Shown one piece after another: positions 1-64,000 of a DNA stretch of 64,000 nucleotides. The notes under the pieces were generated by a model that was not told the DNA's origin, searched no databases, and saw only the letters and a program-made list of their open reading frames with translations. The DNA is from a virus: positions 186,001 through 250,000 of IMG/VR virus record IMGVR_UViG_3300043418_000114. One strand, written 5' to 3'. How positions within the stretch are numbered: the stretch's first letter is position 1; every line of letters begins with the position of its first letter. Both the position numbers and the translations under genes were made by a program.

Positions 1-1
1 T

Positions 2-403
2 ACACCAGAACAAGTCTACGATTTCTTCCGCAAGCTAAAACCACTACCAGGTGGACAACTAATTATCAATTGGTTGAAAGAAAACAAAATCCCCTTTACC
101 GTACTGAGTGCTCCTCTACGGGGCCCATACGCCGATGTTAGTAAGCAAGCCAAACGTGATTGGTTAGATGAACATAATCCAGGTACTAGCGAAGATGCTA
201 TCTTTACTAGCGGCAAGCAAAAGTACGCAGTGACAGATGGTGTTGCTAATGTACTAGTTGACGATTTTGGACCCTATATCCAAAAATGGACAGATGCTGG
301 CGGCATACCCGTCAAGCATGAGGATGAATCAGAAGTTGCAAGTGCCGCTGAGGACACTATTGAGAAACTAGAAAAGATTTATTCTCCTTATCTAAAACGA
401 TAA
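2..403 (+). CDS. HAD-type 5'-nucleotidase-like phosphatase, 3' part
   Basis: The reading frame is open from the first complete codon, so the N-terminus with the nucleophile Asp motif lies outside the window. The visible part has the HAD landmarks of the deoxyribonucleotidase (NT5C-type) group: VLSAPL as motif II, SKQAKRDWL supplying the motif III lysine, and VLVDD as motif IV, the acidic Mg2+ site. Such enzymes dephosphorylate nucleoside monophosphates; in phages they are placed in nucleotide recycling. Family is fairly sure, substrate is not. The next gene begins 7 nt after the stop. Confidence 0.7.
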   Translation, partial: TPEQVYDFFRKLKPLPGGQLIINWLKENKIPFTVLSAPLRGPYADVSKQAKRDWLDEHNPGTSEDAIFTSGKQKYAVTDGVANVLVDDFGPYIQKWTDAGGIPVKHEDESEVASAAEDTIEKLEKIYSPYLKR

Positions 404-410
404 GTAGTAG

Positions 411-596
411 ATGACTGCTCCAGGACAAAACCAAACACGTTACGAAGTTATAACACAAGAAGATCCAGAAACTGGTGATCTTCTTATGCCTATTCCACCT
501 GAACTATTGAAAAGTCTGGGATGGAAAGAAGGCGACGAAATAGAATTCGGCATCGACGACTCTGGTAATTATATTCTAAAACGAGTTGATAAATGA
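411..596 (+). CDS. Small SpoVT/AbrB-like (MazE-fold) protein
   Basis: 61 aa with the pattern of a swapped-hairpin AbrB/MazE domain: MPIPPELLKSLGWKEGDEIEFGI followed by a short strand ILKRV. Such domains bind DNA as dimers and occur as antitoxins or small regulators; no toxin partner is adjacent. The stop overlaps the start of the next gene by 4 nt (ATGA). A DNA-binding role is inferred from the motif only. Confidence 0.6.
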   Translation: MTAPGQNQTRYEVITQEDPETGDLLMPIPPELLKSLGWKEGDEIEFGIDDSGNYILKRVDK

Positions 597-1000
597 GCGA
601 ATACGACATAGATTTATCGGACATGGCTTACACAACACTAACATCACCTAATTCAAGTTTAGTCCGGGGTGCAACTGGAACAACAGCAACAAACAACGTA
701 TACACAGTAGCAGGATCAAACGGGTCAAGTGCCATGTGGTCTGATACTGTTACTATATCTGCGGCACCCCACCCATCACTTGCAGTAAAAGGTGATGCCA
801 CGTTTGAAGGCGATGTTAAAATCAATGGCAAGTCAATCGGTGACTCACTTGAGCGTATTGAAGAACGACTAGCTATCTTACGTCCTAACGAAGAACTAGA
901 AGAAAAGTGGGAAAACTTACGTGGCTTACGTAAGATGTATATGGACCTCGAAGCTGAGATTATTGAGAAAGAAAAGATGTGGGGTATACTCAAAAAGTGA
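593..1000 (+). CDS. Conserved phage protein with C-terminal coiled coil
   Basis: 135 aa. The first ~70 residues are Ser/Thr/Gly-rich and non-helical; around 62-80 lies a short beta segment (VKGDATFEGDVKINGKSIG) that resembles tail-fibre or baseplate decoration sequences; residues 83-135 are strongly helical and charged. A virion-associated role is inferred from composition and from the downstream fibre genes. No enzymatic motif is seen. Confidence 0.7.
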   Translation: MSEYDIDLSDMAYTTLTSPNSSLVRGATGTTATNNVYTVAGSNGSSAMWSDTVTISAAPHPSLAVKGDATFEGDVKINGKSIGDSLERIEERLAILRPNEELEEKWENLRGLRKMYMDLEAEIIEKEKMWGILKK

Positions 1001-1003
1001 TAC

Positions 1004-1031
1004 TTGACAATTAACTAAATTCCAATATAAT
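1004..1031 (+). promoter_or_regulatory. Sigma-70 type promoter
   Basis: TTGACA at 1004-1009 and TATAAT at 1026-1031 with a 16-bp spacer, directly upstream of the gene starting at 1062. It is the only clear plus-strand sigma-70 promoter in the first 7 kb. Confidence 0.75.
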
Positions 1032-1061
1032 AGCGCATATATCAACTATGTCCAAACAGCC

Positions 1062-1457
1062 ATGACAATGCATCTCGCACATCCCTCCCTTTCCATGGGT
1101 GGCAAGCGCAAAGGCAAAAAGAAATTTCGCAATGCAGACGAAGCACGTAAAGCACGTGAGCTTGATGCTGAGTGGGAACAAAAGCAAAAAGAGTGGGCTA
1201 AACTCAGTCCACTTGCTAACAAAAAAACAACATTCAAGCCTGCACCTTCCCTGAGTCCGCAGATTCCTGCAGGCCGTGATACAACTCGTCACATCAAGAG
1301 TCTAGACACTGGTCACACTGGTGCAATCGCTAGTAAACAAATCCCACAGTACACTGGCACTAAGATCATCGGCATTGGCACCCTGCACAAATCAAATGCT
1401 GTGCCTATTTTCAGTGATGAAGAAGCGGTTGAAATTTCAAGGATGCGCCGTGGCTAA
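1062..1457 (+). CDS. Basic hypothetical phage protein
   Basis: 131 aa, very Lys/Arg-rich at 13-50, then a low-complexity middle and a hydrophobic stretch TGTKIIGIGTLHKSN; the C-terminus is DEEAVEISRMRRG. It lies behind its own sigma-70 promoter and starts the block leading to infA. A nucleic-acid-binding or scaffold-like role is possible from charge alone. Function unknown. Confidence 0.7.
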   Translation: MTMHLAHPSLSMGGKRKGKKKFRNADEARKARELDAEWEQKQKEWAKLSPLANKKTTFKPAPSLSPQIPAGRDTTRHIKSLDTGHTGAIASKQIPQYTGTKIIGIGTLHKSNAVPIFSDEEAVEISRMRRG

Positions 1458-1701
1458 TTTCTATTTTGAGATTGCTGACTGCATGATAGACAAAGTTGGC
1501 GGCAAGTATTACATGACCAGTAAGTCAATCACTAGTAATCTTGCCGGAAAATCTCAACGACTATTAGAGTATAGCGATAGGGCTTGGTGCGAAAAAGAAG
1601 GCGCAGTCTGGTTTATTAAACACCGCATGGATCCAACTGCCGAAGTTGACTTGAAGGAATTCATGTGGATCAAACTTAGTGCGGAGGATGTACGTGGTTA
1701 A
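1450..1701 (+). CDS. Small protein of the WIKL/LRW-tail family
   Basis: A GTG start at 1450 is chosen because an AAGGA sits 6 nt upstream and the start overlaps the previous stop by 8 nt, as is usual here; a longer version would run inside the previous gene. The 83-aa product ends LKEFMWIKLSAEDV, nearly the same ending as the next gene, and resembles the minus-strand array at 14-19 kb. Function unknown. Confidence 0.6.
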   Translation: MANFYFEIADCMIDKVGGKYYMTSKSITSNLAGKSQRLLEYSDRAWCEKEGAVWFIKHRMDPTAEVDLKEFMWIKLSAEDVRG

Positions 1702-1981
1702 TCAAAAAACTCCAGCAATGGTCAATCAATACTATTGTGAGTTAGAGCATGGCTATCAGAGCATTGAAGCTGGCATCTATACTTTCAACAAAGGCCAAGG
1801 CACAAGACACCCTGCTAGTAAATTGCGATATATAGATATTGCTGATAGAGTTTGGAAAGAAAACGAAGTTGGCGTATTTGTAATAAAAAATACTCACAAG
1901 AGCGTAGGTATACCAAACAAACTCGCAGGTGACGAGTTGAAAGAGTTTATGTGGATTAAACTCAAAGCACAAGATATTTAA
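1694..1981 (+). CDS. Paralogue of the preceding small protein
   Basis: 95 aa from a GTG at 1694 with GGAGG 6 nt upstream, overlapping the preceding stop; an ATG at 1718 is the alternative start. Its end ELKEFMWIKLKAQDI matches the neighbour's DLKEFMWIKLSAEDV, so the two are a tandem duplication that has diverged elsewhere. No catalytic motif. It precedes infA by 21 nt. Confidence 0.65.
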   Translation: MVNQKTPAMVNQYYCELEHGYQSIEAGIYTFNKGQGTRHPASKLRYIDIADRVWKENEVGVFVIKNTHKSVGIPNKLAGDELKEFMWIKLKAQDI

Positions 1982-2002
1982 GGAGCGTAAAGCAAAACAC
2001 AT

Positions 2003-2218
2003 ATGGCAAAAGAAGAAACTATCAATATGGAAGGTAGCGTCATTGAGGTACTACCCAATGCGACATTCCGTGTAACCCTAACATCTGGTCAGACCGTTAT
2101 GGGATTTATCTCAGGCAAGATGCGACAGCATAACATCAAGATTCTACTTGGCGACAGAGTAGAAATTGAGTTCAGTCCATACGACTTGAGTAAAGGACGC
2201 ATTACAAGGCGCAAGTAA
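2003..2218 (+). CDS. infA: Translation initiation factor IF-1
   Basis: 71 aa, the length of bacterial IF-1, aligning from end to end: MAKEE start, [37 protein letters not shown] and the diagnostic [13 protein letters not shown] tail. IF-1 is an OB-fold protein that occupies the 30S A site during initiation. The basic loop and the PYDLSKGRI signature are intact, so it is probably functional. The stop overlaps the next start (TAATG). Phage-borne IF-1 is known from very large phages. Confidence 0.96.
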
Positions 2219-2838
2219 TGCAATTCTATGACAAGTATATTGGTCATTCTCTCGGCAATGACTTTAACAGTCTTGGACATAGATGTAGAGAAATAGATGA
2301 CATAAATCATCGAAATTATATATTGTTTGTTGGTGACAATATAACGCTTGGGTTAGGTACCTCCATTGAGGAAACGTATCCGTATCTAGTCAGTAAACAA
2401 TTGAACATGGATTACTACAATCTTGCGGTGTTCAATGGTGGATTGGATGCATCCAAGTATAATATGATATCATGGCAAGCGAATCAACCTACGCCTAGAG
2501 CTATCGTAGTTGGACATGAGTTCTTAAATTCATTCCTTACAGCAGATCAGAATTTTCAAAACTGGAAAACATGTGATTTATCCGATGCTAGCGTTCAGGA
2601 TATTTTTGATGCTGGCAATACAAATGGCTTTTTTACCACGAGACAATTCTTAGCTGAAAAGATATTGAAGAATCTAATAAAGGTTCCTATCTATCAGATA
2701 GTGTTCAATGACAAAACACCACTGTTTACTAGTGGGATAGTCAATATAAAATATGATGGTGATCCATACAATCACACCGATATCACGACTGTGGTAGTGA
2801 ATGCAATGCGTACTAATACGAGAAAGATGCTACCATGA
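2218..2838 (+). CDS. SGNH-hydrolase-like protein lacking the catalytic Ser
   Basis: 206 aa, homologous to the next gene: both contain the run YILF.G....G.G...E.TYPYLVSK with a Tyr-Tyr-Asn-Leu-Ala strand after it. In SGNH/GDSL esterases the first block carries the nucleophile Ser (GDS); here it reads FVGDNITLG, with Asn where Ser is expected, and the C-terminal half is shorter. It is likely a non-catalytic paralogue, perhaps structural. Fold is inferred from block I and order of strands. Confidence 0.6.
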   Translation: MQFYDKYIGHSLGNDFNSLGHRCREIDDINHRNYILFVGDNITLGLGTSIEETYPYLVSKQLNMDYYNLAVFNGGLDASKYNMISWQANQPTPRAIVVGHEFLNSFLTADQNFQNWKTCDLSDASVQDIFDAGNTNGFFTTRQFLAEKILKNLIKVPIYQIVFNDKTPLFTSGIVNIKYDGDPYNHTDITTVVVNAMRTNTRKMLP

Positions 2839-3566
2839 AGTTTCATGGCGATTTCATAGGTTTAGACAATCAGAATCAAATAGAACAGTTCACTGGTGGT
2901 GATTCTAAGAATCAGTTCGAGCGTCATTTGATTACTCAGCCAGATGATTGGTATTATAGAAATACAGCTATCACATATCAATTTAACGACAATGGTCATC
3001 GTTGTAAGAACATAGAAGATGTAGACTTAGACAATTACATATTGTTCACTGGTTGCAGTCACACTATGGGAATTGGATTAGAGCTAGAAAAGACATATCC
3101 ATATCTTGTCAGTAAACGTTTAGGATATGATTACTACAATCTTGCAATTCCGGCAACTGGCATAGATGTAGTTGAATACAATTTGTTGACTTGGTGGGCA
3201 ACTATAGAGAAAAAGCCAAAATACGTATTCGTGCAGTTGCCAGATCATAGTAGATTTGTGTCATATTTTGCACAATATGATCACCTGGTAGAGCGGGGCA
3301 CGTGGTCGATTGACGATAGGGATTTACGTTTCATTGTGAATGGCGAAGACTCTGGATTCTTTCATGCCAGAAAGATTCTTCATCTAAATAACATTAAGAA
3401 TACAGTGAATGTGCCATTGTACACATTTAACTTTGGGGCACAAGTTTCATATGGATCAGAAGACTGGTGTATGAAACAGATAGATAAAGCAAGAGACTTA
3501 TCTCACAGTGGGATATTGTCCAATATTGAGTTTTCGAATCAAGTTTGTAATAGGATACCATTATGA
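2835..3566 (+). CDS. SGNH/GDSL-hydrolase-like protein
   Basis: 243 aa. Block I reads FTGCSHTMGIG with the Ser in the nucleophile position; an N-terminal extension and FVQLPDHSRF in the middle fit an SGNH fold. Such enzymes remove acyl groups from sugars or lipids; near tail genes this could modify host surface glycans. It forms a tandem pair with the upstream gene (4-nt overlap). Activity is inferred from motif only. Confidence 0.6.
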   Translation: MKFHGDFIGLDNQNQIEQFTGGDSKNQFERHLITQPDDWYYRNTAITYQFNDNGHRCKNIEDVDLDNYILFTGCSHTMGIGLELEKTYPYLVSKRLGYDYYNLAIPATGIDVVEYNLLTWWATIEKKPKYVFVQLPDHSRFVSYFAQYDHLVERGTWSIDDRDLRFIVNGEDSGFFHARKILHLNNIKNTVNVPLYTFNFGAQVSYGSEDWCMKQIDKARDLSHSGILSNIEFSNQVCNRIPL

Positions 3567-3883
3567 TAACATTAACAGAATCGGCAATTGCCAAAATAGC
3601 AGAAGTATTAGAGGACGAGAGTCCAAGTTCCAGACTTAGAATGTATGTCCAGGGCGGTGGATGCGCTGGTTTCTCATATGGATTTACCATCGACGATCAA
3701 ACTAACGACGATGACTTTGAAATCCCAGCTGGCGCTACGACAGTTCTAGTTGATAGCATGAGCGCACAGTATTTGACTGGTAGCACAGTAGATTATGAGG
3801 AAAGTCTAATGGGTGCCAGCTTTAAAATCAAGAATCCACAAGCACAATCTACCTGCGGATGCGGAGCCAGTTTTAGCGCATAA
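3563..3883 (+). CDS. erpA: A-type iron-sulfur cluster carrier, ErpA-like
   Basis: 106 aa matching the IscA/ErpA/HesB family over its whole length: LTESAIAKI at the N-terminus, the first cluster Cys in GGGCAGFSYGF near residue 34, the SxxYLxGSTVDYEESLMGASFKIKNP core and the paired cysteines in STCGCGASFSA. All three cluster-ligating Cys are present. These proteins deliver Fe-S clusters to apo-enzymes. The sequence is closest in feel to proteobacterial ErpA, pointing to acquisition from a host. Confidence 0.92.
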   Translation: MITLTESAIAKIAEVLEDESPSSRLRMYVQGGGCAGFSYGFTIDDQTNDDDFEIPAGATTVLVDSMSAQYLTGSTVDYEESLMGASFKIKNPQAQSTCGCGASFSA

Positions 3884-3901
3884 TCCAGAGTTGCCCGTTT
3901 C

Positions 3902-3937
3902 TCCTTTATTGATAAATACAATAATAAGGATGAAAAC
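3902..3937 (+). promoter_or_regulatory. T4-like late promoter
   Basis: GATAAATACA upstream of the fibre-like gene at 3938 resembles the T4 late element TATAAATA recognised by gp55-type sigma; an AAGGA ribosome site lies between it and the ATG. No -35 element is visible. Confidence 0.5.
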
Positions 3938-5167
3938 ATGGCAATTCCAGGCATTCAAGTCATTAATGTTGGCTTACCTAATGAATCAGCAAACAGCGAT
4001 TCAATACGTAACGCATTTAACAAAACCGTAACTAATTTTAACACTCTATTCGATAACGCTAGTCCGTATAATACATACACTGGCAACACTGGCATTTCAG
4101 TAGCGGCAAATGCTACTAGCGGCACAGTAGACATAACGAATACAGGCGTCACTAACATCATAGCTGGTACTAACATTGTTGTTAGTCAAGCGAATGGTAA
4201 CGTAACAATCTCTGCTACTGGCGGAGGTGGTGGATCTGGAGGCACAGTCACCAGCGTTGGCATCGTGCCAGGAAGCACAAGTAGACTGACTGTTTCAAAC
4301 AGCCCAGTAGTGTCTGCTGGCAACATGACAATCGACTTGGCCACTAGTGGTGCGATTGCTGGCTCATATGTATATCCAGCAATCACAGTTGATAGCTATG
4401 GTCGTGTTACTAACATTGCAAATGGCGCTAGCGTTGGCACTGTCACTAGCGTTGGTATTACCCCTGGTGCAGGTATCCAAGTCACTGGAACTAACCCAAT
4501 AACGACTTCTGGCACACTTACAGTGGTGAACACTGGCGTAACTAGTTTGAGCGCTGGTACGGGCATTATGCTAAGTGGAAGTAACGGTAACGTCACTATC
4601 AGTACTAGCACATCAGGTGGTACCGTAACTAGTATTGTACTCAGTAGTTCAACATTAACAGTAACTGGTAGTCCAATTACCAGTGCTGGCACAATCACTG
4701 TAGATTTGCCAAGCACGATAACCTTGTCTGGTAACATCACAGGTGGTAACTTAAAGACTGCTGGTATAGTATCTGCTACTGGCAATATTAGTGGTGGCAA
4801 TCTATTGTCATCAGGCGGAATCCTCTCAAACAACAGTTCTGGCATTGGTTATGCAACAGGCTCAGGTGGCACAGTCACTCAACTAACATCACGCACAACT
4901 GGTGTAACAATCAACAAGATTTCTGGCGCAATCACTCTATTCTCTGCCGCTGGCACATCATCATATACAACGTTTACTGTCACGAACAGCACAGTAGCGG
5001 CAACTGACGTAATTATCGTCAATCAAAAATCTGGTACTGACAAGTATGAAGCATTCGTAACTAACGTTTCATCTGGTAGTTTTGACATTACTTTCTCAGA
5101 TACTTCAGGTACAACTACTGAGCAACCAGTATTCAATTTCGCTGTTATCAAGGCAGTGGCGGCATAA
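3938..5167 (+). CDS. Tail-fibre / neck-fibre-like structural protein
   Basis: 409 aa built from repeats of the type GTVTSVGI-x(n)-TVSGSPITSAGTITVDL, at roughly 105-140, 165-200 and 220-260, a pattern known from phage fibre proteins. Gly/Ser/Thr-rich, few charged residues. The C-terminal ~80 residues (SYTTFTVTNSTVAATDVIIVNQ...) form a distinct beta domain. Preceded by a late-type promoter, consistent with a virion protein. Confidence 0.82.
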   Translation: MAIPGIQVINVGLPNESANSDSIRNAFNKTVTNFNTLFDNASPYNTYTGNTGISVAANATSGTVDITNTGVTNIIAGTNIVVSQANGNVTISATGGGGGSGGTVTSVGIVPGSTSRLTVSNSPVVSAGNMTIDLATSGAIAGSYVYPAITVDSYGRVTNIANGASVGTVTSVGITPGAGIQVTGTNPITTSGTLTVVNTGVTSLSAGTGIMLSGSNGNVTISTSTSGGTVTSIVLSSSTLTVTGSPITSAGTITVDLPSTITLSGNITGGNLKTAGIVSATGNISGGNLLSSGGILSNNSSGIGYATGSGGTVTQLTSRTTGVTINKISGAITLFSAAGTSSYTTFTVTNSTVAATDVIIVNQKSGTDKYEAFVTNVSSGSFDITFSDTSGTTTEQPVFNFAVIKAVAA

Positions 5168-5176
5168 GGATAAGAA

Positions 5177-6856
5177 ATGATAATCGGATCAATAACAATA
5201 ACATCTTTAGACTCAATCGGCAACAATGTTGCTGGCGATACTCTAATACCGGTTGTAAACATGGATGGTGTCCCAACGACACAAAAGATGACAGTGGCCA
5301 ACTTAATGCAAGCTGGCATAGGAGCTAATCTAGGACCTGTTGCTAATGTGACAATCTCAGGTGGCACTAACGGATACGTACTACAAACAGATGGTACTGG
5401 TAATTTAAGTTGGACTGCTCAGACTGGTGGGGGCGGTAACGGATCAGTGGGCGGTGCGAACACACAAGTTCAATTCAATGATGCTGGTAATTTCGGCGGC
5501 GATACTGGATTTACATTTGATAAAACCACCGGTGCATTAGCAGTTACGAAACTAGATACAGCGACGGTGTATCACTTAAATGGTGTAGTTGTAGAAAACG
5601 CTGATTTAACACACGGTGCAACTTCTGCACTAATTATTCCAACAAATGGAAACACAACTAATCCAGCACAGTTAAACAACTTTTATGGAAACGTTATTGT
5701 CACTAGTGGTGTTGATGTTGACCATCTTAAGGTATGGACATTTAATGCTAATGGCGCAATCACTTTTCCTAATCAACCTACTAATCAGCGAACTGGTAGT
5801 GGCGAAGCACTAATGTTTGCCAAAACAGGCACTCAGAAAATAATTGGCACACAAACAGGAACAGCAAATATACCAGTCGTAGAACGATTAGTAGTTGCAG
5901 GTGGTGATGGATTTGATACTGGTGAAGGTGGTGATATCTATCTATGGGCCGGCTCAAGTGGAGCCAACGGTGGCGGCGGCGGTGATATCAAAGTAGATGG
6001 TGGCACTGGCTACAATGGTAGCGAGGGAGGTACTATTAAGATTCGCGGTGGACAGAGTAATGACACTGGTAATGGTGCTGGATATGGCGGTTTTGTTGAA
6101 ATCTATGCCGGTAGTGGCAAGTACGGTGCACCAGTTGACATTCGTTCCGGTCAAGGTGACAGTCAAGCTAATAGTGCTGATATCAGATTGAACACACCGT
6201 ACGGCGGACAGTGGACGTTTGATAATTATGGCAACTTAACACTACCAAGTGGCGGCAAACTAGGCTATGCTGGCATGGGATGGACAGGTCTGCATGGTGC
6301 TAATACTGGGACTCCGTTGGAAGTAACGGCATACACTAATACTGGAAATACTTCTTCACAACTATTCCTTAATAATAATGGAAGTCTAGCACTCTTTACT
6401 TCCGATGAAGCTAACGCAAACTCTTATTCATGGAATTATAACAGCAATGGTAGTTTGACATTACCTAATATTGGTGTAGGTGTCGGATTAGATGAACAAA
6501 CAGTAATTCAAAGTCAACGTAAGATTATACCACCAAATCGTTATAGCGCATTAATTGATGGTAATACACCAACTGTAGTTTATACTGCTAGTCAGGGTTC
6601 ATTATCACTAAAAACAACACTTGTTGTCCAACATGCTGGTTTTGGATTAGAGATGTTTGATGTGTCCGCAGTCAGTGCGGGCGCTAATGTTATCTATAGT
6701 GTAAGCAATAGATTGAATGCTACTGGTCAACCTGATACTACAGCAGTAGTTGATTGGGATAGTACTCAACTAGCAATAACATTGACTGTTAATTCAGGCG
6801 CAACTACAAGTTGGGTAACATACGATTCTACCGAATTCGGTATCGCAGTAGACTAA
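5177..6856 (+). CDS. Large tail-fibre-like structural protein
   Basis: 559 aa. Begins with a fibre-type N-terminal strand (SITITSLDSIGNNVAGDTLIPVVNM), has VGGANTQVQFNDAGNFGGD near 95, a trimeric-fibre-like motif, and a Gly-rich beta-helix-like centre around 250-330 with repeated GG-DIxxx-GG units. The C-terminal ~120 residues form another beta domain. It follows the other fibre gene by 9 nt and ends before the terminator at 6910. Receptor-binding is inferred. Confidence 0.82.
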   Translation: MIIGSITITSLDSIGNNVAGDTLIPVVNMDGVPTTQKMTVANLMQAGIGANLGPVANVTISGGTNGYVLQTDGTGNLSWTAQTGGGGNGSVGGANTQVQFNDAGNFGGDTGFTFDKTTGALAVTKLDTATVYHLNGVVVENADLTHGATSALIIPTNGNTTNPAQLNNFYGNVIVTSGVDVDHLKVWTFNANGAITFPNQPTNQRTGSGEALMFAKTGTQKIIGTQTGTANIPVVERLVVAGGDGFDTGEGGDIYLWAGSSGANGGGGGDIKVDGGTGYNGSEGGTIKIRGGQSNDTGNGAGYGGFVEIYAGSGKYGAPVDIRSGQGDSQANSADIRLNTPYGGQWTFDNYGNLTLPSGGKLGYAGMGWTGLHGANTGTPLEVTAYTNTGNTSSQLFLNNNGSLALFTSDEANANSYSWNYNSNGSLTLPNIGVGVGLDEQTVIQSQRKIIPPNRYSALIDGNTPTVVYTASQGSLSLKTTLVVQHAGFGLEMFDVSAVSAGANVIYSVSNRLNATGQPDTTAVVDWDSTQLAITLTVNSGATTSWVTYDSTEFGIAVD

Positions 6857-6909
6857 TAACAGTGGTACAACCCAAGTTGTAAATTGGGGCTATACAAAGC
6901 TATAAAATG

Positions 6910-6936
6910 AAAAAGCCCCTCACTTGGGGCTTTTTG
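6910..6936. terminator. Bidirectional rho-independent terminator
   Basis: AAAAAGCCCC-TCACTT-GGGGCTTTTT: a 10-bp A/T-flanked hairpin with T-runs for both directions, at the meeting point of the plus fibre operon and the minus early genes. The last codons of the minus gene ending at 6920 run into it. Confidence 0.92.
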
Positions 6937-7150
6937 CTTTCTTTGGGGTCTTCATCTGAGACAACATGTGTTCAGCGTACTTATGCATACACATCACTGG
7001 AATATTGTCCCAGTATTCTTCTAGATAAAATGGACAACTACCGATCCACTGATTTGTGTCAATGTAATGTTTCAGTTCACGTAAATCTTCATCCCGTGTA
7101 GGATCAAAAAGCCGACGATTACTGACCGCATTAAGTAGAGAATATCGCAT
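6920..7150 (-). CDS. Small hypothetical phage protein
   Basis: 76 aa with RYSLLNAVSNRRLFDPTRDEDLRELKHYID and an aromatic CPFYLEEYWDN segment; the Lys-rich end KTPKKAKSPK is encoded by the terminator hairpin. Last gene of the first minus operon. Function unknown. Confidence 0.65.
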   Translation of the reverse strand: MRYSLLNAVSNRRLFDPTRDEDLRELKHYIDTNQWIGSCPFYLEEYWDNIPVMCMHKYAEHMLSQMKTPKKAKSPK

Positions 7151-7152
7151 GG

Positions 7153-7347
7153 TTAGCTATCCATTTCCATTGAGTTGTATTCTTTAACAACATCAAGTAC
7201 TTCTTCCTCTGTGTTACAGATAATTTTACAGTTCTTCCATTCACTGTCGTCATCGCGGCCGCCAACTTCGACCATCCAACCATTGTCGTAACGATTGATT
7301 GTAATTGATTCGTTTACTTTTGCTAGTTTGCCTAGTTTATTTGCCAT
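7153..7347 (-). CDS. Small conserved phage protein
   Basis: 64 aa; core NRYDNGWMVEVGGRDDDSEWKN and an acidic C-terminal helix EEEVLDVVKEYN. Starts behind AGGAG and a sigma-70 promoter 20 nt upstream. No enzymatic motif; function unknown. Confidence 0.75.
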   Translation of the reverse strand: MANKLGKLAKVNESITINRYDNGWMVEVGGRDDDSEWKNCKIICNTEEEVLDVVKEYNSMEMDS

Positions 7348-7369
7348 TGTTACTTCTCCTTAAAACTTA

Positions 7370-7398
7370 ATGATATCAAATAACTCAGAGTGAGTCAA
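7370..7398 (-). promoter_or_regulatory. Sigma-70 type promoter
   Basis: Reading the minus strand: TTGACT (7398-7393), 17-bp spacer, TATCAT (7375-7370), immediately upstream of the gene starting at 7347. Confidence 0.65.
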
Positions 7399-7412
7399 CT
7401 ATTTGTTTACCA

Positions 7413-7568
7413 TTAACCTGGAATAGCACTCTCAGACATAAGAAGACGACCGTACTGTGCTTTTGCCATCTGCACAGCTTGATGGGGATTATCAGCACGA
7501 ATCATCACACGACCAAAGCCTGCACCAGGTTCGTCTTTGTATTTTACCATCACATAATATGTGTTCAT
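7413..7568 (-). CDS. Very small conserved-looking protein
   Basis: 51 aa (MNTYYVMVKYKDEPGAGFG... ending SAIPG). The ATG overlaps the stop of the upstream gene (ATGA), the usual coupling in this region. Contains AVQMAKAQYGR, a short amphipathic helix. Function unknown. Confidence 0.65.
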   Translation of the reverse strand: MNTYYVMVKYKDEPGAGFGRVMIRADNPHQAVQMAKAQYGRLLMSESAIPG

Positions 7569-7798
7569 TTTACAACTCCAGTTAAAGTGAATTTACCAAG
7601 TGCTTCTTTTGCGTCGAACAAGTTTTCAACATCATCTAAAATCTCGGCAGTCTGTTGAATGAGTTCAGTTCGTGCCATTCTGATCAATTCGATGGCATAC
7701 TGTGCATCATCATCGCTGATTGTAGCATACCAATTCTCAAATTGTTGAGGCGACAGTGACATGATAAACAAATAATTATCGCGGTCATGTTTGTTCAT
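7565..7798 (-). CDS. Small hypothetical phage protein
   Basis: 77 aa, mostly helical: LSPQQFENWYATISDDDAQYAIELIRMA then an acidic helix. Coupled to both neighbours by overlapping stop/start codons. Function unknown. Confidence 0.75.
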   Translation of the reverse strand: MNKHDRDNYLFIMSLSPQQFENWYATISDDDAQYAIELIRMARTELIQQTAEILDDVENLFDAKEALGKFTLTGVVK

Positions 7799-8013
7799 TA
7801 TACGACTCCAGCTTCCTTTGTGTAATCAAGATCGAGTTTGATGTGACCATATCCATTCTTTATCAGATTGGCAGTCACTCGTGAAGATGCCATTCGCTTC
7901 ATCCAAACAGTTGTATGGACACCTCATTTAGTTTCTCGACCAGTTACTCTAGTGCCGTTGATGTAAACAGCACCCAGATTGGTGACTTCTACGTTAACTC
8001 GTTTGGATCGCAT
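7798..8013 (-). pseudogene. Small gene interrupted by one in-frame TGA
   Basis: From the ATG at 8013 the frame reads 29 codons to a TGA at 7924-7926, then stays open in the same frame for 41 more codons to TAA at 7798. The flanks (VTGRETK / GVHTTVWMKRM) look like one continuous ~71-aa protein, and a single TGG-to-TGA change would explain the break. Start and stop overlap the neighbouring genes exactly as for intact genes. It may be a broken gene or a readthrough case; compare the release factor at 35137. Confidence 0.6.
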
Positions 8014-8426
8014 TATGCAACCTCGTATGATTTGTTCCACTGGCCGATGTTCACATCAACATACCAGCCCACATCGAAGTAATCTGATTGAATGTCCGAG
8101 TTGTTGTGATTGCCGTTGTTCATAGCAGTCATGACTTCTTGCAAGAACGTCAATGCTTTGCCATCGAAGTGGTCGTGATACCAGTAAGGGTTAACTTGAA
8201 TAGAACCTTCTGCCTTACGGAAGTTTTGTGGCTCAGCCATGTAACGAGGAGTACGGCTTACAGTACTGTTAAAGTTATCGATAAAGTCGATAGAACCAGA
8301 CTTGATGTTCAACACCAGGGTAGAGTGATTACGAACAGCAAGAGTGCCTTTGACGTTGTACTTTTTCAAGATAGCCTTGACGACTGGTGCGATTTCTGCT
8401 TTGTGATCTTGAGACATGTAAGCCAT
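8013..8426 (-). CDS. Conserved phage protein, early
   Basis: 137 aa; N-terminus MAYMSQDHKAEIAPVVKAILKKYNVKGTL with a beta strand set, an aromatic NPYWYHDHF motif, and C-terminal DVGWYVDVNIGQWNKSYE. The pattern is of a small alpha/beta protein found widely in large phages without known function. First gene after the promoter at 8459-8487; GGAG ribosome site. Confidence 0.8.
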   Translation of the reverse strand: MAYMSQDHKAEIAPVVKAILKKYNVKGTLAVRNHSTLVLNIKSGSIDFIDNFNSTVSRTPRYMAEPQNFRKAEGSIQVNPYWYHDHFDGKALTFLQEVMTAMNNGNHNNSDIQSDYFDVGWYVDVNIGQWNKSYEVA

Positions 8427-8458
8427 TTTGTTTCTCCGGTTTGTTTGTTGATGAATGA

Positions 8459-8487
8459 ATTATATATCCAAATCCATTCGTCGTCAA
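8459..8487 (-). promoter_or_regulatory. Sigma-70 promoter, conserved-spacer early type
   Basis: Minus strand TTGACG (8487-8482), 17-bp spacer containing ATGGATTTGG, TATAAT (8464-8459). The spacer is shared with the promoters at 9366, 20830 and 21634. Confidence 0.8.
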
Positions 8488-8810
8488 GTCAAAGTTAATT
8501 TAACTTCAACAACTTCCAGGTGGGCTGTTTTTTGAGTGTAAGTGTCACGAATGCCGTCAGCCATGTCAGGTCTGGTTGAATTAGCACATTGGTCAATATA
8601 TGCTTGAACATTGGGATGATATCGATCACCGTCAATAGTCCAAGCATTGTATTGCTGTCCGTTTTTCTCACCTTTGAACATGTTCTTGATAGCTTTTTCA
8701 GCATTGGCTCGTGAAACGAATTGTGCCGCACTTTGCATGTCCATGCTAAATGAACGGAAGTTTTGACCTGTACAAAATGCGCCAGTTTCTGTTTCACGAA
8801 TTACAAACAT
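8484..8810 (-). CDS. Hypothetical phage protein
   Basis: 108 aa. Opens with a strand MFVIRETETGAF and FRSFSMDMQSAAQFVSRANAEKAIKNM, resembling small phage proteins with one beta hairpin and a helix. The C-terminal end overlaps the -35 region of the promoter serving the downstream gene. Function unknown. Confidence 0.72.
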   Translation of the reverse strand: MFVIRETETGAFCTGQNFRSFSMDMQSAAQFVSRANAEKAIKNMFKGEKNGQQYNAWTIDGDRYHPNVQAYIDQCANSTRPDMADGIRDTYTQKTAHLEVVEVKLTLT

Positions 8811-8818
8811 TTTTGTCC

Positions 8819-9334
8819 TTAGTTAAAAACTTGACCATCAGCACGAATTTGTGTGATGTTCTCAACATCGAACGTGCGAATCACAACTTTGTCAGACAAG
8901 CCACCTTGTTCGCCTTCGCTAGCTTCTTGGAGACCTTGAATGCTAGATGCAGGAACAACATTCCCGTCAAGAGTGAAGTAAGATGCGCCAGCTTTCAGGA
9001 AGATCACTTCAAGATAGTGCTTAGTATCGCCGTTCTTAGTATGTTCAACGATTGGCATGTTCTCAAGACGAGTACCCCATTGACGAGGACCCAGTGTGAA
9101 GTTTGCAGGGTCTTTGCCTTCTGCAATCAAGCGACGATTAACCATATTCTCGTAGCCGTTGGAGTTTTTGTTTTGAAACACCATGACGTTAGCACCAGTC
9201 ATGAACTTCTGAACACGACCTTGATGTGGGTTAGACTTACCGCCAGTAAGTTTAGGAACAGTAACAGTGTCGATAGTTACGAAAGAAGCGCCATTAACGT
9301 TTGCGATGGCGTTGAGAACTTGAGCGTATTTCAT
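8819..9334 (-). CDS. Conserved phage protein
   Basis: 171 aa from the ATG at 9334, chosen for its GGAG ribosome site and because the promoter TSS lies downstream of the longer frame's start. Contains ASFVTIDTVTVPKLTGGKSNPHQGRV and LGPRQWGTRLENMPIVEH, features of a basic beta-rich protein of the kind that recurs in large phages. A nucleic-acid-binding role is possible but not shown. Confidence 0.78.
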   Translation of the reverse strand: MKYAQVLNAIANVNGASFVTIDTVTVPKLTGGKSNPHQGRVQKFMTGANVMVFQNKNSNGYENMVNRRLIAEGKDPANFTLGPRQWGTRLENMPIVEHTKNGDTKHYLEVIFLKAGASYFTLDGNVVPASSIQGLQEASEGEQGGLSDKVVIRTFDVENITQIRADGQVFN

Positions 9335-9365
9335 TTTTAACTCCGTTTTGTGTGTTGATGGATGA

Positions 9366-9394
9366 ATTATATGCCCAAACCCATTTAATGTCAA
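9366..9394 (-). promoter_or_regulatory. Sigma-70 promoter, conserved-spacer early type
   Basis: TTGACA (9394-9389), 17-bp spacer TTAAATGGGTTTGGGCA, TATAAT (9371-9366) on the minus strand, 32 nt before the start at 9334. Confidence 0.85.
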
Positions 9395-9400
9395 CCGTTT

Positions 9401-9577
9401 TTAGGAATTAATTGTATTAAATGGGTCAGTTTCGTCGTATTGTTGATCGTGAATACTTTCTACTACATCGTAGACAAAGGTAACAGGCACTCCCAATCTG
9501 ACCGCAATCATCTTGGGAGGCACATCCTCGTCCAGCAACATTTCGATTTCAAGTGCTAGTTCGGACATGTGGCTCAT
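9401..9577 (-). CDS. Small protein with a possible helix-turn-helix
   Basis: 58 aa (MSHMSELALEIEMLLD... ending NTINS). The segment VPPKMIAVRLGVPVTFVYDVVE resembles a helix-turn-helix with a turn at LGV. Its ATG overlaps the stop of the upstream gene (4 nt). A regulatory role is inferred only from this pattern. Confidence 0.65.
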   Translation of the reverse strand: MSHMSELALEIEMLLDEDVPPKMIAVRLGVPVTFVYDVVESIHDQQYDETDPFNTINS

Positions 9578-9786
9578 TTTGAGGAATTACTAGTAGTGTG
9601 AAACATAATGCCAGTCAGGATGTTCAAACCCCAGGCTTGCAACCAGGTAACTTCTTTGACACCAGTAACAGCGTCAACCAAGCAACCATTCCACAACATG
9701 TACACTGGCCAACTCAGCAAAAAACTGACGAAGACCAAGAGTGCGATGCCAAAAACTACAGTGATAAGTTTTGCTAGAAAATTCAT
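9574..9786 (-). CDS. Small membrane protein
   Basis: 70 aa. Residues 7-31 (ITVVFGIALLVFVSFLLSWPVYMLW) are one clear membrane segment and 49-63 (LQAWGLNILTGIMF) a second, shorter one. Proteins of this shape with a WNGCLVDAVTGVKEVTWLQAWG-type loop are common in large phages. Function unknown. Confidence 0.75.
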   Translation of the reverse strand: MNFLAKLITVVFGIALLVFVSFLLSWPVYMLWNGCLVDAVTGVKEVTWLQAWGLNILTGIMFHTTSNSSK

Positions 9787-9809
9787 GATGATTCCTTTAA
9801 TTGTATGGA

Positions 9810-10037
9810 TTACTTACTATTGATTTCTTTAATCTTTTGCTCATACTCAAGTCGGTTGAGCGTGATTGCGTAGAACAAATAAATGAACCAAGCGACGAGG
9901 CCGCCCCCAATCGCATTGCCAATGATCTGAGCGGGCACATTTGCAACAATGAATGCAACGGCGAATGAACCTGCAATTACACTAACAATGATGCCTGCTG
10001 TAATAAGCATTGCTTTTTGTTTAAGGGAGAGAGTCAT
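9810..10037 (-). CDS. Small two-pass membrane protein
   Basis: 75 aa with hydrophobic segments at about 10-33 and 38-57 and a charged C-terminal tail EYEQKIKEINSK. Preceded by AAGGA. Neighbours the other small membrane protein; a role at the host inner membrane is inferred. Confidence 0.7.
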   Translation of the reverse strand: MTLSLKQKAMLITAGIIVSVIAGSFAVAFIVANVPAQIIGNAIGGGLVAWFIYLFYAITLNRLEYEQKIKEINSK

Positions 10038-10069
10038 ATTTTTCCTTTATAGAGGAGGGTTGAGAAATC

Positions 10070-10321
10070 TTACATTGTCTTTAACAAATGCATCGTTAGA
10101 TCAGGGCCGCCGATCAATACACATTGTTGTGTGTATTTTAAGTAGCCGGTATCTGAGCGATAACCTGTTAGCATGGGAACTACACGAACTTGTTTGGGCG
10201 TTACCTTAATTACTTTGCCCACATATAACATATTATGATGGCAGAATGCCACCGCGTCATCTTCTTTTACTTCACGACCTAACAGGTCTTTGTGCTGTTC
10301 TTCTGGTTGTTTAATAGTCAT
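10070..10321 (-). CDS. Small SH3-like/beta-barrel phage protein
   Basis: 83 aa starting at the ATG at 10321, which overlaps the previous stop; a longer frame upstream is a shadow of the neighbouring gene. DLLGREVKEDDAVAFCHHNMLYVGKVIKVTPKQVRV has the strand-turn pattern of a small barrel domain. Function unknown. Confidence 0.7.
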   Translation of the reverse strand: MTIKQPEEQHKDLLGREVKEDDAVAFCHHNMLYVGKVIKVTPKQVRVVPMLTGYRSDTGYLKYTQQCVLIGGPDLTMHLLKTM

Positions 10322-10469
10322 CTTTGTATCTATGTTTCGGGCGACGATTGTATTGCCCCTTCTTAGGCTTTTCAACCTTAGGCTGGAAGGGCAATTCATC
10401 ATCAAACAGTGCCTTGTGGACACGGCGTTTCATGGGCTCGATTCGGAAGGTGATAGTTTCTCGTTTCAT
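10311..10469 (-). CDS. Small basic protein
   Basis: 52 aa, MKRETITFRIEPMKRRVHK then FQPKVEKPKKGQYNRRPKHR; strongly basic. First gene behind the promoter at 10479-10507, only about 9 nt after the -10 region's expected start site, so the leader is very short. It overlaps the next gene by 11 nt. Confidence 0.6.
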   Translation of the reverse strand: MKRETITFRIEPMKRRVHKALFDDELPFQPKVEKPKKGQYNRRPKHRYKDDY

Positions 10470-10478
10470 AGTGAGAGT

Positions 10479-10507
10479 ATTATACTTCCAAATCGAGTTC
10501 TTGTCAA
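10479..10507 (-). promoter_or_regulatory. Sigma-70 type promoter
   Basis: TTGACA (10507-10502), 17-bp spacer with CGATTTGGAAG, TATAAT (10484-10479) on the minus strand; it overlaps the last codons of the gene ending at 10504. Confidence 0.8.
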
Positions 10508-11820
10508 ATCTCTTGTTTAATCTGGGTGATTACACTATCCCAGGTGGTATCTGTCTGTCTGAACAATTTTACACAAGAATAGAAGGGACTGTCACTTCTT
10601 TCGGTGAACCAGCGCCAATCGCATCCATATTGACTCAACATTACATACGTTGGTACTCCAAGAGCGCCAGCTAAATGAGCAGTCACGGTGTCAACTGTTA
10701 CGATCAAGTCACATTGAATCATCAACTTTGCAGTTTCATGAAAATTGCCTAGAGTGGGAACCAATACGTTGTATTCCTGCAACAAATGTTTTTCTTCATC
10801 TGTTAGATCGAAGTTCAAACATACAAGTTGAATATCATCACGTGAAATCTCAAGGAGCTTTGCAAGATCCATCTTTCTAAAGCGAGTGATAAATGCAACA
10901 CCATTACTTCCCCACTGAATACCAACACGTTTCTTTGTAGTTGGTTGCAAGAATCTCATGGAGTGTGGAGTTATCGTTGTAGATAGATACTGGTCTGGAT
11001 ATGGGATTGTGTCGATAGTAGTGCCGAAACATTTAGGCAATGAAAGCAAAGGCACATTATAATGATAAGAGGGAACTTCATCTATTTTTGAGGTTACAAT
11101 TACGTTTGGGAAATTTTCTTCGAACAAGCTAACTAGCGGCTGTCTTACAAGTAGCACAACTGTGGCATTAAGATTCGCTAGCATCTTTACATAGCGCACA
11201 AACTGAATACAATCACCAAAGCCTTGTTCTCCGTAAACAAGTACAGTTAAGCCATTGACATTTTGTGTGCCATCCCACTCTGGTCCATGGTACACTGGCT
11301 TAAAGCTAGTTGCACTTTCATAGTACCAACGTGCGTCATAGTTCTTCCAGCCTTCAATTAGATCACCCTTCATTAGGTGACACACACTTTCATTCAAGCG
11401 ATGCACTGGATCATTGCTGTAGGTTTGTGCTATCTTGCAGAAATTCGCACCAATCTCTGGCATGCCAAACTCGCGCAGGCTATTGCCATAGTTGCTGTAC
11501 GCCGATGCGTTCTTTGGATCAAGAATAAATGCTTGACCAAAGTCCATCATTGCTTGTTTGTAGTGTCCTAGAGTTCTGAGGACTGCACCTCTACTGATTA
11601 AACTTTCAGCATAGCCAGCGGCGATCGGTGCTTCGAAATACTTCAATGCCTGATCGAGTTGATTCAACTTTATACAGGTCAATCCACAATTATGTTGAAT
11701 AACGTAATTGTCAATGCCATCATTGAGAATTTTCTCATAGCATTCTTTTGCTAGTTCAAACTCTCCAATCGTGTAATGTGCATTACCTCGATTGAAAAGT
11801 TCAAGTTGTGCTTCATTCAA
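10504..11820 (-). CDS. TPR protein fused to GT9-like glycosyltransferase domain
   Basis: 438 aa. Residues ~1-160 are TPR repeats (e.g. GEFELAKECYEKIL, GHYKQAMMDFGQAFILDPKNASAYSNYG). Residues ~185-430 resemble heptosyltransferase-like (GT9/GT41-type) domains: VLVYGEQGFGDCIQFVRYVKML, then CDLIVTVDTVTAHLAGALGVPTYVML, the donor-site signature. Likely adds a sugar to a protein or surface glycan. Phages use such enzymes for virion or host-surface modification; the acceptor is unknown. Confidence 0.82.
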   Translation of the reverse strand: MNEAQLELFNRGNAHYTIGEFELAKECYEKILNDGIDNYVIQHNCGLTCIKLNQLDQALKYFEAPIAAGYAESLISRGAVLRTLGHYKQAMMDFGQAFILDPKNASAYSNYGNSLREFGMPEIGANFCKIAQTYSNDPVHRLNESVCHLMKGDLIEGWKNYDARWYYESATSFKPVYHGPEWDGTQNVNGLTVLVYGEQGFGDCIQFVRYVKMLANLNATVVLLVRQPLVSLFEENFPNVIVTSKIDEVPSYHYNVPLLSLPKCFGTTIDTIPYPDQYLSTTITPHSMRFLQPTTKKRVGIQWGSNGVAFITRFRKMDLAKLLEISRDDIQLVCLNFDLTDEEKHLLQEYNVLVPTLGNFHETAKLMIQCDLIVTVDTVTAHLAGALGVPTYVMLSQYGCDWRWFTERSDSPFYSCVKLFRQTDTTWDSVITQIKQEI

Positions 11821-12103
11821 TTGATATCTCCACGGACTTTACGCTTTTAACAGTAAAGCTACGCCACTCTTTTTTATCCGTGTCGAATACTCGCATGGAT
11901 TCAGTTGACTCTTTTCGAGGAGTTGCGCCCTCCTTGATTTCAACTTTAGGCAGTTGTGCTGGTTCAAGTGTGCAGTTCATGACACGCTCGGTGCCATCTT
12001 TTTTAGTAAAAGTTACCTTAGCAGGACCAGCTTGTAGCATACCATGAAGCCACTCACGAAACTTATTCCACTCTTGATCTGTAAATTCAGCTTTAATTTC
12101 CAT
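11813..12103 (-). CDS. SH3-barrel (DUF2693-like) phage protein
   Basis: 96 aa from the ATG at 12103. VTFTKKDGTERVMNCTLEPAQLP and MRVFDTDKKEWRSFTVKSVKSVEI match a small phage protein family described as SH3-barrel fold. The acidic N-terminal helix FTDQEWNKFREWLHGML is also typical. Molecular role is unknown in the family. Confidence 0.78.
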   Translation of the reverse strand: MEIKAEFTDQEWNKFREWLHGMLQAGPAKVTFTKKDGTERVMNCTLEPAQLPKVEIKEGATPRKESTESMRVFDTDKKEWRSFTVKSVKSVEISIE

Positions 12104-12395
12104 CTGTTTCTTTCTCTGTTGGCAAACAACCAAATACGATGATAGGAATAATTGTTACAAACGTAACTAAACTAAACCATGGGTTAATTCCTGCGTCACG
12201 GCAACGTCTAGCTGATGTGGCAAACATCAAATAGAATGATAGTATCAACGATACAAATGCCACGATGCTACCGATTACTCCTAGCAACACCGATAGCAAA
12301 ACAATAAACGGCATTACAGCTAGGTAACAAATAAGCAACACACCCCAGAATTCACTGCGGGTTGATCGACCGCTAAAGCTAAAATATTTTTCCAT
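12093..12395 (-). CDS. DUF805-family membrane protein
   Basis: 100 aa. FSGRSTRSEFWGVLL at the N-terminus and RRCRDAGINPWFSL near 62-75 are the two hallmarks of DUF805, separated by a long hydrophobic segment (about 20-58); a further segment follows. Inner-membrane location inferred. The biochemical role of DUF805 is not established. Confidence 0.85.
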   Translation of the reverse strand: MEKYFSFSGRSTRSEFWGVLLICYLAVMPFIVLLSVLLGVIGSIVAFVSLILSFYLMFATSARRCRDAGINPWFSLVTFVTIIPIIVFGCLPTEKETDGN

Positions 12396-12685
12396 TACAG
12401 TACTGCCATTCTGAATAGTGCTACACTGTCGATAGATACCAGCAACAGGTAATTTGAAAGCATGCCTAGACTCTTACGTGTCCATGCGGCCCATGCAAAG
12501 ATCGCACATTGCGAGATAAAGATGGGATACAGAATAAGAAAAGGTGGTGTTGGCACAGTTAACATCATAGTGATTGAGCATCCAATGCTCATGAACCATG
12601 CCAAGATTTCTAAGAAACATCTAAGAGGATTGCTTTTCCAATCCTCTTTAATCCAGTTGATTACGCCGTAAAATAATTCATTCAT
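12395..12685 (-). CDS. Conserved phage membrane protein
   Basis: 96 aa from ATG 12685. MNELFYGVINWIKEDWKSNPLRCFLEILAW then membrane segments at about 23-45, 47-66 and 73-95. Closely resembles a small membrane protein seen in many T4-type phages. Coupled by overlap to the neighbours. Function unknown. Confidence 0.78.
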   Translation of the reverse strand: MNELFYGVINWIKEDWKSNPLRCFLEILAWFMSIGCSITMMLTVPTPPFLILYPIFISQCAIFAWAAWTRKSLGMLSNYLLLVSIDSVALFRMAVL

Positions 12686-12978
12686 TGAGTACATGTCCGT
12701 GTGCGAGTTACTGTACCATTGGGTTGCATTGTTTCTACCCAAGGTGTGCAGTTTTCTTTTGATTGATAGATGATTGGTGGTTGTTGCTGTTGCACAATCA
12801 CTGGCTGTTGTTCAACAATCACAGTTCGTGGATGACTGAGTTCGTAACCAATCACACCTCCAATGATTGCTGGACCTACCCAGCCTCCGCGATAACCACC
12901 ATAGTAATGATGATGGTAATGTTGAGCAAATGCTGGCGCTGATGCTAGTAATGCTACTGCTAATAGAACTTTTTTCAT
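12682..12978 (-). CDS. Secreted His/Gln-rich protein
   Basis: 98 aa with a textbook Sec signal peptide (MKKVLLAVALLASAPAFA, cleavage after Ala-Phe-Ala) followed by a His/Tyr/Gly-rich stretch, a short hydrophobic PAIIGGVIGYEL and a poly-Gln region; C-terminus CTPWVETMQPNGTVTRTRTCTQ may form a disulfide. Looks like a bacterial periplasmic protein acquired by the phage. A periplasmic role during infection is inferred. Confidence 0.75.
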   Translation of the reverse strand: MKKVLLAVALLASAPAFAQHYHHHYYGGYRGGWVGPAIIGGVIGYELSHPRTVIVEQQPVIVQQQQPPIIYQSKENCTPWVETMQPNGTVTRTRTCTQ

Positions 12979-13005
12979 GATAGTCTCCTATTCGTATTTA
13001 ACGTA

Positions 13006-13542
13006 TTAGGAGGTCACCTCGTTGACCTTAGTTTCATTGTGCTTGTCAATAGCCTCTTGCATGAGAATTTCGACCATCTTGTTTAATGTGATATCACGCT
13101 TGTGAGCTTCTAATGCCAGCTTCAATAACATATCATCTTCGAGTGTCAGTGGAACTTCAATACGCTCGTCGAATCCAGTACCAATAGAGATAGCTTCTGC
13201 TTTGTATAGCCAATCTTCCTCGGTCTCAAGATCGTACCACTTTACATCGTCCCATGCTTGATTAGGATCAACTTTACGTTCTTTGGCTTCTGTAATCATT
13301 GCTTCCTTGAATCGTGGATCTAACCAACGATATGGTTTGATTTCACTTGGAAACCATTCATCTGGTTTAACACTGACCTCTGCCTGATAGACTTCTTGCG
13401 TCTTGGAGTTGAATACGACACTAACGTGACAGTACTCAGTTTCATAATCTAAGTATCGTGCATTTGGCCAGCAATCCCATTGATACTCACTGCCATCAGT
13501 GATTTTATGAGCCATGATTTCATTTACTTGTGCTAGTTTCAT
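13006..13542 (-). CDS. Conserved phage protein, acidic
   Basis: 178 aa; aromatic N-terminal half (YQWDCWPNARYLDYETEY, CHVSVVFNSKTQEVYQAEVS) and an acidic helical C-terminus TLEDDMLLKLALEAHKRDITLNKMVEILMQEAI that looks like a ribbon-helix-helix segment. Function unknown. Confidence 0.72.
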   Translation of the reverse strand: MKLAQVNEIMAHKITDGSEYQWDCWPNARYLDYETEYCHVSVVFNSKTQEVYQAEVSVKPDEWFPSEIKPYRWLDPRFKEAMITEAKERKVDPNQAWDDVKWYDLETEEDWLYKAEAISIGTGFDERIEVPLTLEDDMLLKLALEAHKRDITLNKMVEILMQEAIDKHNETKVNEVTS

Positions 13543-13820
13543 TTGTTGTCCTCGAAATACATTTGTGCCAATCGCATCATTAGTGCGGCGTGTTCTTTGC
13601 TTTGTGGAACTTGAACACTACGTCCCTCTTTCAAATCGTTGAATTCTTTCAAGAGTGGTTCAATGTCGTTATTATATATTTGTTCCATCGTTTTGTAAAG
13701 CATAATGGCATCTTGTTCAGTCATGCCTGCTGTCCATGAAGGATCGCCTTGTTCTTTACGTAGACCATAGTCATGACGATAGGTCATGCACATGTTATAG
13801 ATGATTTCTTCTTTTGTCAT
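13539..13820 (-). CDS. Helical hypothetical phage protein
   Basis: 93 aa, nearly all helix: EEIIYNMCMTYRHDYGL, MTEQDAIMLYKTMEQIYNNDIEPLLKEF. ATGA-coupled to both neighbours. No motif of known function. Confidence 0.75.
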   Translation of the reverse strand: MTKEEIIYNMCMTYRHDYGLRKEQGDPSWTAGMTEQDAIMLYKTMEQIYNNDIEPLLKEFNDLKEGRSVQVPQSKEHAALMMRLAQMYFEDNK

Positions 13821-14056
13821 TTTGGATATCCTTTATCATAATCCCAACCTTTACCACCGAGCTTTTCCCAGTTATCCCATTTCTGAGCTTCATCCTTACA
13901 ACGCTGTGGTTGACCCATGGAACCAATTACTGCATTGCATGTATCACATCTATGGGCGCATCCTGAACCAAAATCATAGTAAGCAGTACCACCACATGGC
14001 ATATAGATTGGATCTAACGCAGGATGCTTGTCATCAAAGTCGGTATAGTAGTTCAT
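13817..14056 (-). CDS. Small zinc-ribbon-like phage protein
   Basis: 79 aa with GCAHRCDTCNAVIGSMGQPQRC: two CxxC-type pairs spaced as in a small zinc site, followed by a Trp/Lys-rich tail. Metal binding is inferred from the cysteine spacing; function unknown. Confidence 0.75.
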   Translation of the reverse strand: MNYYTDFDDKHPALDPIYMPCGGTAYYDFGSGCAHRCDTCNAVIGSMGQPQRCKDEAQKWDNWEKLGGKGWDYDKGYPK

Positions 14057-14331
14057 TTCATTATCAATTCTTTGAGTTTCTTGGCAGTGATAATTTCATG
14101 GACACCCTTGACTTCTTTGATGACCATCTCCAATTCAACTACTTCCCATTCACTCACACGATTGCGTCCACTGTCACTTCTGCTATCACTATTCATGACA
14201 CCAGTAACAAACGTTCTTAGTTGCCCCAGTGTCTGAAAGATTCTTCCAGATTTATCGTAACTCTGATAGTAAGGTGTACCCCTCACAAATAACTCAGGGT
14301 CATCCTTTTTTCTAATTTTATAGTATATCAT
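14053..14331 (-). CDS. Hypothetical phage protein
   Basis: 92 aa; an N-terminal RKKDDPELFVRGTPYYQSYDKSGRIFQTLGQLRTFV and C-terminal WEVVELEMVIKEV are typical of a small family of phage proteins with one beta sheet. Function unknown. Confidence 0.75.
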   Translation of the reverse strand: MIYYKIRKKDDPELFVRGTPYYQSYDKSGRIFQTLGQLRTFVTGVMNSDSRSDSGRNRVSEWEVVELEMVIKEVKGVHEIITAKKLKELIMK

Positions 14332-14332
14332 A

Positions 14333-14602
14333 TTATTCCCATCTTAATTTAAACCACATATACTCTTGCTCACACAAAAACTTAAATGTATATCGGCCAG
14401 AGTATATCCTGTTGCCATCGTCATTGTCGTAACCTTCACCCTCGGCACATATAAACTTATACCCACGCTCATCCTGCAACCATTTGTATGCCTGAACGTA
14501 TACCCGATAGTTGGGCACAGTATGTAACAACCAGTCATTACACTCACAATGATTCTCGTGGCGACAAATATCTGTCCACTCTAATTTAACTGTGTCTGTC
14601 AT
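14333..14602 (-). CDS. LRW-tail array protein 1
   Basis: 89 aa from the ATG overlapping the previous stop (ATGA). Shares with the following genes the layout: variable N-terminus, a Trp in the middle (YKWLQDERGYK), then an F-x-F strand and the ending EYMWFKLRWE. First (most downstream) member of the array at 14.3-19.1 kb. Function unknown. Confidence 0.72.
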   Translation of the reverse strand: MTDTVKLEWTDICRHENHCECNDWLLHTVPNYRVYVQAYKWLQDERGYKFICAEGEGYDNDDGNRIYSGRYTFKFLCEQEYMWFKLRWE

Positions 14603-14853
14603 AGCCATCTCAACACAAACCAGGTGCGTTGCTCCTCTGTTTTGAATCTAATGTAATCACCTGGTGGATTGATTGCGCCAAATTTAGCCAATTCTTGATT
14701 CGCAATTACTCGCAAATGCATTACCCGCCATGGATAAGTCAGCTTCTTTACATGATCGCAGAAGTTGTCCCACAGTGGTGTTACATTCATATCATCTGAA
14801 CATACCTGTAACTCATATGGATATGCCCTAAGTTGTTCCGTATCTTCTGTCAT
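14599..14853 (-). CDS. LRW-tail array protein 2
   Basis: 84 aa. The start at 14853 is chosen because the upstream gene's last codons TTG AGG TGG provide the Shine-Dalgarno and its stop overlaps this ATG. Ends RFKTEEQRTWFVLRWL. Carries MNVTPLWDNFCDHVKKLTYPW, the mid-protein Trp region. Function unknown. Confidence 0.75.
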   Translation of the reverse strand: MTEDTEQLRAYPYELQVCSDDMNVTPLWDNFCDHVKKLTYPWRVMHLRVIANQELAKFGAINPPGDYIRFKTEEQRTWFVLRWL

Positions 14854-15236
14854 AGCCACCTCAATATAAACCAAGCATAATCTTTTTCATCACGAAATCT
14901 AATACGATCAATATGTATATCATACCAGCGTGTCCACGCATCCGGTCGTCTAGGGCGTGGACCAAAATGTTCAGTACACCATGCTATGACTTCATCATAA
15001 TCGTCATAATGATGGTCTGCATCGTACCATCGGGCACGGCTGAATTGATATTTTGGCTGTTGTTTGTAGCTGGCTTTCATAGTAAAGATTTCACCCACAG
15101 AATCTGTCATAGTTTGTACACCTAGAATAGATTGGGCTAACAGTTGAGGATATACTTGCCTAATCATGGGCATGAGTATCTGCTGGCCTGTGGCGGTCAC
15201 ACTGGCCGCTAGATTGGGATTATAGTGATGCGTCAT
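14850..15236 (-). CDS. LRW-tail array protein 3
   Basis: 128 aa; longest of the array. Contains IAWCTEHFGPRPRRPDAWTRWYD and ends RIRFRDEKDYAWFILRWL, closely matching array protein 5. Start at the ATGA overlap (15236). The near-identity of the C-terminal third with protein 5 shows recent duplication. Confidence 0.78.
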   Translation of the reverse strand: MTHHYNPNLAASVTATGQQILMPMIRQVYPQLLAQSILGVQTMTDSVGEIFTMKASYKQQPKYQFSRARWYDADHHYDDYDEVIAWCTEHFGPRPRRPDAWTRWYDIHIDRIRFRDEKDYAWFILRWL

Positions 15237-15472
15237 GACCACCTCAACGTAAACCACTCGGCGTCTTTTTCATCACGAAATTCGAACCATTCGATATCCC
15301 ACGTGCCGTCAATCGTTTCACTGCCCAAGAATCCTGGATGATCTTTGCCATAAGTCCAACGCTTTTTATAATTATTGTGTGCTTCTGGGGGACCAAACAT
15401 ATCAGTCATCCATTTCCATATCTCGGTCATTTCCTGAATAGTGCGTTCAGTATTTCTAGTATAGACTTTCAT
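15233..15472 (-). CDS. LRW-tail array protein 4
   Basis: 79 aa; IWKWMTDMFGPPEAHNNYKKRW and the ending FRDEKDAEWFTLRWS place it in the array family. Start at the ATGA overlap with the upstream stop. Function unknown. Confidence 0.75.
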   Translation of the reverse strand: MKVYTRNTERTIQEMTEIWKWMTDMFGPPEAHNNYKKRWTYGKDHPGFLGSETIDGTWDIEWFEFRDEKDAEWFTLRWS

Positions 15473-15810
15473 GACCACCTCAACATAAACCACTCGTAGT
15501 CTTTGCTATCACGAAATCTAAATGTTCTGTTGACATTAAAGTACCAACGTGACCACGCATCAGGATACTTTGGGTCCGGACCAAACTGTTCAATGCACCA
15601 GTTATATGCGCCTGCACCGTCTTTAGGCAATTTAGCTTCATGCCACTTAGCACGGCTGAACTTGTATTTCGATTCACTCATAATAGTTGGAATATAGGGA
15701 GCATAGTATGCTCCATCAATCAATATTGAATCAAGTGTACTTTCTATTGTCTGTGCAGTAAGTAATATTTCCTTGCACAAGTTTGAATTATAAATTTGAG
15801 TTTTATTCAT
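15469..15810 (-). CDS. LRW-tail array protein 5
   Basis: 113 aa; YKFSRAKWHE and YNWCIEQFGPDPKYPDAWSRWYF, ending FRDSKDYEWFMLRWS; sister of array protein 3. N-terminal helix region variable. Function unknown. Confidence 0.76.
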   Translation of the reverse strand: MNKTQIYNSNLCKEILLTAQTIESTLDSILIDGAYYAPYIPTIMSESKYKFSRAKWHEAKLPKDGAGAYNWCIEQFGPDPKYPDAWSRWYFNVNRTFRFRDSKDYEWFMLRWS

Positions 15811-16115
15811 TGGAACTTCAAAATTAACATTGAATAGATTTTTTCAGGTACATCAAAGTATGAATCGAATGTCCATCCAGTGTTAGCCTCAACTGCACAA
15901 TCTTGTTCACGTAACCACTTGCCTGCATCGCTATCTCTGCGGGTTCTAATAGAATACCACTGTTCGCCATCAACAATAGCTTCATCAACTTTTTCAAATT
16001 GAAAATTCTTTGATGTTGGATAGTAGTATGAACTTTTGCCAGTTCGTCTAGCCTGCATAATCAGCATTTCTCCTGCTTTGAAACCACCTGATTCAATGTC
16101 GATAAATGTTTTCAT
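15807..16115 (-). CDS. Array-associated protein, diverged tail
   Basis: 102 aa from ATG 16115 (AGGTGG ribosome site 5 nt upstream). FIDIESGGFKAGEMLIMQARRTGKS at the N-terminus and a weakened family tail YSMLILKFQ. It is coupled to the array but may be a separate small phage family. Function unknown. Confidence 0.65.
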   Translation of the reverse strand: MKTFIDIESGGFKAGEMLIMQARRTGKSSYYYPTSKNFQFEKVDEAIVDGEQWYSIRTRRDSDAGKWLREQDCAVEANTGWTFDSYFDVPEKIYSMLILKFQ

Positions 16116-16390
16116 GACCACCTCAATGTTATGTAAGTGTAAAGCGATTCGTGCACCAGATAGGGCATGCAATTCATTTGGCCCCAAGAAGGCGTTCCTT
16201 CACACCACATGTCGTCTGGTTGTTTCTCGATCCAACGTTGTAAGCTGGTAACGAATACATTGATTTCATACCACATCACACCGCTTGAATCAGGACTGGA
16301 CTCAACATACACAAATGGAGTTAAACCCGCTGTATTAACTACATGTGGGTACATTGAGTTTACATCTGAGTCTAAAAAGTTTATAGCCAT
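16112..16390 (-). CDS. LRW-tail array protein 6
   Basis: 92 aa; WYEINVFVTSLQRWIEKQPDDMWCEGTPSW in the middle and the ending HESLYTYITLRWS. The start overlaps the preceding stop. Function unknown. Confidence 0.72.
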   Translation of the reverse strand: MAINFLDSDVNSMYPHVVNTAGLTPFVYVESSPDSSGVMWYEINVFVTSLQRWIEKQPDDMWCEGTPSWGQMNCMPYLVHESLYTYITLRWS

Positions 16391-16611
16391 TTTAATGCAA
16401 AGATGGTTGCATCTTTGTGTACTGCAAATTTAAATACTGCTTCATCCCATTCATCACTACAGACCCATGATCCTTTGCAATTCTTTTTGCACCATCTGGT
16501 AGCGGCACTAACTCGCTGGTCGTGTTCGTACCAGCGCTGATCTTCAATTGCACGTACAGTAATGACATGCGGATGTTCTCTTCGGGATTTCCTACGTTGT
16601 GCTGAGTTCAT
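16381..16611 (-). CDS. LRW-tail array protein 7
   Basis: 76 aa; basic N-terminus, ATRWCKKNCKGSWVCSDEWDEAVFKFAVHKDATIFALKWL at the C-terminal half matches the family's W-C...W...F-x-F...F-x-L-x-W layout. Function unknown. Confidence 0.72.
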   Translation of the reverse strand: MNSAQRRKSRREHPHVITVRAIEDQRWYEHDQRVSAATRWCKKNCKGSWVCSDEWDEAVFKFAVHKDATIFALKWL

Positions 16612-17303
16612 GATACTGAATATAGAATGTCAGAGGTTTGATATTGTGTGCCAGCGTTTTGATTATTTTCTACCCATTCCATGACTTTCTTATATCCGAA
16701 TGGTTCTATTAATTTGAAAGCATCGTGTTCGCAGTGCCCATAAAATTTATTAAGAAAATCATTTGATTCAATGACAATCACTGGTTTGTATTTCTCAATA
16801 GTAGCCAATGCGCCTTGAATGGCCGCTTGTTCATATCCTTCAATATCAAGATGAATTAAATCTGGACGTAGATTCAATGAATCTATCTTCAATTGAGGAA
16901 TATTTCCGCCACCGACTACTCGAATCGCACCAAGATTTTTGTTGCCGCCCCATGTGTCCGGTGGTGGTGAAATAGCTAGACCACCTGGGTCATTTCCCAA
17001 ACAGCATTGAAACTTGAAAATGTTATCAGCATTCGCATTATGAGTAAGACATTGGAACCATTTACTGTCTGGCTCAAACGTATACACATTTTCAAAATGA
17101 TTGGCATACAATTTAGCATATAGTCCAGAATTACCGCCAGCTTGAATAACTGTCGATCTACCATCAACATACTGCATGATCGTTTCTGGAAAAGTTGCGG
17201 CATCATGACGATTAAAGAAATCCCAACACATGGTATCCTGGGCCGGCCATAGCCAACCCGCACCAAATACGTCACTGTCTCTAATTTCTAACTCTTTGTT
17301 CAT
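16608..17303 (-). CDS. FkbM-family methyltransferase-like protein
   Basis: 231 aa. STVIQAGGNSGLYAKLYANHFENVYTFEPD is the SAM-binding loop and acidic strand of FkbM methyltransferases, and DLIHLDIEGYEQAAIQGA is the second family signature. FkbM enzymes O-methylate sugars or polyketides. Start at the ATG overlapping the previous TGA (17303). It interrupts the LRW array and may be a cargo gene modifying glycans; substrate unknown. Confidence 0.85.
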   Translation of the reverse strand: MNKELEIRDSDVFGAGWLWPAQDTMCWDFFNRHDAATFPETIMQYVDGRSTVIQAGGNSGLYAKLYANHFENVYTFEPDSKWFQCLTHNANADNIFKFQCCLGNDPGGLAISPPPDTWGGNKNLGAIRVVGGGNIPQLKIDSLNLRPDLIHLDIEGYEQAAIQGALATIEKYKPVIVIESNDFLNKFYGHCEHDAFKLIEPFGYKKVMEWVENNQNAGTQYQTSDILYSVS

Positions 17304-17494
17304 TCTTTCCACTTTTTCGATTCTACACTATTGCAATGAATGCAGTAGCGCACTTGTTTTGTAAATGACGAATAACTACTTGTAACAGGATCACTCCACT
17401 TAGTCCACGTGTGCCAATTGAATCGGCACCAGAAGCTAGTCACTGCCGGTGGCAAGTCTTGTAGTGAGCGCCATGTGTTGATCTTCTCGTTCAT
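17300..17494 (-). CDS. Small Trp-rich CxxC phage protein
   Basis: 64 aa: FWCRFNWHTWTKWSDPV and YCIHCNSVESKKW, giving a CxxC and many Trp. Very similar short proteins recur in large phages. Zinc binding would need further ligands and is uncertain. Function unknown. Confidence 0.75.
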   Translation of the reverse strand: MNEKINTWRSLQDLPPAVTSFWCRFNWHTWTKWSDPVTSSYSSFTKQVRYCIHCNSVESKKWKE

Positions 17495-17721
17495 ATCTTT
17501 AACAGAAACATCATTTGATCCTGTGTGTTATCAAACTTCAAGTAGTTACGACCTTCTTTCCAATTATACACCTGTTCAGCATTAAATTCTCTCTTTATAA
17601 AGCCCCATAAATCCATTGTATATCCATTAGGATCCATCAACATCATGTTAATGATGCTGTCTTTGTAGTCCGTAATTGGAACTAACTTTTTGCCTAACAG
17701 TTTATATAGAAAGAATTTCAT
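17491..17721 (-). CDS. LRW-array-related protein 8
   Basis: 76 aa from the ATGA overlap. ITDYKDSIINMMLMDPNGY..LWGFIKREFNAEQVYNWKEGRNYLKFDNTQDQMMFLLKI: keeps the F-x-F and terminal F-L-L-K pattern but lost the final Trp. Function unknown. Confidence 0.68.
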   Translation of the reverse strand: MKFFLYKLLGKKLVPITDYKDSIINMMLMDPNGYTMDLWGFIKREFNAEQVYNWKEGRNYLKFDNTQDQMMFLLKI

Positions 17722-17903
17722 TGCCACCTCAACATGAACCATAATTTATGGGATTCATCAGAGAATTCAAAATGCTCGTCAACATAATCCCAATCGTAAC
17801 CAATCGTATCATCTAACCAAGTTGATAACTGGTACCATTTCCCTTCATTATTATACCAATCACCAGTTCGTGGGAAATAAACACGATAGATATTTTTCTT
17901 CAT
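17718..17903 (-). CDS. LRW-tail array protein 9
   Basis: 61 aa, the shortest full family layout: YQLSTWLDDTIGYDWDYVDEHFEFSDESHKLWFMLRWQ. It shows the minimal conserved unit. Function unknown. Confidence 0.75.
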   Translation of the reverse strand: MKKNIYRVYFPRTGDWYNNEGKWYQLSTWLDDTIGYDWDYVDEHFEFSDESHKLWFMLRWQ

Positions 17904-18130
17904 GCAAACCTCAGTGAAAACATAAACGCATCTTGTTCACGTATGAACACAAAATTAGTGCAATTATTGAATCGTTCATATGTCCAACCACGTTTGTCAT
18001 ACAGACTATATCCATCATTGTCACATTCTACTACATTTAACTTGCACCATGCAAGTGCTTCTGCTACATCCTTTGATGCATATAGTTTTGTCATTACATG
18101 ATAGTCATCTGCCAGACTTCGTTTAATCAT
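17900..18130 (-). CDS. LRW-tail array protein 10
   Basis: 76 aa from the ATG at 18130, after AGGTGG in the upstream gene's last codons. ALAWCKLNVVECDNDGYSLYDKRGWTYERF, ending FIREQDAFMFSLRFA. Function unknown. Confidence 0.74.
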   Translation of the reverse strand: MIKRSLADDYHVMTKLYASKDVAEALAWCKLNVVECDNDGYSLYDKRGWTYERFNNCTNFVFIREQDAFMFSLRFA

Positions 18131-18324
18131 GTCCACCTCAAGCTAAACCACTCGGCTTGTTTTTCGTCGTCAAACTGAAAAGTATAATGAGTCTCAAGAT
18201 TGTAATAATCTGGTTTAAACCATCGCCATTCAACAAGATGCTTCCATCCCTGTTGTTGAATCCATTCAAACACATCAGGAAGAACTTCATCCTTTTTCAG
18301 ATTAACATGTATGTTATAACTCAT
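18127..18324 (-). CDS. LRW-tail array protein 11
   Basis: 65 aa: VFEWIQQQGWKHLVEWRWFKPDYYNLETHYTFQFDDEKQAEWFSLRWT. Same layout, coupled to its neighbours. Function unknown. Confidence 0.74.
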   Translation of the reverse strand: MSYNIHVNLKKDEVLPDVFEWIQQQGWKHLVEWRWFKPDYYNLETHYTFQFDDEKQAEWFSLRWT

Positions 18325-18533
18325 GACATTAGAATTTTAAAAATCTCATGATACGTAGTTTGACATTGTTGCAAAGCCCAGTTCAACTGTTTCGCAGGCA
18401 TGTCATCAACAACGGTGTCAATGTCTTTATCTAAATCCAAATGACTGTACATACGCTTAAACACCATGCGATTCTTGTCCTCAAGCAAGTGCAAAATGCG
18501 TTTAATCTCAGTACGTTTTTGCTTCGGTGTCAT
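18321..18533 (-). CDS. Small helical phage protein
   Basis: 70 aa, charged and helical (KRTEIKRILHLLEDKNRMVFKRMYSHLDLDKDIDTVVDDMPAKQLNWALQQC). Not part of the LRW family. Similar short proteins occur in large phages. Function unknown. Confidence 0.74.
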   Translation of the reverse strand: MTPKQKRTEIKRILHLLEDKNRMVFKRMYSHLDLDKDIDTVVDDMPAKQLNWALQQCQTTYHEIFKILMS

Positions 18534-18535
18534 GA

Positions 18536-18862
18536 TTAAATCTTGAATGTAGCCCAGAATGCAGTCTTCTCTAAGTCACTTTGAAACTCGGGATAGACTT
18601 CATCGAGTTGGTCTTTGTCAACTTCTTTATAGCCCTTGTTTGTTTTCTTTTCAAACATCAACATAGCGTCATAGCTTGATCCAGAAAACAATTTAGTTTG
18701 CAGTTTAGCACCACGACGGCCCCAAAACGAAACGTACTTGTTTGTGCGGAATGGCCATGCTGATGTATTTACTGGCACATCTTGTGCTAACAGAATGATG
18801 CCCCAAACTTTGTCTGCGTTTGTCTTTTCGTCTTTGCACCAACCGATATGCTCATATTTCAT
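18536..18862 (-). CDS. WGR-domain-like phage protein
   Basis: 108 aa. NKYVSFWGRRGAKLQTKLFSG contains the WGR-type core and the flanking Trp and Lys fit a WGR domain, a nucleic-acid-binding module also found in PARP proteins. C-terminal helices QLDEVYPEFQSDLEKTAFWATF. DNA-end or RNA binding is inferred from family knowledge. Confidence 0.7.
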   Translation of the reverse strand: MKYEHIGWCKDEKTNADKVWGIILLAQDVPVNTSAWPFRTNKYVSFWGRRGAKLQTKLFSGSSYDAMLMFEKKTNKGYKEVDKDQLDEVYPEFQSDLEKTAFWATFKI

Positions 18863-18865
18863 ACT

Positions 18866-19120
18866 TTACTCCATTGACAATTGTTTTCGTTCAAACTGTT
18901 CTAACGTTAACACTTCTGGGAATTGTAGCACAAACCAGGTAGCAATTGCTTCGTTGTAGAAAACAAATTCAACAAAATCTTCTGTATCATCATGCCAATA
19001 CCATGTCCAAGTTGATTTGTCATATGAGCATTTGCCAAAGTTTTTCTCGACCCAGTTCCACTTTACCATCATGTCTTCAAAGTGTTTATGACCGTGTCGT
19101 GGGATAACAAACGTAGTCAT
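18866..19120 (-). CDS. LRW-array relative with extended tail
   Basis: 84 aa; KWNWVEKNFGKCSYDKSTWTWYW then FVFYNEAIATWFVLQF, the family layout, but the final LRW is replaced by LQFPEVLTLEQFERKQLSME. Most upstream member of the array. Function unknown. Confidence 0.7.
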   Translation of the reverse strand: MTTFVIPRHGHKHFEDMMVKWNWVEKNFGKCSYDKSTWTWYWHDDTEDFVEFVFYNEAIATWFVLQFPEVLTLEQFERKQLSME

Positions 19121-19506
19121 ACATTGAACCCTGCACTACGCAATTCAACGAGAGCCTTGTTTCGATTAGTAGGATCAACTTCGATTTTGATGACTTTGCC
19201 AGATGAAATCAAGTCACTCATGTCCTTGGCTTCTTTCAGCCCAGGGCCACGCCGGTCAACAGTACGAATAGCTTTAATCATCGCAACACGATTAGCATTC
19301 GGAGAATGACTAGCAATGGTGATGATATTGTTATATTCACCAGTCAGCATTGCAAAGAAAATCTGACCCTTAACGTCAGGGTCAAGAGTACTTGCAATAG
19401 TATCCCACAGTTTCATGCCTTCATCAGTACCGTAGGCTTCTGTGATACTACGCATGAAGTTCATGCCACTTTGGATAATGTCTTGTTTGTTTTCAGCAGG
19501 AATCAT
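19117..19506 (-). CDS. Ribosomal protein L7/L12 C-terminal-domain-like protein
   Basis: 129 aa. Residues ~70-129 (NANRVAMIKAIRTV... GLKEAKDMSDLISSG... NKALVELRSAGFNV) match the bL12 C-terminal domain, the part of the ribosomal stalk that recruits translation GTPases. The N-terminal ~65 residues are a phage-specific helical domain and not the L12 dimerisation domain. Phage bL12-like proteins are known in large phages; here it presumably interacts with the host translation GTPases or ribosome. Confidence 0.85.
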   Translation of the reverse strand: MIPAENKQDIIQSGMNFMRSITEAYGTDEGMKLWDTIASTLDPDVKGQIFFAMLTGEYNNIITIASHSPNANRVAMIKAIRTVDRRGPGLKEAKDMSDLISSGKVIKIEVDPTNRNKALVELRSAGFNV

Positions 19507-19820
19507 TTTTTAATACCAAGAACTTTCTTTTCTTCGGCAGTCAATTTAGACAATGCCTCTTTGCGAATACGTGCTTCGTGTGCTTTCTTTTCTTTTGCTT
19601 CACGTGCTTTACGGTCAGCTTCTTGGTGAAATTCCCACCACTCACGGACTTCATCATCACGTAGAATCAGGAAATCACCTTTGCCTTGTTCCATTAGTTC
19701 AGTTATTACTTTACAAGCAATACGAGCCAACTTGTCATTATTCGCTTTGAGTTCTTTGTACTGCCAACTTTCTGTTGGCGAACCGGTGCGATCATTGTCT
19801 TCATAACTCATGCATGGCAT
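19503..19820 (-). CDS. Hypothetical coiled-coil phage protein
   Basis: 105 aa from ATG 19820 (the longer frame would overlap the upstream gene). An acidic/Trp N-terminal part and a long charged helix EADRKAREAKEKKAHEARIRKEALSKL ending TAEEKKVLGIKK. Its tail resembles that of the protein at 30447 (SDEERELLGL). Function unknown. Confidence 0.7.
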   Translation of the reverse strand: MPCMSYEDNDRTGSPTESWQYKELKANNDKLARIACKVITELMEQGKGDFLILRDDEVREWWEFHQEADRKAREAKEKKAHEARIRKEALSKLTAEEKKVLGIKK

Positions 19821-19821
19821 T

Positions 19822-20088
19822 TTATTGTCCCATCCTGTCAGGGTTGAGTTCCCAACCCATATCTGAATTTTCTTTTTTAAGTTTTTCAAATTGGTCAACG
19901 CACACTTCTACATCAACAAGGATACGCTTGAGTTCGTCAATGTTGATTTCAAGGAATTCCATTGTTACTGATAACGCTCTTGCTTCTCCTTGAGACAGAG
20001 TGTATTGTTTCTGCAACATTTCGGCCATCATCCGTTCCTTGCCGGCGATTGTGTTACGCAGATTCTCTGCTACGGTTTGGATGTTCAT
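19822..20088 (-). CDS. Coiled-coil hypothetical protein
   Basis: 88 aa predicted as two helices: VAENLRNTIAGKERMMAEMLQKQYTLSQGEARAL and MEFLEINIDELKRILVDVEVCVDQFEKLKKE. Similar coiled-coil proteins are common in phages. Function unknown. Confidence 0.74.
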   Translation of the reverse strand: MNIQTVAENLRNTIAGKERMMAEMLQKQYTLSQGEARALSVTMEFLEINIDELKRILVDVEVCVDQFEKLKKENSDMGWELNPDRMGQ

Positions 20089-20360
20089 AGTTCAACCCAA
20101 AAATGTTCTGCCAATTTATTGCGAAGGGTAGCATTATACAGATTCCAATTGATTTTGGAGCCAGGTGTTTGAATGCTTTCATCTGCCTTTAGCTCATTAC
20201 AAGTTTCTTTGCTTATTTTATTACATTCTGCAACAATCAACTCGGCGAACTTTTCTTTGAACAATGTAGCCTGGCTTGGGTTATTTGCATTAGCCCAGTT
20301 CCAGGTTTTATCTACGAATTCCCAAGCCTGCTTCTCAAGTTCTTTAATTCGTTCGTTCAT
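20085..20360 (-). CDS. MNERI-family small phage protein
   Basis: 91 aa: starts MNERIKELEKQA, has EKFAELIVAEC in the middle and AEHFWVEL at the end. Paralogous copies occur at 24735, 29266, 29732 and 29989. The family is abundant in T4-type phages and has no assigned function. Confidence 0.78.
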   Translation of the reverse strand: MNERIKELEKQAWEFVDKTWNWANANNPSQATLFKEKFAELIVAECNKISKETCNELKADESIQTPGSKINWNLYNATLRNKLAEHFWVEL

Positions 20361-20509
20361 TTGACTTCTTTCAAAATTTTGTTGATAGCATCAGGCAGAA
20401 ACTTTTTCATTTCTTCTGCGTCAAGGAAGTCACCAAACGTTCCAGGCGCTTTACTGTATGTTTGTGCATCGAGCCATTTCTTCAATGCCTCAATTTGTGT
20501 CTCAGTCAT
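20357..20509 (-). CDS. Very small hypothetical protein
   Basis: 50 aa (MTETQIEALKKWLDAQTYSKAPG... NKILKEVK), helical and acidic-basic. ATGA-coupled at both ends with AGGAAG upstream of its start. Function unknown. Confidence 0.65.
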   Translation of the reverse strand: MTETQIEALKKWLDAQTYSKAPGTFGDFLDAEEMKKFLPDAINKILKEVK

Positions 20510-20823
20510 TTTTCTTCCTCCGCTTTAAGTTCTGCCAGCATTTCAGCAATCAGTTTGTCAGCAAGTGCGTTGCGGCGCACGGATTCTTCACGGGTCCAAC
20601 CACGTGAAACAAAGTTTTTAAATGCACATGACCCATGACGATCCGAACCGTGAGTAGAACCAATTGGCATACATTCAGGAGCATCAAGGCATCCATCCAA
20701 GTCCAACCAGAAGCCAGTAGATGTGATTTCAGTTGTTTCACGATCTACCAAACAGTACAATGGAGTGCGACCGTATGTGTACTGGTAGCTAGGATGAATT
20801 CGGATGCTGTGTTCGTATGTCAT
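20506..20823 (-). CDS. Hypothetical protein, apparently leaderless mRNA
   Basis: 105 aa from ATG 20823. The -10 box of the promoter lies only 6 nt before the ATG, so transcription should begin at or beside the start codon. Contains WLDLDGCLDAPECMPIGSTHG and ends in a charged helix RNALADKLIAEMLAELKAEEEK. Function unknown. Confidence 0.72.
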   Translation of the reverse strand: MTYEHSIRIHPSYQYTYGRTPLYCLVDRETTEITSTGFWLDLDGCLDAPECMPIGSTHGSDRHGSCAFKNFVSRGWTREESVRRNALADKLIAEMLAELKAEEEK

Positions 20824-20829
20824 GGTTGA

Positions 20830-20858
20830 ATTATACATCCAAATCCATTTAGTGTCAA
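20830..20858 (-). promoter_or_regulatory. Sigma-70 promoter, conserved-spacer early type
   Basis: TTGACA (20858-20853), spacer CTAAATGGATTTGGATG (17 bp), TATAAT (20835-20830) on the minus strand; identical spacer to the promoter at 21634. Confidence 0.88.
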
Positions 20859-21109
20859 CCGATTAACTGTAGAATCTTTTCTTTGCAGTCTTCTCGACTA
20901 CTCTTTGCATTAGGACTGTACTTGAGTCCCGGCTCAGGGTCGCACCTCGATGCACATTCATTGATAAGCAAATTGGCAAATGCCTTGATGAATTCAGCAG
21001 GAATCTCATACGTGATTTCGCCGTTGGAAGTTTGCAACATAAAATCCTGTGAATCGAATCCCATGTTGTATGTGGCTTCTTCTGCTAGTTTACTAATAAT
21101 ATCGTTCAC
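20855..21109 (-). CDS. MNERI-family-related small protein
   Basis: 84 aa: MNDIISKLAEEATYNMGF, AEFIKAFANLLINECASRCDPEPGLKYSPN, ending EKILQLIG. The KAFANLLINEC segment corresponds to EKFAELIVREC of the MNERI family, so it is a diverged member. Function unknown. Confidence 0.68.
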   Translation of the reverse strand: MNDIISKLAEEATYNMGFDSQDFMLQTSNGEITYEIPAEFIKAFANLLINECASRCDPEPGLKYSPNAKSSREDCKEKILQLIG

Positions 21110-21606
21110 TTCACCAACTCCATAACTTTAGTTGCATCAGCTTCGTCACCACGGATGCGAGTGAAAACATCACTGTTATCCATGCGATCATAATAAGTAC
21201 GATTTGCTTTGGCAGCCTCTACGATGACCAGTGGGTTTTGCAACCAACGACCATTATCACCAGCTGGCTTGAATTCAAAAGTACGATCAAACTCAAAGTC
21301 AAAGCCGCTGTCATCATAGATGTAGTTGCCAATAAAACTATTCATCTTTGAAACCCAACCTGGATTATAGTGATAGCTATTGCCAATGTTACTAAAATCC
21401 ATGCCAGAGATTTGCCAGATCATCTGAATAATCTCGCGGCCAATCTTAGCATCAGAGTCGCCGCCACAATAAGCCATCTGGTCACTGTATGCGAGAATGT
21501 AGCGCATCATTTCAGCAACGCCAGGGTCTCTATTGCATGTAGCTTTGAGTTCGTCAATTTGCAGTTGCAGATAGTCGTGTGATTTTTTAGATACGATATC
21601 AAACAT
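21106..21606 (-). CDS. Hypothetical phage protein
   Basis: 166 aa. Helical N-terminus (VSKKSHDYLQLQIDELKATCNRDPGVAEMMRYILAYSDQM), a YHYNPGWVSKMNSFIGNYIYDDSGFDFEFDRTF centre. First gene of the unit driven by the promoter at 21634; ribosome site AAAG is weak. Function unknown. Confidence 0.72.
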   Translation of the reverse strand: MFDIVSKKSHDYLQLQIDELKATCNRDPGVAEMMRYILAYSDQMAYCGGDSDAKIGREIIQMIWQISGMDFSNIGNSYHYNPGWVSKMNSFIGNYIYDDSGFDFEFDRTFEFKPAGDNGRWLQNPLVIVEAAKANRTYYDRMDNSDVFTRIRGDEADATKVMELVK

Positions 21607-21633
21607 TGTGGTCTTTCGTTAATGAATGACTGA

Positions 21634-21662
21634 ATTATACATCCAAATCCATTTAGTGTCAA
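21634..21662 (-). promoter_or_regulatory. Sigma-70 promoter, conserved-spacer early type
   Basis: TTGACA (21662-21657), spacer CTAAATGGATTTGGATG, TATAAT (21639-21634) on the minus strand. Confidence 0.88.
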
Positions 21663-21913
21663 CGACCTTCTGAATTCTTAATAAACTCGAACAAGTTTGC
21701 TTTATTGTATGCGTTCTTTACGATAGGAAGATTGTTTCGCCACGTTGCAAACTTTAATATTGAATTCTCAACAAAGTCCAATGTTCGTATGCGGAACATA
21801 GGAACAATAGAAATGATGCCAGCGATTATCAACATCAAAACAATAAACGGCACAATTGGCACCGTGATTGCCCAAAATATGATATTGAGCTTTGCGTCAG
21901 GACTGAGTTTCAT
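21659..21913 (-). CDS. Small membrane protein
   Basis: 84 aa from the ATG overlapping the upstream stop. Residues ~9-36 (LNIIFWAITVPIVPFIVLMLIIAGIISI) are strongly hydrophobic, followed by a basic C-terminal half RTLDFVENSILKFATWRNNLPIVKNAYNK. One or two membrane passes. Function unknown. Confidence 0.72.
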   Translation of the reverse strand: MKLSPDAKLNIIFWAITVPIVPFIVLMLIIAGIISIVPMFRIRTLDFVENSILKFATWRNNLPIVKNAYNKANLFEFIKNSEGR

Positions 21914-22278
21914 TTGTATCGCTTCGCTTTCTTGTCGTAGCCGATCTTGTCGTAGAAGTCCCATACTCCCTTGCATACCGGCACAGTGTTGATATCAACT
22001 CCAAGATCATCAAGGTATTCTTTGATGGGGCGACCTGTAACTTGCTCACCACAGTACTTCACAGTGCGAGAATACTCCATCCAGTTCATACCCTTGTATA
22101 GTCCACCAGAGGTATCAGGATACGCACGTTTCAATTCACGGTCACGAAACCATTGAAACGAAATGCACTGAGGATAAAAGTTTGGTTCATTTGGTGTCGG
22201 CACTTCAACAATGAAGAATTTACCATAGTCACCAGAATGACGGTTAGGTTCGTGTAGTTCCATTAGATATTGTCGCAT
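21910..22278 (-). CDS. Hypothetical phage protein
   Basis: 122 aa; MRQYLMELHEPNRHSGDYGKFFIVEVPTPNEPNFYPQCISFQWF then GVDINTVPVCKGVWDFYDKIGYDKKAKRYK. Mixed alpha/beta. No known motif. Confidence 0.72.
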   Translation of the reverse strand: MRQYLMELHEPNRHSGDYGKFFIVEVPTPNEPNFYPQCISFQWFRDRELKRAYPDTSGGLYKGMNWMEYSRTVKYCGEQVTGRPIKEYLDDLGVDINTVPVCKGVWDFYDKIGYDKKAKRYK

Positions 22279-22280
22279 GA

Positions 22281-22511
22281 TTATTTTCCTTCAGGCTTGT
22301 TGCATTCCCAGAACACTTCGTTGATGCCGCATTTAATGCAGTGTCCGCCTTCGTGTTCGTAGCCTTTGAGTGCAGATGCAAAGTCATGGTTACATTCAAA
22401 TCGATATGACTTGAGTTCCGCAATCATTGCATCTTGCTCCGCCAATCGTTTGGCAAGTTCGCGGCGCTGTTTTTCAGCGTGTTCGATTTGATCGAGTAGA
22501 GTCACAGACAT
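22281..22511 (-). CDS. Coiled-coil protein with Cys/His cluster
   Basis: 76 aa from ATG 22511. Helix LLDQIEHAEKQRRELAKRLAEQDAMIAELKSYRF then CNHDFASALKGYEHEGGHCIKCGINEVFWEC, where C-x-H ... H-C-x-x-C ... C could bind zinc. Behind the promoter at 22539. Function unknown. Confidence 0.72.
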   Translation of the reverse strand: MSVTLLDQIEHAEKQRRELAKRLAEQDAMIAELKSYRFECNHDFASALKGYEHEGGHCIKCGINEVFWECNKPEGK

Positions 22512-22538
22512 TGCAGTTCCTTTTAAATGTATAGGCTT

Positions 22539-22567
22539 AGTATACATCCAAAATGGTTTAATGTCAA
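22539..22567 (-). promoter_or_regulatory. Sigma-70 type promoter
   Basis: TTGACA (22567-22562), 17-bp spacer TTAAACCATTTTGGATG, TATACT (22544-22539) on the minus strand. Confidence 0.85.
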
Positions 22568-22570
22568 CAA

Positions 22571-23005
22571 TTATGTGGCTAAAAATGCACGTAGATCTGG
22601 GAGAATTCTACGTTGTCGATTGATAACGTCTTGTTCCCAAGGTAGATTTTGATAGTATTGATAGTCGGCGTTCTTAGGAACAGGGTAGTTGTTACCGTTC
22701 CAGATATATTGGCCGTTTGATGTGTTAGACAGTTTGCCTGTCTTAATTTGACTTAAATGTAACAACTCATGTAAGAGAACTTGTGGTATCTCTCTGACTG
22801 TTAATTTAGAATTGACATTAACCCTATTCTTGAATCTAGGGTTAACAGGGGTGTTTCCGTATTCATGGTCTGCGAGTGCCGCAAATACAATTTCAATATC
22901 AACAGGCAGTTCAACTACTGTTGATAAGTATTCAACCACACGAGTTGCCAGTGCCTCTCGTTCTGCTATTTGCTCACCTGCTTGATAAATGAATCTGATT
23001 GCCAT
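22571..23005 (-). CDS. Zincin-type metallopeptidase-like protein
   Basis: 144 aa. VLLHELLHLSQ places HExxH at residues 79-83, and LPWEQD near 125 supplies a plausible third Glu ligand, as in SprT-like or phage metallopeptidases. No signal peptide, so cytoplasmic. Substrate unknown; could act on DNA-protein crosslinks or in virion assembly. Confidence 0.72.
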   Translation of the reverse strand: MAIRFIYQAGEQIAEREALATRVVEYLSTVVELPVDIEIVFAALADHEYGNTPVNPRFKNRVNVNSKLTVREIPQVLLHELLHLSQIKTGKLSNTSNGQYIWNGNNYPVPKNADYQYYQNLPWEQDVINRQRRILPDLRAFLAT

Positions 23006-23298
23006 TAGTGGATTGTCTCGCCGAATGAACTATTGATCCAACGCTTTAGTTCTTTCTTTAGGTCTTTCTCGGTATAGCCCATTGCGCCTAAACGCATGAC
23101 CACCTCTGTAAATAGACCTAGTGTAGCTACGCCATATACGTATTCTGGATCTTCATTCTCGTGTTCGAATTCGTCTAGTTGTTCTAGTACGTTCTCGTTC
23201 AAGAATTCGCTTGCTATCTCGGCACTATGTTCAAATTGCCAGTCTTCGTATTCTTCTTCGGTTAATTCCCTTACTTCGATTCCTGACTTTTCGCTCAT
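23005..23298 (-). CDS. Acidic hypothetical protein
   Basis: 97 aa, strongly acidic (ELTEEEYEDWQFEHSAEIASEFLNENVLEQLDEFEHENEDPEY), overlapping the metallopeptidase start by 1 nt. An acidic mimic or inhibitor is conceivable but not supported by any motif. Confidence 0.7.
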   Translation of the reverse strand: MSEKSGIEVRELTEEEYEDWQFEHSAEIASEFLNENVLEQLDEFEHENEDPEYVYGVATLGLFTEVVMRLGAMGYTEKDLKKELKRWINSSFGETIH

Positions 23299-23302
23299 AG
23301 TG

Positions 23303-23761
23303 TTACTCCTGAATAGTATCTTTATTTATGACGTATTCGTAGTTGGTTGTCTCTAGATTTTCTCTAAAGATAATAGCACCATTTTTCAAATGAAAACGTC
23401 TTGCCATGTTAGTCTTAGGACTCAGAGTTACAAACCTAGTTACACTTGGGTATTTTTCTTGAATCCCTTTCACCGCCCTAAGCAATAATTCCTTGCCTTT
23501 GCCACTCTTATAAGACCAGATTGTGTAGAAGATTGCAGTCGTAGGGACTTGACTTGTGTTATTCAAGTCAGTTACATCTTCTGGTACAAAATCATGAAAA
23601 CTCACACAAACCATCGCCTCTGGATTCTGTTCCTCGTCTGTCAGGGCGGCAATTAAGCGACCGTTTGATACTCGGAAATCCGCAGGAATCTCAGGACGCA
23701 CTGGATCGTCCTTGATGAATTCCAATAATTTGTGTGTGAGGTCTTGAATGAAGTGAAGCAT
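23303..23761 (-). CDS. GNAT-family acetyltransferase-like protein
   Basis: 152 aa from ATG 23761. SGKGKELLLRAVKGIQEKYPSVTRFVTLSPKTNMARRFHLKNGA corresponds to GNAT motifs A and B (acetyl-CoA loop and the following helix-strand). A TATAAATAA element sits 5 nt upstream of the ATG. Closely resembles a small acetyltransferase-like protein found in T4-type phages; acceptor unknown. Confidence 0.72.
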   Translation of the reverse strand: MLHFIQDLTHKLLEFIKDDPVRPEIPADFRVSNGRLIAALTDEEQNPEAMVCVSFHDFVPEDVTDLNNTSQVPTTAIFYTIWSYKSGKGKELLLRAVKGIQEKYPSVTRFVTLSPKTNMARRFHLKNGAIIFRENLETTNYEYVINKDTIQE

Positions 23762-23766
23762 AATGT

Positions 23767-23776
23767 TATTTATACG
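23767..23776 (-). promoter_or_regulatory. T4-like late promoter abutting a start codon
   Basis: Minus strand TATAAATAA ending 5 nt before the ATG at 23761; the transcript would start at about the initiation codon. Confidence 0.5.
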
Positions 23777-23792
23777 TATATTATAAAAATCC

Positions 23793-23818
23793 AAAAAATA
23801 GGGACTTTCGCCCCTAGT
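23793..23818 (-). terminator. Rho-independent terminator (minus strand)
   Basis: On the minus strand AGGGG-CGAAAG-TCCCT followed by ATTTTTT. It separates the unit starting at 24390 from the gene at 23761, which has its own late-type promoter. Confidence 0.75.
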
Positions 23819-23869
23819 ACTGGTTACGAGTTCCAGTGCCACTCAATCTTTGTGGTCGGTTACTATTAT

Positions 23870-24076
23870 TTAATCAGATTTGTGTGACAGGCGTGTGACA
23901 ATCTCACGTAATCTTTCGATTTCAGTTGCCGCCTCGTCCAATAAGTTAGCAATTTTGTCCGGTTTGCCTTCTGTTACAGCGAGTCGTCCTGGAATCTGGC
24001 GTCTGATTTCAGCCCGTTTTCTCAGTCTGAATACTAGACTTTGCTCCGCAACTGGTAAATGTGATTCGTCTTTCAT
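23870..24076 (-). CDS. Small basic helical protein
   Basis: 68 aa from the ATG overlapping the upstream TGA. LVFRLRKRAEIRRQIPGRLAVTEGKPDKIANLLDEAATEIERLREIVTRLSHKSD: basic first half and a heptad-like second half, a layout common in phages. Function unknown. Confidence 0.7.
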   Translation of the reverse strand: MKDESHLPVAEQSLVFRLRKRAEIRRQIPGRLAVTEGKPDKIANLLDEAATEIERLREIVTRLSHKSD

Positions 24077-24390
24077 CGTTTGAGTTCCTCCCATACTTCC
24101 TGTCGCTCACTGTCGTAAATTCGGTGCAATACAACTAACCAGTTGTATAAGAAAAAGATTACAGGATTAGCAAGTAGGATGTAGAGCCAAAATTGATCCG
24201 GGCGTCCGCCTGATAGTCCAACTATTACTAATGCGCCGACAATAAACTGAGCAATGCCCAGTAAAAACGTGAGGACAATTGCCGCAAACATTTCATCTTC
24301 AATTATATCACGATAACCTTCAATCATGCCATAATTACTGTCGAATAATCGAAATTGAATTCTCTTTAAAATCCATACTATAAAATTCAT
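24073..24390 (-). CDS. Small membrane protein
   Basis: 105 aa with hydrophobic segments at about 33-58 and 66-88 and charged ends. Coupled to its downstream gene. Function unknown. Confidence 0.7.
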   Translation of the reverse strand: MNFIVWILKRIQFRLFDSNYGMIEGYRDIIEDEMFAAIVLTFLLGIAQFIVGALVIVGLSGGRPDQFWLYILLANPVIFFLYNWLVVLHRIYDSERQEVWEELKR

Positions 24391-24399
24391 ATCAACTCC

Positions 24400-24738
24400 T
24401 TAAAATGGGATATCGTCATCCCAGCTAGCTGGATATTCAACTGGCTTAGGCTTAGGCGCTACGTAGTTTTCATCATGGAAGTTATCGAATACTTCTTGGT
24501 AACCACCACTCCAATCACTAACACTACGCAACCTGTCTTGATTATCACACAAGATTTCAACCTTGTCTAAGCTAGAGTAGTCACCGCTAGGGCAGTCATG
24601 AACCGTGACATACCCATCAATGTATGTACCGTTCCAACGACCATTGACCACATGAAAGTCAAAATGGGTGGGACTGTATTCTTGCTCGACATTAACAAGC
24701 AAACTTGGTTTATCTTTTGTACCTAACATTAGTCTCAT
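24400..24738 (-). CDS. Protein with an SSB-like acidic C-terminal tip
   Basis: 112 aa. The body has strands (SLLVNVEQEYS, TYIDGYVTVHD) and no OB-fold SSB signature, but the last residues are PASWDDDIPF, the same DDDIPF tip by which bacterial SSB binds repair and replication proteins. A decoy or recruiter of host SSB-binding proteins is a reasonable inference; the rest of the function is unknown. Confidence 0.75.
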   Translation of the reverse strand: MRLMLGTKDKPSLLVNVEQEYSPTHFDFHVVNGRWNGTYIDGYVTVHDCPSGDYSSLDKVEILCDNQDRLRSVSDWSGGYQEVFDNFHDENYVAPKPKPVEYPASWDDDIPF

Positions 24739-24944
24739 TCTTCAACTCCGAAATGTTCTTTAATCCTGTGTTCAATCTTTACTGCTACATCGGCATTGAG
24801 TTCTGCCTTGTCCCACATGTCATACGGAACACGGATACATTCCCGAACAATCAACTCGGCGAACTTTTTAGAATTAAACCAAGGTGGACCATATTGTTTC
24901 GGCTCCCAGCATTGCGCTTCAAGTTCTTGAATTCGTTCGTTCAT
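24735..24944 (-). CDS. MNERI-family small phage protein
   Basis: 69 aa: MNERIQELEAQC, KKFAELIVREC, and IKEHFGVEE at the end, the complete consensus of the family. Coupled by ATGA to both sides. Function unknown. Confidence 0.78.
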   Translation of the reverse strand: MNERIQELEAQCWEPKQYGPPWFNSKKFAELIVRECIRVPYDMWDKAELNADVAVKIEHRIKEHFGVEE

Positions 24945-25282
24945 TCGTCATCCTCGTTATAGAAAACTTTGGTATGGTCAGTGATGTTGTAACCACTTAA
25001 ATTTAGTCGGCTTCTTGCAGGAATATCACCACGTACATATTCGTACTTGATAAACTTACCCAACTTGGCATCAATCTCAGCTACAGTACATCCATGCCAT
25101 CCTCTGCCAAGAATGTATTTTACTTTCACCCATTTGACATTGTTTTCAGGTGCACCGGTATAGCAACTTTGAAAACTGTAATAGTCACTATGTCCACCAT
25201 TCATGCTCATAAGAGACAGAGGACGACACCAATCTTCTGGATCAACTGTGTCATTGGCTTCAAGTAATTGCAGTGTTATCAT
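24941..25282 (-). CDS. Hypothetical phage protein
   Basis: 113 aa with EDWCRPLSLMSMNGGHSDYYSFQSCY and VKYILGRGWHGCTVAEIDAKLGKF; mixed beta and loops. Function unknown. Confidence 0.7.
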   Translation of the reverse strand: MITLQLLEANDTVDPEDWCRPLSLMSMNGGHSDYYSFQSCYTGAPENNVKWVKVKYILGRGWHGCTVAEIDAKLGKFIKYEYVRGDIPARSRLNLSGYNITDHTKVFYNEDDE

Positions 25283-25542
25283 TTAACTACCCTTAATGTT
25301 GTTGGGTCTTCCCTACGCTTGTGCATTTCACACATACCATGACCCTTTTCAAAGAACACGATTGCTGGCATATCTGGCACAGTACAGCCATATCCAATCA
25401 CAGTAGTGATGGATGATTTCGTAGCTAGACTTTTGTTCCAGGGATGACCTACGATGGCACGATGATACTTGCAGTTACAACAGCAACTGCCACTACTGTT
25501 GCCGTCTTCTTCTCGCCATCCCTCGAAGCATAATTCTAGCAT
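25279..25542 (-). CDS. Cys-rich, probable zinc-binding phage protein
   Basis: 87 aa: CFEGWREEDGNSSGSCCCNCKYH and, later, GYGCTVPDM...GMCEMHKRR. At least seven Cys plus His in metal-site-like spacing. Similar Cys-rich proteins are frequent in T4-type phages. Function unknown. Confidence 0.75.
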   Translation of the reverse strand: MLELCFEGWREEDGNSSGSCCCNCKYHRAIVGHPWNKSLATKSSITTVIGYGCTVPDMPAIVFFEKGHGMCEMHKRREDPTTLRVVK

Positions 25543-26051
25543 ACTTTACTTTCGTCAATCTTTTCGCACAACGATTCGTACTGTTTAAAACTTACTCCGA
25601 GTGCTTCTAGCCATTTGGTAAAATAACGATCCAGTTCATTGCTTCTGGCATGTTTTCCATAATGATATGTAGCGAAGTCCTTCAGGTTCTGTACCTTATC
25701 AGCAATCAGCATTTCATTGACTTCAAGAATAGGACTCAATTTCAATGGATAATCTGTATCAATCTTGTCGCTTAGATATGCATTGGCAATGTTACGATAT
25801 TCCATCGTTAGGAGCAATACATGTGGCTCAACAAAGGAAGCCATATAGTAGTTCTCTTGCAGGTCTTCATCTGCCTGAAACAATGGATGCAAACAGAATG
25901 CCTTCTTGGTTGTTTCTACTGCACCGATTTCTTTTAGAATAATCAAGCCTTCGTTGATGTGATTAATCAGAGGGACCTGACTGCGCTTGGCAACACGGTC
26001 GCCATAGTGCTTGGCAATCAACTTGTATTCGACAGAATTTTTGATACTCAT
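25536..26051 (-). CDS. Conserved phage protein, HD-like fold possible
   Basis: 171 aa, mostly helical. VPLINHINEGLIILKEIGAVETTKKAFCLHPLFQADEDL is the conserved core; the His/Asp placement resembles small HD-type helical proteins of T4-like phages, but a complete HD metal site is not certain. Function unknown; nucleotide hydrolase activity is only a possibility. Confidence 0.68.
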   Translation of the reverse strand: MSIKNSVEYKLIAKHYGDRVAKRSQVPLINHINEGLIILKEIGAVETTKKAFCLHPLFQADEDLQENYYMASFVEPHVLLLTMEYRNIANAYLSDKIDTDYPLKLSPILEVNEMLIADKVQNLKDFATYHYGKHARSNELDRYFTKWLEALGVSFKQYESLCEKIDESKVC

Positions 26052-26155
26052 GTTACCACCCTATATCGTGAGTGCGGATACGTTTCAACAAGCCATTCTA
26101 ACAGGTCTTCGCTGTATGGCAATCTGATTGAATCATATTTGTTTGTGATGTACAT
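26048..26155 (-). CDS. Tiny possible protein after a terminator
   Basis: 35 aa (MYITNKYDSIRLPYSEDLLEWLVE... RVVT), ATGA-coupled to the next gene. The ATG directly follows the T-run of the terminator at 26155-26184 and has no Shine-Dalgarno, so it would be translated only from readthrough RNA. Weak call. Confidence 0.4.
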   Translation of the reverse strand: MYITNKYDSIRLPYSEDLLEWLVETYPHSRYRVVT

Positions 26156-26184
26156 AAAAGAAAAGGGCGAACAAGTCGCCCTCT
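26155..26184 (-). terminator. Rho-independent terminator (minus strand)
   Basis: Minus strand AGGGCGA-CTTGT-TCGCCCT followed by TTTCTTTT; ends the single-gene unit from the promoter at 26707. Confidence 0.9.
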
Positions 26185-26200
26185 CACATGGGAGCAACTG

Positions 26201-26626
26201 TTATGCAGTTTGTGTTTCGGCAGTGTCTGCTTCTTGAGTAGTGGCAGTAGCACGTGCTTTGATTGCGTCAAGAGAGAGTTCAACCTTGACTTCTTTTTGC
26301 TTTGCAGGCTTGGCGGTACGCTCAGAGAGAGCTTCTTGAATAGTTGCCTGATCTGCGGGAGATTGGAAATCTGCATGTTGAGCCAAGAAAGCAAGTGCTT
26401 GCTCTTTAGTCATTGCGTTAGGCAATTCGACCAGGTCAACACGTTTGCTGTCCAGGAAGCCATCACCACGACCACCCAGATCATAAGAGACACCGATCTT
26501 GCGATCAGAGGACAGAGTTTTCACAAGACGGATCATGTCGTTACCATAGCGAACTTTGGTAACAGTGACATTCTCGCGAGAGTGAGTAGTAATACCAGCA
26601 ACAGTAAAAAGTTTAGAAGTAGACAT
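26201..26626 (-). CDS. Conserved early phage protein
   Basis: 141 aa from ATG 26626, the first gene behind its own strong promoter and terminator: a monocistronic unit, suggesting high expression. LFTVAGITTHSRENVTVTKVRYGNDMIRLVK and VDLVELPNAMTKEQALAFLAQH are typical of a widespread phage family; the last ~40 residues are low-complexity Ala/Thr/Glu/Lys. Function unknown. Confidence 0.75.
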   Translation of the reverse strand: MSTSKLFTVAGITTHSRENVTVTKVRYGNDMIRLVKTLSSDRKIGVSYDLGGRGDGFLDSKRVDLVELPNAMTKEQALAFLAQHADFQSPADQATIQEALSERTAKPAKQKEVKVELSLDAIKARATATTQEADTAETQTA

Positions 26627-26706
26627 ATATTTCTCTTTCAAGATAACACCTGAGATTAAAATATCGTAATTGCTGTCAGGCACCACAATCACGACTTGGA
26701 ATAATT

Positions 26707-26735
26707 AGTATAAGTGGAACGGTATCAAATGTCAA
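26707..26735 (-). promoter_or_regulatory. Sigma-70 type promoter
   Basis: TTGACA (26735-26730), 17-bp spacer, TATACT (26712-26707) on the minus strand; ~75-nt leader before the gene at 26626. Confidence 0.85.
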
Positions 26736-26752
26736 CAGTATCTTACCAGAAA

Positions 26753-27823
26753 TTAAACCATTTTGTATCCAACGGAAAACTTCATTGCATTTTTGTAGCT
26801 TTCCAGCAACACAATGCGTTGATCTTCACTAGGAACTGTGTTAGATTTCAACGGAGACAAGTCAATATTAAAACTTTTGCTTACATCTTCGATATTGCAA
26901 TCTGGATGAATTAATGGCAAGCAATCATTATAGATTGATTCAATGAATCTGTAATTGGAGAAACAATGAGAATCGTAGCTAGGCAACATGAACGTAAACT
27001 TAGAACGTTTCACTTTGTCAAGGTACTCATTCCCTGGAATATGTGAGTTCTCGCCAGTGAATTCATTTTTGCAATACACGTTTGCGACCTTGAATTGACT
27101 AGCAATATTATTGACATATTCTGGATAATGTTCACGACCGCTATCATCTAGAATTGTATATCCAAACGTGAAGTCGTAGCACTTGTCTACTGCTTCCTCG
27201 AATAGTGGATTCTGCTTCGCTTCAAAATAATATTGCAGACTATCTAATCGATTCGCGTTGTACTTAGGAATGTCGTATCCGTGATACAGATAGAAGTTGT
27301 CGCCAACAGCAACGTCCGTATGAAATAAGTCACAACTCATTTCATTTGGATCATATGCCATTTCATGCAGAGGAATTCCATACTCACGATGTGCTTTCAA
27401 CATAGCAAGAATGTTGGTCAAGTGAGTGCCGAGAGATTCAAACTTGATCTGTCCACCATCATGTGGGAAAACACCCTTACGCTTTTGGTGACGACCGATA
27501 TTGCTATTGTGAAAATCTAGTCCACCAATGATATACAAGGCATCGTAGTCCTTCAAGAATGCTGGGTTAATATCGTTGTAGATATCAATCCACTTGTCAA
27601 ACTTTTTTGCCTCGTTATCGTAGTATAGACGATAGCTATCATTCATTTCATTGATGCGAATCATTGAATGCTGTTCGATCAACTTCTTTGATGCGGGTGA
27701 TTTCTTACTAGTGAGTAAATCGATTTGATCGTGGTGATGTTTCAGAATAGTGAAGTGGCGACAGATGTTCGGGCCTTCTCGACCATCAATCGCACGTGTT
27801 GTATAAAATAGACATTTTGACAT
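26753..27823 (-). CDS. Putative glycosyltransferase
   Basis: 356 aa. KVKRSKFTFMLPSYDSHCFSNYRFIESIYNDCLPLIHPDCNIEDV resembles the C-terminal donor-binding part of exostosin-like/GT1-like glycosyltransferases. The N-terminal half has ALYIIGGLDFHNSNIGRHQKRK and PLHEMAYDPNEMSCDLFHTD. Probably glycosylates DNA, protein or surface sugar; family assignment is tentative. Confidence 0.6.
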   Translation of the reverse strand: MSKCLFYTTRAIDGREGPNICRHFTILKHHHDQIDLLTSKKSPASKKLIEQHSMIRINEMNDSYRLYYDNEAKKFDKWIDIYNDINPAFLKDYDALYIIGGLDFHNSNIGRHQKRKGVFPHDGGQIKFESLGTHLTNILAMLKAHREYGIPLHEMAYDPNEMSCDLFHTDVAVGDNFYLYHGYDIPKYNANRLDSLQYYFEAKQNPLFEEAVDKCYDFTFGYTILDDSGREHYPEYVNNIASQFKVANVYCKNEFTGENSHIPGNEYLDKVKRSKFTFMLPSYDSHCFSNYRFIESIYNDCLPLIHPDCNIEDVSKSFNIDLSPLKSNTVPSEDQRIVLLESYKNAMKFSVGYKMV

Positions 27824-27827
27824 ACTG

Positions 27828-27980
27828 TTACTTATAGTGGTCGAACCACTGAAAACTAATTCTTCGCCAAGGCTGATACCATGTGAAATAGCCGCCAGTC
27901 AAGTGGACCATACGAACCCCAAACTTTCCAATCTGGAGTTCGTATGCAGTAGCGCCTTTAATACAGCCAATGTAAATCAT
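27828..27980 (-). CDS. Small aromatic-rich protein
   Basis: 50 aa (MIYIGCIKGATAYELQIGKFGVRMV... FDHYK) with HLTGGYFTWYQPWRRISFQWF near the C-terminus. Its ATG overlaps the upstream stop and AGGTGG in the upstream LRW codons is the ribosome site. Function unknown. Confidence 0.6.
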   Translation of the reverse strand: MIYIGCIKGATAYELQIGKFGVRMVHLTGGYFTWYQPWRRISFQWFDHYK

Positions 27981-28156
27981 GCCCACCTCAATTGATATAA
28001 GGTATATTGAATATCAGTTAGCCTCAACCCATACTTTCCAGTACTGGGTTGGTGGGTAGATTTATAGTCATCATTCCACACTGCCCTGCACCAAGCGTGT
28101 ATTTCTTGATATGCAGGTACACGAAGGTGTCTCAAATCAACATATGTTAGATGCAC
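27977..28156 (-). CDS. Isolated LRW-tail family member
   Basis: 59 aa from a GTG at 28156 with GAAGGA 7 nt upstream, right after the RNA-ligase stop. AYQEIHAWCRAVWNDDYK and the ending TLYQLRWA match the 14-19 kb array, showing the family extends beyond it. Function unknown. Confidence 0.62.
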   Translation of the reverse strand: MHLTYVDLRHLRVPAYQEIHAWCRAVWNDDYKSTHQPSTGKYGLRLTDIQYTLYQLRWA

Positions 28157-28157
28157 T

Positions 28158-29063
28158 TCAATTTCCTTCTACAAAGTTACGAACCCATGCTAAACGAGCT
28201 TGCTCGTCCATAGCAGTGTACTCAACAATGTTGGCACGAATAGCGTCAACAAGTGGATAATACTCCTCGTCTAGGTTTTGCTTGATATCTTTGTTCATAT
28301 CAACCAATTTATCTGTACGAGGATTACGTGCTACCCACTTAGAGGTCAAGTAGTAAGGACTCTTGATCTTGGAGCTAACTCCATCTTGTGTATAGAACAC
28401 ATAGCCTTCATGCTTACATTCCTTGACTAAGTTCTTTAGTTGAGCCAGATTAGTTGTTACACTTTCTGGTACAAAACAGTTGAACATTGCGCCAAGTTCT
28501 TTCAACATGAAAACATCATGACCTACCTTAGAACCCCATGCGTTCTCACGATGACCCAAGATGTACATACCTGGCTTTTCAATCACGATATGTGGATCGT
28601 TAGGATGTACGCACTCAAACATGAAAGTCATGTCACGGCAGTCGTCACCCATGAGTGCCATTTGCCAGTCTGTCCAAGGCATGTGCTTTAGCATCATTTC
28701 TTTTGCCATGGTAACAAAATCACTGTCAGTAGAACCAGTAGTAGATACCAATACATCGCCATTGTGCCAAGTCACTGAAACCATAAAGCCATTGACCTTA
28801 CGGAAAGCAGTCACTTGAGTATCATCGGACAACACAGGTGCTTCTTTTTCGATACCATAATTGTAGATTTTTGTGAATGGATATGCAACTAGGTTGAAAT
28901 CCTTGTCAACAATCGTACCACGGCATTCAGCAATGTAGTCGTTCCACAAGTTATCGTAGAACACTTTCTTCTTGTACTTTAACACATAGATGCCGTCGCC
29001 AGCCTCTTTCATGTTCACAAGGCCAGAAGTCTCTACGTAGTTTTTCAATTCATCTTTAAACAT
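28158..29063 (-). CDS. T4 Rnl1-like RNA ligase
   Basis: 301 aa from ATG 29063 (an ATG at 29075 is the alternative). Nucleotidyltransferase motifs are in order: FRKVNGF (motif I, catalytic Lys; the usual KxDG reads KVNG), ECRGTIV just before it, TFMFECVHPND (III), HEGYVFYT (IV) and KIKSPYY (V). Joins 5'-phosphate and 3'-OH RNA ends; in T4 it repairs cleaved tRNA with polynucleotide kinase. The kinase-like gene at 31308 is a possible partner. Confidence 0.88.
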   Translation of the reverse strand: MFKDELKNYVETSGLVNMKEAGDGIYVLKYKKKVFYDNLWNDYIAECRGTIVDKDFNLVAYPFTKIYNYGIEKEAPVLSDDTQVTAFRKVNGFMVSVTWHNGDVLVSTTGSTDSDFVTMAKEMMLKHMPWTDWQMALMGDDCRDMTFMFECVHPNDPHIVIEKPGMYILGHRENAWGSKVGHDVFMLKELGAMFNCFVPESVTTNLAQLKNLVKECKHEGYVFYTQDGVSSKIKSPYYLTSKWVARNPRTDKLVDMNKDIKQNLDEEYYPLVDAIRANIVEYTAMDEQARLAWVRNFVEGN

Positions 29064-29262
29064 CTTTAGTTCCATTTTGTTGAAGACTAGATACGTATTT
29101 TACATCATACCATCCAATTGAGCAATACTTTCTATCAAGTATTTCTGCTTGCAGACGTTTGCCGTTGTCATATTTGACAGAAAGCAACACATATCCATCT
29201 TCACCTTTTTTGCCATCAAGTAGCACAAATTCGCCAATGTCTTGTAGAGTAATTGCAGTCAT
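29056..29262 (-). CDS. Small beta-rich phage protein
   Basis: 68 aa: LQDIGEFVLLDGKKGEDGYVLLSVKYDNGKRLQAEILDRKYCSIGWYDVKYV, the strand pattern of a small barrel. Overlaps the RNA-ligase start. Function unknown. Confidence 0.72.
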   Translation of the reverse strand: MTAITLQDIGEFVLLDGKKGEDGYVLLSVKYDNGKRLQAEILDRKYCSIGWYDVKYVSSLQQNGTKDV

Positions 29263-29265
29263 TCC

Positions 29266-29463
29266 TCAACTCCGAAAATGTTCCTCTACACGATACGATA
29301 GTGTTCCAGTATCTTCTCCACGGTTGTTGCGAAGTATAGTCTGAAATTCTTCCACCATCAACTCGGCGAACTTTTCCAAGTACCACGCTGGAATATTCAT
29401 GGTATGAGTGGTTGAACCGTGATGTGTTGCCTGTTCAGCAAGTTGCTTAATTCGTTCGTTCAT
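29266..29463 (-). CDS. MNERI-family small phage protein
   Basis: 65 aa: MNERIKQLAEQATHHG, YLEKFAELMVEEF, YRVEEHFRS. One of four family copies within 30 kb. Function unknown. Confidence 0.78.
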   Translation of the reverse strand: MNERIKQLAEQATHHGSTTHTMNIPAWYLEKFAELMVEEFQTILRNNRGEDTGTLSYRVEEHFRS

Positions 29464-29732
29464 TTCACAATCTCCACTCGACCTTCGTCGATCATTTTAT
29501 CCCACGCTTGGCAACGATATCCGTTGCAAAAACTTTTGTACACTGTACCGTCTTTTTTGATTTTCTCAAAATTGTAGCTTTGACGGCGAGGGTCTTCTTT
29601 GTCTTTGCCGTAGCAGAATGGGGCCCAGATATGTTTCACACGATACAACCCAGTCTTCCAGTCATCACATTTGTGAATACCTGGAATAGTTTCATTCAGT
29701 TTTACAACATCACCGACTTTGAGTTTGAACAT
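29460..29732 (-). CDS. Small conserved phage protein
   Basis: 90 aa; FKLKVGDVVKLNETIPGIHKCDDWKTGLYRVKHIW then NGYRCQAWDKMIDEGRVEIVK. Barrel-like N-terminus; function unknown. Confidence 0.74.
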   Translation of the reverse strand: MFKLKVGDVVKLNETIPGIHKCDDWKTGLYRVKHIWAPFCYGKDKEDPRRQSYNFEKIKKDGTVYKSFCNGYRCQAWDKMIDEGRVEIVK

Positions 29733-29989
29733 TACTTTGCTCCTAGTTTAGCTATCATACGTTGTTGTGCAATGAACAGTGCCTTGGCTTGGTCTTCGTT
29801 ATTGATTCTTTGTGCCTTGGCGGCATCACGATATTCAATAACTAGATCAGCACAGATTGTAACACATTCCCGAATAAGCAACTCGGCAAACTTCTCAAGA
29901 TGCGGCGCGATGCACAATTCAGTGCCGTATTCCAGATGATACTCTGGAATTTTAGCCTTTTCTGCAAGTTCTTTAAATTGTTTGTTCAT
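29732..29989 (-). CDS. MNERI-family-related protein
   Basis: 85 aa: MNKQFKELAEKAKIPEY, HLEKFAELLIREC, then a longer helical tail IEYRDAAKAQRINNEDQAKALFIAQQRMIAKLGAK in place of the KEHFGVE ending. Function unknown. Confidence 0.75.
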   Translation of the reverse strand: MNKQFKELAEKAKIPEYHLEYGTELCIAPHLEKFAELLIRECVTICADLVIEYRDAAKAQRINNEDQAKALFIAQQRMIAKLGAK

Positions 29990-30222
29990 TATTCAACTCC
30001 GAAATGTTCTTTGATTCTGTCTTTAACAACTTGGGAAATATTGCCATTTATACCATCTTCACGAGTATACCAAACCTGATCTATACATTCCCGAACAATC
30101 AGCTGGGCGTGTTTACCAGCGGCAATGGCATAGTAAATGTCATTGTATCTGCGTTCAGCAGGCACAACGCTGTCTGCATATTCAATAGCCTGCATGTACA
30201 GTTCTTGAATTCGTTCGCTCAT
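29989..30222 (-). CDS. MNERI-family small phage protein
   Basis: 77 aa from ATG 30222: MSERIQELYMQAIEYADSVV, KHAQLIVRECIDQV, VKDRIKEHFGVE. Adjacent to two other copies, indicating tandem duplication. Function unknown. Confidence 0.76.
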   Translation of the reverse strand: MSERIQELYMQAIEYADSVVPAERRYNDIYYAIAAGKHAQLIVRECIDQVWYTREDGINGNISQVVKDRIKEHFGVE

Positions 30223-30226
30223 AATA

Positions 30227-30445
30227 TTACCGTTGAGTAAAAAGTCGGTCATCCACAAACAGCGTATACTCATGCTCTGCTATTCCGGGAATAGGATCGG
30301 AGACACTGATCATTACTTTGAGTTTCTTTCCTAGAAAGAAGTCAATCAATGTATGCAGGTCTTCTTCTACAACAGCATTATGCTGATATCCGTATTGCTC
30401 AAGTTTAACTGAGCCTGCCCAAGAGAAAATTAAAACTTTGTTCAT
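30227..30445 (-). CDS. Small hypothetical phage protein
   Basis: 72 aa from ATG 30445; MNKVLIFSWAGSVKLEQYGYQHNAVVEEDLHTLIDFFLGKK then PIPGIAEHEYTLFVDD. Alpha/beta. Function unknown. Confidence 0.68.
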   Translation of the reverse strand: MNKVLIFSWAGSVKLEQYGYQHNAVVEEDLHTLIDFFLGKKLKVMISVSDPIPGIAEHEYTLFVDDRLFTQR

Positions 30446-30446
30446 T

Positions 30447-30878
30447 TTACAGTCCAAGTAGTTCACGTTCTTCGTCACTAAGCAGTTCATTTACCTTACG
30501 TTGAGCTTCACGCTTAACTTCTAGTCGGCGTTGTGCTTCTCGTTGTTCTTCTTCAAGTTGATCAAGTTTCCATTCCAGACTATCTAAAGTGTCTTGAGTG
30601 TCAACATTCCAACTATAGCTAAGTTCATATTCGGAGTCATATCGTTCACGACTATTCTTCACCACGAACAATCCATTTCGCACTTTAAGATCCATGTCGT
30701 ATTGATTGTTCAGGCGCTCGAATGCCGCCATCAATCGCGCAGGATACTCACGAGCCTGCTCTGCCAAACGATTTACTTCTGCTTGACGTTCACGCTCTTG
30801 GCGTTCAGCTTTTGTTTCTTTTGCCATATCTTTTGCCCAGTTACGTGCGTCACGTTGTTTTGTAGTTTCACGTACCAT
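30447..30878 (-). CDS. Highly charged coiled-coil protein
   Basis: 143 aa: ETKAERQERERQAEVNRLAEQARE at the N-terminus, a short beta part KVRNGLFVVKNSRERYDSEYELSYSWN, and a second charged helix ending NELLSDEERELLGL. Nucleic-acid or protein scaffold possible; function unknown. Confidence 0.72.
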   Translation of the reverse strand: MVRETTKQRDARNWAKDMAKETKAERQERERQAEVNRLAEQAREYPARLMAAFERLNNQYDMDLKVRNGLFVVKNSRERYDSEYELSYSWNVDTQDTLDSLEWKLDQLEEEQREAQRRLEVKREAQRKVNELLSDEERELLGL

Positions 30879-30891
30879 TTTAGGCTCCTAG

Positions 30892-31242
30892 TTACATATA
30901 TTTCAATTCGTCCAGTGCTTCTGCATATGCAGATGCTTCATATTGTTCCATCAGATTGGAAGTAGGACTAGTGCTTTGTGCAGGATAACGTGCTTTGCTC
31001 ATAACACGATCAAGCAATGTTTCACGTGCCTGTTCGATTGTGCAAACTTCTTCGCCTTCGCGTGGAGTAAATGAATACACCAACATGGTAGCTACTTTCA
31101 ATCGTGCCGCATTGTGAAATGCATCGAGGCCCCAGCTAAGTGCGTGTGCAGGATCTTTATCCAAGGCTTCTTTGAATTTGTCGATTTTTGCTTGAGCTTG
31201 CTCGGCGATTGCGGTGAACTTCTTGAGTGCTTTGGCTGACAT
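30892..31242 (-). CDS. Helical early phage protein
   Basis: 116 aa from ATG 31242, 26 nt behind the -10 of a strong promoter. MSAKALKKFTAIAEQAQAKIDKFKEALDKDPAHALSWGLDAFHNAARLKVA then an acidic helix ATLLDRVMSKAR. Fully helical. Function unknown. Confidence 0.74.
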   Translation of the reverse strand: MSAKALKKFTAIAEQAQAKIDKFKEALDKDPAHALSWGLDAFHNAARLKVATMLVYSFTPREGEEVCTIEQARETLLDRVMSKARYPAQSTSPTSNLMEQYEASAYAEALDELKYM

Positions 31243-31273
31243 TTTGGGCTCCAGTGTGTTAAACAATGACTGT

Positions 31274-31302
31274 ATTATATGCCCAAAATGTTTTGTTGTC
31301 AA
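31274..31302 (-). promoter_or_regulatory. Sigma-70 type promoter
   Basis: TTGACA (31302-31297), 17-bp spacer with CATTTTGGGCA, TATAAT (31279-31274) on the minus strand. Confidence 0.87.
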
Positions 31303-31307
31303 CCGTT

Positions 31308-31772
31308 TTACTGAGCGTACCAGATTTCTTTGAAGCCTTCGTCTTCGGTAGGAGGATCGTAACTCTCAATCATGTTTTTCATCACATGCTCAGGAATGTT
31401 TTTGCCAACTCGTGAGTTCAATCGACGATCATGTTCTTCCTTCTCAGGAGTCTTAAAGACCACCGCGATAAACTCATAACCAGGCAACATATTGAACTTG
31501 CGTTCACGACTGCGAATGGTAGTAGAAGTCTGGTCCCAGATCACATCCAAGTTGTTTGCATGACAGACTGCCGCCTGATTAGCCATCAACTTAACAGCAA
31601 TAGGCATGTAGTCTTTGAACACTTCATTGTAAGTCTTGCCTTGGCGAACTGCCTCAGCTTCAACGAAATTGTCAGTAGAAACAACAGGCATGTCCTTGGT
31701 CCAATCTTGGTTCTTAATCCAAGTAGACTTGCCTGCGGCAGGCACACCAATCAACATATAACACTTAGGCAT
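31308..31772 (-). CDS. P-loop polynucleotide-kinase-like protein
   Basis: 154 aa. Walker A GVPAAGKST at residues 9-17; VVSTDNF and VIWDQTSTTIRSRERKF are the acceptor-side elements of T4 PNK-like 5'-kinase domains; DRRLNSRVGKNIPEHVMKNM is the lid region. Phosphorylates 5'-OH RNA or DNA ends, if the resemblance holds; the 3'-phosphatase domain of T4 PNK is missing. Together with the ligase at 28158 it could repair nicked tRNA. Confidence 0.78.
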   Translation of the reverse strand: MPKCYMLIGVPAAGKSTWIKNQDWTKDMPVVSTDNFVEAEAVRQGKTYNEVFKDYMPIAVKLMANQAAVCHANNLDVIWDQTSTTIRSRERKFNMLPGYEFIAVVFKTPEKEEHDRRLNSRVGKNIPEHVMKNMIESYDPPTEDEGFKEIWYAQ

Positions 31773-31781
31773 ATTTTCTCC

Positions 31782-32189
31782 TTACTGAAACACTGTCTTT
31801 GCTACGGTTGATGCCAACTTGCCGTCATACTGACCGGCATATGCTTCTTTCAAATGTTTCATGAATGAAGGCATGCTCTCGTGATGGAGGGCAATTTCAC
31901 GAAGGGCGCCTTCTCCAAGTTGCTGAGGCAAAAACTGTTCCAAAACTTCGCGTTCGACCACGAATTCAACGAATAGTTGATTACGAGCTTGAAGGGCGGC
32001 AATGGTTTCATCGATATTCTTGATGAATTTCTTTACCACAGCAACAACTTCTTGGTCAGTAGTTTCTCGATTGGCATTCTTACCAACCATGCTAGCTTCG
32101 CCCAACAGCGTAGTCAACAGACTCGCTTGTGGATCACCGGACTTACGTGCGGCAACTTGTCTTGTTTTGATTTGTTCCATCAATGTCAT
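31782..32189 (-). CDS. YqeY/GatB-domain protein
   Basis: 135 aa covering a YqeY-like domain: LLTTLLGEASMVGKN, TTDQEVVAVVKKFIKNIDETIAAL, then EREVLEQFLPQQL and FMKHLKEAYAGQYDGKLASTVAK. The domain is shared with the tRNA-binding part of GatB amidotransferases, so tRNA interaction is possible. It sits beside the kinase-like gene in a phage rich in tRNA genes. Confidence 0.85.
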   Translation of the reverse strand: MTLMEQIKTRQVAARKSGDPQASLLTTLLGEASMVGKNANRETTDQEVVAVVKKFIKNIDETIAALQARNQLFVEFVVEREVLEQFLPQQLGEGALREIALHHESMPSFMKHLKEAYAGQYDGKLASTVAKTVFQ

Positions 32190-32199
32190 TTTGTTTTCC

Positions 32200-32742
32200 T
32201 TAGTGATGGGCGCGAATTTCGCCCTTTAATGCATCAGCAATCATATCATCTAAATTGCTAACTACTCGACCAGTTGCGTCAAATGCAACATCACGGGCAC
32301 GATATTTCTCCATGCCAGTTTTGTTACCATGAACATGTCCATAGAAATGAACACTGCCACGATGCATTTGGTCCCATTCCCAGATAGGGTAGTGCAACAT
32401 AATCACGATTTGTCCATTGTGATTATAACGCAAATATTGATGAACTTCTTTAAACTGAAGGCGAAACAATTCATCCTGCAACAATTTGCGGTCATGATTG
32501 CCTTCAATCAAAATCTTTTCACCATTTAATCTGCATAAGATATCAACTGCATCTTTTGCAGGCAAGAAAGCAAAGTCACCCAAGATGAATGTTTCATCTT
32601 CTGGAGCTACCTTACTGTTCCACTCTGCAATCATCTTCTCTCGCATATCTTCTACATCCTTAAAGCCTGCCCGAGTTACTGGACAGAACTTCATGATGTT
32701 TGCGTGACCGAAATGCAGGTCACTTGTAATCCATTTTGTCAT
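32200..32742 (-). CDS. Calcineurin-like metallophosphoesterase
   Basis: 180 aa with the whole motif set: WITSDLHFGHANI (DxH), FILGDFAF (GD), EGNHD (GNHD), MLHYPIWEW (H) and FYGHVHGN (GHxH). Two-metal phosphoesterase of the type common in large phages; substrate (nucleotide, RNA end or phosphoprotein) not determined. Confidence 0.9.
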   Translation of the reverse strand: MTKWITSDLHFGHANIMKFCPVTRAGFKDVEDMREKMIAEWNSKVAPEDETFILGDFAFLPAKDAVDILCRLNGEKILIEGNHDRKLLQDELFRLQFKEVHQYLRYNHNGQIVIMLHYPIWEWDQMHRGSVHFYGHVHGNKTGMEKYRARDVAFDATGRVVSNLDDMIADALKGEIRAHH

Positions 32743-32942
32743 TTTGTTGTCTTTCTTAAACTTTTCTCAAACCATTCAGTTAGGTATGAGTTTTGACTAG
32801 TAACATTGTCCTCGTAGAACTCTTGTTCTGCGGCAACACGAATCATAGTGTATAACTCAGTGATGCGTTGTGGATGATCGAATCCTTGACGCACTTGCTT
32901 ACGAAATACGCGAGTCAAGAACCAACGTTCAAATTTTGTCAT
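32739..32942 (-). CDS. Small basic phage protein
   Basis: 67 aa: MTKFERWFLTRVFRKQVRQGFDHPQRITELYTMIRVAAEQEF. Resembles a short family present across many phages. Function unknown. Confidence 0.76.
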   Translation of the reverse strand: MTKFERWFLTRVFRKQVRQGFDHPQRITELYTMIRVAAEQEFYEDNVTSQNSYLTEWFEKSLRKTTK

Positions 32943-33199
32943 ACGTATTCCTTATTCAAACGTTCACGTGCGGCACTTGCGAATTCGCTGATGTTACCAC
33001 ACTTATCTTCCCAACGCAACAGATTTCGACAAGTGTAACCAATGTCACGCTTATTGTAGCAAACTGCTTCCTGATTTACTTCACCATTAACCAACACACG
33101 GCAGTGATAGTTGCCATTGATATTGCGAACAGTTACTTCATGTTCTACTGCACCAACGAGACAACGCTGGATGCGAATGAGTTGTTTATATCGTTCCAT
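32939..33199 (-). CDS. Hypothetical phage protein
   Basis: 86 aa from ATG 33199, chosen because the longer frame would overlap the neighbour entirely. GAVEHEVTVRNINGNYHCRVLVNGEVNQEAVCYNKRDIGYTCRNLLRWEDKC. Function unknown. Confidence 0.7.
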   Translation of the reverse strand: MERYKQLIRIQRCLVGAVEHEVTVRNINGNYHCRVLVNGEVNQEAVCYNKRDIGYTCRNLLRWEDKCGNISEFASAARERLNKEYV

Positions 33200-33200
33200 G

Positions 33201-33398
33201 TTATTCTCCAATGTACTCACGAACCCATTCAAACTTAGCTTCGCTAGCTTTGACCCATTTGAATTGTTCACGGCGTCTGTTAATCTTGTCAAAGTCGAAA
33301 CATATAAAGATCCAACCTTTGTCCTCTGAGAACATGACGGTATCTTGGACTTTGACAATCTGTACGATTTTGTCTTTCATCTTTGCTACAATCATCAT
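33201..33398 (-). CDS. Small hypothetical phage protein
   Basis: 65 aa; MMIVAKMKDKIVQIVKVQDTVMFSEDKGWIFICFDFDKINRRREQFKWV. GGAGA ribosome site, short leader from the promoter at 33422. Function unknown. Confidence 0.72.
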   Translation of the reverse strand: MMIVAKMKDKIVQIVKVQDTVMFSEDKGWIFICFDFDKINRRREQFKWVKASEAKFEWVREYIGE

Positions 33399-33421
33399 TA
33401 TGTTCTCCGGTTAATGCATGT

Positions 33422-33450
33422 ATTATATAACCAATTCCATTTAATGTCAA
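33422..33450 (-). promoter_or_regulatory. Sigma-70 promoter, conserved-spacer early type
   Basis: TTGACA (33450-33445), spacer TTAAATGGAATTGGTTA, TATAAT (33427-33422) on the minus strand. Confidence 0.87.
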
Positions 33451-33749
33451 CCGAATCTTGCTTTGTCAGGAAAGAGTCGTCTTGCATCAATTCTAGCCTG
33501 TAGATAAGTTTCTACCACTTGAGTATCCATTTTCTTAAATCCAGATTTAAGCAAAAAGAATAATTCATCCTTCTCAGACTCTACAGTAACTGCGTGTACA
33601 TCACCTTCGCTGATTTTGGCAACTGAGTTGCAAATAAATGTTATCTGCACTCCCAGTTCTCGTGTTAACACATCAGGTCCAGTCATGTCACCTGGGACAT
33701 AATCATACTGATAGGTATTAGGAACGTCAACGTAGAATACGTAGCTCAT
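33447..33749 (-). CDS. Hypothetical phage protein
   Basis: 100 aa; VDVPNTYQYDYVPGDMTGPDVLTRELGVQITFICNSVAKISEGDVHAVTVESEKDELFFLL: beta-rich first part, helical tail. Its end overlaps the -35 of the promoter at 33422. Function unknown. Confidence 0.7.
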   Translation of the reverse strand: MSYVFYVDVPNTYQYDYVPGDMTGPDVLTRELGVQITFICNSVAKISEGDVHAVTVESEKDELFFLLKSGFKKMDTQVVETYLQARIDARRLFPDKARFG

Positions 33750-33982
33750 GTGCGTTCTCGTTGTACTCGGCCTATACGTGCTGACTTGTTCCAGTCATAC
33801 TTTACACCGTCAGGAGTCTTACCGTCTACAACAGAGTCAACTCCAAACATACCCACGATTTCAAAGTCCGGACCTGTGATAGTCACAAACTCGTTCATCT
33901 TCTTTGCGTACTTCATAGCTTCGTCCAACGACAAAACTTCATGTTCTACACTCTTACCTTTTACTTTATACATTAAAGTCAT
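33746..33982 (-). CDS. Conserved small phage protein
   Basis: 78 aa; LSLDEAMKYAKKMNEFVTITGPDFEIVGMFGVDSVVDGKTPDGVKYDWNKSARIGRVQRE, a pattern repeated in many phage proteins. AGGA 9 nt before the ATG. Function unknown. Confidence 0.76.
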   Translation of the reverse strand: MTLMYKVKGKSVEHEVLSLDEAMKYAKKMNEFVTITGPDFEIVGMFGVDSVVDGKTPDGVKYDWNKSARIGRVQRERT

Positions 33983-34220
33983 TTAAACTTATCCTTTTCA
34001 ATCCATACTTGTTTGATATTTCTATGTGATCGGCAATTGCCTCTTTCTTTGTTTTATATCGTCCTAACACCGCACTCTCACCATTACCATAAAAGATACA
34101 ACTTTCATATGGGGCATACTTATACAAGTCGCCATCTAATTCAACTGTGCTTAGTGAGATATCAGCTGGGAACATCCAAACATGATCATCGCTTACAATT
34201 TGCCAACGCTTGCTATGCAT
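33966..34220 (-). CDS. Conserved small phage protein
   Basis: 84 aa from ATG 34220. RWQIVSDDHVWMFPADISLSTVELDGDLYKY...CIFYGNGESAVLGRYKTKKEAIADHIEISNKYG is a recurrent phage pattern. Function unknown. Confidence 0.74.
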   Translation of the reverse strand: MHSKRWQIVSDDHVWMFPADISLSTVELDGDLYKYAPYESCIFYGNGESAVLGRYKTKKEAIADHIEISNKYGLKRISLNDFNV

Positions 34221-34224
34221 ACTA

Positions 34225-34725
34225 TTAAGTGTCACCAAGTTGTTGCGGACTACGCTTAGGGATGATAAGTCCGGATTCAAGTTCGATTCCATTAATTGTA
34301 TGAGGCTCGTTTTCGTCATAAGTCCATCCCAATGCTTTCATCATCTTGTGCTTTACTAGCAAGTTAGGACTGCGAAACACTTCTGTGTCTTGAAATCCCA
34401 TCATTACGCCAATCTCACAAACTGCGCCACTACGACACACACCGGCATGACAATGAACAATCACGTTCATGTGATTTTCTTGTGCATGTTGTAGCAATCG
34501 AACTAGTTCATCGGCTTGCTCTTGACTGCATCTCCATGCTTCGTCAAGTGAGTAATCATTTGCTTCAATATCAAGAAACTCAAACTGATGAACTTCTTTG
34601 AATTTGTACAAGGGAGTAGGAAATTCATAAGCAGGATCAACAATTTGAATCAGCATTGCATTGTCGCCAGGGTTGATATGAAACCCTTTCTTGATATCAC
34701 TGAGTGATACGTTTTGAATCCACAT
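34225..34725 (-). CDS. Cys-based protein phosphatase (DSP/PTP-like)
   Basis: 166 aa from ATG 34725 (GAGAGGA ribosome site). VIVHCHAGVCRSGAV contains the HCx5RS phosphate loop with Cys92 and Arg98; an Asp/Asn before it (EANDYSLDEAW) may act as general acid. Dual-specificity-type phosphatases in phages probably dephosphorylate nucleotides or host proteins; the exact substrate is open. Confidence 0.82.
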   Translation of the reverse strand: MWIQNVSLSDIKKGFHINPGDNAMLIQIVDPAYEFPTPLYKFKEVHQFEFLDIEANDYSLDEAWRCSQEQADELVRLLQHAQENHMNVIVHCHAGVCRSGAVCEIGVMMGFQDTEVFRSPNLLVKHKMMKALGWTYDENEPHTINGIELESGLIIPKRSPQQLGDT

Positions 34726-34727
34726 TG

Positions 34728-35135
34728 TCAATCCTCTCGAAACATTTTAATCATGGGTCCGTCAAGATAATCTCGACCTGGATCCATGTCACTGTAAACA
34801 GTCTTACTACCAAACTTCTTTTTCAATCGTTCATATTCAGCTAGTTCTTTGGCTTCTTTCGCCGCCTTGTCGGCTTTGTTTTTTGCTTTAGTTTTAGCTT
34901 CAACTGCGAGTCGTGCGTTATATTCTTTGTCAGTTTCTTCACGGCGTTCACGCAACTTTAATTCTTTGCCACCATCATAGCCGTAGTGTTCGATATCGAA
35001 ATACACATCACGATTGCCCATTTCTTCTCGGAGTGCCTTCATGCGTTCGATGATTTCCTCAGGAGTTCTACCGTCAAACTCACAGAAGTCAACATACTCA
35101 TTTGCTTCAACATCTAAAATTTTACGTTTGCTCAT
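34728..35135 (-). CDS. Charged coiled-coil phage protein
   Basis: 135 aa from ATG 35135 (AGATA ribosome region). FDGRTPEEIIERMKALREEMGNRDVYFDIEHYGYDGGKELKLRERREETDKEYNARLAVEAKTKAKNKADKAAKEAKELAEYERLKKKFG. Very high charge in the helix. Function unknown. Confidence 0.72.
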   Translation of the reverse strand: MSKRKILDVEANEYVDFCEFDGRTPEEIIERMKALREEMGNRDVYFDIEHYGYDGGKELKLRERREETDKEYNARLAVEAKTKAKNKADKAAKEAKELAEYERLKKKFGSKTVYSDMDPGRDYLDGPMIKMFRED

Positions 35136-35136
35136 A

Positions 35137-35808
35137 TTATCTCCAAAGTAAATCAAAGTTGCCAGCTAGTACTTTAGTAGCATTAGCAACTTTACCTGTT
35201 AAGTGATCTTGAACTTTATCATCTTGGAAACGATATGTGCGAATCTTGTCACCGCGCATGCCAGAACCAACCTGAGTCTTTCTATCACTAGCTATTTCGT
35301 TATTGTACATCATTTGGTTATTGCTGTCAACACGTTCTTGTATTGCACTCAATGCTTCGTTATAGCTATTCTCACGGCTACGACATTGAGCCGTTGCAAC
35401 TACGCCGCTTGGGATGTGCGTGATTCTGCAACTGTTTTGATGCTTGTTACGATGTTGACCACCTGCACCAGTGCCACTATACCATTCGATTCGTAAATCT
35501 TTTTGTTGTATAGTTGTTGTGATTTTAGCAGGATCGATAACGGCAACTGTCACTGTGCTTGTATGCACTCGACCTTTGCGTTCTGTTGGCGGTACACGTT
35601 GTATTCTGTGTCCACCTGGCTCGTTGTATAAGCCGGATAAATCAGTACCCTCTATCTCTAGATGGATCTCGCCTTGATGCTCATTTATCAGGCGGGTAGT
35701 TCAGCCGAGCTTGGAAGCCATGCGAATATAAGACTTCGCTAAATCTTTTACAAACAACTTACTGTCATCGCCACCTTCTGCGGCTCTAATCTCAATTACA
35801 CGTTTCAT
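35137..35808 (-). CDS. Class-I release factor (RF1-like) with in-frame TGA
   Basis: Start ATG 35808 after AAAGGAG. The frame encodes IEIRAAEGGDDSKLFVKDLAKSYIRMASKLG, then TGA at 35701-35703 (codon 36), then continues in the same frame: GGHRIQRVPPTERKGRVHTS (RF1-type PxT region), GTGAGGQHRNKHQNS (GGQ peptidyl-hydrolysis loop) and a full C-terminus. The N-terminal domain of bacterial RFs is absent, as in short phage/organellar types. The TGA stands where RFs usually have Trp. Product depends on readthrough, frameshift-free suppression or is broken. Confidence 0.85.
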
Positions 35809-35870
35809 GATATTCTCCTTTAATTGTGTTGAGTATTTATTATACACTATAAATCCGTATCTGGAAATAA

Positions 35871-35908
35871 GAATGGCCGGACACTTCCACCACAGAAGCC
35901 CCGGCCTT
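35871..35908 (-). terminator. Hairpin, possible terminator
   Basis: Minus strand AAGGCCGG ... CCGGCCATT followed by a modest T-rich tract; 6-7 bp GC stem with a ~20-nt loop. It could end the RNA running out of the Ro-like gene before the release-factor unit. Confidence 0.45.
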
Positions 35909-35909
35909 A

Positions 35910-36262
35910 GTTGTTTACACTGTCTCACGTTATAGTTTCTGGAAACTACTATTCGTCAACCTAGGGCTTTGTCCGTATCCTGAAATTGGATCGTGTAGTA
36001 GTCCCTATGCACTAAACTACGTTGTGGTTGTAGTCAATACCTCACACATCATAACGACTGTGTGACGCCGGGTTTTAGGTTTGATATGTCACTAAATGCT
36101 CAATCCTGAGAAAGATTTTACGGCATGCCAGCATTTTTTACTGTGAACAGAAGGTGTCTCGGATACTATTTTAAACTTCTTCATATCAAATTAGGGGTTG
36201 AATGATTAGGCTGACTCCTGGGCGTCCCCTGGCTTTATTTAAAGTGACTCACACTCACCTAA
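35910..36262 (-). ncRNA. Gene-free structured RNA region downstream of the Ro-like gene
   Basis: No coding frame. On the minus strand several closed helices follow one another: TGATTAGG/CCTAATCA (8 bp), TTTGATATG/CATATCAAA (9 bp, ~100 nt apart), TCACACA/TGTGTGA (7 bp) and TAGTTT/AAACTA. This looks like a string of small structured RNAs rather than an untranslated tail. Function unknown; Ro-bound RNAs are a possibility given the neighbour. Confidence 0.5.
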
Positions 36263-36273
36263 TCAATCAGTAG

Positions 36274-37695
36274 TTACGACAAGTCGTAACGTGTCTTCAT
36301 CACTGTCTTCAACATGACGGCTTCTGGTGTGAAGTCTTCCAAGTCGTTAGACAATACAGAAGTTGCTAGTGCTGGGCTAAAGCCTGACACTAGTGCAGTA
36401 CCACTCTTATCGAATGACACTGGTGTGTTACCGTAACTTGCGTTCAAGTTCCAGAAGACAACTTTTGGAAGTGCGTAGCCTGCGGCTTCGTACTTACGTG
36501 CGATCATTTGCATCGCGGTGTCGTCATGCTTAACACATTGGTTAAATTGCATGTCTGAGAAGATAACAAGAGTTTCAGGCATTTCTGCTTGTGGAACACT
36601 GTTTTCTGTCGCAGTCTTCAGGATCTTTTCAAACGCCTTGTGAAGGTCTGTACTCATATCCCAGTTAGACTTGACCATTTGGTCAATCTTTTGGTTGATG
36701 TTACCCTTTAGGTGCATCAATTCTGGCTTGCTTGAGAAGGTCAAGAAGGTATCTTTGAACTTACCCTTGTTCTTATCAGCAAAGTACAAACCTAGGCTAA
36801 CAGCAACTTCCATGCAAGACAGGTTGCTCTTAGAGCCATGACCACCTGCTGGACAAGACATTGAACCAGAAACGTCAACCAGAGGAAGAACGTTTGCATC
36901 GCCAACGTAGTTAGGCATTGCTTCCCATTGCTTTTGGATCAAGTCAGTTTCAGTCTTGTTAAACTGCATCCAACCACCAATACGACCCTTCAGTACGTCA
37001 TATGGGAACACTGCGCCTGCGTTAACCTTAACACCAGCTTCGCCCTTAACGAGCTTAGTTACATATTCAGCGTATGTAGTACCATGACGGCCAAACGCTT
37101 TCTTGTAACGTGCATGTGCCACTGAAGGAACATGTGAGTAGTTGATGTTATCCCAATTTTGGGCACACATTTGTGTTTCAACAACATTAGTAAGGCCGAC
37201 TAGGCTCTTACGATATTGTTTAGGGGTCATTCCGAAGAATTGACGGATTTCACGTGCTACTTCACCTTTACGTGGAGTCCACTTAGCCGCAAGACCGTTA
37301 CCTGCACGTAGTGCATCGCCGAGCATAGTGTATGCCTTGGCCTTCACAGGCTGAGTCTTAAACACTAGCAAGTCGTCGTAACGACCCAATTCTGGAATCT
37401 TAGCCATCAAACGCATTGCGTCTTCTGGGTTAGTCTTTTCCAAGTGAACGAGGATGTCTCGGAAGACTTGACGTTCACCTGAACCACCACGTGCATCACG
37501 TGCCCATTGAGCGATACGCAATGCAAGATCAGAGTTCTCTACATAAGCCGCTGTGAAAGCCGGCACGATGTTTTTACCACGGCTTGCACCGATGTTGTAA
37601 AACAAATCAACACATGCGTTAGCACTTGATTTGCGAGCCTTCATACCATTGGTGGTACGAGTTGATTGATTCTTAACTGCTTCTGCGAATTGCAT
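36274..37695 (-). CDS. Ro60/TROVE-like vWA protein (DUF2828 type)
   Basis: 473 aa. Residues ~1-240 are helical repeats resembling the TROVE ring of Ro60 (e.g. NIVPAFTAAYVENSDLALRIAQWARDARGGSGERQVFRDIL, IPELGRYDDLLVF); ~265-470 is a von Willebrand A domain with intact MIDAS DVSGSMS (Asp274, Ser276, Ser278), VIFSDMQFNQC and FWNLN. Ro60 proteins bind Y RNAs and misfolded RNAs and help RNA decay. Structured RNA flanks the gene on both sides, and a sigma-70 promoter lies at 37793. Ribosome site AAAGGAG. Confidence 0.85.
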   Translation of the reverse strand: MQFAEAVKNQSTRTTNGMKARKSSANACVDLFYNIGASRGKNIVPAFTAAYVENSDLALRIAQWARDARGGSGERQVFRDILVHLEKTNPEDAMRLMAKIPELGRYDDLLVFKTQPVKAKAYTMLGDALRAGNGLAAKWTPRKGEVAREIRQFFGMTPKQYRKSLVGLTNVVETQMCAQNWDNINYSHVPSVAHARYKKAFGRHGTTYAEYVTKLVKGEAGVKVNAGAVFPYDVLKGRIGGWMQFNKTETDLIQKQWEAMPNYVGDANVLPLVDVSGSMSCPAGGHGSKSNLSCMEVAVSLGLYFADKNKGKFKDTFLTFSSKPELMHLKGNINQKIDQMVKSNWDMSTDLHKAFEKILKTATENSVPQAEMPETLVIFSDMQFNQCVKHDDTAMQMIARKYEAAGYALPKVVFWNLNASYGNTPVSFDKSGTALVSGFSPALATSVLSNDLEDFTPEAVMLKTVMKTRYDLS

Positions 37696-37721
37696 AGTAA
37701 CTCCTTTCTATGTGTGTTATG

Positions 37722-37789
37722 CAACAGGATGCGCTTTTAGTTTCATCTATGAATTGAAATTTTAAAGTTTGCTGAATGCATCCTAAAAC
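37722..37789 (-). ncRNA. AGGAT/ATCCT-helix RNA element A
   Basis: Minus strand: TTTTAGGATGC-ATTCAGCAA ... GCGCATCCTGTT; 7-bp closing helix AGGATGC/GCATCCT, conserved CAGCAA, internal hairpin TTCAAT/ATGAA-like. It begins at the start site expected for the promoter at 37793 and is therefore the 5' leader of the Ro-like mRNA or a separate RNA. Member of a seven-copy family. Confidence 0.65.
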
Positions 37790-37792
37790 TTG

Positions 37793-37821
37793 ATTGTACT
37801 ACAGTAGTCATTGTATGTCAA
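37793..37821 (-). promoter_or_regulatory. Sigma-70 promoter for the Ro-like gene
   Basis: TTGACA (37821-37816), 17-bp spacer, TACAAT (37798-37793) on the minus strand; transcription would begin at the edge of element A. Confidence 0.82.
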
Positions 37822-37835
37822 CTGTAGTTCGAAAA

Positions 37836-37995
37836 ATAAAACAGGATCGTTGTTGACTGCTTTTTGAATAGGGCCATCACTCCTATTGCGATAGATGCAT
37901 TTCAATAACTACCTTCAAAGTCCGTAGACTCCAGTAGTTACCATGCGATCCATCAGTTCCAATAAAGTAAATTATTGCTGTACCGATCCTAAAAA
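37836..37995 (-). ncRNA. AGGAT/ATCCT-helix RNA element B, multi-branched
   Basis: Closing helix AGGATCG/CGATCCT with CAGCAA next to it. Inside on the minus strand: hairpin CAATAA/TTATTG; an 11-bp stem GATGGAT-C-GCAT/ATGC-ATCTATC with one bulged C, topped by TAACTAC/GTAGTTA; and AATAGG/CCTATT. Three arms on an outer stem give a cloverleaf-like plan. A bulged C in a long helix is a feature of Ro-binding Y RNAs, but the sequence is not the classical one. Confidence 0.6.
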
Positions 37996-38305
37996 TAAAC
38001 GGGATGTTTGAACGTAGTTTATTTTATTGTCTGGTTGAGTCTAACTCACCTTTGCAGGACTTACGTTCCTCAACCATATCAACAATTCATGTTGACTATC
38101 TAGTAATTGAGTCTGCTACTAGCAACATAGAATGTCTTTCCATTCTGTCGTCTATTCCCTGAATGCTTAGTTGCCTAAGAGTATTGCTACTGTCTCCCGA
38201 CCACCTTCTATAGCTGATAGTTTGATTTTTAAATGCTGAACACATCCCAGTCATTCAATACAAGTATTGTATCATCAATACATGTGATTTTAAACTGTTT
38301 TGGGT
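37996..38305 (-). ncRNA. Gene-free structured region upstream of the Ro-like gene
   Basis: No coding frame. Minus-strand helices include TGGTTGAG/CTCAACCA (8 bp), AGAATG/CATTCT, TCAACA/TGTTGA and, at 38252-38265, CAATAC-TT-GTATTG. The last includes a TACAAT with a weak upstream TTTAAA 17 bp away, matching the -10 region of the tRNA-array promoters, so transcription of this region may begin near 38250. Confidence 0.5.
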
Positions 38306-38307
38306 AA

Positions 38308-39441
38308 CTATCGTAAATTAATTTTTACGTTAGGGTCTAATGTGATGCTAGACCAATTCTTGTTGAAATTGCCCCATATATCTTTCTCATTCTTGTAATC
38401 AGAAAGCAATGATAGCAATTGTGGATTGAATCGCTCAACTATCTTACGTTGAATAAGACCTGTTGTGGAATTCAGGGTGATATCCTCTACTGACATTCTA
38501 TGAATCGTTTGAGGGATTCGTATGTCTGCGAAAGGACTAAAAGTCATGTTGTTGTCAATGTGCCAATACTGATGATCATAAAAAATTGTTGAGTATAAAA
38601 ACTTCATCAACTGTTCTTGGTCGTAGTATTCTTCCATTGAATCTTTGTACTTGGCTACAACATTGGGACGCTTCAAAAACCAATAAAGATAATCAGTTTC
38701 TTTAGCTAGTTCGTCAATGTGTTTGCCTTGATAGTTTGCCAATGCGTTGATTGCTTCGCCGTCACGGTACTGATATGTCTCTGCATAGAAGCCAGTTGCA
38801 TACCAATTTAATTCCGTAAATGCACTTGATACATCATATCCCCAGTGTTTACTGGATACAAAGTCTACCAAGTCACTATCGTACTCTCTAACTCTGCCCA
38901 AAAACTTATGTAACGTATCGTCACCTTGTTTAGGCACATATGCTGTTAGAGTATAGTCTTTTGTGTAGCTGTCTAGTACAGCCCATGTTGTTAGGGTATC
39001 CAGTCCTGCTGAATACAACACATTCATGCGTTCAATATTATTGTACTTGTAGAAGTTTCGTGTGTTTTCTAACAATATATCGCCGATGATAATCGACGAC
39101 TCTTCCAATGACAGTAGGGTATCATTGGGAATTTTAGGTTCATTGTATGTAACAATGCCGTAGCCTTCAGTGGCTAGGTTTGTTTGTTCACCATTGCGTT
39201 CATATAATGGAAAACCTCTGAGAACTGGGTGATACACTTTTTCGTCATGTATCACGCACCATTTCCCAGCTGGCTGATAGCCATCAAGTATTTCTAGTAG
39301 CGTATCTGCTAGAGTACAATCTACGCTATAACCCTTATACCAGATGTTATCTTTTTGTTTCCAGCCGCCATCTAAAAACAGGCGATCTGAAACTTTGTTC
39401 ATCGCCTGTATTGGACAATTGGATCCGATGTAGAAAAACAT
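38308..39441 (-). CDS. Asparagine-synthetase-like PP-loop ATPase
   Basis: 377 aa. MNVLYSAGLDTLTTWAVL at ~140-157 is a PP-loop (SxGxDS/T variant) of the N-type ATP pyrophosphatases; the C-terminal ~200 residues with HIDELAKETDYLYWFLKRPNVVAKY fit asparagine-synthase-like domains. The N-terminal part resembles the beta-rich half of such enzymes but lacks the Cys1 glutaminase residue. Could amidate or adenylate an acceptor, possibly tRNA or peptide; unassigned. It overlaps the omega gene by 1 nt. Confidence 0.7.
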   Translation of the reverse strand: MFFYIGSNCPIQAMNKVSDRLFLDGGWKQKDNIWYKGYSVDCTLADTLLEILDGYQPAGKWCVIHDEKVYHPVLRGFPLYERNGEQTNLATEGYGIVTYNEPKIPNDTLLSLEESSIIIGDILLENTRNFYKYNNIERMNVLYSAGLDTLTTWAVLDSYTKDYTLTAYVPKQGDDTLHKFLGRVREYDSDLVDFVSSKHWGYDVSSAFTELNWYATGFYAETYQYRDGEAINALANYQGKHIDELAKETDYLYWFLKRPNVVAKYKDSMEEYYDQEQLMKFLYSTIFYDHQYWHIDNNMTFSPFADIRIPQTIHRMSVEDITLNSTTGLIQRKIVERFNPQLLSLLSDYKNEKDIWGNFNKNWSSITLDPNVKINLR

Positions 39442-39665
39442 TATCGCTTGTTGCCGATGCGCTTTAGATAATCACGGCCGACTAGGCCCTTTTCGATTTC
39501 TTGCAATGCAGTAACAAGATGGCCTGCTTTTGTTGCTAGTTTTGGTCGATGACCACGGGATAATTCACGAGTACGTTGACTTGCGATTAGAATCAAATCA
39601 TATCGATTGCCAACTGCATTAACTGCATCTTCGCTAGTATAGCGAACTCTACTTTCTGTCGTCAT
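39441..39665 (-). CDS. rpoZ: RNA polymerase omega subunit homologue
   Basis: 74 aa. SEDAVNAVGNRYDLILIASQRTRELSRG is the conserved omega core (T/S-x-E-D-A-V-x-x-x-G-N-R-x-D-L-x-L-x-A), followed by TALQEIEKGLVG. Omega wraps the beta' C-terminus and helps polymerase assembly. The homology is convincing; whether it joins the host RNA polymerase or a phage one cannot be seen here. Phage omega homologues are rare outside very large phages. Confidence 0.88.
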   Translation of the reverse strand: MTTESRVRYTSEDAVNAVGNRYDLILIASQRTRELSRGHRPKLATKAGHLVTALQEIEKGLVGRDYLKRIGNKR

Positions 39666-39694
39666 TTTTTACCTTTTAAGGTTGTTAATAAACA

Positions 39695-39770
39695 TGGAGC
39701 GGGAAAAGGGGCTCGAACCCTCGACCTATACCTTGGCAAGGTATCGCTCTACCAACTGAGCTATTCCCGC
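39695..39770 (-). tRNA. tRNA-Gly(GCC)
   Basis: Minus-strand cloverleaf; anticodon loop TTGCCAA, stems ATACC/GGTAT; acceptor GCGGGAA paired with TTCCCGC, discriminator T and encoded CCA. Ends the minus-strand tRNA array at its low-coordinate side. Confidence 0.97.
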
Positions 39771-39776
39771 ATGTTC

Positions 39777-39851
39777 TGGTACATCGACACGGTTTCGAAC
39801 CGCGGACCCTCTCCGTGTAAAGGAGACGCTCTACCCCTGAGCTATCGATGC
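39777..39851 (-). tRNA. tRNA-Val(TAC)
   Basis: Anticodon loop TTTACAC on TCTCC/GGAGA; acceptor GCATCGA/TCGATGT; ACCA end encoded. Confidence 0.96.
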
Positions 39852-39862
39852 ATATATTCTAT

Positions 39863-40051
39863 TTAGCCACCCTGTTGGCTATCTTTAATTTCTGTTCCCC
39901 AGTCAATTTCCTTCTTGTCATCAGACATATCAGGTAATGGAGGTGGAACGTAACGTTCACGCTTTGGCTTTTCACCAAAGATTTTGTCCATGTTCTCACC
40001 GAATTCTGTAGGACTAATACTAAATGGACGAGGACGAGAACCCTTGCTCAT
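39863..40051 (-). CDS. Small Pro-rich phage protein
   Basis: 62 aa: MSKGSRPRPFSISPTEFGENMDKIFGEKPKRERYVPPPLPDM. Coupled to the next upstream gene (stop overlaps start). Similar short proteins are seen in large phages; function unknown. Confidence 0.68.
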   Translation of the reverse strand: MSKGSRPRPFSISPTEFGENMDKIFGEKPKRERYVPPPLPDMSDDKKEIDWGTEIKDSQQGG

Positions 40052-40218
40052 TACTTAGATTCCTTACGTGAACCCTTCTGACGGGCATCGCTCTCTGCGA
40101 TTTGTGTAAAGCTACGCAAGAATGCGCCACGCTTGTGTGAATCTAGAATTGTTGCAGATGCTATCTTAACTAGCTTGCCTAGCTTCACTGCTTTTGGATC
40201 ATAACCTCTACATGTCAT
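40051..40218 (-). CDS. Small basic protein between tRNA genes
   Basis: 55 aa: MTCRGYDPKAVKLGKLVKIASATILDSHKRGAFLRSFTQ, ending KGSRKESK. AAGGA ribosome site; located just downstream of tRNA-Pro. Function unknown. Confidence 0.66.
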   Translation of the reverse strand: MTCRGYDPKAVKLGKLVKIASATILDSHKRGAFLRSFTQIAESDARQKGSRKESK

Positions 40219-40241
40219 ACTATTTTCCTTTTATGTTAAAT

Positions 40242-40319
40242 TGGTCTCGGTAGTAGGATTCGAACCTACGACCCTCTGCTCCCAAAGCAGATGCGCTAAC
40301 CAGACTGCGCTACACCGAG
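40242..40319 (-). tRNA. tRNA-Pro(TGG)
   Basis: Anticodon loop TTTGGGA on TCTGC/GCAGA; acceptor CTCGGTG/TACCGAG; ACCA encoded. Confidence 0.97.
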
Positions 40320-40325
40320 ATTGTT

Positions 40326-40399
40326 TGGATGCGGGTGACAGATTCGAACTGCCGATGCTCCGAGCTTATGAGACTGGAGTGGTGACCACCCTACCCGCG
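40326..40399 (-). tRNA. tRNA-Met(CAT), initiator-like acceptor
   Basis: Anticodon loop CTCATAA. The acceptor CGCGGGT/ACCCGCA leaves C1 opposite A72, the unpaired 1-72 position typical of initiator tRNA, but the three G-C pairs of the initiator anticodon stem are absent and the D arm is short (GGTG-GTCAC-CACT). TCCA encoded. Confidence 0.85.
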
Positions 40400-40410
40400 T
40401 AAATCGTTTT

Positions 40411-40485
40411 TGGTGCGTGATAGAGGGATCGAACCTCTGACCTTCTCAATGTCACTGAGATATTCTACCGCTGAAATAATCACGC
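40411..40485 (-). tRNA. tRNA-Val(GAC)
   Basis: Anticodon loop GTGACAT on TCTCA/TGAGA; acceptor GCGTGAT/ATCACGC; ACCA encoded. Confidence 0.93.
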
Positions 40486-40488
40486 ATT

Positions 40489-40613
40489 TTAACAGGTTCT
40501 CTTTTTTCGTGCTACCACTACACCAACGCGAAGACCAACTCGCGCCTGGGATTCGAACCCAGCCCCTCTTTTTTACAGAAAGATTATTAAGATTGCTGAA
40601 AAGAACCTAATGG
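40489..40613 (-). ncRNA. RNA element G: permuted tRNA(GTA) body in an AGGTTC/GAACCT helix
   Basis: Minus strand order: outer helix AGGTTC(TTTT), CAGCAA, anticodon-type hairpin TCTTT-CTGTAAA-AAAGA (anticodon GTA), T arm CTGGG-TTCGAAT-CCCAG, 3' acceptor GCGCGAG, 6-nt loop, 5' acceptor TTCGCGT, D arm GTG-TAGTGGTAG-CAC, then GAACCT closing the helix. The 3' half of a tRNA thus precedes its 5' half, and the acceptor strands pair over 7 bp. Either a permuted tRNA or a Y-RNA-like tRNA mimic. Confidence 0.7.
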
Positions 40614-40620
40614 TCAAACT

Positions 40621-40696
40621 TGGTGGAGGTGACAGGACTCGAACCCGCTACCTATTGCTTGCAAAGCAACCGCTCTCCCAGGTGAGCTACACCCCC
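40621..40696 (-). tRNA. tRNA-Ala(TGC)
   Basis: Anticodon loop TTTGCAA; acceptor GGGGGTG/CACCTCC; ACCA encoded. Confidence 0.96.
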
Positions 40697-40771
40697 GAAA
40701 TTTGTTACACACTACTTATCTCATTATACGCCATGTGTAAGGGCGAGGCTTCTAACTCTTTCGAGTTTTGT

Positions 40772-40848
40772 TGGTGCGGATGGTGGGACTCGAACCCACA
40801 AAATTTGGCTTCTAAGACCAACACGTATACCAATTCCATCACATCCGC
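40772..40848 (-). tRNA. tRNA-Leu(TAG), short variable arm
   Basis: Anticodon loop CTTAGAA on TTGGT/GCCAA; Leu-type D arm (GATGGAATTGGTA). The variable region is only ATTTT instead of the long class-II arm normal for tRNA-Leu. ACCA encoded. Confidence 0.92.
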
Positions 40849-40857
40849 GTAATTCTA

Positions 40858-40940
40858 TTTATACTGAAACACACTAACCAAGTCTCCTAACCTGTATCAA
40901 CTGCCCCACTTGTGCAGTTATCAATGCGTTTTAGTATAAA
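40858..40940 (-). ncRNA. Inverted-repeat RNA, AAACAC/GTGTTT family
   Basis: TTTATACTGAAACAC pairs with GCGTTTTAGTATAAA (13 of 15). Inside on the minus strand: hairpins AACTGC/GCAGTT and CAGGT/ACTTG. One of several similar elements between tRNA genes. Confidence 0.5.
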
Positions 40941-41118
40941 GGCTATCAGAGGCTTGCCATCGCCCTTAGGTTATACTGATATTACTCGTTGAAATATACC
41001 GAAGTATAGAGTTGGATTCAACAAGACCCTACTACTCACCTAAACTCATGTAGTCTGTAACGCATCATCATGAAGGGTCCAGCGACCTCTATCGTTACAG
41101 CATCTGGTTACATTCTTT
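40941..41118 (-). ncRNA. Structured non-coding stretch
   Basis: No gene. Minus strand has TATAC-TTCG-GTATA, a UUCG-capped hairpin (about 40996-41009), and CTGTAACG/CGTTACAG closing a ~48-nt loop (41057-41100). Confidence 0.4.
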
Positions 41119-41200
41119 CTATACTGAAACACACTGACTCTCCAGTATTTCTACTTTCGCCGAGTTTGACCGCGTAGTCGTGCAATGTGTTTTAGTATAG
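41119..41200 (-). ncRNA. Inverted-repeat RNA, AAACACA/TGTGTTT family
   Basis: CTATACTGAAACACA pairs with TGTGTTTTAGTATAG (14 of 15) around a ~52-nt interior with a GACT/AGTC helix. Confidence 0.55.
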
Positions 41201-42083
41201 TGGAGCACTGAGAATACATGCTTACCGAGTAACACCTCAGACATTATTACAATCCTTGCGAGACTGCTTTCTTCTGACTTCCACTGCAACCTCTTGCGAG
41301 TATCACAGTCTGTTACCAACATCGCCGTTTTAAGTCAGGCATTAGACTTGACGCTGTATGCTATTCTACGCTTTCTATCCCGTTGACCTTTAGAGCCATT
41401 CACTACCGCTAAGTAGTTACGAAACTTCCTGCATAAACAGATTTCACCTTGCGAGTTACGTCTGACTGGATTATCTTGCGACTCCAGTATTAGATGCTTT
41501 TCACATACAACCGAGACAGACTTTGCTTTTTTAATCGATAGAAGGGATCGAACCTTCAGCCGACTGCTTGAAAATGCAGTTGATCTACCATTGATCTATA
41601 TCAACCTACTGTGATGTGCTGTCTCAGTTGCTTCATAATCTTTTGGACTACAAAATACAACACGCCACGTACCTTTTGTCTCGCGGACTACTCAGTCGTC
41701 TTTCACGATTAATGTCGGGTCTCGGCTTTCGCGTACCTCCATCAACCATTCAAACTGCATTACAACTCTTAGATGCGACTCCTCGAATCATAACACTACC
41801 CTTTCTCATACCAATTAACTGGACTGGTTTTGTCGTGAGGTCAGCACCACCTGTTACTCTCTAATGACTTGCGTTACCCTCGATATTATCTCAGGCGCTT
41901 AAGCCACTAATTCTTTCCACAACTTCCAGCGTCATTGTTATCACCACCGGTCTTATCAGTGATGAAACCCTCGCGGGTTTGAGCAGGCTTGCTTAGATGA
42001 ACTATTTCTAGCGCGGGTCTGTAGGAGACTACCGCTTTGGGCCGATCACTCGGCTTATTCTAATGAGGCTAAGCCCCCATAAA
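41201..42083 (-). ncRNA. Large gene-free structured RNA region with an embedded tRNA
   Basis: About 880 nt without a credible gene. The minus strand repeats CTCGCAAG three times plus GTCGCAAG (41255-41490), has GNRA-capped hairpins AAACCC-GCGA-GGGTTT (41965-41980) and GCCGA-GTGA-TCGGC (42042-42055), and encloses a tRNA (41533-41605) in a GAGACAG/CTGTCTC helix. Size, tRNA neighbourhood and an internal tRNA recall the GOLLD RNA class; this is a hypothesis. Confidence 0.45.
41533..41605 (-). tRNA. tRNA-Glu(TTC)-like with 8-nt anticodon loop
   Basis: Acceptor GTTGATA/TATCGAT, D arm GATC/GATC, T arm GAAGG-TTCGATC-CCTTC are good. The anticodon stem ACTGC/GCAGT closes an 8-nt loop ATTTTCAA instead of 7, so TTC is the likeliest reading but not certain. 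CCA is not encoded. Lies inside an outer GAGACAG/CTGTCTC helix. Confidence 0.75.
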
Positions 42084-42200
42084 TTCTTATACTCGCATAC
42101 ACTTGCAATATTGAAATTGCCTACCGGAAGGATATCTCACATCCAGCTGTGTCCGCTCACATCCGTATGGCCTATACGTTTATGTATGCGAGTATAAGAA
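42084..42200 (-). ncRNA. Inverted-repeat RNA with an 18-bp perfect stem
   Basis: TTCTTATACTCGCATACA pairs perfectly with TGTATGCGAGTATAAGAA; the interior contains CGTAT/ATACG, GGAT/ATCC and GCAAT/ATTGC hairpins on the minus strand. Confidence 0.6.
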
Positions 42201-42212
42201 CTACTTTCTTAA

Positions 42213-42301
42213 CATTGTTGAACATACTAGTGCATTTCCAAATTATGCTACTCCTCATCAGGGATGGAATCGAACCAACATCCCTAATACATTCAACAAT
42301 G
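42213..42301 (-). ncRNA. tRNA-like element in permuted order, 10-bp closing helix
   Basis: CATTGTTGAA/TTCAACAATG close the element. On the minus strand a T-arm-like GTTGG-TTCGATT-CCATC is followed by a D-arm-like GCAT-AATTTGGAA-ATGC; the acceptor between them is reduced to CCT/AGG. It has the same permuted order as elements D and G but is degenerate. Confidence 0.45.
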
Positions 42302-42323
42302 CTAAGAAAATTCTTAGCAATAA

Positions 42324-42394
42324 TTTTTTAAAGAACATCACTGATTTCTCAGTGTCAATACAAGTATTGTATAAGGTTTTTAATTCACTGTCAA
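42324..42394 (-). promoter_or_regulatory. rRNA-operon-like promoter and antitermination leader 1
   Basis: Minus strand: TTGACA (42394-42389), 17-bp spacer, TACAAT (42371-42366), then boxB-like hairpin CACTGA-GAAA-TCAGTG (42354-42339) and boxA-like TGTTCTTTAAA (42337-42327). The same order stands at 46332 and 46121. It drives the gene-poor RNA region and tRNAs below 42.3 kb. Confidence 0.82.
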
Positions 42395-42424
42395 CAACTT
42401 TTTTAAGATTGTTAACCATTTTAT

Positions 42425-42500
42425 TGGAGCGGGAGGCGGGAGTCGAACCCGTCTATTTCAGTTTGGAAGACTAACGTGTAACCACAAACACTTCACCCGC
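42425..42500 (-). tRNA. tRNA-Gly(TCC)
   Basis: Anticodon loop CTTCCAA; acceptor GCGGGTG/CTCCCGC; TCCA encoded. Its 5' edge touches the late promoter of the plus-strand gene at 42513. Confidence 0.95.
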
Positions 42501-42512
42501 ATAAATAACTTT
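42501..42512 (+). promoter_or_regulatory. T4-like late promoter abutting a start codon
   Basis: CATAAATAACTTT immediately before the ATG at 42513; the transcript would carry almost no leader. Confidence 0.5.
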
Positions 42513-42677
42513 ATGCATATCTATGACGCTATCACAAACTCTGGATTACACATCCACTTGTCCATGAGCGCCGATAATACATTTTACATTCTAGTATACG
42601 ACATTGATAACTTCATGTTAACTATGAAATTTTTCAACAATGTAGATACTGCAATGCAATTTATCCATTCACTATGA
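42513..42677 (+). CDS. Small hypothetical late protein
   Basis: 54 aa: MHIYDAITNSGLHIHLSMSADNTFYILVYDIDNF... FIHSL. Plus strand, opposite to the surrounding tRNA genes, with a late-type promoter 5 nt upstream and no Shine-Dalgarno. Stop overlaps the next start (ATGA). Function unknown. Confidence 0.6.
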   Translation: MHIYDAITNSGLHIHLSMSADNTFYILVYDIDNFMLTMKFFNNVDTAMQFIHSL

Positions 42678-42865
42678 GTAGCCCAACAGATTACGAAATC
42701 TTATATAGATTAAACACTAGTCCATATGCAGAGACTAAGAGTTGGGTACTGCCTAATACATTCAAAGCAATGTTCTCAAATGAGAACTTACCTGAATTTG
42801 TTATTGATGAACTATTAAAGAAACAGACGTTTAAATTAGACGATCAGTTTCCTCAATACAAATAA
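42674..42865 (+). CDS. Small hypothetical late protein
   Basis: 63 aa: MSSPTDYEILYRLNTSPYAETKSWVLPNTFKAMFSNENLPEFVIDELLKKQTFKLDDQFPQYK. Second gene of the small late unit inserted between tRNA genes. Function unknown. Confidence 0.68.
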   Translation: MSSPTDYEILYRLNTSPYAETKSWVLPNTFKAMFSNENLPEFVIDELLKKQTFKLDDQFPQYK

Positions 42866-42867
42866 TC

Positions 42868-42943
42868 TGGCATCCCGGGAGGGATTTGAACCCCCAACTT
42901 ACGGTTTTGGAGACCGTTGCTCTGCCAATTGAACTACCGAGAT
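42868..42943 (-). tRNA. tRNA-Trp(CCA)
   Basis: Anticodon loop CTCCAAA on ACGGT/ACCGT; acceptor ATCTCGG/CCGGGAT; GCCA encoded. D-stem position 24 is G, so it is not the Hirsh-type UGA suppressor form. Confidence 0.97.
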
Positions 42944-42947
42944 ATAT

Positions 42948-43013
42948 AAAACAGGATGCTTATTTTTCAATTAAAAGTTGAATTATAAGATGTTGCTGGA
43001 CGCATCCTAAAAC
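42948..43013 (-). ncRNA. AGGAT/ATCCT-helix RNA element C
   Basis: Minus strand TTTTAGGATGCGTCCAGCAA ... GCATCCTGTTTT; closing helix AGGATGC/GCATCCT, conserved CAGCAA, inner hairpin TTCAA/TTGAA. Lies between tRNA-Trp and tRNA-Ser. Confidence 0.62.
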
Positions 43014-43014
43014 T

Positions 43015-43104
43015 TGGCGGAAACGGTGAGATTCGAACTCACGGACCCTTTGAAAGATCGCCGGTTTTCAAGACCGGAGCCATAGACCACTCGACCACGT
43101 TTCC
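43015..43104 (-). tRNA. tRNA-Ser(TGA)
   Basis: Anticodon loop CTTGAAA on CCGGT/ACCGG; long class-II variable arm; acceptor GGAAACG/CGTTTCC; GCCA encoded. Confidence 0.97.
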
Positions 43105-43117
43105 ATTAAAATATTTA

Positions 43118-43203
43118 TACCATATGTAAACACACTAGCGTTTTTCACTAAACTACAACTTGACTGGACTTGACCAGTGACTCTATTGTGCTTGCATATG
43201 GTG
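43118..43203 (-). ncRNA. Inverted-repeat RNA, AAACACA/TGTGTTT family
   Basis: TACCATATGTAAACACA pairs with TGTGCTTGCATATGGTG; the interior on the minus strand contains ACTGG/CCAGT. Confidence 0.52.
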
Positions 43204-43312
43204 ACAGTTTAGTCCGATAACTGCCAAGAGTTGTGGTGATCCGGCACACCTTTTATGTATAAGTTGACTACAAGAGGCTTATACACTAGGGCCTTCACGT
43301 TGCCCTATTTTT
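43204..43312 (-). ncRNA. Short structured stretch
   Basis: No gene. Hairpins CAGTT/AACTG and GTATAAG/CTTATAC (7 bp, 43256-43283) are visible. Confidence 0.35.
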
Positions 43313-43442
43313 TAATACCATATAGAAACACACTGTCGTTTCTCTTTCCAGTCTAGACAACCTCGCTTACGAAGCACGATTATATCACAGGATTACGCAT
43401 CCTGCTCGTCACTGTACTCAAGCAATGTGTTTTTATATGGTA
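43313..43442 (-). ncRNA. Inverted-repeat RNA, AAACACA/TGTGTTT family
   Basis: ACCATATAGAAACACA pairs with TGTGTTTTTATATGGT (15 of 16). The interior holds AGGAT/ATCCT and GCTT/AAGC hairpins. One strand runs into the CCA end of tRNA-Lys. Confidence 0.52.
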
Positions 43443-43512
43443 GGGGCACAGGGAATCGAACCCTGATAGACCGGTTAAAAGCCGGATATTCTAGCCGTTG
43501 AATTATACCCCC
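43438..43512 (-). tRNA. tRNA-Lys(TTT)
   Basis: Anticodon loop CTTTTAA on CCGG/CCGG; acceptor GGGGGTA/TGCCCCT; ACCA encoded. Confidence 0.95.
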
Positions 43513-43515
43513 ATA

Positions 43516-43590
43516 TGGTCCCAGTGCTGAGATTCGAACTCAGTTCTCTCGGCTTAAGAGGCCGGACTTCACCTTCAAAGTTTCTCTGGG
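43516..43590 (-). tRNA. tRNA-Lys(CTT)
   Basis: Anticodon loop CTCTTAA on CGGC/GCCG; acceptor CCCAGAG/CACTGGG with one A-A mismatch; D arm ACTT/AAGT; ACCA encoded. Confidence 0.9.
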
Positions 43591-43689
43591 ATGGATCGTA
43601 AGAAATTTTCTTTTACGTGCCATCTGAGACCATACGGGGGTCAAAGATGACACTATCGTTTACCTGAACGTTTCATGTCATTTACCTTT

Positions 43690-44046
43690 TTAAGATTTAA
43701 GTGCTTTTAAAATATTATCCCAAGATTCAGTTGGATTATGACCTTGATCTAGCAAGGCAACATAAGTCTTAACTGCATCTTCTGGAATCTTGAAATAGAT
43801 GTTTGCGTAGGTGCAGTCGAATGAATCATCTTCATCACGAACGTACCATGGATGACTTGACATTTCATCAAATACATCTTCATAGTCTTCACGATTGCCA
43901 CCACCATTACGTGTGTGAACAACAATGTGACCATCTTCTACATAAACATCACGAAAGCGACCGAAGTCACCTTTTGTTTTATCTAACAGACTCAGGAGTT
44001 GATCCGAGTTAGGGTTAGTGCCAAACATCATGTTATACAAACTCAT
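43690..44046 (-). CDS. Conserved T4-type phage protein
   Basis: 118 aa from ATG 44046 (AAAGGAG). FGRFRDVYVEDGHIVVHTRNGGGNREDYEDVFDEMSSHPWYVRDEDDSFDCTYANIYFKIPEDA is a pattern repeated in many T4-type phages. Inserted between tRNA genes. Function unknown. Confidence 0.78.
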   Translation of the reverse strand: MSLYNMMFGTNPNSDQLLSLLDKTKGDFGRFRDVYVEDGHIVVHTRNGGGNREDYEDVFDEMSSHPWYVRDEDDSFDCTYANIYFKIPEDAVKTYVALLDQGHNPTESWDNILKALKS

Positions 44047-44144
44047 TTCATTCTCCTTTGTTAATTTGTGGAAGTTCCGATAGCACCCATCGTCACTTAC
44101 AACCGTTGAGTAGCCTTGCATCAAAACAGTGCTACTATTTGCTC

Positions 44145-44219
44145 TGGAGGACAGGATAGGAATCAAACCTACCTAGAACGGATTTGCAATCCGCCACATA
44201 ATCGCTCTGTCACCTGTCC
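44145..44219 (-). tRNA. tRNA-Cys(GCA)
   Basis: Anticodon loop TTGCAAA on GCGGA/TCCGT; acceptor GGACAGG/CCTGTCC; TCCA encoded. Confidence 0.96.
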
Positions 44220-44228
44220 ATATTTTGT

Positions 44229-44316
44229 TGGCGGAGCATGTAGGAATCGAACCTACTCACCTCTTTCGAAATGATGGATTAGCAATCCATTGCCTTAACC
44301 GGTCGGCCAATGCTCC
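44229..44316 (-). tRNA. tRNA-Ser(GCT)
   Basis: Anticodon loop TTGCTAA on TGGA/TCCA; class-II variable arm; acceptor GGAGCAT/ATGCTCC; GCCA encoded. Confidence 0.97.
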
Positions 44317-44345
44317 GTAAAATATCTGATTAAAAATCATAAAAT

Positions 44346-44486
44346 AGTGTATTCAGCTGGCAGACTGCAACAAGATACTATCCTCTAATATATTAGTATC
44401 ACAGTGATATTAAGTTCCGGACCCTAATATCACCAAAGTCTGGCAAATAAGATATATAAATTCAAAGTTTATTAAATGAATACACT
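44346..44486 (-). ncRNA. Structured RNA with nested helices and two hairpins
   Basis: Closing helix AGTGTATTCA/TGAATACACT (10 bp perfect), then CAGACT/AGTCTG, enclosing GATACTA/TAGTATC and GTGATATTA/TAATATCAC (9 bp). The perfect nesting over 140 nt without any gene is strong evidence of a folded RNA. Not recognised. Confidence 0.65.
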
Positions 44487-44499
44487 AATTTATGATTTT

Positions 44500-44576
44500 T
44501 GGTGGGCCCAACAGGACTCGAACCTGTGGCCAAGGAATTATGAGTTCCCTGCTCTAACCAACTGAGCTATAGGCCC
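44500..44576 (-). tRNA. tRNA-Met or Ile2 (CAT)
   Basis: Anticodon loop CTCATAA on GGAA/TTCC; acceptor GGGCCTA/TGGGCCC; ACCA encoded. Body could be elongator Met or Ile2 whose C34 is lysidine-modified; sequence alone does not decide. Confidence 0.93.
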
Positions 44577-44591
44577 ATAATCTAAAACCAT

Positions 44592-44619
44592 ATTATAATA
44601 CACTCCCAATGCATGTCAA
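44592..44619 (-). promoter_or_regulatory. Sigma-70 type promoter
   Basis: TTGACA (44619-44614), 16-bp spacer, TATAAT (44597-44592) on the minus strand, upstream of tRNA-Met/Ile2 and tRNA-Ser(GCT). Confidence 0.75.
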
Positions 44620-44633
44620 GCACTGTAACTTCA

Positions 44634-44707
44634 TGGTACATCTTGAACCACAGTTTCGAACCTGTGAAATGTAGCACTATCTAGTATCAACTCTTTCGAA
44701 TTCAAAA
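44634..44707 (-). tRNA. tRNA-like element, anticodon not recognisable
   Basis: T arm CACAG-GTTCGAA-CTGTG and an 8-bp acceptor TTTTGAAT/GTTCAAGA are visible, followed by TGTACCA; the D and anticodon arms do not fold normally. A decayed tRNA or tRNA mimic. Confidence 0.4.
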
Positions 44708-44762
44708 CATACTAGACCCGGCAAGCTGGGGCCTCTATATATGACAAGAGTATACTATAATA

Positions 44763-44849
44763 TGGTGCGGGTGGCCGGAATCGAACCGGCACGGTGTCTC
44801 CACCGACGGATTTTAAGTCCGTTACGTCTACCTATTTCATCACACCCGC
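44763..44849 (-). tRNA. tRNA-Leu(TAA)
   Basis: Anticodon loop CTTAAAA on ACGGA/TCCGT; normal long variable arm; acceptor GCGGGTG/CACCCGC; ACCA encoded. Confidence 0.97.
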
Positions 44850-44856
44850 ATATTAC

Positions 44857-44933
44857 TGGCGCCTCGTAGGGGACTCGAACCCCTGGCCTCTTGCGTGACA
44901 GGCAAGCGATCTAACCAACTGAGCTAACGAAGC
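44857..44933 (-). tRNA. tRNA-Asp(GTC)
   Basis: Anticodon loop CTGTCAC on CTTGC/GCAAG; acceptor GCTTCGT/ACGAGGC; GCCA encoded. Confidence 0.96.
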
Positions 44934-44938
44934 GTAAA

Positions 44939-45014
44939 TGGTGGGCTATCGCGGATTCAAACCACGCAACAACTCTATGTTGTAGAGTTAGGATTTCCAA
45001 TCACTCTAAAGCCT
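44939..45014 (-). tRNA. tRNA-like element with CCA end, atypical arms
   Basis: 3' end is tRNA-like: T arm CGTGG-TTTGAAT-CCGCG, ATAGCCC, ACCA. The 5' side AGGCTTT pairs at 5 of 7 positions. The middle hairpin ACTCT-ACAACAT-AGAGT has no T at position 33, so no anticodon can be assigned. Degenerate tRNA or mimic. Confidence 0.45.
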
Positions 45015-45139
45015 ATAAATTCATCACCGTTGACGTTTTACCATTGAAAGACACGGTGCCATCTGTCTCAGTCGCATTACCTATCACCCCATGCTCGGAT
45101 TCATAGATAGGCATTCTACTGATAATTCAATGTTTATCT
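45015..45139 (-). ncRNA. Structured stretch with a D-arm-like hairpin
   Basis: No gene. CACCGT/ACGGTG closes a hairpin with a D-loop-like CAATGGTA; CTATC/GATAG lies beyond it, and CTGTCTCAGTCGC repeats a motif seen at 41621. Confidence 0.35.
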
Positions 45140-45226
45140 TGGTGGATGCGGCTGGAGTTGAACCAGCAGTGCCTTTCGGGCGGCGGGTTTACAGCCCGCT
45201 GGGGTTACCAATTTTCCTACACATCC
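45140..45226 (-). tRNA. tRNA-Tyr(GTA)
   Basis: Anticodon loop CTGTAAA on CGGG/CCCG; class-II variable arm; acceptor GGATGTG/CGCATCC; ACCA encoded. Confidence 0.96.
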
Positions 45227-45227
45227 A

Positions 45228-45656
45228 TTATTTGTTTTTGCCACACCAAGTGTCAGTCTGTGAATGACAATTGGGACAGAGTAATCTTAAGTTTTTAAAC
45301 TTGTGATTGTGATTATCGCCGTCTATGTGATCTAAATGTAGAGAAATTTCTTTTCCCATCCATTCTTCTAATCCACACGACGAGCATTTGTTATCTAATA
45401 TTTTTTCTTTTAACAAACGCTTTTTCAGTTTTAGTGTTTGATATGTAGGATGCAATCCTTCTAGAATTTCATTCAACTCTATCTTCTTTGCACCACCACC
45501 TATCTTAAAATCTAAACCTAATCTTTTTGCTCTACGCCAAACTGTAACATCTGGCACATTAAAATAATGTGCTAACTTGCTCAAGACTGGCGTAATGTTA
45601 TACTGTTCTATCAATTCAGTATCTGTAAACTTTTCTGTACTATGTTTTTGTTTCAT
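45228..45656 (-). CDS. HNH homing-type endonuclease
   Basis: 142 aa. N-terminal helix-turn-helix-like PVLSKLAHYFNVPDVTVWRRAKRLG; CSSCGLEEW ... ISLHLDHIDGDNHNHKFKNLRLLCPNCHSQT is an HNH nuclease with CxxC pairs. Sits 1 nt from tRNA-Tyr inside the array and starts 4 nt after a CATAAATA late-type element without a Shine-Dalgarno. Probably a selfish endonuclease. Confidence 0.9.
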   Translation of the reverse strand: MKQKHSTEKFTDTELIEQYNITPVLSKLAHYFNVPDVTVWRRAKRLGLDFKIGGGAKKIELNEILEGLHPTYQTLKLKKRLLKEKILDNKCSSCGLEEWMGKEISLHLDHIDGDNHNHKFKNLRLLCPNCHSQTDTWCGKNK

Positions 45657-45660
45657 ACAG

Positions 45661-45670
45661 TATTTATGAA
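45661..45670 (-). promoter_or_regulatory. T4-like late promoter abutting a start codon
   Basis: Minus strand CATAAATA, then CTGT and the ATG at 45656. Confidence 0.45.
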
Positions 45671-45699
45671 AAGTTAGATATGAAATCTAAAAATAAACT

Positions 45700-45776
45700 T
45701 GGTGCCCCCAGCGGGACTCGAACCCGCAGAATCTTGATTTTGAGTCAAGCACGTATACCAATTCCATCACAAGGGC
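45700..45776 (-). tRNA. tRNA-Leu(CAA), short variable arm
   Basis: Anticodon loop CTCAAAA on CTTGA/TCAAG; variable region only ATTCT; acceptor GCCCTTG/TGGGGGC; ACCA encoded. Confidence 0.93.
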
Positions 45777-45813
45777 AAAAAGAAACATACTAGCGATCTA
45801 CTGTTGTTGTGAT

Positions 45814-45875
45814 TGAACACAGGACTTAGTATAAGTCGTCCCAACTCCGCATCTTTTTAACACAAGTCCTGCGGT
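45814..45875 (-). ncRNA. Inverted-repeat element CAGGACTT/AAGTCCTG
   Basis: An 8-bp perfect closing helix around ~45 nt between tRNA-Leu(CAA) and tRNA-Glu. It recalls the AGGAT-helix family but lacks the CAGCAA motif. Confidence 0.4.
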
Positions 45876-45904
45876 TGCTTGTGAGCTAATATATTTCAAA
45901 AACT

Positions 45905-45980
45905 TGGTACTCCGTATGGGAATCGAACCCATCTTACCAACGTGAAAGGCTGGTGTCCTAAACCGATAGACGAACGGAGC
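45905..45980 (-). tRNA. tRNA-Glu(TTC)
   Basis: Anticodon loop CTTTCAC on CCAGC/GTTGG; acceptor GCTCCGT/ACGGAGT; ACCA encoded. Confidence 0.96.
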
Positions 45981-45989
45981 ATAGTTATT

Positions 45990-46106
45990 CACTATATGTA
46001 AACACAAAAGCAATACTAACCGGGCGGTCGATATCGGCGTTAGCCAAGTCACTTACCCAGACTTTCAAACTAATGTGCTTACATATAGTGACTGCTTCAC
46101 AGCAGT
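45990..46106 (-). ncRNA. Inverted-repeat RNA plus adjacent hairpin
   Basis: CACTATATGTAAACACA pairs with TGTGCTTACATATAGTG (45990-46090, 15 of 17); next to it ACTGCT-TCAC-AGCAGT (46091-46106). First RNA downstream of promoter 2. Confidence 0.55.
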
Positions 46107-46120
46107 GTATATGTTGGTTG

Positions 46121-46192
46121 TTTTTTTAAAGAACAGTGCTGATTTCTCAGCGTCAATACATGTATTGTATAACATGTTTGAATCATTGTCAA
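46121..46192 (-). promoter_or_regulatory. rRNA-operon-like promoter and antitermination leader 2
   Basis: Minus strand TTGACA (46192-46187), 17-bp spacer, TACAAT (46169-46164), boxB-like GCTGA-GAAA-TCAGC (46151-46138), boxA-like TGTTCTTTAAA (46136-46126). Drives tRNA-Glu, Leu, Tyr and beyond. Confidence 0.85.
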
Positions 46193-46201
46193 ACTATTTT
46201 T

Positions 46202-46314
46202 AAGTATTTTAGATGGATTCGAACCATCGTTTCACTGGCGATTCCCACCATACAGTTACTATGACTTCACTGTGTGGGCCCTTGCGTCCTAAGCCCCTAG
46301 ACGATAAGACACTT
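46202..46314 (-). tRNA. Large tRNA-like RNA with a long middle arm
   Basis: T arm GATGG-TTCGAAT-CCATC, D arm CGTC/GACG and a ~9-10-bp acceptor AAGTGTC-TTA/TAA-AATACTT (one mismatch). In place of a normal anticodon arm there is a ~10-bp stem CCCAC-ACAGT/ACTGT..GTGGG with a 12-nt loop. First RNA after promoter 3; no CCA encoded. tRNA mimic or tRNA with insertion. Confidence 0.45.
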
Positions 46315-46331
46315 AGAAATAGTCTGACAAA

Positions 46332-46400
46332 TTGTTAAAGAACAGTGATTGATTTCTCAATCGATACACGTATTGTATGCGAGTTTTTATTTAGTGTCAA
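46332..46400 (-). promoter_or_regulatory. rRNA-operon-like promoter and antitermination leader 3
   Basis: Minus strand TTGACA (46400-46395), 17-bp spacer, TACAAT (46377-46372), boxB-like GATTGA-GAAA-TCAATC (46362-46347), boxA-like TGTTCTTTAACAATT. The last motif is very close to proteobacterial rrn boxA leaders. Confidence 0.87.
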
Positions 46401-46445
46401 GCGTTTCCTAAAATATTTTGATAAATAGTTAAAAGGAACCCCAAA

Positions 46446-46943
46446 ATGAAAAAGTACGCAACATTAAGCATTGATAGCTCAACTCTAGCAACTGAAATCA
46501 TGACATATTTGAAATCTTCAATCGATGTTGAGGATAACGATCATCATATCCATGCATTTCACGTGTTAAATTTGACTGATCTTGCCAACACTACACTCAA
46601 CACTACGTTTACCGGATTAACCGCAAAATTCGTGGGGCATTTGACAATCAATGGCAGTCAAATGTTTAATCATTGCTATGATTCTGCATTTATGCTTATT
46701 CCATTGGAAGATTGTGAATCAACAGTGGTTAAGATTTTTGACGTTGCTCCTGGCGCAGTATTTAATCCAACTGACTCTTGCTACATGGACCAAGACTGCA
46801 CACTAGCAAATGCATTGCCACTTACATCACCTATTGTGATTAGTGCGAATACAACTCACACCATTGAAACAACCAACTTCACAAAACTAGCAGATGTGTT
46901 AATGATCATCTTCAATGAAGATGTATCAACGTTACTAGCTTAA
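46446..46943 (+). CDS. Hypothetical late protein
   Basis: 165 aa, beta-rich and neutral: KKYATLSIDSSTLATEIMTYLKSS, FTGLTAKFVGHLTINGSQMFNH, ISANTTHTIETTNF. Plus strand, opposite to the tRNA genes; GATAAATAG late-type element and AAAAGGAA ribosome site upstream. Probably a virion or assembly protein; not recognised. Stop lies 1 nt before the tRNA-Arg 3' end. Confidence 0.72.
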   Translation: MKKYATLSIDSSTLATEIMTYLKSSIDVEDNDHHIHAFHVLNLTDLANTTLNTTFTGLTAKFVGHLTINGSQMFNHCYDSAFMLIPLEDCESTVVKIFDVAPGAVFNPTDSCYMDQDCTLANALPLTSPIVISANTTHTIETTNFTKLADVLMIIFNEDVSTLLA

Positions 46944-46944
46944 G

Positions 46945-47019
46945 TGGTCCGGCGTAGTGGAATCGAACCACTATAATCACTTTAGAAGAATGATGTCCTA
47001 TCCGTTGAACGAACGCCAG
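46945..47019 (-). tRNA. tRNA-Arg(TCT)
   Basis: Anticodon loop CTTCTAA on TCATT/AGTGA; acceptor CTGGCGT/ACGCCGG; ACCA encoded. Confidence 0.95.
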
Positions 47020-47028
47020 ATAACTGAT

Positions 47029-47057
47029 AGCATATCACAATAAAAAGAAAAAGTCAA
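47029..47057 (-). promoter_or_regulatory. Sigma-70 type promoter
   Basis: TTGACT (47057-47052), 17-bp spacer, TATGCT (47034-47029) on the minus strand, just before tRNA-Arg(TCT). Overlaps the terminator hairpin. Confidence 0.65.
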
Positions 47058-47083
47058 GAGATTTTTAGTTTCTTGACTTTTTT
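47049..47083. terminator. Hairpin terminator between tRNA-Asn and tRNA-Arg
   Basis: AAAAGTCAAGA ... TCTTGACTTTTTT: 9-10-bp hairpin with T-run. Its arm contains the -35 box of the promoter at 47029, an economical terminator/promoter overlap. Confidence 0.7.
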
Positions 47084-47086
47084 GTT

Positions 47087-47162
47087 TGGCTCCCCTACGT
47101 GGGCTCGAACCACGGACATTTTGATTAACAGTCAAACGCTCTACCAACTGAGCTATAGGAGA
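47087..47162 (-). tRNA. tRNA-Asn(GTT)
   Basis: Anticodon loop CTGTTAA on TTTGA/TCAAA; acceptor TCTCCTA/TAGGGGA; GCCA encoded. Confidence 0.97.
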
Positions 47163-47169
47163 ATAAATG

Positions 47170-47244
47170 TGGTGCCCTCGAGGTGAATCGAACACCTGAT
47201 CCTCCGCTTACAAGGCGGATGCATTACCACTCTGCTACAAGGGC
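47170..47244 (-). tRNA. tRNA-Thr(TGT)
   Basis: Anticodon loop CTTGTAA on TCCGC/GCGGA; acceptor GCCCTTG/CGAGGGC; ACCA encoded. Confidence 0.97.
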
Positions 47245-47262
47245 ATAATTTTATTTATAGTG

Positions 47263-47291
47263 AGTATATCACAGCAAAACTTTTTTGTCAA
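47263..47291 (-). promoter_or_regulatory. Sigma-70 type promoter
   Basis: TTGACA (47291-47286), 17-bp spacer, TATACT (47268-47263) on the minus strand, upstream of tRNA-Thr(TGT). Confidence 0.85.
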
Positions 47292-47310
47292 GTCTTGCCA
47301 TGATATCTTC

Positions 47311-47871
47311 CTACGAAAGCAAGATTCTAGAATGCTTTGGCACACCTGCCATCAAGTATTCCATTTGGTCTGCAAGAATTGTTCGTTGTTGCAGAATCAT
47401 GTTTTCATAGTGGTTAGGTTCATAAGGAACATAAAGTAGTTCCATACGTGCTTCTTTCAAAGACTTATGACCCTTCTTAGAGTTACATTCCTTACATGCA
47501 GTAACTACGTTCATCCAAGTGTTGTCGCCGCCATGGTACCGAGGTACAATGTGGTCACGGCTTAGATTGTGATAGTTAGGGAAATGTCCACCACAGTATG
47601 CACAAACATACCGGTCACGACCAAACAATGTCTTGTTAGTCAATGCAACATGTGCGTGACGATGTGGGTTATAACCATGACCCTTGATAGCAATAATAGA
47701 AGGAGATTCTAGGTAGCTTAGTGATCCGTCACGTTGTACGCCACCACGATACTTCGCAACAATTTCACCCATAGACCATGCTACGGAGTCAGTTGCGTGA
47801 TATGCAATTGCGTCATCGTTTGAGATCCATTGCCGGGGAACTCCTGAAATATCTAGTGCTAGAACAGCCAT
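47311..47871 (-). CDS. HNH endonuclease
   Basis: 186 aa. DRYVCAYCGGHFPNYHNLSRDHIVPRYHGGDNTWMNVVTACKECNSKKG is a complete HNH domain with CxxC...CxxC zinc site and the DH general base. The rest is a conserved N-terminal beta region and a helical tail. AAAGGAG ribosome site. Likely a phage DNA endonuclease or homing enzyme. Confidence 0.92.
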   Translation of the reverse strand: MAVLALDISGVPRQWISNDDAIAYHATDSVAWSMGEIVAKYRGGVQRDGSLSYLESPSIIAIKGHGYNPHRHAHVALTNKTLFGRDRYVCAYCGGHFPNYHNLSRDHIVPRYHGGDNTWMNVVTACKECNSKKGHKSLKEARMELLYVPYEPNHYENMILQQRTILADQMEYLMAGVPKHSRILLS

Positions 47872-47916
47872 GCTTTTCTCCTTTGTGTTACTGTCTACAT
47901 TTATTTAATGTTCCTT

Positions 47917-47991
47917 TGGAGGGTCGTACAAGATTCGAACTTGTGACTGCTGGTTTCGAAGACCAGAACTCTTCCACTGAGCTAACGACCC
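47917..47991 (-). tRNA. tRNA-Arg(TCG)
   Basis: Anticodon loop CTTCGAA on CTGGT/ACCAG; acceptor GGGTCGT/ACGACCC; TCCA encoded. Confidence 0.97.
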
Positions 47992-48000
47992 ATGTTAATG

Positions 48001-48029
48001 ATTATATGACAAACACCATTATTTGTCAA
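48001..48029 (-). promoter_or_regulatory. Sigma-70 type promoter
   Basis: TTGACA (48029-48024), 17-bp spacer, TATAAT (48006-48001) on the minus strand, upstream of tRNA-Arg(TCG). Confidence 0.87.
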
Positions 48030-48032
48030 ACT

Positions 48033-48108
48033 TGGTGGCCTCGGGCGGGATCGAACCACCGACACATGGATTTTCAATCCACTGCTCTACCATCTGAGCT
48101 ACGAGGCC
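48033..48108 (-). tRNA. tRNA-Phe(GAA)
   Basis: Anticodon loop TTGAAAA on GTGGA/TCCAT; acceptor GGCCTCG/CGAGGCC; ACCA encoded. Confidence 0.97.
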
Positions 48109-48109
48109 A

Positions 48110-48283
48110 TTATTTTTGTTCTGGTATCTTACGCAAGCTATCTAGCTTCACTAGACAATCACGTTGAGTACCCATTCTGAATACGCGCAGATAATCTACG
48201 CCATCAATCTTTTGAATGTCCTTCATGTTTTTACAGAAGAACTTTTCCTTGTTTCTGACATTTTCGAAATAAGTTGTTTTCAT
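48110..48283 (-). CDS. Small conserved phage protein
   Basis: 57 aa from ATG 48283 (AAGGAG): MKTTYFENVRNKEKFFCKNMKDIQKIDGVDYLRVFRMGTQRDCLVKLDSLRKI. Resembles a short T4-type phage family. Placed between tRNA-Leu and tRNA-Phe. Function unknown. Confidence 0.74.
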   Translation of the reverse strand: MKTTYFENVRNKEKFFCKNMKDIQKIDGVDYLRVFRMGTQRDCLVKLDSLRKIPEQK

Positions 48284-48297
48284 ATCATTCTCCTTCT

Positions 48298-48374
48298 TGG
48301 TACCCCAGATGGGACTCGAACCCACAGATACAACGACCTCAACGTTGCGTGTCTACCAATTCCACCACCGGGGC
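48298..48374 (-). tRNA. tRNA-Leu(GAG), short variable arm
   Basis: Anticodon loop TTGAGGT on CAACG/CGTTG; variable region only TATCT; acceptor GCCCCGG/CTGGGGT; ACCA encoded. Confidence 0.93.
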
Positions 48375-48482
48375 ATATATTAGTGCCAGGTTGTCCTTGT
48401 CCCTAGCGTTGCGGCAAGTTGTTTTAGGTTTTGCTTTTACTATGGATCCGCTTTACCTTAAACCACAAAAGGATTTAAACAC

Positions 48483-48572
48483 TGGCAGAGAGTAAGGGAT
48501 TCGAACCCTTGTGCCGCGCTAGCGACCATCACCTTTCCAAGATGCGCCCTTAAGCCTCTCGGGCAACTCTCT
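48483..48572 (-). tRNA. tRNA-Ser(GGA)
   Basis: Anticodon loop TTGGAAA on CATC/GGTG; class-II variable arm; acceptor AGAGAGT/ACTCTCT; GCCA encoded. Confidence 0.96.
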
Positions 48573-48577
48573 ATATT

Positions 48578-48676
48578 TGGTGCCTCTGGCAGGACTCGAA
48601 CCTGCACACTGTGGCTTATCTAGCCACTGCTTTGGGGAGGTATAAGCTCCCTTCTTTACCATTAAGCTACAGAGGC
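48578..48676 (-). tRNA. tRNA-Ile(TAT) with a long variable arm
   Basis: Anticodon loop CTTATAC on GGGAG/CTCCC; acceptor GCCTCTG/CAGAGGC; ACCA encoded. Between the anticodon and T arms are ~29 nt with hairpin GTGGCT/AGCCAC, a class-II-like arm not expected in tRNA-Ile. Confidence 0.88.
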
Positions 48677-48683
48677 ATTATCT

Positions 48684-48775
48684 TGGCGGAAAGCAGAGGA
48701 GTCGAACCCCATCCCCGTTAGGAGAACCCAGTTTTCAAGGCTGGTCGGCACACCAACGCGCCTGCATTACTTTCC
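48684..48775 (-). tRNA. tRNA-Ser(TGA), second copy
   Basis: Anticodon loop CTTGAAA on CCAGC/ACTGG; class-II variable arm CTCCTAACGGGG; acceptor GGAAAGT/GCTTTCC; GCCA encoded. Diverged from the copy at 43015. Confidence 0.95.
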
Positions 48776-48776
48776 T

Positions 48777-49781
48777 TTATTTTTTGACGCCACGGGATGG
48801 ATTGAGCAATTCATGTAGATGCTCAATATATCGGTGGACTTCTTGATACACTAATTTTAGGTATCGTCTACGAACCTGCACTTCTTGTGGGTTGCGCGGT
48901 TCGGCGAATCTATTGCTGATTCTATTGTTTATGTAAGAAATGATATCTTCACTTTCAATGCGAGGAATATCTTGTAGTCTTTCAACTTTATCTAAGCCAT
49001 TTGCTTTAATAACGTCTAATGCCATTTGATGTGCAAATGCGGCAATTTCTTGTGGACTAGCATAATACAAGTCGTAGTAACGATCTTTGTTCTTAGACTT
49101 TACAGCCTTTTGTGCGGCGCTGTAGAACTCACCCTTAGTTTTATCTAAGTAGCTACGATATTCAGTCTTGCCTAGTGGTCTATGTGCCTGTTGCTTGTGT
49201 TGAACTAAGTGTACTGCCTCGTGAACTACAATTGATACAATCTTGTCGATTGCACTGTCCATGTCTTTCAAAAGTACATTAAGAATTTCTCTGTCATTAG
49301 ATTTCAACATCTTGAACAAGAAACTCATGCCCTTTGTTCTATCGCCTGCCTCATAATTGTCATACAAATAAATGCTAAAACGATTCATGATTGTACGAGC
49401 AATTGCTGGCAAGTAAGCACGATTAATAACCATGTTAGAACCCTGTGCGTAACCGCCCATGCCCTTCATGGTACCAAATCTGAACTTAGATATTGCGTCT
49501 TTACCAAGGATCTTTTCCAAGGTAAGTTTCATTTGTTTGGTAATACCTTTTTCAATCTTTTCATTACCTTCACGTTGCATGAACTCACGTACATAACGAT
49601 CACTTAGGTTATCGTCGTTTAAGATTTCTTGCAAGTTTGGATTGTTCATGAATGACTTTTCCAATGCAGACACGCCATTAATAATGCCGTCTTTAACAGC
49701 CCTTGACAAGTCTTCTTCATACTTGGTCATACTTATGGCTTCATCGACCACTTCTTCATTAACAAATTCAAATATACGCAT
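48777..49781 (-). CDS. Zincin metallopeptidase-like phage protein
   Basis: 334 aa from ATG 49781. VSIVVHEAVHLVQHKQQ gives HExxH at 187-191 and YYASPQEIAAFAHQ a downstream Glu ligand. The N-terminal ~110 residues are helical and Asn/Glu-rich; the C-terminus contains RNPQEVQVRRRYLKLVYQEVHRYIEHLHELL. GATAAATA stands 8 nt before the ATG. Possibly a late, virion-associated protease; substrate unknown. Confidence 0.75.
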   Translation of the reverse strand: MRIFEFVNEEVVDEAISMTKYEEDLSRAVKDGIINGVSALEKSFMNNPNLQEILNDDNLSDRYVREFMQREGNEKIEKGITKQMKLTLEKILGKDAISKFRFGTMKGMGGYAQGSNMVINRAYLPAIARTIMNRFSIYLYDNYEAGDRTKGMSFLFKMLKSNDREILNVLLKDMDSAIDKIVSIVVHEAVHLVQHKQQAHRPLGKTEYRSYLDKTKGEFYSAAQKAVKSKNKDRYYDLYYASPQEIAAFAHQMALDVIKANGLDKVERLQDIPRIESEDIISYINNRISNRFAEPRNPQEVQVRRRYLKLVYQEVHRYIEHLHELLNPSRGVKK

Positions 49782-49802
49782 AGTACATATATTTATCTTA
49801 TT

Positions 49803-49880
49803 TGGTGTGTCCTGTTGGAATCGAACCAACTTCTCCGATTTTTCAGACCGGCGCTGAATGACCACACTAGCTCAGGACAC
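49803..49880 (-). tRNA. tRNA-Phe(GAA), second copy
   Basis: Anticodon loop CTGAAAA on CCGGT/ATCGG; acceptor GTGTCCT/AGGACAC; unusually long D arm; ACCA encoded. Confidence 0.93.
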
Positions 49881-49881
49881 A

Positions 49882-50244
49882 TTAAATTGTTTTATATCTT
49901 TTATCTTTTTGCTTGTGTTCTACGTCCCACTTGATTGCGGCGCCAGAACAAAACTTTTCATCTTTCCAGAATCTTGCTCCATTCAATATGAATGGCTTCA
50001 ATACTCTATCACCGTTCCACCAACCACGTTGGCATTTAATGAAGCCTTTTGCTTCTAATTCGTTTCGTAGTTCTTTGAACTCTGGATGATCATCATGTGA
50101 CAATGACTTACATCGATCCTCGCCCTTGATAATCTTAATCAATTGATCTGGTGTTAGTTCGTTTACTGGAATGTGATCATACATTCCCCACTCTTTTTCA
50201 ATCTTAACATCACATAATGAATTCATGTCGATTTCAAACTTCAT
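49882..50244 (-). CDS. Hypothetical phage protein
   Basis: 120 aa from ATG 50244 (GGAGGAAG ribosome site). DHIPVNELTPDQLIKIIKGEDRCKSLSHDDHPEFKELRNELEAKGFIKCQRGWWNGDRVLKPFILNGARFWKDEKFCSGAAIKW. The mid helix and Trp-rich C-terminus look like a small DNA- or RNA-associated domain; unassigned. Confidence 0.72.
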   Translation of the reverse strand: MKFEIDMNSLCDVKIEKEWGMYDHIPVNELTPDQLIKIIKGEDRCKSLSHDDHPEFKELRNELEAKGFIKCQRGWWNGDRVLKPFILNGARFWKDEKFCSGAAIKWDVEHKQKDKRYKTI

Positions 50245-50410
50245 GCTTCCTCCATTGTAGGTTTTTGAGCGCCCAACTATCTTTCTCAAGGACTCACTGG
50301 ATTGTCTCGTATGAAGGAGTTTAGCAACCTTGTACTGCTACTGGCGTGTCAGTCACAAGAATAGGGACCTAGCGCACAAGGGACTCTACTTCTACGTCTA
50401 TCTCAAAAAT
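50245..50410 (-). other. Gene-free stretch
   Basis: No credible gene, tRNA or strong helix seen; probably spacer or unrecognised RNA between the gene starting at 50244 and the mini tRNA-like element. Confidence 0.3.
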
Positions 50411-50464
50411 TGGTGGTAGGCTTTCCTGGCACATGTAACCAGTAAGGCCCGGGCGCCGCCTACC
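50411..50464 (-). tRNA. Mini tRNA-like hairpin with CCA
   Basis: Only 54 nt: acceptor GGTAGGC/GCCTACC (7 bp perfect) followed by A and CCA; inside, CTGG/CCAG forms one short arm. It looks like a tRNA acceptor minihelix with an encoded CCA end and no anticodon arm. Confidence 0.45.
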
Positions 50465-50474
50465 ATAACTCGAA

Positions 50475-50556
50475 TGTGTGTTGTAGGATTCGAACCTACA
50501 TCAGGAGGTTTTTAGGCCTCTTGTAATGATGCCCTAAACATTTATACGAAACACAC
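50475..50556 (-). tRNA. Atypical tRNA with large D region and 8-nt anticodon loop
   Basis: Acceptor GTGTGTT/AACACAC and T arm GTAGG-TTCGAAT-CCTAC are perfect. GAGG/CCTC closes an 8-nt loop CCTAAAAA; the D region is ~25 nt. Anticodon TAA (Leu) or AAA is possible. CCA is not encoded. Confidence 0.6.
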
Positions 50557-50561
50557 AAAAC

Positions 50562-50640
50562 TGGCTTCGTTAGCAAGACTCGAACTTGCGATAGTGGCTT
50601 CAAATCGCGTATGCTGGGTGCCACCGTGTTTCCCAAAGTT
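50562..50640 (-). tRNA. tRNA-like 3' part with CCA, expanded anticodon loop
   Basis: T arm GCAAG-TTCGAGT-CTTGC, TAACGAA and GCCA are tRNA-like; GTGGC/GCCAC could be an anticodon stem around a 21-nt loop. No 5' acceptor partner for TAACGAA is found upstream. Boundaries uncertain. Confidence 0.35.
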
Positions 50641-50826
50641 ACCCTCGTATCCCCTCTGCTAGTTTATCTCACTTTTCTCACATTTCGACCTGTTCCGCAC
50701 TTCCCGGACTCACAGTGTTTGGTTTTAAAGCCTACGCGATTGTTATCTACTTTGTTTTACTAGTTGCCTTATTAATAGCATACTCAATACTACTCTACCT
50801 TCCTCTACACTATAACGAAATAAAAT
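50641..50826 (-). other. Gene-free stretch
   Basis: About 185 nt without a gene or clear tRNA; A/T-rich, no convincing helix family member seen. Confidence 0.3.
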
Positions 50827-50902
50827 TGGCACCGTAGACGGGAATCGAACCCGCCGCGTCTTCATAGACAGTGAAGTATCACCCCTAGGTGAACTCTACG
50901 GT
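50827..50902 (-). tRNA. tRNA-Asp(GTC), second copy
   Basis: Anticodon loop CTGTCTA on CTTCA/TGAAG; acceptor ACCGTAG/CTACGGT; GCCA encoded. Confidence 0.93.
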
Positions 50903-50907
50903 ATAAA

Positions 50908-51447
50908 TCATTTTACAACATCTTGCCAACGAATGACTAGTGATTTGTCGTAATTTTGAGTTTTGTTCTTTCTGCGATTTTCCAATGCAGGAAGATACTG
51001 AAAGTTATCAGGATGATGTAGACCTCCGCATGCCAATGGCACAATATGGTCGACTTCGTATCCAGTTGGACAACTCTCGTAAATTTTTCGAATTAACTGA
51101 CTATCAACGTAATCAGGTGTTGCGTTGTACTTTCTCGCTCTATAGTTTTGTACATTCAACACATTTAATTTTGCAGATTCGTCTTTCGTTTTTCTTCCAA
51201 CTTTATCCCAATAAGCTATTCTAGCCTCTGATATTTTGGCAGAATGTTCTGCTGTTCTCGGCTTAAGTTTCTTTCCTTTGGTACTGGTTTGCTTAATTGA
51301 ACCAGAAGCAATTCCTTCTTTAACCGAGTTGGCTATTTTTCGTTTCGTTTCATCGGATCTAACTCTAGAGTTAGCACACGGTCTACAACAATACTTTCCT
51401 GATCCATATGATCCATCATGTTCACTATTACATTTGAGGCAAAACAT
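50908..51447 (-). CDS. HNH homing endonuclease with zinc and NUMOD-like region
   Basis: 179 aa. CLKCNSEHDGSYGSGKYCCRPCANSR is a zinc site; RSDETKRKIANSVKEG resembles a NUMOD DNA-binding repeat; GYEVDHIVPLACGGLHHPDNFQYLPALENRRKN is the HNH core. GATAAATA and AAAGGAA lie upstream. Selfish endonuclease embedded in the tRNA array, with no intron visible next to it. Confidence 0.9.
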   Translation of the reverse strand: MFCLKCNSEHDGSYGSGKYCCRPCANSRVRSDETKRKIANSVKEGIASGSIKQTSTKGKKLKPRTAEHSAKISEARIAYWDKVGRKTKDESAKLNVLNVQNYRARKYNATPDYVDSQLIRKIYESCPTGYEVDHIVPLACGGLHHPDNFQYLPALENRRKNKTQNYDKSLVIRWQDVVK

Positions 51448-51496
51448 ATTAAATTCCTTTAATATATTTATCGAACCTCGCTCATTCTTTAGTTTT

Positions 51497-51572
51497 TGGC
51501 TCCCCAGGATGGGATCGAACCACCGACATCCTGATTAACAGTCAGGCGCAACTACCGCTGTGCTACTGGGGA
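51497..51572 (-). tRNA. tRNA-Asn(GTT), second copy
   Basis: Anticodon loop CTGTTAA on CCTGA/TCAGG; acceptor TCCCCAG/CTGGGGA; GCCA encoded. Confidence 0.96.
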
Positions 51573-51580
51573 ATAATTCT

Positions 51581-51655
51581 TGGTGCCTCCACCTGGGCTC
51601 GAACCAGGGACTCCCACCTTATCAAGATGATACTCTACCACTGAGTTATAGAGGC
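51581..51655 (-). tRNA. tRNA-Ile(GAT)
   Basis: Anticodon loop TTGATAA on TCATC/GGTGG; acceptor GCCTCTA/TGGAGGC; ACCA encoded. Confidence 0.96.
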
Positions 51656-51665
51656 AATTAATTGT

Positions 51666-51739
51666 TGGTACCCAGTGCAAGAATTGAACTTGCGTCTATC
51701 GATTATCAGTCGATTGCTCTTCCGTTGAGCTAACCGGGC
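51666..51739 (-). tRNA. tRNA-Ile(GAT), second copy
   Basis: Anticodon loop CTGATAA on ATCGA/TCGAT; acceptor GCCCGGT/ACTGGGT; ACCA encoded. Confidence 0.94.
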
Positions 51740-51745
51740 ATTGTT

Positions 51746-51821
51746 TGGTAGATGTGAGTGGATTCGAACCACCGACCTGCTCCGTATGAAGGAGATGCAC
51801 TAGCCGCTGTGCTACACATCC
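51746..51821 (-). tRNA. tRNA-Met or Ile2 (CAT)
   Basis: Anticodon loop TTCATAC on TCTCC/GGAGC; acceptor GGATGTG/CACATCT; ACCA encoded. Confidence 0.93.
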
Positions 51822-51827
51822 ATTGTA

Positions 51828-51902
51828 TGGTGCTCCTTGACAGAATCGAACTGCCACCCCTAGATTACAAAACTAGTCCACTACCATTATGATTAAAAGA
51901 GC
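51828..51902 (-). tRNA. tRNA-Thr(TGT), second copy
   Basis: Anticodon loop TTTGTAA with one T-T mismatch closing it; acceptor GCTCTTT/AAGGAGC; ACCA encoded. Somewhat degenerate. Confidence 0.88.
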
Positions 51903-51905
51903 AAA

Positions 51906-52025
51906 TAAAACAGGATACATTCTTGACGAATGCTCTACCAATTGAGCTAATCTCGCATGAAGCGAAATGTTGGAATCGAACCAACGACACATCGTTTGAT
52001 GTAGTTTGCTGTATGTATCCTAAAA
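51906..52025 (-). ncRNA. RNA element D: permuted tRNA body in an AGGATACAT/ATGTATCCT helix
   Basis: Minus strand order: AGGATACAT, ACAGCAA, hairpin ACATC/GATGT, T arm GTTGG-TTCGATT-CCAAC, 3' acceptor ATTTCGC, 5-nt loop, 5' acceptor GCGAGAT, TA, D arm GCTC-AATTGGTA-GAGC, linker, ATGTATCCT. The acceptor strands pair over 7 bp and the closing helix over 9. No standard anticodon loop forms. This is the topology of YrlA-type Y RNAs or of a circularly permuted tRNA. Confidence 0.7.
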
Positions 52026-52026
52026 T

Positions 52027-52146
52027 TGGCGCCGCCGGAGGGATTCGAACCCCCATCTCTTCCTTGACATGGAATTTTTATATGCTGAACGTACTCTGTA
52101 CAGAGTCACTTTTTATAAGTGTCCTGATCCATTAGACGACAGCGGC
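52027..52146 (-). tRNA. tRNA-Asp(GTC)-like with insertion before the anticodon arm
   Basis: Acceptor GCCGCTG/CGGCGGC, D arm GTC-TAATGGATCAG-GAC, anticodon hairpin TTCC-ATGTCAA-GGAA and T arm GGGGG-TTCGAAT-CCCTC with GCCA end. About 45 nt are inserted between D and anticodon arms, containing hairpins CACTT/AAGTG and ACTCT/AGAGT. Could be an intron or a tRNA mimic. Confidence 0.72.
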
Positions 52147-52153
52147 GATAAAT

Positions 52154-52227
52154 TGGTGCGGGGTAAGGGAGTTGAACCCTTGACTAAACGTTGGCAACGT
52201 TTGATTTTACCGTTAAACTAACCACGC
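52154..52227 (-). tRNA. tRNA-Gly(GCC), second copy
   Basis: Anticodon loop TTGCCAA on AAACG/CGTTT; acceptor GCGTGGT/ACCCCGC; ACCA encoded. Confidence 0.94.
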
Positions 52228-52235
52228 ATAAAAAC

Positions 52236-52312
52236 TGGAATACGGAGTGAGATTTGAACTCACGAATAACTGGTTTGCAATCAGTCCCCTTAGGCCGCTC
52301 GGGCATCCGTAC
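52236..52312 (-). tRNA. tRNA-Cys(GCA), second copy
   Basis: Anticodon loop TTGCAAA; acceptor GTACGGA/TCCGTAT; TCCA encoded. Confidence 0.92.
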
Positions 52313-52322
52313 ATAAATTGAT

Positions 52323-52398
<76 letters not shown>

Positions 52399-52411
52399 AA
52401 ATTCACTTAGG

Positions 52412-52485
52412 GGTGACCGGTGGGACTTGAACCCACAAAAACCTGAGTCACAGTCAGGGTCGTCTACCAATTCCGACACGGCCAC
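52412..52485 (-). tRNA. tRNA-His(GTG)
   Basis: Anticodon loop CTGTGAC on CCTGA/TCAGG; acceptor GTGGCCG/CGGTCAC; discriminator C as expected for His. CCA not encoded; flanks CTTAGG/CCTAAG extend the acceptor helix. Confidence 0.93.
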
Positions 52486-52506
52486 ACCTAAGTAAACTTA
52501 GGAGAA

Positions 52507-52574
52507 ATAAAACAGGATGCGTTTTTGCTTTTTACCAATAAAAGTTTTTTTAATTGCTGAATGCATCCTAAAAA
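52507..52574 (-). ncRNA. AGGAT/ATCCT-helix RNA element E
   Basis: Minus strand TTTTAGGATGCATTCAGCAA ... GCATCCTGTTTTATTT; closing helix AGGATGC/GCATCCT as in elements A and C. Directly follows the terminator at 52575. Confidence 0.62.
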
Positions 52575-52604
52575 CAAAAAACCCTGAGAGGATCAGGGTT
52601 TGTA
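52575..52604 (-). terminator. Rho-independent terminator (minus strand)
   Basis: Minus strand AAACCCTGA-TCCTC-TCAGGGTTTTTTG; 8-bp hairpin and T-run after the gene at 52622. Confidence 0.92.
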
Positions 52605-52621
52605 ATGTGTTGCAAGTATGT

Positions 52622-53275
52622 TTACTTTTTAGGATAAACATACAGTTTTTGCAAGTCTGGTCTTTCAGGTTCTAACCACTCGCCTTTCTTGCACATAGCA
52701 ATGATGCTTTTTGGGCATCCTGCTAACTCTAATTGTGTATAAGAACTAAGTCCTCTACCTTGAATTTTAGGTTGCATATGACATGGCTGAGGAACTTCTC
52801 TCCAATAACCGGTGCCATTGTCTACACCTGATGCAATGTAGTTAGTGTATTCTGCTTTGATACCAGGACGAAAATAAATTGTCAAGCCACGATCAGGTGT
52901 TTCATACACTCTAGGACCATCAACAAATATTTCTGCCATGTCTAAGCATGTCATTACAGCAGTAGGTCGCTGTAGATGATCTAACCTTGTGCCATCAGGG
53001 CATGCACCGTTGTCTAACTCAGTTTTATCGCCGTTAGGCAACTCCATGAACTCGCCATGCTGAGTTTTGAATTCACCGAACAAGTCTTGGTAATTCTCAC
53101 TGATCCAGTATTTCTCGCGTGTCCAATCTTCATCCCTATCGATGGTAGTAGTCACACCTTTAAACACTTTAATATAGCCACTATCGCCGCCATCAAGTGC
53201 TTCATAAGATAATTCTTTATTGACTGTTAATGTCAATTTCTTTGTATTGTAATCATAAATCCATGGTAAAATCAT
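52622..53275 (-). CDS. Hypothetical phage protein
   Basis: 217 aa. FKGVTTTIDRDEDWTREKYWISENYQDLFGEFKTQHG, then a Cys-containing C-terminal half (CPDGTRLDHLQRPTAVMTCLDMAEIF; PCHMQPK; ELAGCPKSIIAMCKKGEW). TATAAATACTAG late-type element and GGAG ribosome site; own terminator. Late expression suggests a structural or lysis-stage role; not recognised. Confidence 0.7.
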   Translation of the reverse strand: MILPWIYDYNTKKLTLTVNKELSYEALDGGDSGYIKVFKGVTTTIDRDEDWTREKYWISENYQDLFGEFKTQHGEFMELPNGDKTELDNGACPDGTRLDHLQRPTAVMTCLDMAEIFVDGPRVYETPDRGLTIYFRPGIKAEYTNYIASGVDNGTGYWREVPQPCHMQPKIQGRGLSSYTQLELAGCPKSIIAMCKKGEWLEPERPDLQKLYVYPKK

Positions 53276-53294
53276 AGTTCGTCTCCGATACTAG

Positions 53295-53306
53295 TATTTA
53301 TAGATT
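53295..53306 (-). promoter_or_regulatory. T4-like late promoter
   Basis: Minus strand TATAAATACT, 19 nt before the ATG at 53275 with GGAG between; the spacing is that of a normal leader. Confidence 0.6.
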
Positions 53307-53315
53307 AATGAATAA

Positions 53316-53392
53316 TGGCGCCACCGAAGAGATTCGAACTCCTGACTCCTTCGTTCGTAGCGAAGTACTCTAATCCACTGAGTTACGGCGGC
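53316..53392 (-). tRNA. tRNA-Arg(ACG)
   Basis: Anticodon loop CTACGAA on CTTCG/CGAAG; acceptor GCCGCCG/CGGTGGC; GCCA encoded. Confidence 0.97.
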
Positions 53393-53397
53393 ATAAT

Positions 53398-53503
53398 ATA
53401 ACAGGATAGTTGTTTTGCAGGGGGAATTGAACCCCCAAGGTTTGATTAGAAGTCAAATTGTGAACCGTTCACATGCGTATTGTTTGCTGTAACTATCCTA
53501 AAA
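53398..53503 (-). ncRNA. RNA element F: tRNA(TCT)-like cloverleaf in an AGGATAGTT/AACTATCCT helix
   Basis: The 9-bp closing helix and ACAGCAA motif place it in the AGGAT family. Inside, in normal order: D-arm-like GTG-AACGGTT-CAC, anticodon-type TTTGA-CTTCTAA-TCAAA (TCT), T arm GGGGG-TTCAATT-CCCCC. The tRNA acceptor is reduced to GCA/TGC and replaced by the outer helix; no CCA. Arg(TCT) mimic. Confidence 0.65.
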
Positions 53504-53504
53504 C

Positions 53505-53579
53505 TGGCATCCTGTACGGGAATCGAACCCGTCTTTATGACTTGAAAGGCCATCGTTCTTACCGATAAACTAACAGGAT
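53505..53579 (-). tRNA. tRNA-Glu(TTC)
   Basis: Anticodon loop CTTTCAA on ATGGC/GTCAT; acceptor ATCCTGT/ACAGGAT; GCCA encoded. Its acceptor resembles the outer helix of the adjacent element F. Confidence 0.94.
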
Positions 53580-53689
53580 ATTAATTCGTTCCCGTGCTAC
53601 GACTTTTACGCAACGACCGTAGTGCCCGATCTCGCAAGTTGCTCCGGACGGGAGTAGAGCAACGTTGTCTTCTTTCTGGCCAGAAATAC
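53580..53689 (-). ncRNA. Short structured RNA stretch
   Basis: No gene. Minus-strand hairpins CTACG/CGTAG, GTTGCTC/GAGCAAC (7 bp) and the palindrome TTTCTGGCCAGAAA. Confidence 0.45.
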
Positions 53690-53765
53690 TGGCACCCCGT
53701 GATGGACTCGAACCACCGCATGTCGGAATCAAAATCCGATGCCTTACCAACTTGGCGAACAGGGT
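53690..53765 (-). tRNA. tRNA-Gln(TTG)
   Basis: Anticodon loop TTTTGAT on TCGGA/TCCGA; acceptor ACCCTGT/ACGGGGT; GCCA encoded. Confidence 0.95.
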
Positions 53766-53771
53766 ATAATT

Positions 53772-53846
53772 TGGTGGAAGCCGAGGGAGTTGAACCCTTC
53801 TAGACAGCGATCTTGCAAGGATCACCCGTAGCCCGCTACTGCCCCC
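53772..53846 (-). tRNA. tRNA-Ala(TGC)-like, degenerate D arm
   Basis: Anticodon loop CTTGCAA; acceptor GGGGGCA/GGCTTCC with wobbles; ACCA encoded. The D region GTAGC-GG-GCTAC cannot form a standard D loop. Confidence 0.75.
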
Positions 53847-54050
53847 AATTGTATGGCGTCCACCGTCGGTATCACACCGCACTCCAAGTCAGCTGGTAAG
53901 TGCTGACCTACGTATCTCACGTTGAGTGGACTGTCTTATACTTCCATCGTTGCCACCACAGCATTGACTACTCATATAAGCACTAACTTGAATAGACGCT
54001 ACCGGGCATTAATATCCGCCCGTATCACAGTTAGTTGGTCTACATAAACT
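53847..54050 (-). other. Gene-free stretch with hairpins
   Basis: About 200 nt without a gene; GTCAGC/GCTGAC and CGGGC/GCCCG hairpins on the minus strand suggest further small RNA. Confidence 0.35.
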
Positions 54051-54137
54051 TGGTGGAACCCTAAGGAATCGAACCTCTTGCCACCACCCACCTTATTATG
54101 GCTACGATTTTACAGACCGCAAGCGGGAAAGGGCTCC
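54051..54137 (-). tRNA. tRNA-Tyr(GTA)-like lacking a normal D arm
   Basis: Anticodon loop CTGTAAA on GCGGT/ATCGT, class-II-like variable arm (GCCA/TGGC), acceptor GGAGCCC/GGGTTCC, ACCA encoded. The D region is too short (CCGC-TT-GCGG conflicts with the anticodon stem). Confidence 0.65.
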
Positions 54138-54148
54138 ATTAAATTGTT

Positions 54149-54222
54149 TGGTCTGGGTGGCAAGAATCGAACTTGCTCCTCGAGTATCCAAGACTCGCCG
54201 ACTTCCATTATCCTACACCCAG
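54149..54222 (-). tRNA. tRNA-Pro(TGG), second copy
   Basis: Anticodon loop CTTGGAT on CGAGT/ACTCG; acceptor CTGGGTG/CACCCAG; ACCA encoded. Confidence 0.95.
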
Positions 54223-54224
54223 AT

Positions 54225-54238
54225 TGATAAATACTATT
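54225..54238 (+). promoter_or_regulatory. T4-like late promoter abutting a start codon
   Basis: GATAAATACTATT immediately before the ATG at 54239; no Shine-Dalgarno between. Confidence 0.5.
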
Positions 54239-54802
54239 ATGAATACACAAAAACTACGCCAACTAATGAATCTATGCGAGGGTCGTAACCCTGATCTAGA
54301 ATATCAAGACGCAGAAGATAAAGTCATTGCTAGACTTCAAAGTTATAAGAGTCAATCTTATACTAAACTTGCTCAAAAAGTCAACCGCATCAAAGAATTA
54401 AAAGATGAGGTCAAGGCCTTAGAGGAAGAAGTCAAACAAGAAACTCGTGAAAACATCAATGATTTGTTTGATGCCGAAGATGCTGTAAAAACACGCATCG
54501 TTGAAACTATGAGTTTTATTCTTACTCTAAGCAAGAATCCAAAAGCTACAGAAACTCCTAAGTACAAGGACATTCTGAATGAACTTACTAATCACTTGAC
54601 TCCAGAGTTGATTAACGTCCTAGAAGGTCTTAAGAAACAAATGGTTACTGTTACTCAGAAAGAACCATCATTGAAAATTGAACCACTTAAGGAAGGTTTC
54701 TTAGGCTCATACTTTGCACGTTTGAAAAACGCTGTTATGAGTTGGGGTCAACGTTATGACCAGAAACTCGATAACTTAAAGCGTTTAGCTTACTCAAAAT
54801 AA
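54239..54802 (+). CDS. Helical late protein, possibly virion-associated
   Basis: 187 aa from ATG 54239. Long charged helices RLQSYKSQSYTKLAQKVNRIKELKDEVKALEEEVKQ, then helical bundle ILTLSKNPKATETPKYKDILNEL; C-terminus LGSYFARLKNAVMSWGQRYDQKLDNLKRL. Late-type promoter, plus strand among minus tRNAs. Could be an assembly or structural factor; unassigned. Confidence 0.72.
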   Translation: MNTQKLRQLMNLCEGRNPDLEYQDAEDKVIARLQSYKSQSYTKLAQKVNRIKELKDEVKALEEEVKQETRENINDLFDAEDAVKTRIVETMSFILTLSKNPKATETPKYKDILNELTNHLTPELINVLEGLKKQMVTVTQKEPSLKIEPLKEGFLGSYFARLKNAVMSWGQRYDQKLDNLKRLAYSK

Positions 54803-54804
54803 GT

Positions 54805-54882
54805 TGGCAGAGGTAACTGGATTCGAACCAGTGTTCACGATTTCAAAGACCGTAGCTTTAGGCCAGACTAAGCTATACCCCA
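54805..54882 (-). tRNA. tRNA-Gln(TTG), second copy
   Basis: Anticodon loop CTTTGAA on ACGGT/ATCGT; acceptor TGGGGTA/TACCTCT with 1-72 mismatch; GCCA encoded. Highest-coordinate tRNA of the array. Confidence 0.9.
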
Positions 54883-55123
54883 ACAAAAAACGCTATTCAT
54901 TAGTATACAGGACATAAGGCCGTCAGGAGGCGAAATGCAGTGTTCATCCTATGATACTAGTGAATAGCATCTTGCGATGCTATGCTAGAGTCAATGCTCT
55001 AGCCAGTTATTTGTACTCCCGGGTTCTCGCCCACGGTTTCATCCAACTGTCCGCCCGTTCAAAGTTTATTATAGTGTTCTTTCAGGACCTCGTTTCCTGG
55101 GCTTACGCTCTTATTCAACACTG
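54883..55123 (-). ncRNA. Structured leader region of the tRNA array
   Basis: No gene. GCTATTCATTAGTAT pairs with ATACTAGTGAATAGC (54892-54968, 14 of 15); GCATC-TTGC-GATGC and CTAGAG/CTCTAG hairpins follow. This RNA would be transcribed from the promoters at 55649-55775 ahead of the first tRNA. Confidence 0.5.
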
Positions 55124-55376
55124 TTAATCAGCATAGTTTACTAGCTTTTTCAAACTAGCTAACTTTTCCTGATCCTTTTTCGCTCTCTCATACTTGTTTC
55201 GCATGAGAATTCTAACTTGTTCTTTTGACAGAGTATGGTTCTTTAACCAGTTATCTTTGTCAGAAGAACTTAATCTTATTTCATCCTTCAATTTTTATCA
55301 ATCTTTCTTTTTGTTCTGTTGTATTTTTGCTACATTCAAAACAAAAAACCTCTGGGTTTTTAATCCAGAGGTTTCA
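55124..55376 (-). pseudogene. Frameshifted gene fragment
   Basis: On the minus strand one frame encodes PEVFCFECSKNTTEQKERLIKIEG and stops; a -1 shift at that point continues DEIRLSSSDKDNWLKNHTLSKEQVRIL...KLVNYAD to TAA at 55124. The CxxC start resembles the zinc element of HNH-type endonucleases; no start codon is found. Probably a decayed endonuclease remnant. Confidence 0.4.
55343..55373 (-). terminator. Rho-independent terminator (minus strand)
   Basis: Minus strand AACCTCTGG-ATTAAAAA-CCCAGAGGTT then TTTTGTTTT; terminates the small gene at 55398 and overlaps the fragment's 5' end. Confidence 0.88.
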
Positions 55377-55397
55377 TAATCTTTTTGGAGTGTTACT

Positions 55398-55571
55398 TTA
55401 AGCGTAACCGTCTCCTTCTATGAAACTCTCTGGTGTTCTCGCATCATAATTGCTCTCTGATCCGCGAATACTAGATAAGCCTGATGTACCAAACGTAGCC
55501 CATACCGGCTGTTGCAATGCGAAAGCATTTAGCCCTGTATGTTTAGCGGTTTGACACATTATGTTTTTCAT
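55398..55571 (-). CDS. Small hypothetical late protein
   Basis: 57 aa: MKNIMCQTAKHTGLNAFALQQPVWATFGTSGLSSIRGSESNYDARTPESFIEGDGYA. GATAAATAA lies 8 nt before the ATG and no Shine-Dalgarno is seen; a terminator follows. Short acidic C-terminus. Function unknown. Confidence 0.65.
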   Translation of the reverse strand: MKNIMCQTAKHTGLNAFALQQPVWATFGTSGLSSIRGSESNYDARTPESFIEGDGYA

Positions 55572-55648
55572 AGTAAGTTTATTTATCTCTGATTAAAAAT
55601 TTAGTCATTTAAGACTGGTTTTTTGTTGTTTTTGCAACGTATGAGTGA

Positions 55649-55677
55649 AGTATAACTTGTTTTCGATTAGTTGTCAA
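55649..55677 (-). promoter_or_regulatory. Sigma-70 type promoter (array, inner)
   Basis: TTGACA (55677-55672), 17-bp spacer, TATACT (55654-55649) on the minus strand, pointing into the tRNA array. Confidence 0.87.
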
Positions 55678-55719
55678 CAACTTTTTTCGTTAACTTGTCC
55701 AAAACTTCAAAATTCTTTT

Positions 55720-55775
55720 TTGCTCGATTTCTCAAGCAATGTGTGTAGTATATATCTGTTTTGAGTTGTTGTCAA
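55720..55775 (-). promoter_or_regulatory. Sigma-70 promoter with boxB-like hairpin (array, outer)
   Basis: TTGACA (55775-55770), 17-bp spacer, TATACT (55752-55747), followed by GCTTGA-GAAA-TCGAGC, the same GAAA-capped hairpin as in the rrn-like leaders at 42.3 and 46 kb. No good boxA is seen after it. Confidence 0.82.
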
Positions 55776-55791
55776 ACTTTTTTGGACATCT

Positions 55792-56820
55792 TCACAACAA
55801 CCATCGTTGATTCTTCATTGTCCACTCTACAACATCACGAAGTTTATCTTGAAATGTGTACTTTGGTTTCCAACCCAACGATGCCAGATACTCTCCTGAC
55901 AAACTGTAGCGAAAATCATGACCAGGTCGTTGACTATCATTTCCAGTGATTTGATATTGTAGCGTCTTGTTCATCACTGTAGCAATCATTTTGGCAACTG
56001 CTAGATTACTAAATTCCTCATTTGCTGTGATGTTGAATTTAGGACAGGTGATGCCTTCTGTGTTGGATGGCAATGAAAACTGCTTGTGTGGCAGATTCAT
56101 AATGAACAATGTGGCTAGAGCCACGTCTTCTACATAGATCCAATGACGTAGTCCACTCACTGTGCCAGTACTATCGCCATGAATTGTAACAACTTCATCG
56201 TTCGATAACTTATTCATCACTAAACCAATGAACTTTTCTGGATTCTGTCTCTCGCCGAACGTGTTCATAACGTGTAGGCAGTATATTGGCATGCCATACG
56301 TATTCTCATATGCTACGCACAGTTCTTCTGCCGCGGCCTTACTTGCACTATATGGACTACGACTGTTATATCTGTCGTATTCGTTGAAATTTACACCAGC
56401 TGGAGCACTTCCAAAAATCTCATCCGTCCCAAAATAGATGAACTTTTCTAGATTAGGAAGATGATGCCTTGCATATTCCAATAGGTTACATGTGCCTACC
56501 ACGTTGTCTTGAATGAATTGAACTGGATTTTGTATGCTTCTGTCAACGTGACTACCCGCGGCTAGGTGAATAATATAGTCAACGTTGCCTAGTTGTTTGG
56601 CTAGCTGAGGATTAATTTCTGCACGAAGATCATGGTAGATTACTCTAAGATTATGATTTACTGGATCTAACTCATCGCGTATTTCGACTAATCTATTCAG
56701 ATTGCCAGAAAAATCCAGTCTATCCAGACTAGTCACCTGGTAGCCTCTCGACAATAGTTGTTTTATTAGATGATGACCAATGAATCCTGCTCCACCTGTC
56801 ACTAGTACATTTTTACCCAT
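55792..56820 (-). CDS. dTDP-glucose 4,6-dehydratase-like SDR enzyme
   Basis: 342 aa extended SDR: NAD-binding VTGGAGFIGHHL at 6-17, LAAGSHVDRSI, FGTDEIFGSAP, catalytic YSASK near 157-161 and C-terminal RPGHDFRYSLSGEYLASLGWKPKYTF, the RmlB-type substrate region. Makes 4-keto-6-deoxy nucleotide sugars for surface glycans. The TATAAATA late element is 4 nt before the ATG. Exact sugar substrate not certain. Confidence 0.87.
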   Translation of the reverse strand: MGKNVLVTGGAGFIGHHLIKQLLSRGYQVTSLDRLDFSGNLNRLVEIRDELDPVNHNLRVIYHDLRAEINPQLAKQLGNVDYIIHLAAGSHVDRSIQNPVQFIQDNVVGTCNLLEYARHHLPNLEKFIYFGTDEIFGSAPAGVNFNEYDRYNSRSPYSASKAAAEELCVAYENTYGMPIYCLHVMNTFGERQNPEKFIGLVMNKLSNDEVVTIHGDSTGTVSGLRHWIYVEDVALATLFIMNLPHKQFSLPSNTEGITCPKFNITANEEFSNLAVAKMIATVMNKTLQYQITGNDSQRPGHDFRYSLSGEYLASLGWKPKYTFQDKLRDVVEWTMKNQRWLL

Positions 56821-56824
56821 CCAG

Positions 56825-56832
56825 TATTTATA
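56825..56832 (-). promoter_or_regulatory. T4-like late promoter abutting a start codon
   Basis: Minus strand TATAAATA then CTGG and the ATG at 56820; the divergent plus operon has AATAAATATC just before its ATG at 56862. Confidence 0.55.
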
Positions 56833-56848
56833 GACAAGGTTCCTTCAG

Positions 56849-56861
56849 AATAAATATCAAC
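56849..56861 (+). promoter_or_regulatory. T4-like late promoter for the biosynthetic operon
   Basis: AATAAATATCAAC ends directly before the ATG at 56862. No sigma-70 promoter is visible, so the operon appears to be expressed late. Confidence 0.5.
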
Positions 56862-57764
56862 ATGGACATACTGACTATTACATGCGACCGCGACTTCGAT
56901 ATCATGGAGTCTCACGCCAAAAGCATTCAACGTTTTTTGGCACCATGTAAGCATTGGGTTTTCGTAAATCAGTCAAAACGCTCACGCCAAGACTGGATGG
57001 AAATGCTAGAGCCATATTACACAAGGCATGAACTAGAAATTGTCTTCACCGATGACATAGAATCATTTGGTGACTTGAATGGTTGGATCGTTCAACAGAT
57101 ATGGAAGATACGTGCAGTAGATTGGATCAAAAAGGATTACGTTGTTTTTGATTCTAAAAACATATTTGTGCGTGACACTGACGTTGGCACATGGACTCAT
57201 GAAGGACCTGGTGTGTTTGGATACTTACCCGACACTGAGCAGAAGCCAGATGATCCTGACTTTGATTTAACTATCAACTACATTCTGTCTGCCAGAGATT
57301 GCTATGTAAAGTACTATAATTTACCAGCAATTAAAAAGACTATGAACATTATCACGCCATTCGTAGTGCGTGAAAAAGTAATGTCTGAGTTGTCAGCTAT
57401 GATCAAAAAGAATAACGTGTTTGTAGACGTACCAATCGACGACAAGGTTATATGGCATGGTGACTTTTTGCTATACAGTATGGTAGCAGAAAAATATGGA
57501 CTACTAGACACTGAACCTGACTTCCATCTTCCAGGCGATGTTACTAGTAAATCTGTATTCTATCATCATTCAGAATGGGAACAAGATGCATACAAGAGTG
57601 GGTTTGATAGATTACGCAACAATGAAAACTATGCGTGTTTGAGTCTACATCATACCTGGTTAGCGAATGCTTCAATGAATGAGCGTGTGGAAATGGCAGA
57701 GTTCTTAGAGCAATTGGATGTGCTACCAGAACGATTAAAAAAACAAATATTGAGAATAAAATGA
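56862..57764 (+). CDS. Putative glycosyltransferase (DUF6492-like)
   Basis: 300 aa. MDILTITCDRDFDIMESHAKSIQRFL opens a GT-A-like fold; VVFDSKNIFVRD is in the position of a DxD strand; SVFYHHSEWEQDAY and SLHHTWLANASM occur at the C-terminus. Comparable proteins are annotated as DUF6492 in glycan clusters. First gene of the plus operon; its stop overlaps the next start. Sugar transfer to the product is inferred. Confidence 0.68.
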   Translation: MDILTITCDRDFDIMESHAKSIQRFLAPCKHWVFVNQSKRSRQDWMEMLEPYYTRHELEIVFTDDIESFGDLNGWIVQQIWKIRAVDWIKKDYVVFDSKNIFVRDTDVGTWTHEGPGVFGYLPDTEQKPDDPDFDLTINYILSARDCYVKYYNLPAIKKTMNIITPFVVREKVMSELSAMIKKNNVFVDVPIDDKVIWHGDFLLYSMVAEKYGLLDTEPDFHLPGDVTSKSVFYHHSEWEQDAYKSGFDRLRNNENYACLSLHHTWLANASMNERVEMAEFLEQLDVLPERLKKQILRIK

Positions 57765-58537
57765 GACATGAACAAACTAAATTAGACAATCATATTCTTT
57801 TTGCAATTCAGTTACTGAGTTATGCCTCCATTCCATTGATGTTCATGTATGCTACTATTGGACAATGGATTATTGCCAGTATCATGTGTTTCTTGTTATA
57901 TCACGTTGGTGTTGCAGTTACATTCCATCGTTTGTTAACTCATAATTCGTTCAGCACAGGTCCAATCACTAAAGTGGTGATGACAATCTTAGGCACATTA
58001 GCTACTAATGGCAGTTCATTGTACTGGGTTGCACTGCACACAACACATCACAAGTATTCAGATAGTGATAAAGACGTTCACAGTCCACGCTTTGGCTTCT
58101 GGAAGACTTGGTTCATGCCTATGTATCCACATAGCCCAGTTGACTCTACTAAGCTAGCTATCCGTTTAGCTAAAGAGCCATTGCAATTGTTCTTACACAA
58201 GTACTATTGGTTCGTTATTGCCGCATATGTTCTAATGTTGTATGTCATTAGTCCATTCGCTATCGTATATGCTTACTTGTTCCCTGTAATGTTCTCATGG
58301 GCAATGTCAGCAGGCATCGTCAACACACTATGCCATGTTCGTGGATATCGCAATCACGAGACTAAAGACAATTCAACAAACATTCGTTGGTTCTCTTGGA
58401 TCACAAACGGTGAAAGCTATCATAACAATCATCACGCTAGACCAAGCAGTGCTAATTTTGGTAGCGATACCGAGTACGACCCAGGCTACTCGTTTATCAA
58501 GTTGTTAGCAAAGTTGAAACTGGCAACCTTAAAATGA
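57761..58537 (+). CDS. Membrane fatty-acid (acyl-CoA-type) desaturase
   Basis: 258 aa with the three His boxes of front-end/delta-9 acyl desaturases: HRLLTH (56-61), HTTHH (93-97) and ESYHNNHH (221-225). Hydrophobic pairs at ~13-50 and ~145-185 give four membrane passes. Introduces a double bond into a membrane-bound acyl chain using a di-iron centre. A phage-borne desaturase next to a ketoacyl synthase points to a lipid or polyketide product. Confidence 0.9.
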   Translation: MRHEQTKLDNHILFAIQLLSYASIPLMFMYATIGQWIIASIMCFLLYHVGVAVTFHRLLTHNSFSTGPITKVVMTILGTLATNGSSLYWVALHTTHHKYSDSDKDVHSPRFGFWKTWFMPMYPHSPVDSTKLAIRLAKEPLQLFLHKYYWFVIAAYVLMLYVISPFAIVYAYLFPVMFSWAMSAGIVNTLCHVRGYRNHETKDNSTNIRWFSWITNGESYHNNHHARPSSANFGSDTEYDPGYSFIKLLAKLKLATLK

Positions 58538-58851
58538 TAATTGGCAAACCTAAAGGCAAAGACCACTATACTTGTTCCTTGAGTGATAAGTATTATGAGA
58601 ATCAATGTAAGAATCCACCAGATTATTACAGTTTGTTTGACTTCCATCAAGTGCCAGATAGCTATACCTTCGTTCCTGACATAAAGAACTATGATAAATT
58701 AGAGAAAGTATGTTATCTATTTCATCACAGGCTAGTTCAGTATTATATTGATCACAATTTAGATCCTGATACCCCGTGGTGGTGGTATGATGACAAAGAG
58801 TTACATGCATTAGCAGATAGGCTAGCACAAAGAATAAAGGACACACTATGA
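58534..58851 (+). CDS. Small acidic hypothetical protein
   Basis: 105 aa: KGKDHYTCSLSDKYYENQCKNPPDYYSLFDFHQVPDSYTFVPDIKNY, then a Trp-Trp-Trp-Tyr stretch and helix ELHALADRLAQRIKDTL. Coupled in the operon on both sides. No known motif; an accessory of the pathway. Confidence 0.7.
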   Translation: MIIGKPKGKDHYTCSLSDKYYENQCKNPPDYYSLFDFHQVPDSYTFVPDIKNYDKLEKVCYLFHHRLVQYYIDHNLDPDTPWWWYDDKELHALADRLAQRIKDTL

Positions 58852-59672
58852 GTACTAAACGAATTTCACACAAAAACACGCCAATGGTCATGCGTATTCC
58901 ATTGCCAGCATCACTAGCACAATTGCAAAAAGAAACACTAGATTTGATTGCTAAACCAAAAGAAGAACGCCGTAGAGTTGACAATGATTCAACATTCGCC
59001 GCACTTGACGCAGGCGAAGAAGGCAAGTACTCAGTCTATTCGAATGATGGCATCGATATGCAAGGCACGACTGGTGAAAAGTTTGAGTACAACGTTGCAT
59101 CGTTCTTTGAAATGAATGACAAAGCCAAGCAATGGGTAGCTGACAATGGCGGCCATCGTCGTGTTATCAGTCCACTAAATCGCTATCGTGGCTACATGAA
59201 TCCTTGGGTCAGTGAGTACTGGGATCCAGGACTAGACGAGCGTGTGTTTGACAAGCCAACTGAGTTGAACGTTGGTATCTTTAAAGAACTAAACGATTGG
59301 TTCAGTAACAAAGGCTATAGTGTTCGTCGTAGTGCTTTAGTCAGAGTTATGCCGCACCAATTCTTGAGTCCCCACGTTGACACTGGTCCTGATTTTATCG
59401 TTCGATTCCAAATCCCAGTTATTCACAATGACAAAGCGGTAATGGGTTTCAGAAAGTCTAAGACTGATCCATGGACAGTATTCAACTTCGAACCAGGTTA
59501 CATCTATGCTGTTAACTCAGGACTAGAACATTTTGCACGTAACGATGGCGACGATGACCGAGTTCAATTCCGTATCTGTGTTGAAGAATACAATGTATTA
59601 GAAGAACTAGGTTTCGAAGAATGGAATCAAGCCATGACTTGGGAAGATTGGGAAACACCCAAGTATGACTGA
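58848..59672 (+). CDS. 2-oxoglutarate/Fe(II) oxygenase, Asp/Asn-hydroxylase-like
   Basis: 274 aa. SPHVDTG gives His176 and Asp178, SGLEHFARN gives His228, and FRI (Arg242) is placed to bind 2-oxoglutarate: the ligand order of aspartyl/asparaginyl beta-hydroxylase-type oxygenases. Likely hydroxylates the pathway product or a carrier-bound intermediate. Followed by a second enzyme of the same class. Confidence 0.82.
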   Translation: MSTKRISHKNTPMVMRIPLPASLAQLQKETLDLIAKPKEERRRVDNDSTFAALDAGEEGKYSVYSNDGIDMQGTTGEKFEYNVASFFEMNDKAKQWVADNGGHRRVISPLNRYRGYMNPWVSEYWDPGLDERVFDKPTELNVGIFKELNDWFSNKGYSVRRSALVRVMPHQFLSPHVDTGPDFIVRFQIPVIHNDKAVMGFRKSKTDPWTVFNFEPGYIYAVNSGLEHFARNDGDDDRVQFRICVEEYNVLEELGFEEWNQAMTWEDWETPKYD

Positions 59673-60303
59673 TTGCTATCAAAGTCATGGTAGCGTTGAC
59701 GAACAAATTGTACTTGAGTTGCACAAATATCTAGACAGTATTTTTCCTCAAGAGATTCGTAATAGTTATCCATTGTCTGAGAATGTGTATTACACATTCC
59801 ACATGAAATACTTGTTTGACAAAAGCGTACCATTGGACATGGACGCATTGTCGTGGTATGGCGATGGTGAACGCACAGTTGACTTGATATATGATATGCA
59901 TCCCTTGAAGATTTACAAGGTCATTGAATCAGTTAGACGAGGGGTAATTGATATCATCGCTGTGGTAGATGATGCGCCTGGTAATGAGACCTTCAAAGAA
60001 TTCATCGGGGCCATGGAAGAAAAAATGGGTCGCAAAGTCCTGAAGGTTGCATTCAGTGTGTGTGGCGAAGGCCATAGAATTAAAATACACAAAGACTTTT
60101 CTGTTAAATACGACAACAAACTTCACTTAGTTATTAAGAACGGTGGAGTTAGTTCGCTTGTATGGTACGACGACAATTTCAAAGAACTTGCTAGATGTAA
60201 TGGGCAAAGTGGTGAATTGTTCTATTTTGAGGGTGACAAATACTTTCACCGTTTTGATAGACCAAAGAGCGAACGCATACATCTAATTATGTGCTTTGAA
60301 TGA
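59665..60303 (+). CDS. Second 2OG/Fe(II) oxygenase-like protein
   Basis: 212 aa. IKIHKDFS gives His142 and Asp144, followed by LHLVIKNGG, and YFHRFDRPKSERIHLIM gives His195 and Arg204, the beta-hydroxylase arrangement. Shorter than its neighbour and different in sequence, so a distinct enzyme rather than a duplicate. Overlaps the upstream gene by 8 nt. Confidence 0.75.
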   Translation: MTDCYQSHGSVDEQIVLELHKYLDSIFPQEIRNSYPLSENVYYTFHMKYLFDKSVPLDMDALSWYGDGERTVDLIYDMHPLKIYKVIESVRRGVIDIIAVVDDAPGNETFKEFIGAMEEKMGRKVLKVAFSVCGEGHRIKIHKDFSVKYDNKLHLVIKNGGVSSLVWYDDNFKELARCNGQSGELFYFEGDKYFHRFDRPKSERIHLIMCFE

Positions 60304-61718
60304 AACAGGTTGACTTTCTAATAATTGGCGCAGGCCTTGCTGGAATTGGTGCGGCAGTTCACTTCCAAAAACAATACCCAAACAAAACTTTTGCTATCGT
60401 AGAGAAACGTGGTAGTATTGGTGGCACATGGGATGTGTTCAAGTACCCAGGTGTTCGTTCAGATAGCGACATGTTTACACTGGGTTACAGTTTCAAACCG
60501 TGGACTGGTAGTTACTATGCCACAGGACAAGAGATTAACAACTACATCAAAGAAACTGCCCAAGAATACAACATTACACAACACATCCATTTCAACACTA
60601 CAGCTAGTGGCTTAGAATGGCAAGACAATCAATGGACTCTATATACTAACAACGATATGTTCGTTGCCAAATTCGTATTGTTTGCTACCGGTTACATCAA
60701 CCACGAACGTTCACACTTCCCATTCATCAAGAACCACAATAGTTTTAAAGGCAAAATCATTCATACTCAGTACTGGGATAGTGACATAGACTATACAGAC
60801 AAGAAAATAGTCGTGATTGGCAGTGGGGCTACTGCATACACATTAGTGCCAGAACTTGCAAAGACAGCAAAACACGTGACTATGATACAGCGTAGTCCTA
60901 GCTATGTACGCAGTGAAGAACGTAACCCTGAATGGTTAAAAGACATTCGTAAAGAACTATCAGACCCACAAGAGATTCATGACAAGGTTAGATTGTACAG
61001 CACTCATATACAGCACAATCAATTTCACAATAGCAGACAAAGACCTGAAGTAATGAAACGGTTGCTTATTAACGATGTTAAGAAACAACTGGATCCAACT
61101 GTTGATATTAAACACTTCACTCCAAACTACATGCCATGGGACCAGCGTATCTGCAAGATTATTGACAATGATTTCATTCAGACTGTCAATAGTGGCACAG
61201 TTTCAATCGAGACTGACACGATTGAATCGTTTACGGTGAACACCGTTGTATTATCATCTGGCAAAGAAGTTGAAGCTGACATTATTGTTATGGCAACTGG
61301 ATTCAAGACTCGCATGATGGGAGATATCTCTATCAAAGTCGATGACGTTGACAAAGATTATACCAAACTAAAAGCATACAAAGGAACAATGATTGAAGAC
61401 TTGCCTAACTTAGGCTATATATTTGGGTATGCCAGCATGTCATGGACGTTGAAGTTAGAACTAGCACTGTCATTCTATTCACGTGTATTTGATTACATGG
61501 ATAAAAACAACTATTCAGTGTTTGTACCATTTGATGAAAACACAGTTGAGTCTGGCACAGGCTTTATTGATTTGAGTGCAAACTTCTATACACGCAGTGA
61601 AGATAAATTCCCTAGACAAGGTGTTGAGTTACCTTGGCAAAACACAAACAATATCGTAGTCGATAAGACTATGTTATTAGAAGACCCAATAGATGATGGA
61701 GTATTGAAATTCAAATGA
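60300..61718 (+). CDS. Flavin-containing (Baeyer-Villiger-type) monooxygenase
   Basis: 472 aa. FAD loop IGAGLAGIGA at 8-17, YPGVRSDSDM near 52, FKGKIIHTQYWD at ~157-168 matching the BVMO fingerprint FxGxxxHxxxW, NADPH loop VIGSGATA near 177. Inserts oxygen next to a ketone, or oxidises S/N atoms. In context it may act on a keto-acyl chain made by the ketoacyl synthase. Confidence 0.88.
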   Translation: MKQVDFLIIGAGLAGIGAAVHFQKQYPNKTFAIVEKRGSIGGTWDVFKYPGVRSDSDMFTLGYSFKPWTGSYYATGQEINNYIKETAQEYNITQHIHFNTTASGLEWQDNQWTLYTNNDMFVAKFVLFATGYINHERSHFPFIKNHNSFKGKIIHTQYWDSDIDYTDKKIVVIGSGATAYTLVPELAKTAKHVTMIQRSPSYVRSEERNPEWLKDIRKELSDPQEIHDKVRLYSTHIQHNQFHNSRQRPEVMKRLLINDVKKQLDPTVDIKHFTPNYMPWDQRICKIIDNDFIQTVNSGTVSIETDTIESFTVNTVVLSSGKEVEADIIVMATGFKTRMMGDISIKVDDVDKDYTKLKAYKGTMIEDLPNLGYIFGYASMSWTLKLELALSFYSRVFDYMDKNNYSVFVPFDENTVESGTGFIDLSANFYTRSEDKFPRQGVELPWQNTNNIVVDKTMLLEDPIDDGVLKFK

Positions 61719-62362
61719 GAGCTTGGACTAAATTCGAACACGGTAATGAAGTACACGAACACATGCTAGATGAGTTTTTAAAGACTCCTGGCATGCCTGA
61801 ACACATGTCAAGTAGAGAAGGCATTAAGATTGCAAAGTTCCAAGAGCATCCTGCTAGTGAGTTCTATATGCTAGTTGTTAGTGGCAAGATGGTAGGATGC
61901 TGTGGCTTCTATGTGTTGCATGATGACAATGGCATATTGTACTGCAAGAGCCCATATCGTTTATACATTTTACCTGAAGGCAATGGTGCATACACTGCTA
62001 ATCGTACCAGTTGGGAAAACATCAGTAGAGATTGGCTAAGTCGTTGGCCTGATATTCCATTCTTGGCAACAGTAAATGTAGGCAATGAAAAGATATTGTA
62101 TTATGAGATTCTTGGCATGCAACGATATACTGACAGATTGCCACTAGATGATCCATTCAGACAAAATCAAAAGTCATTCTACTTGCATCCCAAATTAGTC
62201 AAAGAAATGTACACGTGGCAATATGCATGGTATACCACTAACTATGTTGGATTTCAACGTGAAGAAATGGACATGGATGTTGAAGTCAAGAAACAAATTG
62301 AAGACTACTGGGCTAAAGGATATTGGCTTGGCAAGGGCAACACTGACAGGACAACAGTATGA
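61715..62362 (+). CDS. Acyltransferase-like protein (GNAT-type fold possible)
   Basis: 215 aa. EHPASEFYMLVVSGKMVGCCGFYVLHDDNGILYCKSPYRLYILPE has the beta-sheet core of GNAT-like N-acyltransferases; the CoA-binding loop is not canonical. C-terminal helix EMDMDVEVKKQIEDYWAKGYWLG. Could load or transfer the acyl chain onto an amine; assignment is weak. Confidence 0.55.
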   Translation: MRAWTKFEHGNEVHEHMLDEFLKTPGMPEHMSSREGIKIAKFQEHPASEFYMLVVSGKMVGCCGFYVLHDDNGILYCKSPYRLYILPEGNGAYTANRTSWENISRDWLSRWPDIPFLATVNVGNEKILYYEILGMQRYTDRLPLDDPFRQNQKSFYLHPKLVKEMYTWQYAWYTTNYVGFQREEMDMDVEVKKQIEDYWAKGYWLGKGNTDRTTV

Positions 62363-63561
62363 CAGACATAGCCATTATTGGAGTAGGTATTGTTGACAGT
62401 TTAGGTTTCAACAAAGACGAATGCTGGAACAACATGCTCAACGGTGTTGTTGGACTAAGCCCTAATGTTCTATTCAATAGAGAACAATATCCTATATCAA
62501 AAATCAATAGTGTTCATAGCGTAGACTTGAACAAGATAACACTTGCCGAGTTCACTGACAAAGAAAGACAGAATATGGATCGCATCTTTTTGCTTTCCAT
62601 GCATTCAATATTAGACTGTATCAAAGACAGTAATGTTACATCCACTGATGTTTCAATGATTGTAGGCATGACTAGTTCTATGAAGAATTTAGAACTAGAA
62701 TCTTGGAACAGATTACTCAATAATAAACGCACTGCGCCTAGACAAATGTACTTTGCAATGCGTGATACTATCACATCGACAATCACTCGAATGTTTGGGT
62801 ATACGGGTGCAACAAGTACCATGAGTAACATGTGTACTACATCTATAAGTTCGTTAGATTATGCTGTGCGTTTGTTAAACGACAACGACTGTGCATATTC
62901 ATTAGTCACTGGAGTAGATTCGTTCGTACACCCTCTTGACATGTATGTTATGCAATCAATGGGTGCAACATGCATTGACGAAAATCCATTAACCAAACCA
63001 TTTGACGAGAATCGTAATGGTATCACATTAGGTGAAGGCAGTTGTTCATTCATGCTAACCACCTTAGCTAATGCTAAAAATAACAATCATAAAATCTATG
63101 GCATTATTAAGGGAATAGGTCACGGTACTGAATCTGTGCATGAAACTGACATGAGTACAGATGGTATTGGTTCACGCAATGCTATCAACATGGCACTAAG
63201 AAAAGCAAACTTGTCCAGTGCCGATATTGGATACGTTAATTGTCATGCAACAGGAACACCTCAAGGAGATACTGTCGAATATGATATTGTCAGTAGCATG
63301 TTCCCAAACGTAACAGTAGGTGCAAACAAATCAAATATCGGACACACCATGGGTGCGTGTGGTATGCTTGAGTTGTTCTACACGATCATGGCGTTGAATC
63401 GTCAGGTAGCACCACCTATCGCTAATTTAATTACCCCTATAGGTCATTCAATAAATATCCCAATGACCATGCAAACAATTGACACTATGTATGCCCTAAA
63501 GAATTCTTTTGGCTTTGGTGGCAAAAGTAGTTGCGTTGTCATTGAACGGGGAACATTATGA
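62359..63561 (+). CDS. Beta-ketoacyl synthase (KAS/FabF-like)
   Basis: 400 aa, thiolase fold with complete catalytic set: Cys159 in SNMCTTSISS, His296 in NCHATGTPQGD, Lys324 and His329 in GANKSNIGHTMGACG, and C-terminal NSFGFGGKSSCVV. Catalyses decarboxylative condensation of malonyl thioesters. Shorter than FabF-type by few residues and diverged at the N-terminus. No acyl carrier protein or KR gene lies within the window, so it may use the host ACP. Confidence 0.92.
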   Translation: MTDIAIIGVGIVDSLGFNKDECWNNMLNGVVGLSPNVLFNREQYPISKINSVHSVDLNKITLAEFTDKERQNMDRIFLLSMHSILDCIKDSNVTSTDVSMIVGMTSSMKNLELESWNRLLNNKRTAPRQMYFAMRDTITSTITRMFGYTGATSTMSNMCTTSISSLDYAVRLLNDNDCAYSLVTGVDSFVHPLDMYVMQSMGATCIDENPLTKPFDENRNGITLGEGSCSFMLTTLANAKNNNHKIYGIIKGIGHGTESVHETDMSTDGIGSRNAINMALRKANLSSADIGYVNCHATGTPQGDTVEYDIVSSMFPNVTVGANKSNIGHTMGACGMLELFYTIMALNRQVAPPIANLITPIGHSINIPMTMQTIDTMYALKNSFGFGGKSSCVVIERGTL

Positions 63562-64000
63562 AGTTAGCAATGGTTTCAGCACATACAGTTGACTTTTACC
63601 ATTTTTTCAAAATTCAATATGCAATGATGCAGATGTATGACCCATTGGTTAAAATCACTGTAGCAAAGAGTGATACATTCGAGCAGTTCAATGAGAAGGT
63701 TGATTGGGTAGATTTAGGATATCCTGATTTCTTGCATCCAATGCATCGTAACTATACAACCAAATTCAACTTTGCACGTGCTCCGTTGGCACAATCAGTA
63801 GATGCAGACCGAGTAGCATGGGTAGATGCAGATATATTGCCTCTAGTTCCAACCGCTATTAGCAACTTCATGACTGTAAGTGACAAGCCCACAGTAGCAC
63901 ACAATGTATACATGAGCGATGAACAATATGATGGGTGGAATAGTCTTACTGAATGGTATGGAGTTGGTAAGTTACCATGTTATAATTGCGGATTGGTTGC
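63558..64000 (+). CDS. Glycosyltransferase-like protein, 5' part
   Basis: Begins at ATG 63558 overlapping the previous TGA and runs off the window end. MKLAMVSAHTVDFYHFFKIQYAMMQMYDPLVK then RVAWVDADILPLVPTAI, a DxD-type metal site of GT-A glycosyltransferases. Ninth gene of the operon; a second sugar-adding step is inferred. Confidence 0.65.
   Translation, partial: MKLAMVSAHTVDFYHFFKIQYAMMQMYDPLVKITVAKSDTFEQFNEKVDWVDLGYPDFLHPMHRNYTTKFNFARAPLAQSVDADRVAWVDADILPLVPTAISNFMTVSDKPTVAHNVYMSDEQYDGWNSLTEWYGVGKLPCYNCGLV

What the first reader, a model, noticed from the sequence alone, without database searches (positions are those of the whole stretch)
36274..53503. Ro60-like protein with a dispersed family of AGGAT/ATCCT-helix RNAs
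Seven minus-strand elements (A-G: 37722, 37836, 40489, 42948, 51906, 52507, 53398) share 5' TTTTAGG...CAGCAA and 3' ...CCTGTTTT. The closing helix covaries: AGGATGC/GCATCCT, AGGATCG/CGATCCT, AGGATACAT/ATGTATCCT, AGGATAGTT/AACTATCCT, AGGTTC/GAACCT. Two copies lie directly upstream of the Ro-like gene. Bacterial and phage Y RNAs are known to lie near Ro genes and to contain tRNA-like domains; a family this large, spread through a tRNA array, would be new.
Basis: partly seen in the sequence, partly recalled or inferred. Interest (0 to 1): 0.9.

Follow-up and report, generated by a model that had tools for sequence, protein, structure and literature searches.

The report
Phage Ro protein's tRNA-mimic RNAs
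A giant phage carries a protein shaped like the human Ro60 autoantigen beside a family of small RNAs that share one conserved handle and imitate pieces of tRNA, and the same handle turns up beside related Ro genes in many unrelated phages and bacteria, which suggests a widespread and mostly unrecognised RNA-protein system.

Summary
All seven elements exist on the minus strand and share a covarying 7-bp closing helix followed by NNNCAGCAA. About 390 further copies came from 174 viral loci. With the 3' end chosen blind to pairing, 79 of 95 were complementary (shuffled mean 12, maximum 24). The neighbouring protein is not a Pfam TROVE hit but a DUF2828 protein. Its AlphaFold model matches only Rsr and Ro60 at E<=0.001. 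The handle lies within 1.2 kb of Ro in 45/46 viral loci, always on Ro's strand in those loci, and in 34/68 bacterial loci. A covariance model finds it in 16/20 Ro-encoding and 0/8 Ro-less cultured phages. The cargos are tRNA pieces: anticodon stem-loops, permuted tRNAs and acceptor-less tRNAs. In bacteria, and once in the window, the handle is a hairpin inserted between the D and anticodon arms of a tRNA-like RNA. I conclude this is the Y-RNA family of DUF2828-type Ro proteins: related in design to YrlA, but a distinct family below YrlA's Rfam cut-off. Ro binding is inferred, not shown. A decoy role against tRNA-cutting defences is plausible: the commonest mimicked anticodons are UUU and UGU, the preferred targets of the PARIS nuclease.

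The parts
36274..37695 (-). Ro60-like protein (Pfam DUF2828 + DUF7788, PHROG 850 'RNA-binding protein'), 473 aa, with vWA MIDAS motif DVSGS
   Evidence: AlphaFold2 model best matches 2nvo (Rsr, E 1.1e-7) and 1yvr (Ro60, E 1.2e-6), the only PDB hits at E<=0.001
37726..37784 (-). Element A, 59 nt: handle AGGATGC/GCATCCT + ATT + CAGCAA; cargo an anticodon-arm-like hairpin with CAU (loop TTCATAG, 31-39 mismatch)
   Evidence: R1 70.6 bits
37843..37990 (-). Element B, 148 nt: handle AGGATCG/CGATCCT; structured cargo of unknown nature, no tRNA arm recognised
   Evidence: orthologues upstream of Ro in most viral loci
40494..40608 (-). Element C, 115 nt: handle AGGTTCT/AGAACCT; circularly permuted tRNA: anticodon arm with loop CTGTAAA (GUA), T arm, acceptor (7/7 pairs), linker, D arm
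42953..43008 (-). Element D, 56 nt: handle AGGATGC/GCATCCT; anticodon stem-loop mimic TTCAA-CTTTTAA-TTGAA (UUU, Lys)
51912..52021 (-). Element E, 110 nt: handle AGGATACAT/ATGTATCCT; permuted tRNA domain (T arm, 7-bp acceptor, linker TTCAT, D arm), anticodon arm truncated
   Evidence: aligns to Rfam YrlA 1-114/114 at 31.3 bits, below the cut-off of 69
52514..52569 (-). Element F, 56 nt: handle AGGATGC/GCATCCT; hairpin CTTTT-ATTGGTA-AAAAG (UGG-like loop)
53403..53499 (-). Element G, 97 nt: handle AGGATAGTT/AACTATCCT in place of an acceptor stem; D arm, anticodon arm (CTTCTAA, UCU) and T arm in normal order
52027..52146 (-).
   Evidence: ARAGORN calls tRNA-Asp(gtc) once the insert is excised; coordinates; counterparts

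Best explanation
These are the Y RNAs of DUF2828-type Ro proteins. Each RNA has two parts. The handle is a 7-bp helix whose 5' strand is followed by three free bases and an invariant CAGCAA, and whose 3' strand is followed by G, usually GT. The cargo is usually a piece or a rearranged whole of a tRNA. Shown by computation: handle conservation and covariation; linkage to, co-occurrence with and co-orientation with Ro genes; the Ro60-like predicted fold; and the tRNA identity of most cargos. Inferred: Ro binds the handle, as Ro60 binds the stem of classical Y RNAs. Each Ro ring then displays an interchangeable tRNA mimic. Most likely function (about 45%): the mimics act as decoys or competitive inhibitors for host tRNA-cleaving or tRNA-binding effectors and so protect the tRNA pool during infection, while occupying or gating the Ro ring. 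The alternative is tethering Ro to tRNA-handling enzymes (see rivals).
For: Handle: blind-chosen 3' ends 79/95 complementary vs at most 24 in shuffles. Linkage: an element within 1.2 kb of Ro in 45/46 viral loci (permuted-anchor mean 0.12) and 34/68 genome loci (mean 0.24); 163 vs 0 on Ro's strand in viral Ro loci. Co-occurrence: of 26 contigs picked by the RNA motif alone, 21 encode Ro and one non-carrier has no true element, against 680 of 50,697 phage records with the protein. Covariance model in 16/20 Ro-encoding cultured phages (13/17 without the three used for training) vs 0/8 Ro-less phages. Ro fold. Anticodon arms: 76/171 short elements vs shuffle mean 2.3, maximum 7. Of 140 anticodon-arm mimics, U36 or A36 in 129, against 1181/2027 in tRNA genes of the same loci (p=4e-18). 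Permuted acceptor 7/7 paired in 54/110 vs null mean 1.1, maximum 4; covariation in all five helices of the permuted class. Internal handles sit inside tRNA-like RNAs in 43/63 vs 2/114 controls. One scaffold carries GAA, GUA, GGA or GCA anticodons in different phages. [quoted passage not shown] UUU (27) and UGU (24) are the commonest mimicked anticodons. A competitive-inhibitor role was already proposed for YrlA (PMC7790460).
Against: No binding, expression or infection data were available. Four of 20 Ro-encoding phages gave no covariance-model hit (Vibrio D480 does have two long elements by scan), and half of the bacterial loci have no strict handle. Bacterial chromosomes carry the system too, so it is not purely a phage counter-defence. 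The 145-280 nt cargos such as B have no tRNA explanation. The bias to U36/A36 could reflect something other than nuclease targets, for example enzymes acting on A37. The window's genome shows no RtcB or Pfam RNA_ligase match, so a classical repair operon is absent.
Confidence: 0.8

Rival explanations
1. Tether model: the tRNA-like cargos recruit tRNA-processing or tRNA-modifying enzymes or nucleases to the Ro ring, making a chaperone or quality-control particle for the phage's large tRNA set, as Deinococcus Y RNA tethers Rsr to PNPase.
For: Tethering is demonstrated for Deinococcus Rsr/Y RNA (quoted in PMC7790460). The window has about 45 tRNAs. The U36/A36-A37 bias fits enzymes that act on A37 (t6A/i6A), from general knowledge of those enzymes; bias.
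Against: Aeromonas LAh_9 has many handles with no annotated tRNA near Ro. Isolated anticodon arms would be poor baits for RNase P, RNase Z or CCA enzymes.
Confidence: 0.3
2. The handle is bound by some protein other than Ro, or is a processing or termination signal of tRNA operons, and the Ro linkage is coincidental.
For: Many copies lie between tRNA genes; no binding data exist.
Against: 0/8 Ro-less phages, including T4 and T5, have it; strong linkage and co-orientation with Ro; present near Ro in Aeromonas LAh_9, where no tRNA is annotated in the 17-kb stretch examined.
Confidence: 0.08
3. Decayed or permuted tRNA genes kept by chance, or a phage tRNA-splicing system that makes functional tRNAs from permuted precursors.
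For: Permuted acceptor stems and T/D arms are intact in the C and E types.
Against: Acceptor stems covary rather than decay. Most short elements have no acceptor at all. The invariant CAGCAA would not survive decay. In bacteria the same tRNA-plus-handle design occurs unpermuted.
Confidence: 0.05
4. The 7-nt loops are generic U-turn loops, not anticodon mimics.
For: The loops share C32, U33, A37 and A38, which stabilise a U-turn.
Against: N34-N36 take many anticodon values, and one conserved scaffold differs mainly in its anticodon letters (GAA, GUA, GGA, GCA), with a few departures. Full tRNA arms occur on the same handle.
Confidence: 0.1

Closest known systems
[quoted passage not shown]
   Same: Linked to a Ro gene; terminal helix with a conserved internal loop; circularly permuted tRNA domain (T arm, acceptor, D arm) on the far side. 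Element E aligns over the full model.
   Different: 31-34 bits against a cut-off of 69. The YrlA consensus lacks CAGCAA and has a second long helix. Here there are many copies per genome, isolated anticodon arms, acceptor-less tRNAs and internal-hairpin handles.
Deinococcus radiodurans Rsr and Y RNA; metazoan Ro60 and Y RNAs
   Same: The protein's predicted fold (2nvo, 1yvr); modular small RNAs with a closing stem.
   Different: DUF2828 clade with no TROVE profile hit; different stem sequence; tRNA-piece cargos in numbers not described for these RNAs in the papers that could be read here.
Phage tRNAs that evade tRNA-cutting defences (PARIS AriB, PrrC, retrons)
   Same: Phage-encoded RNAs presenting Lys(UUU), Thr(UGU) and Asn(GUU) anticodon arms (PMC12409363; PMC10264068 and PMC11555353 listed).
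   Different: Those are working tRNAs that replace cut ones; most elements here cannot be translated tRNAs.
Unassigned stable RNAs of T4 tRNA clusters (RNA C and D; from memory)
   Same: Structured RNAs inside phage tRNA arrays.
   Different: T4 has neither this Ro protein nor the handle.

Membership tests
Ro60/TROVE protein superfamily | HEAT-like ring plus vWA fold of Ro60 | tested here: met
   AlphaFold2 (mean pLDDT 71) + Foldseek: 2nvo 1.1e-7 and 1yvr 1.2e-6 are the only hits at E<=0.001; TM-scores are low (0.35-0.44), so domain placement is uncertain
Ro60/TROVE protein superfamily | Match to the Pfam TROVE profile | tested here: not met
   only DUF7788 and DUF2828 at E<=0.001
Ro60/TROVE protein superfamily | vWA MIDAS motif | tested here: met
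   D274, S276 and S278 invariant in 26 viral homologues and in an alignment with 8 cultured-phage homologues
Y RNAs in the broad sense (Ro-associated small RNAs) | Encoded beside a Ro gene | tested here: met
   45/46 viral and 34/68 genome loci within 1.2 kb
Y RNAs in the broad sense (Ro-associated small RNAs) | Conserved stem with an internal-loop motif shared by variable effector modules | tested here: met
Y RNAs in the broad sense (Ro-associated small RNAs) | Physical binding by the cognate Ro protein | not testable with these tools
   needs in-vitro binding or CLIP
YrlA (RF02553) | Score at or above the Rfam gathering threshold (69 bits) | tested here: not met
   E 31.3 bits; nearby 42202-42309 33.5 bits; no YrlA hit for the other elements
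YrlA (RF02553) | Permuted tRNA-like domain | tested here: met
   C and E and 54 of 110 T-arm elements; not a feature of A, D, F
Functional tRNA genes | Complete cloverleaf recognised by tRNA finders | tested here: not met
   ARAGORN and Rfam call none of A-G as a tRNA; the Asp-like RNA at 52027-52146 is called only after its insert is removed

The most novel reading that the evidence does not exclude
A Ro-tethered library of anticodon-swappable decoys. Phages, and some bacteria, display anticodon arms and tRNA domains on Ro rings through a portable RNA handle, and change only the anticodon letters on a constant scaffold to blunt different tRNA-cutting immune effectors.
Probability: 0.4. Interest if true: 0.95.

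Novelty: new variant of a known kind. Interest (0 to 1): 0.86.

Why it matters
If right, Y RNAs are not a handful of odd RNAs beside a few Ro genes but a large family with one recognisable handle, detectable by a simple rule. That would give the many phage and bacterial DUF2828 proteins, most of them now 'hypothetical' or 'RNA-binding', a defined RNA partner. It would also make the long-open question of what tRNA mimicry by Y RNAs is for directly testable, in cultured phages with safe hosts. It exposes tRNA-like RNAs with inserted handles that the tRNA finder used here (ARAGORN) misses until the handle is removed, and it links Ro biology to the arms race over tRNA cleavage.

Tried and rejected
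Rejected: a permuted-tRNA splicing system as the main reading, because the short elements contain no acceptor; YrlA membership, because it falls below the cut-off; a processing-signal reading, because of the Ro linkage and absence from Ro-less phages. Led nowhere: sequence search of the PDB with the Ro-like protein (no usable hit); NCBIfam and PADLOC for it; RtcB and RNA_ligase in the genome (none); the key Y RNA papers (Chen 2014; Sim 2020; Wang 2018; Sim and Wolin 2018; Burroughs and Aravind 2016) are not held. Caution: the element lists were selected for a perfect helix, so only the tests that choose the 3' end blind, or use permuted anchors, count as evidence of covariation. Three of the 20 Ro-encoding phages contributed sequences to the covariance model; without them it is 13/17 vs 0/8. 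The anticodon counts depend on automatic choice of the hairpin; some registers are ambiguous.
Full report
What is there. The window is positions 186001-250000 of a 364-kb viral record. On the minus strand lies a 473-aa ORF, 36274-37695, followed upstream by about 45 tRNA genes and a GOLLD RNA. Each starts AGG-N4, then three bases, then CAGCAA, and ends with the exact complement of the first seven bases followed by G. A and B lie directly upstream of the ORF.

More than chance. A protein search gave 56 related viral loci and a pattern scan with only the 5' motif gave more. In the Ro loci I took the nearest downstream NNNNCCTGT without regard to pairing. In 79 of 95 cases the four variable bases were complementary to those of the 5' strand; 5000 shuffles gave a mean of 12.2 and a maximum of 24. 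CAGCAA has a 7-bp partner at the fixed distance in 174/758 cases, against 2.6% for 59 permutations of its letters. The alignment count agrees, though its rows had been chosen for the helix.

The protein. Pfam gives DUF2828 and DUF7788, not TROVE; PHROG 850 says 'RNA-binding protein'. An AlphaFold2 model from 26 relatives (mean pLDDT 71) hits Deinococcus Rsr (1.1e-7) and Xenopus Ro60 (1.2e-6) and nothing else at E<=0.001. The MIDAS residues are invariant. A depositor had annotated a homologue as 'putative Ro sixty-related' by HHpred, and jumbo-phage Ro proteins have been noted in reviews and genome papers (PMC7824862; PMC7765460).

RNA and protein go together. Elements lie within 1.2 kb of Ro in 45/46 viral loci, where permuted anchors average 0.12, and in the viral Ro loci all 163 are on Ro's strand. 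Of 26 contigs chosen only by the RNA motif, 21 encode Ro; one of the five without it, L124, has no true element, and the other four may be fragments. A covariance model of the short elements, with only the closing helix as structure (R1), finds six of the seven and nothing else in the 364-kb genome. It hits 16 of 20 Ro-encoding cultured phages and none of 8 Ro-less ones, including T4, T5, phiKZ, SPO1 and G. Three of the positive phages had contributed training sequences; without them the count is 13/17. The positives include phages of Synechococcus, Aeromonas, Citrobacter, Listeria, Staphylococcus, Campylobacter and Mycobacterium, often with copies right beside Ro.

Beyond phages. A scan of prokaryotic genomes (some of these contigs may be phage or prophage) shows the same handle near Ro-like genes in Clostridia and others: 34/68 loci against a control mean of 0.24. 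There the handle is often an internal hairpin with a four-base loop, placed between the D and anticodon arms of a tRNA-like RNA, in tandem arrays upstream of Ro. After excising the handle ARAGORN calls a tRNA in 43 of 63 cases, against 2 of 114 control hairpins. The window has one such RNA, tRNA-Asp(GUC)-like, at 52027-52146, whose handle ends CAGCAT instead of CAGCAA.

The cargos. In the first count, 76 of 171 short elements end in a 7-base loop with U33 and a purine at 37, against a shuffle mean of 2.3. With a looser stem rule 140 of 219 qualify; position 36 is U or A in 129, against 58% of 2027 tRNA genes in the same loci (p=4e-18). The commonest anticodons are UUU and UGU. About 100-nt elements such as G keep D, anticodon and T arms with the handle replacing the acceptor. 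Elements C and E are circularly permuted: the T arm is followed by the 3' acceptor strand, a short linker, the 5' acceptor strand and the D arm; 54 of 110 T-arm elements have a fully paired permuted acceptor, against a null mean of 1.1, and every helix of this class shows pairs changed on both sides. On the C-type scaffold the loop reads CTGTAAA, CTGAAAA, CTGGAAA or CTGCAAA in most phages, that is GUA, GAA, GGA or GCA, with a few other values (the 'GTAAAAA' rows there are CTGTAAA in the shifted register). Cargos of 145-280 nt, such as B, remain unexplained.

How it most likely works. By analogy with Ro60, Ro holds the handle and displays the cargo; this step is inferred. What the cargo does is open. 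I favour decoys for tRNA-cutting or tRNA-binding effectors. [quoted passage not shown] Cas13a prefers U-rich anticodons and also cuts loops that resemble anticodon arms (PMC11042736). YrlA was suggested to be a competitive inhibitor of an anticodon nuclease (PMC7790460). Tethering of tRNA-handling enzymes is the main rival. The genome has no RtcB or Pfam RNA_ligase match, so it is not the classical repair operon.

Relation to what is known. YrlA is the closest named family: element E aligns over its whole length but at 31.3 bits against a cut-off of 69, and YrlA has no CAGCAA. I therefore file these RNAs as Y RNAs in the broad sense, not as YrlA. YrlA-like RNAs have been reported in some phages (PMC7765460 citing Sim and Wolin 2018); I could not read the primary Y RNA papers, so parts of this family may already be described there.

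Noticed in passing
window 42202-42309 (-): A second YrlA-like RNA (33.5 bits to RF02553, full length) with T and D arms closed by a long helix but without CAGCAA; it abuts a large inverted repeat, 42085-42205.
   Followed up: partly
window 40858-40943, 41115-41205, 43110-43240, 43312-43443, 44330-44495, 44585-44765, 45980-46100 (-): A different set of RNAs between the tRNA genes, closed by long helices; several share an ACACA/TGTGT-type segment (for example TTATACTAAAACGCATTG..AGTGTGTTTCAGTATAA). They may be a second handle family.
   Followed up: partly
window 41205-41668 (-): GOLLD RNA (203 bits) containing a tRNA-like element with a four-base anticodon call (tttc) at 41532-41606.
   Followed up: no
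window 35137-35568 (-): A 143-aa release-factor-like protein consisting only of the GGQ domain, close downstream of Ro; best NCBIfam matches are RF1, with PrfH weaker.
   Followed up: partly
records behind L120 (G010), L122 (G022) and L110 (G025): The Ro gene is split into two pieces near residues 130-170 with about 0.8-1.1 kb between them; possibly an intron or another mobile insertion.
   Followed up: no
L176 (Citrobacter phage Ci1), about 13880-14107: Just downstream of Ro lies a tRNA-like RNA with an internal handle, followed by a stretch annotated as a tRNA pseudogene, possibly another of the same kind.
   Followed up: partly
window 45228-45656, 47311-47871, 50908-51447 (-): Three HNH-type endonuclease-like ORFs scattered through the tRNA array (judged from sequence, not searched).
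   Followed up: no
window 48688-48775 (-): Sub-threshold match to tRNA-Sec (36.6 bits, cut-off 47) in a gap of the tRNA array.
   Followed up: no
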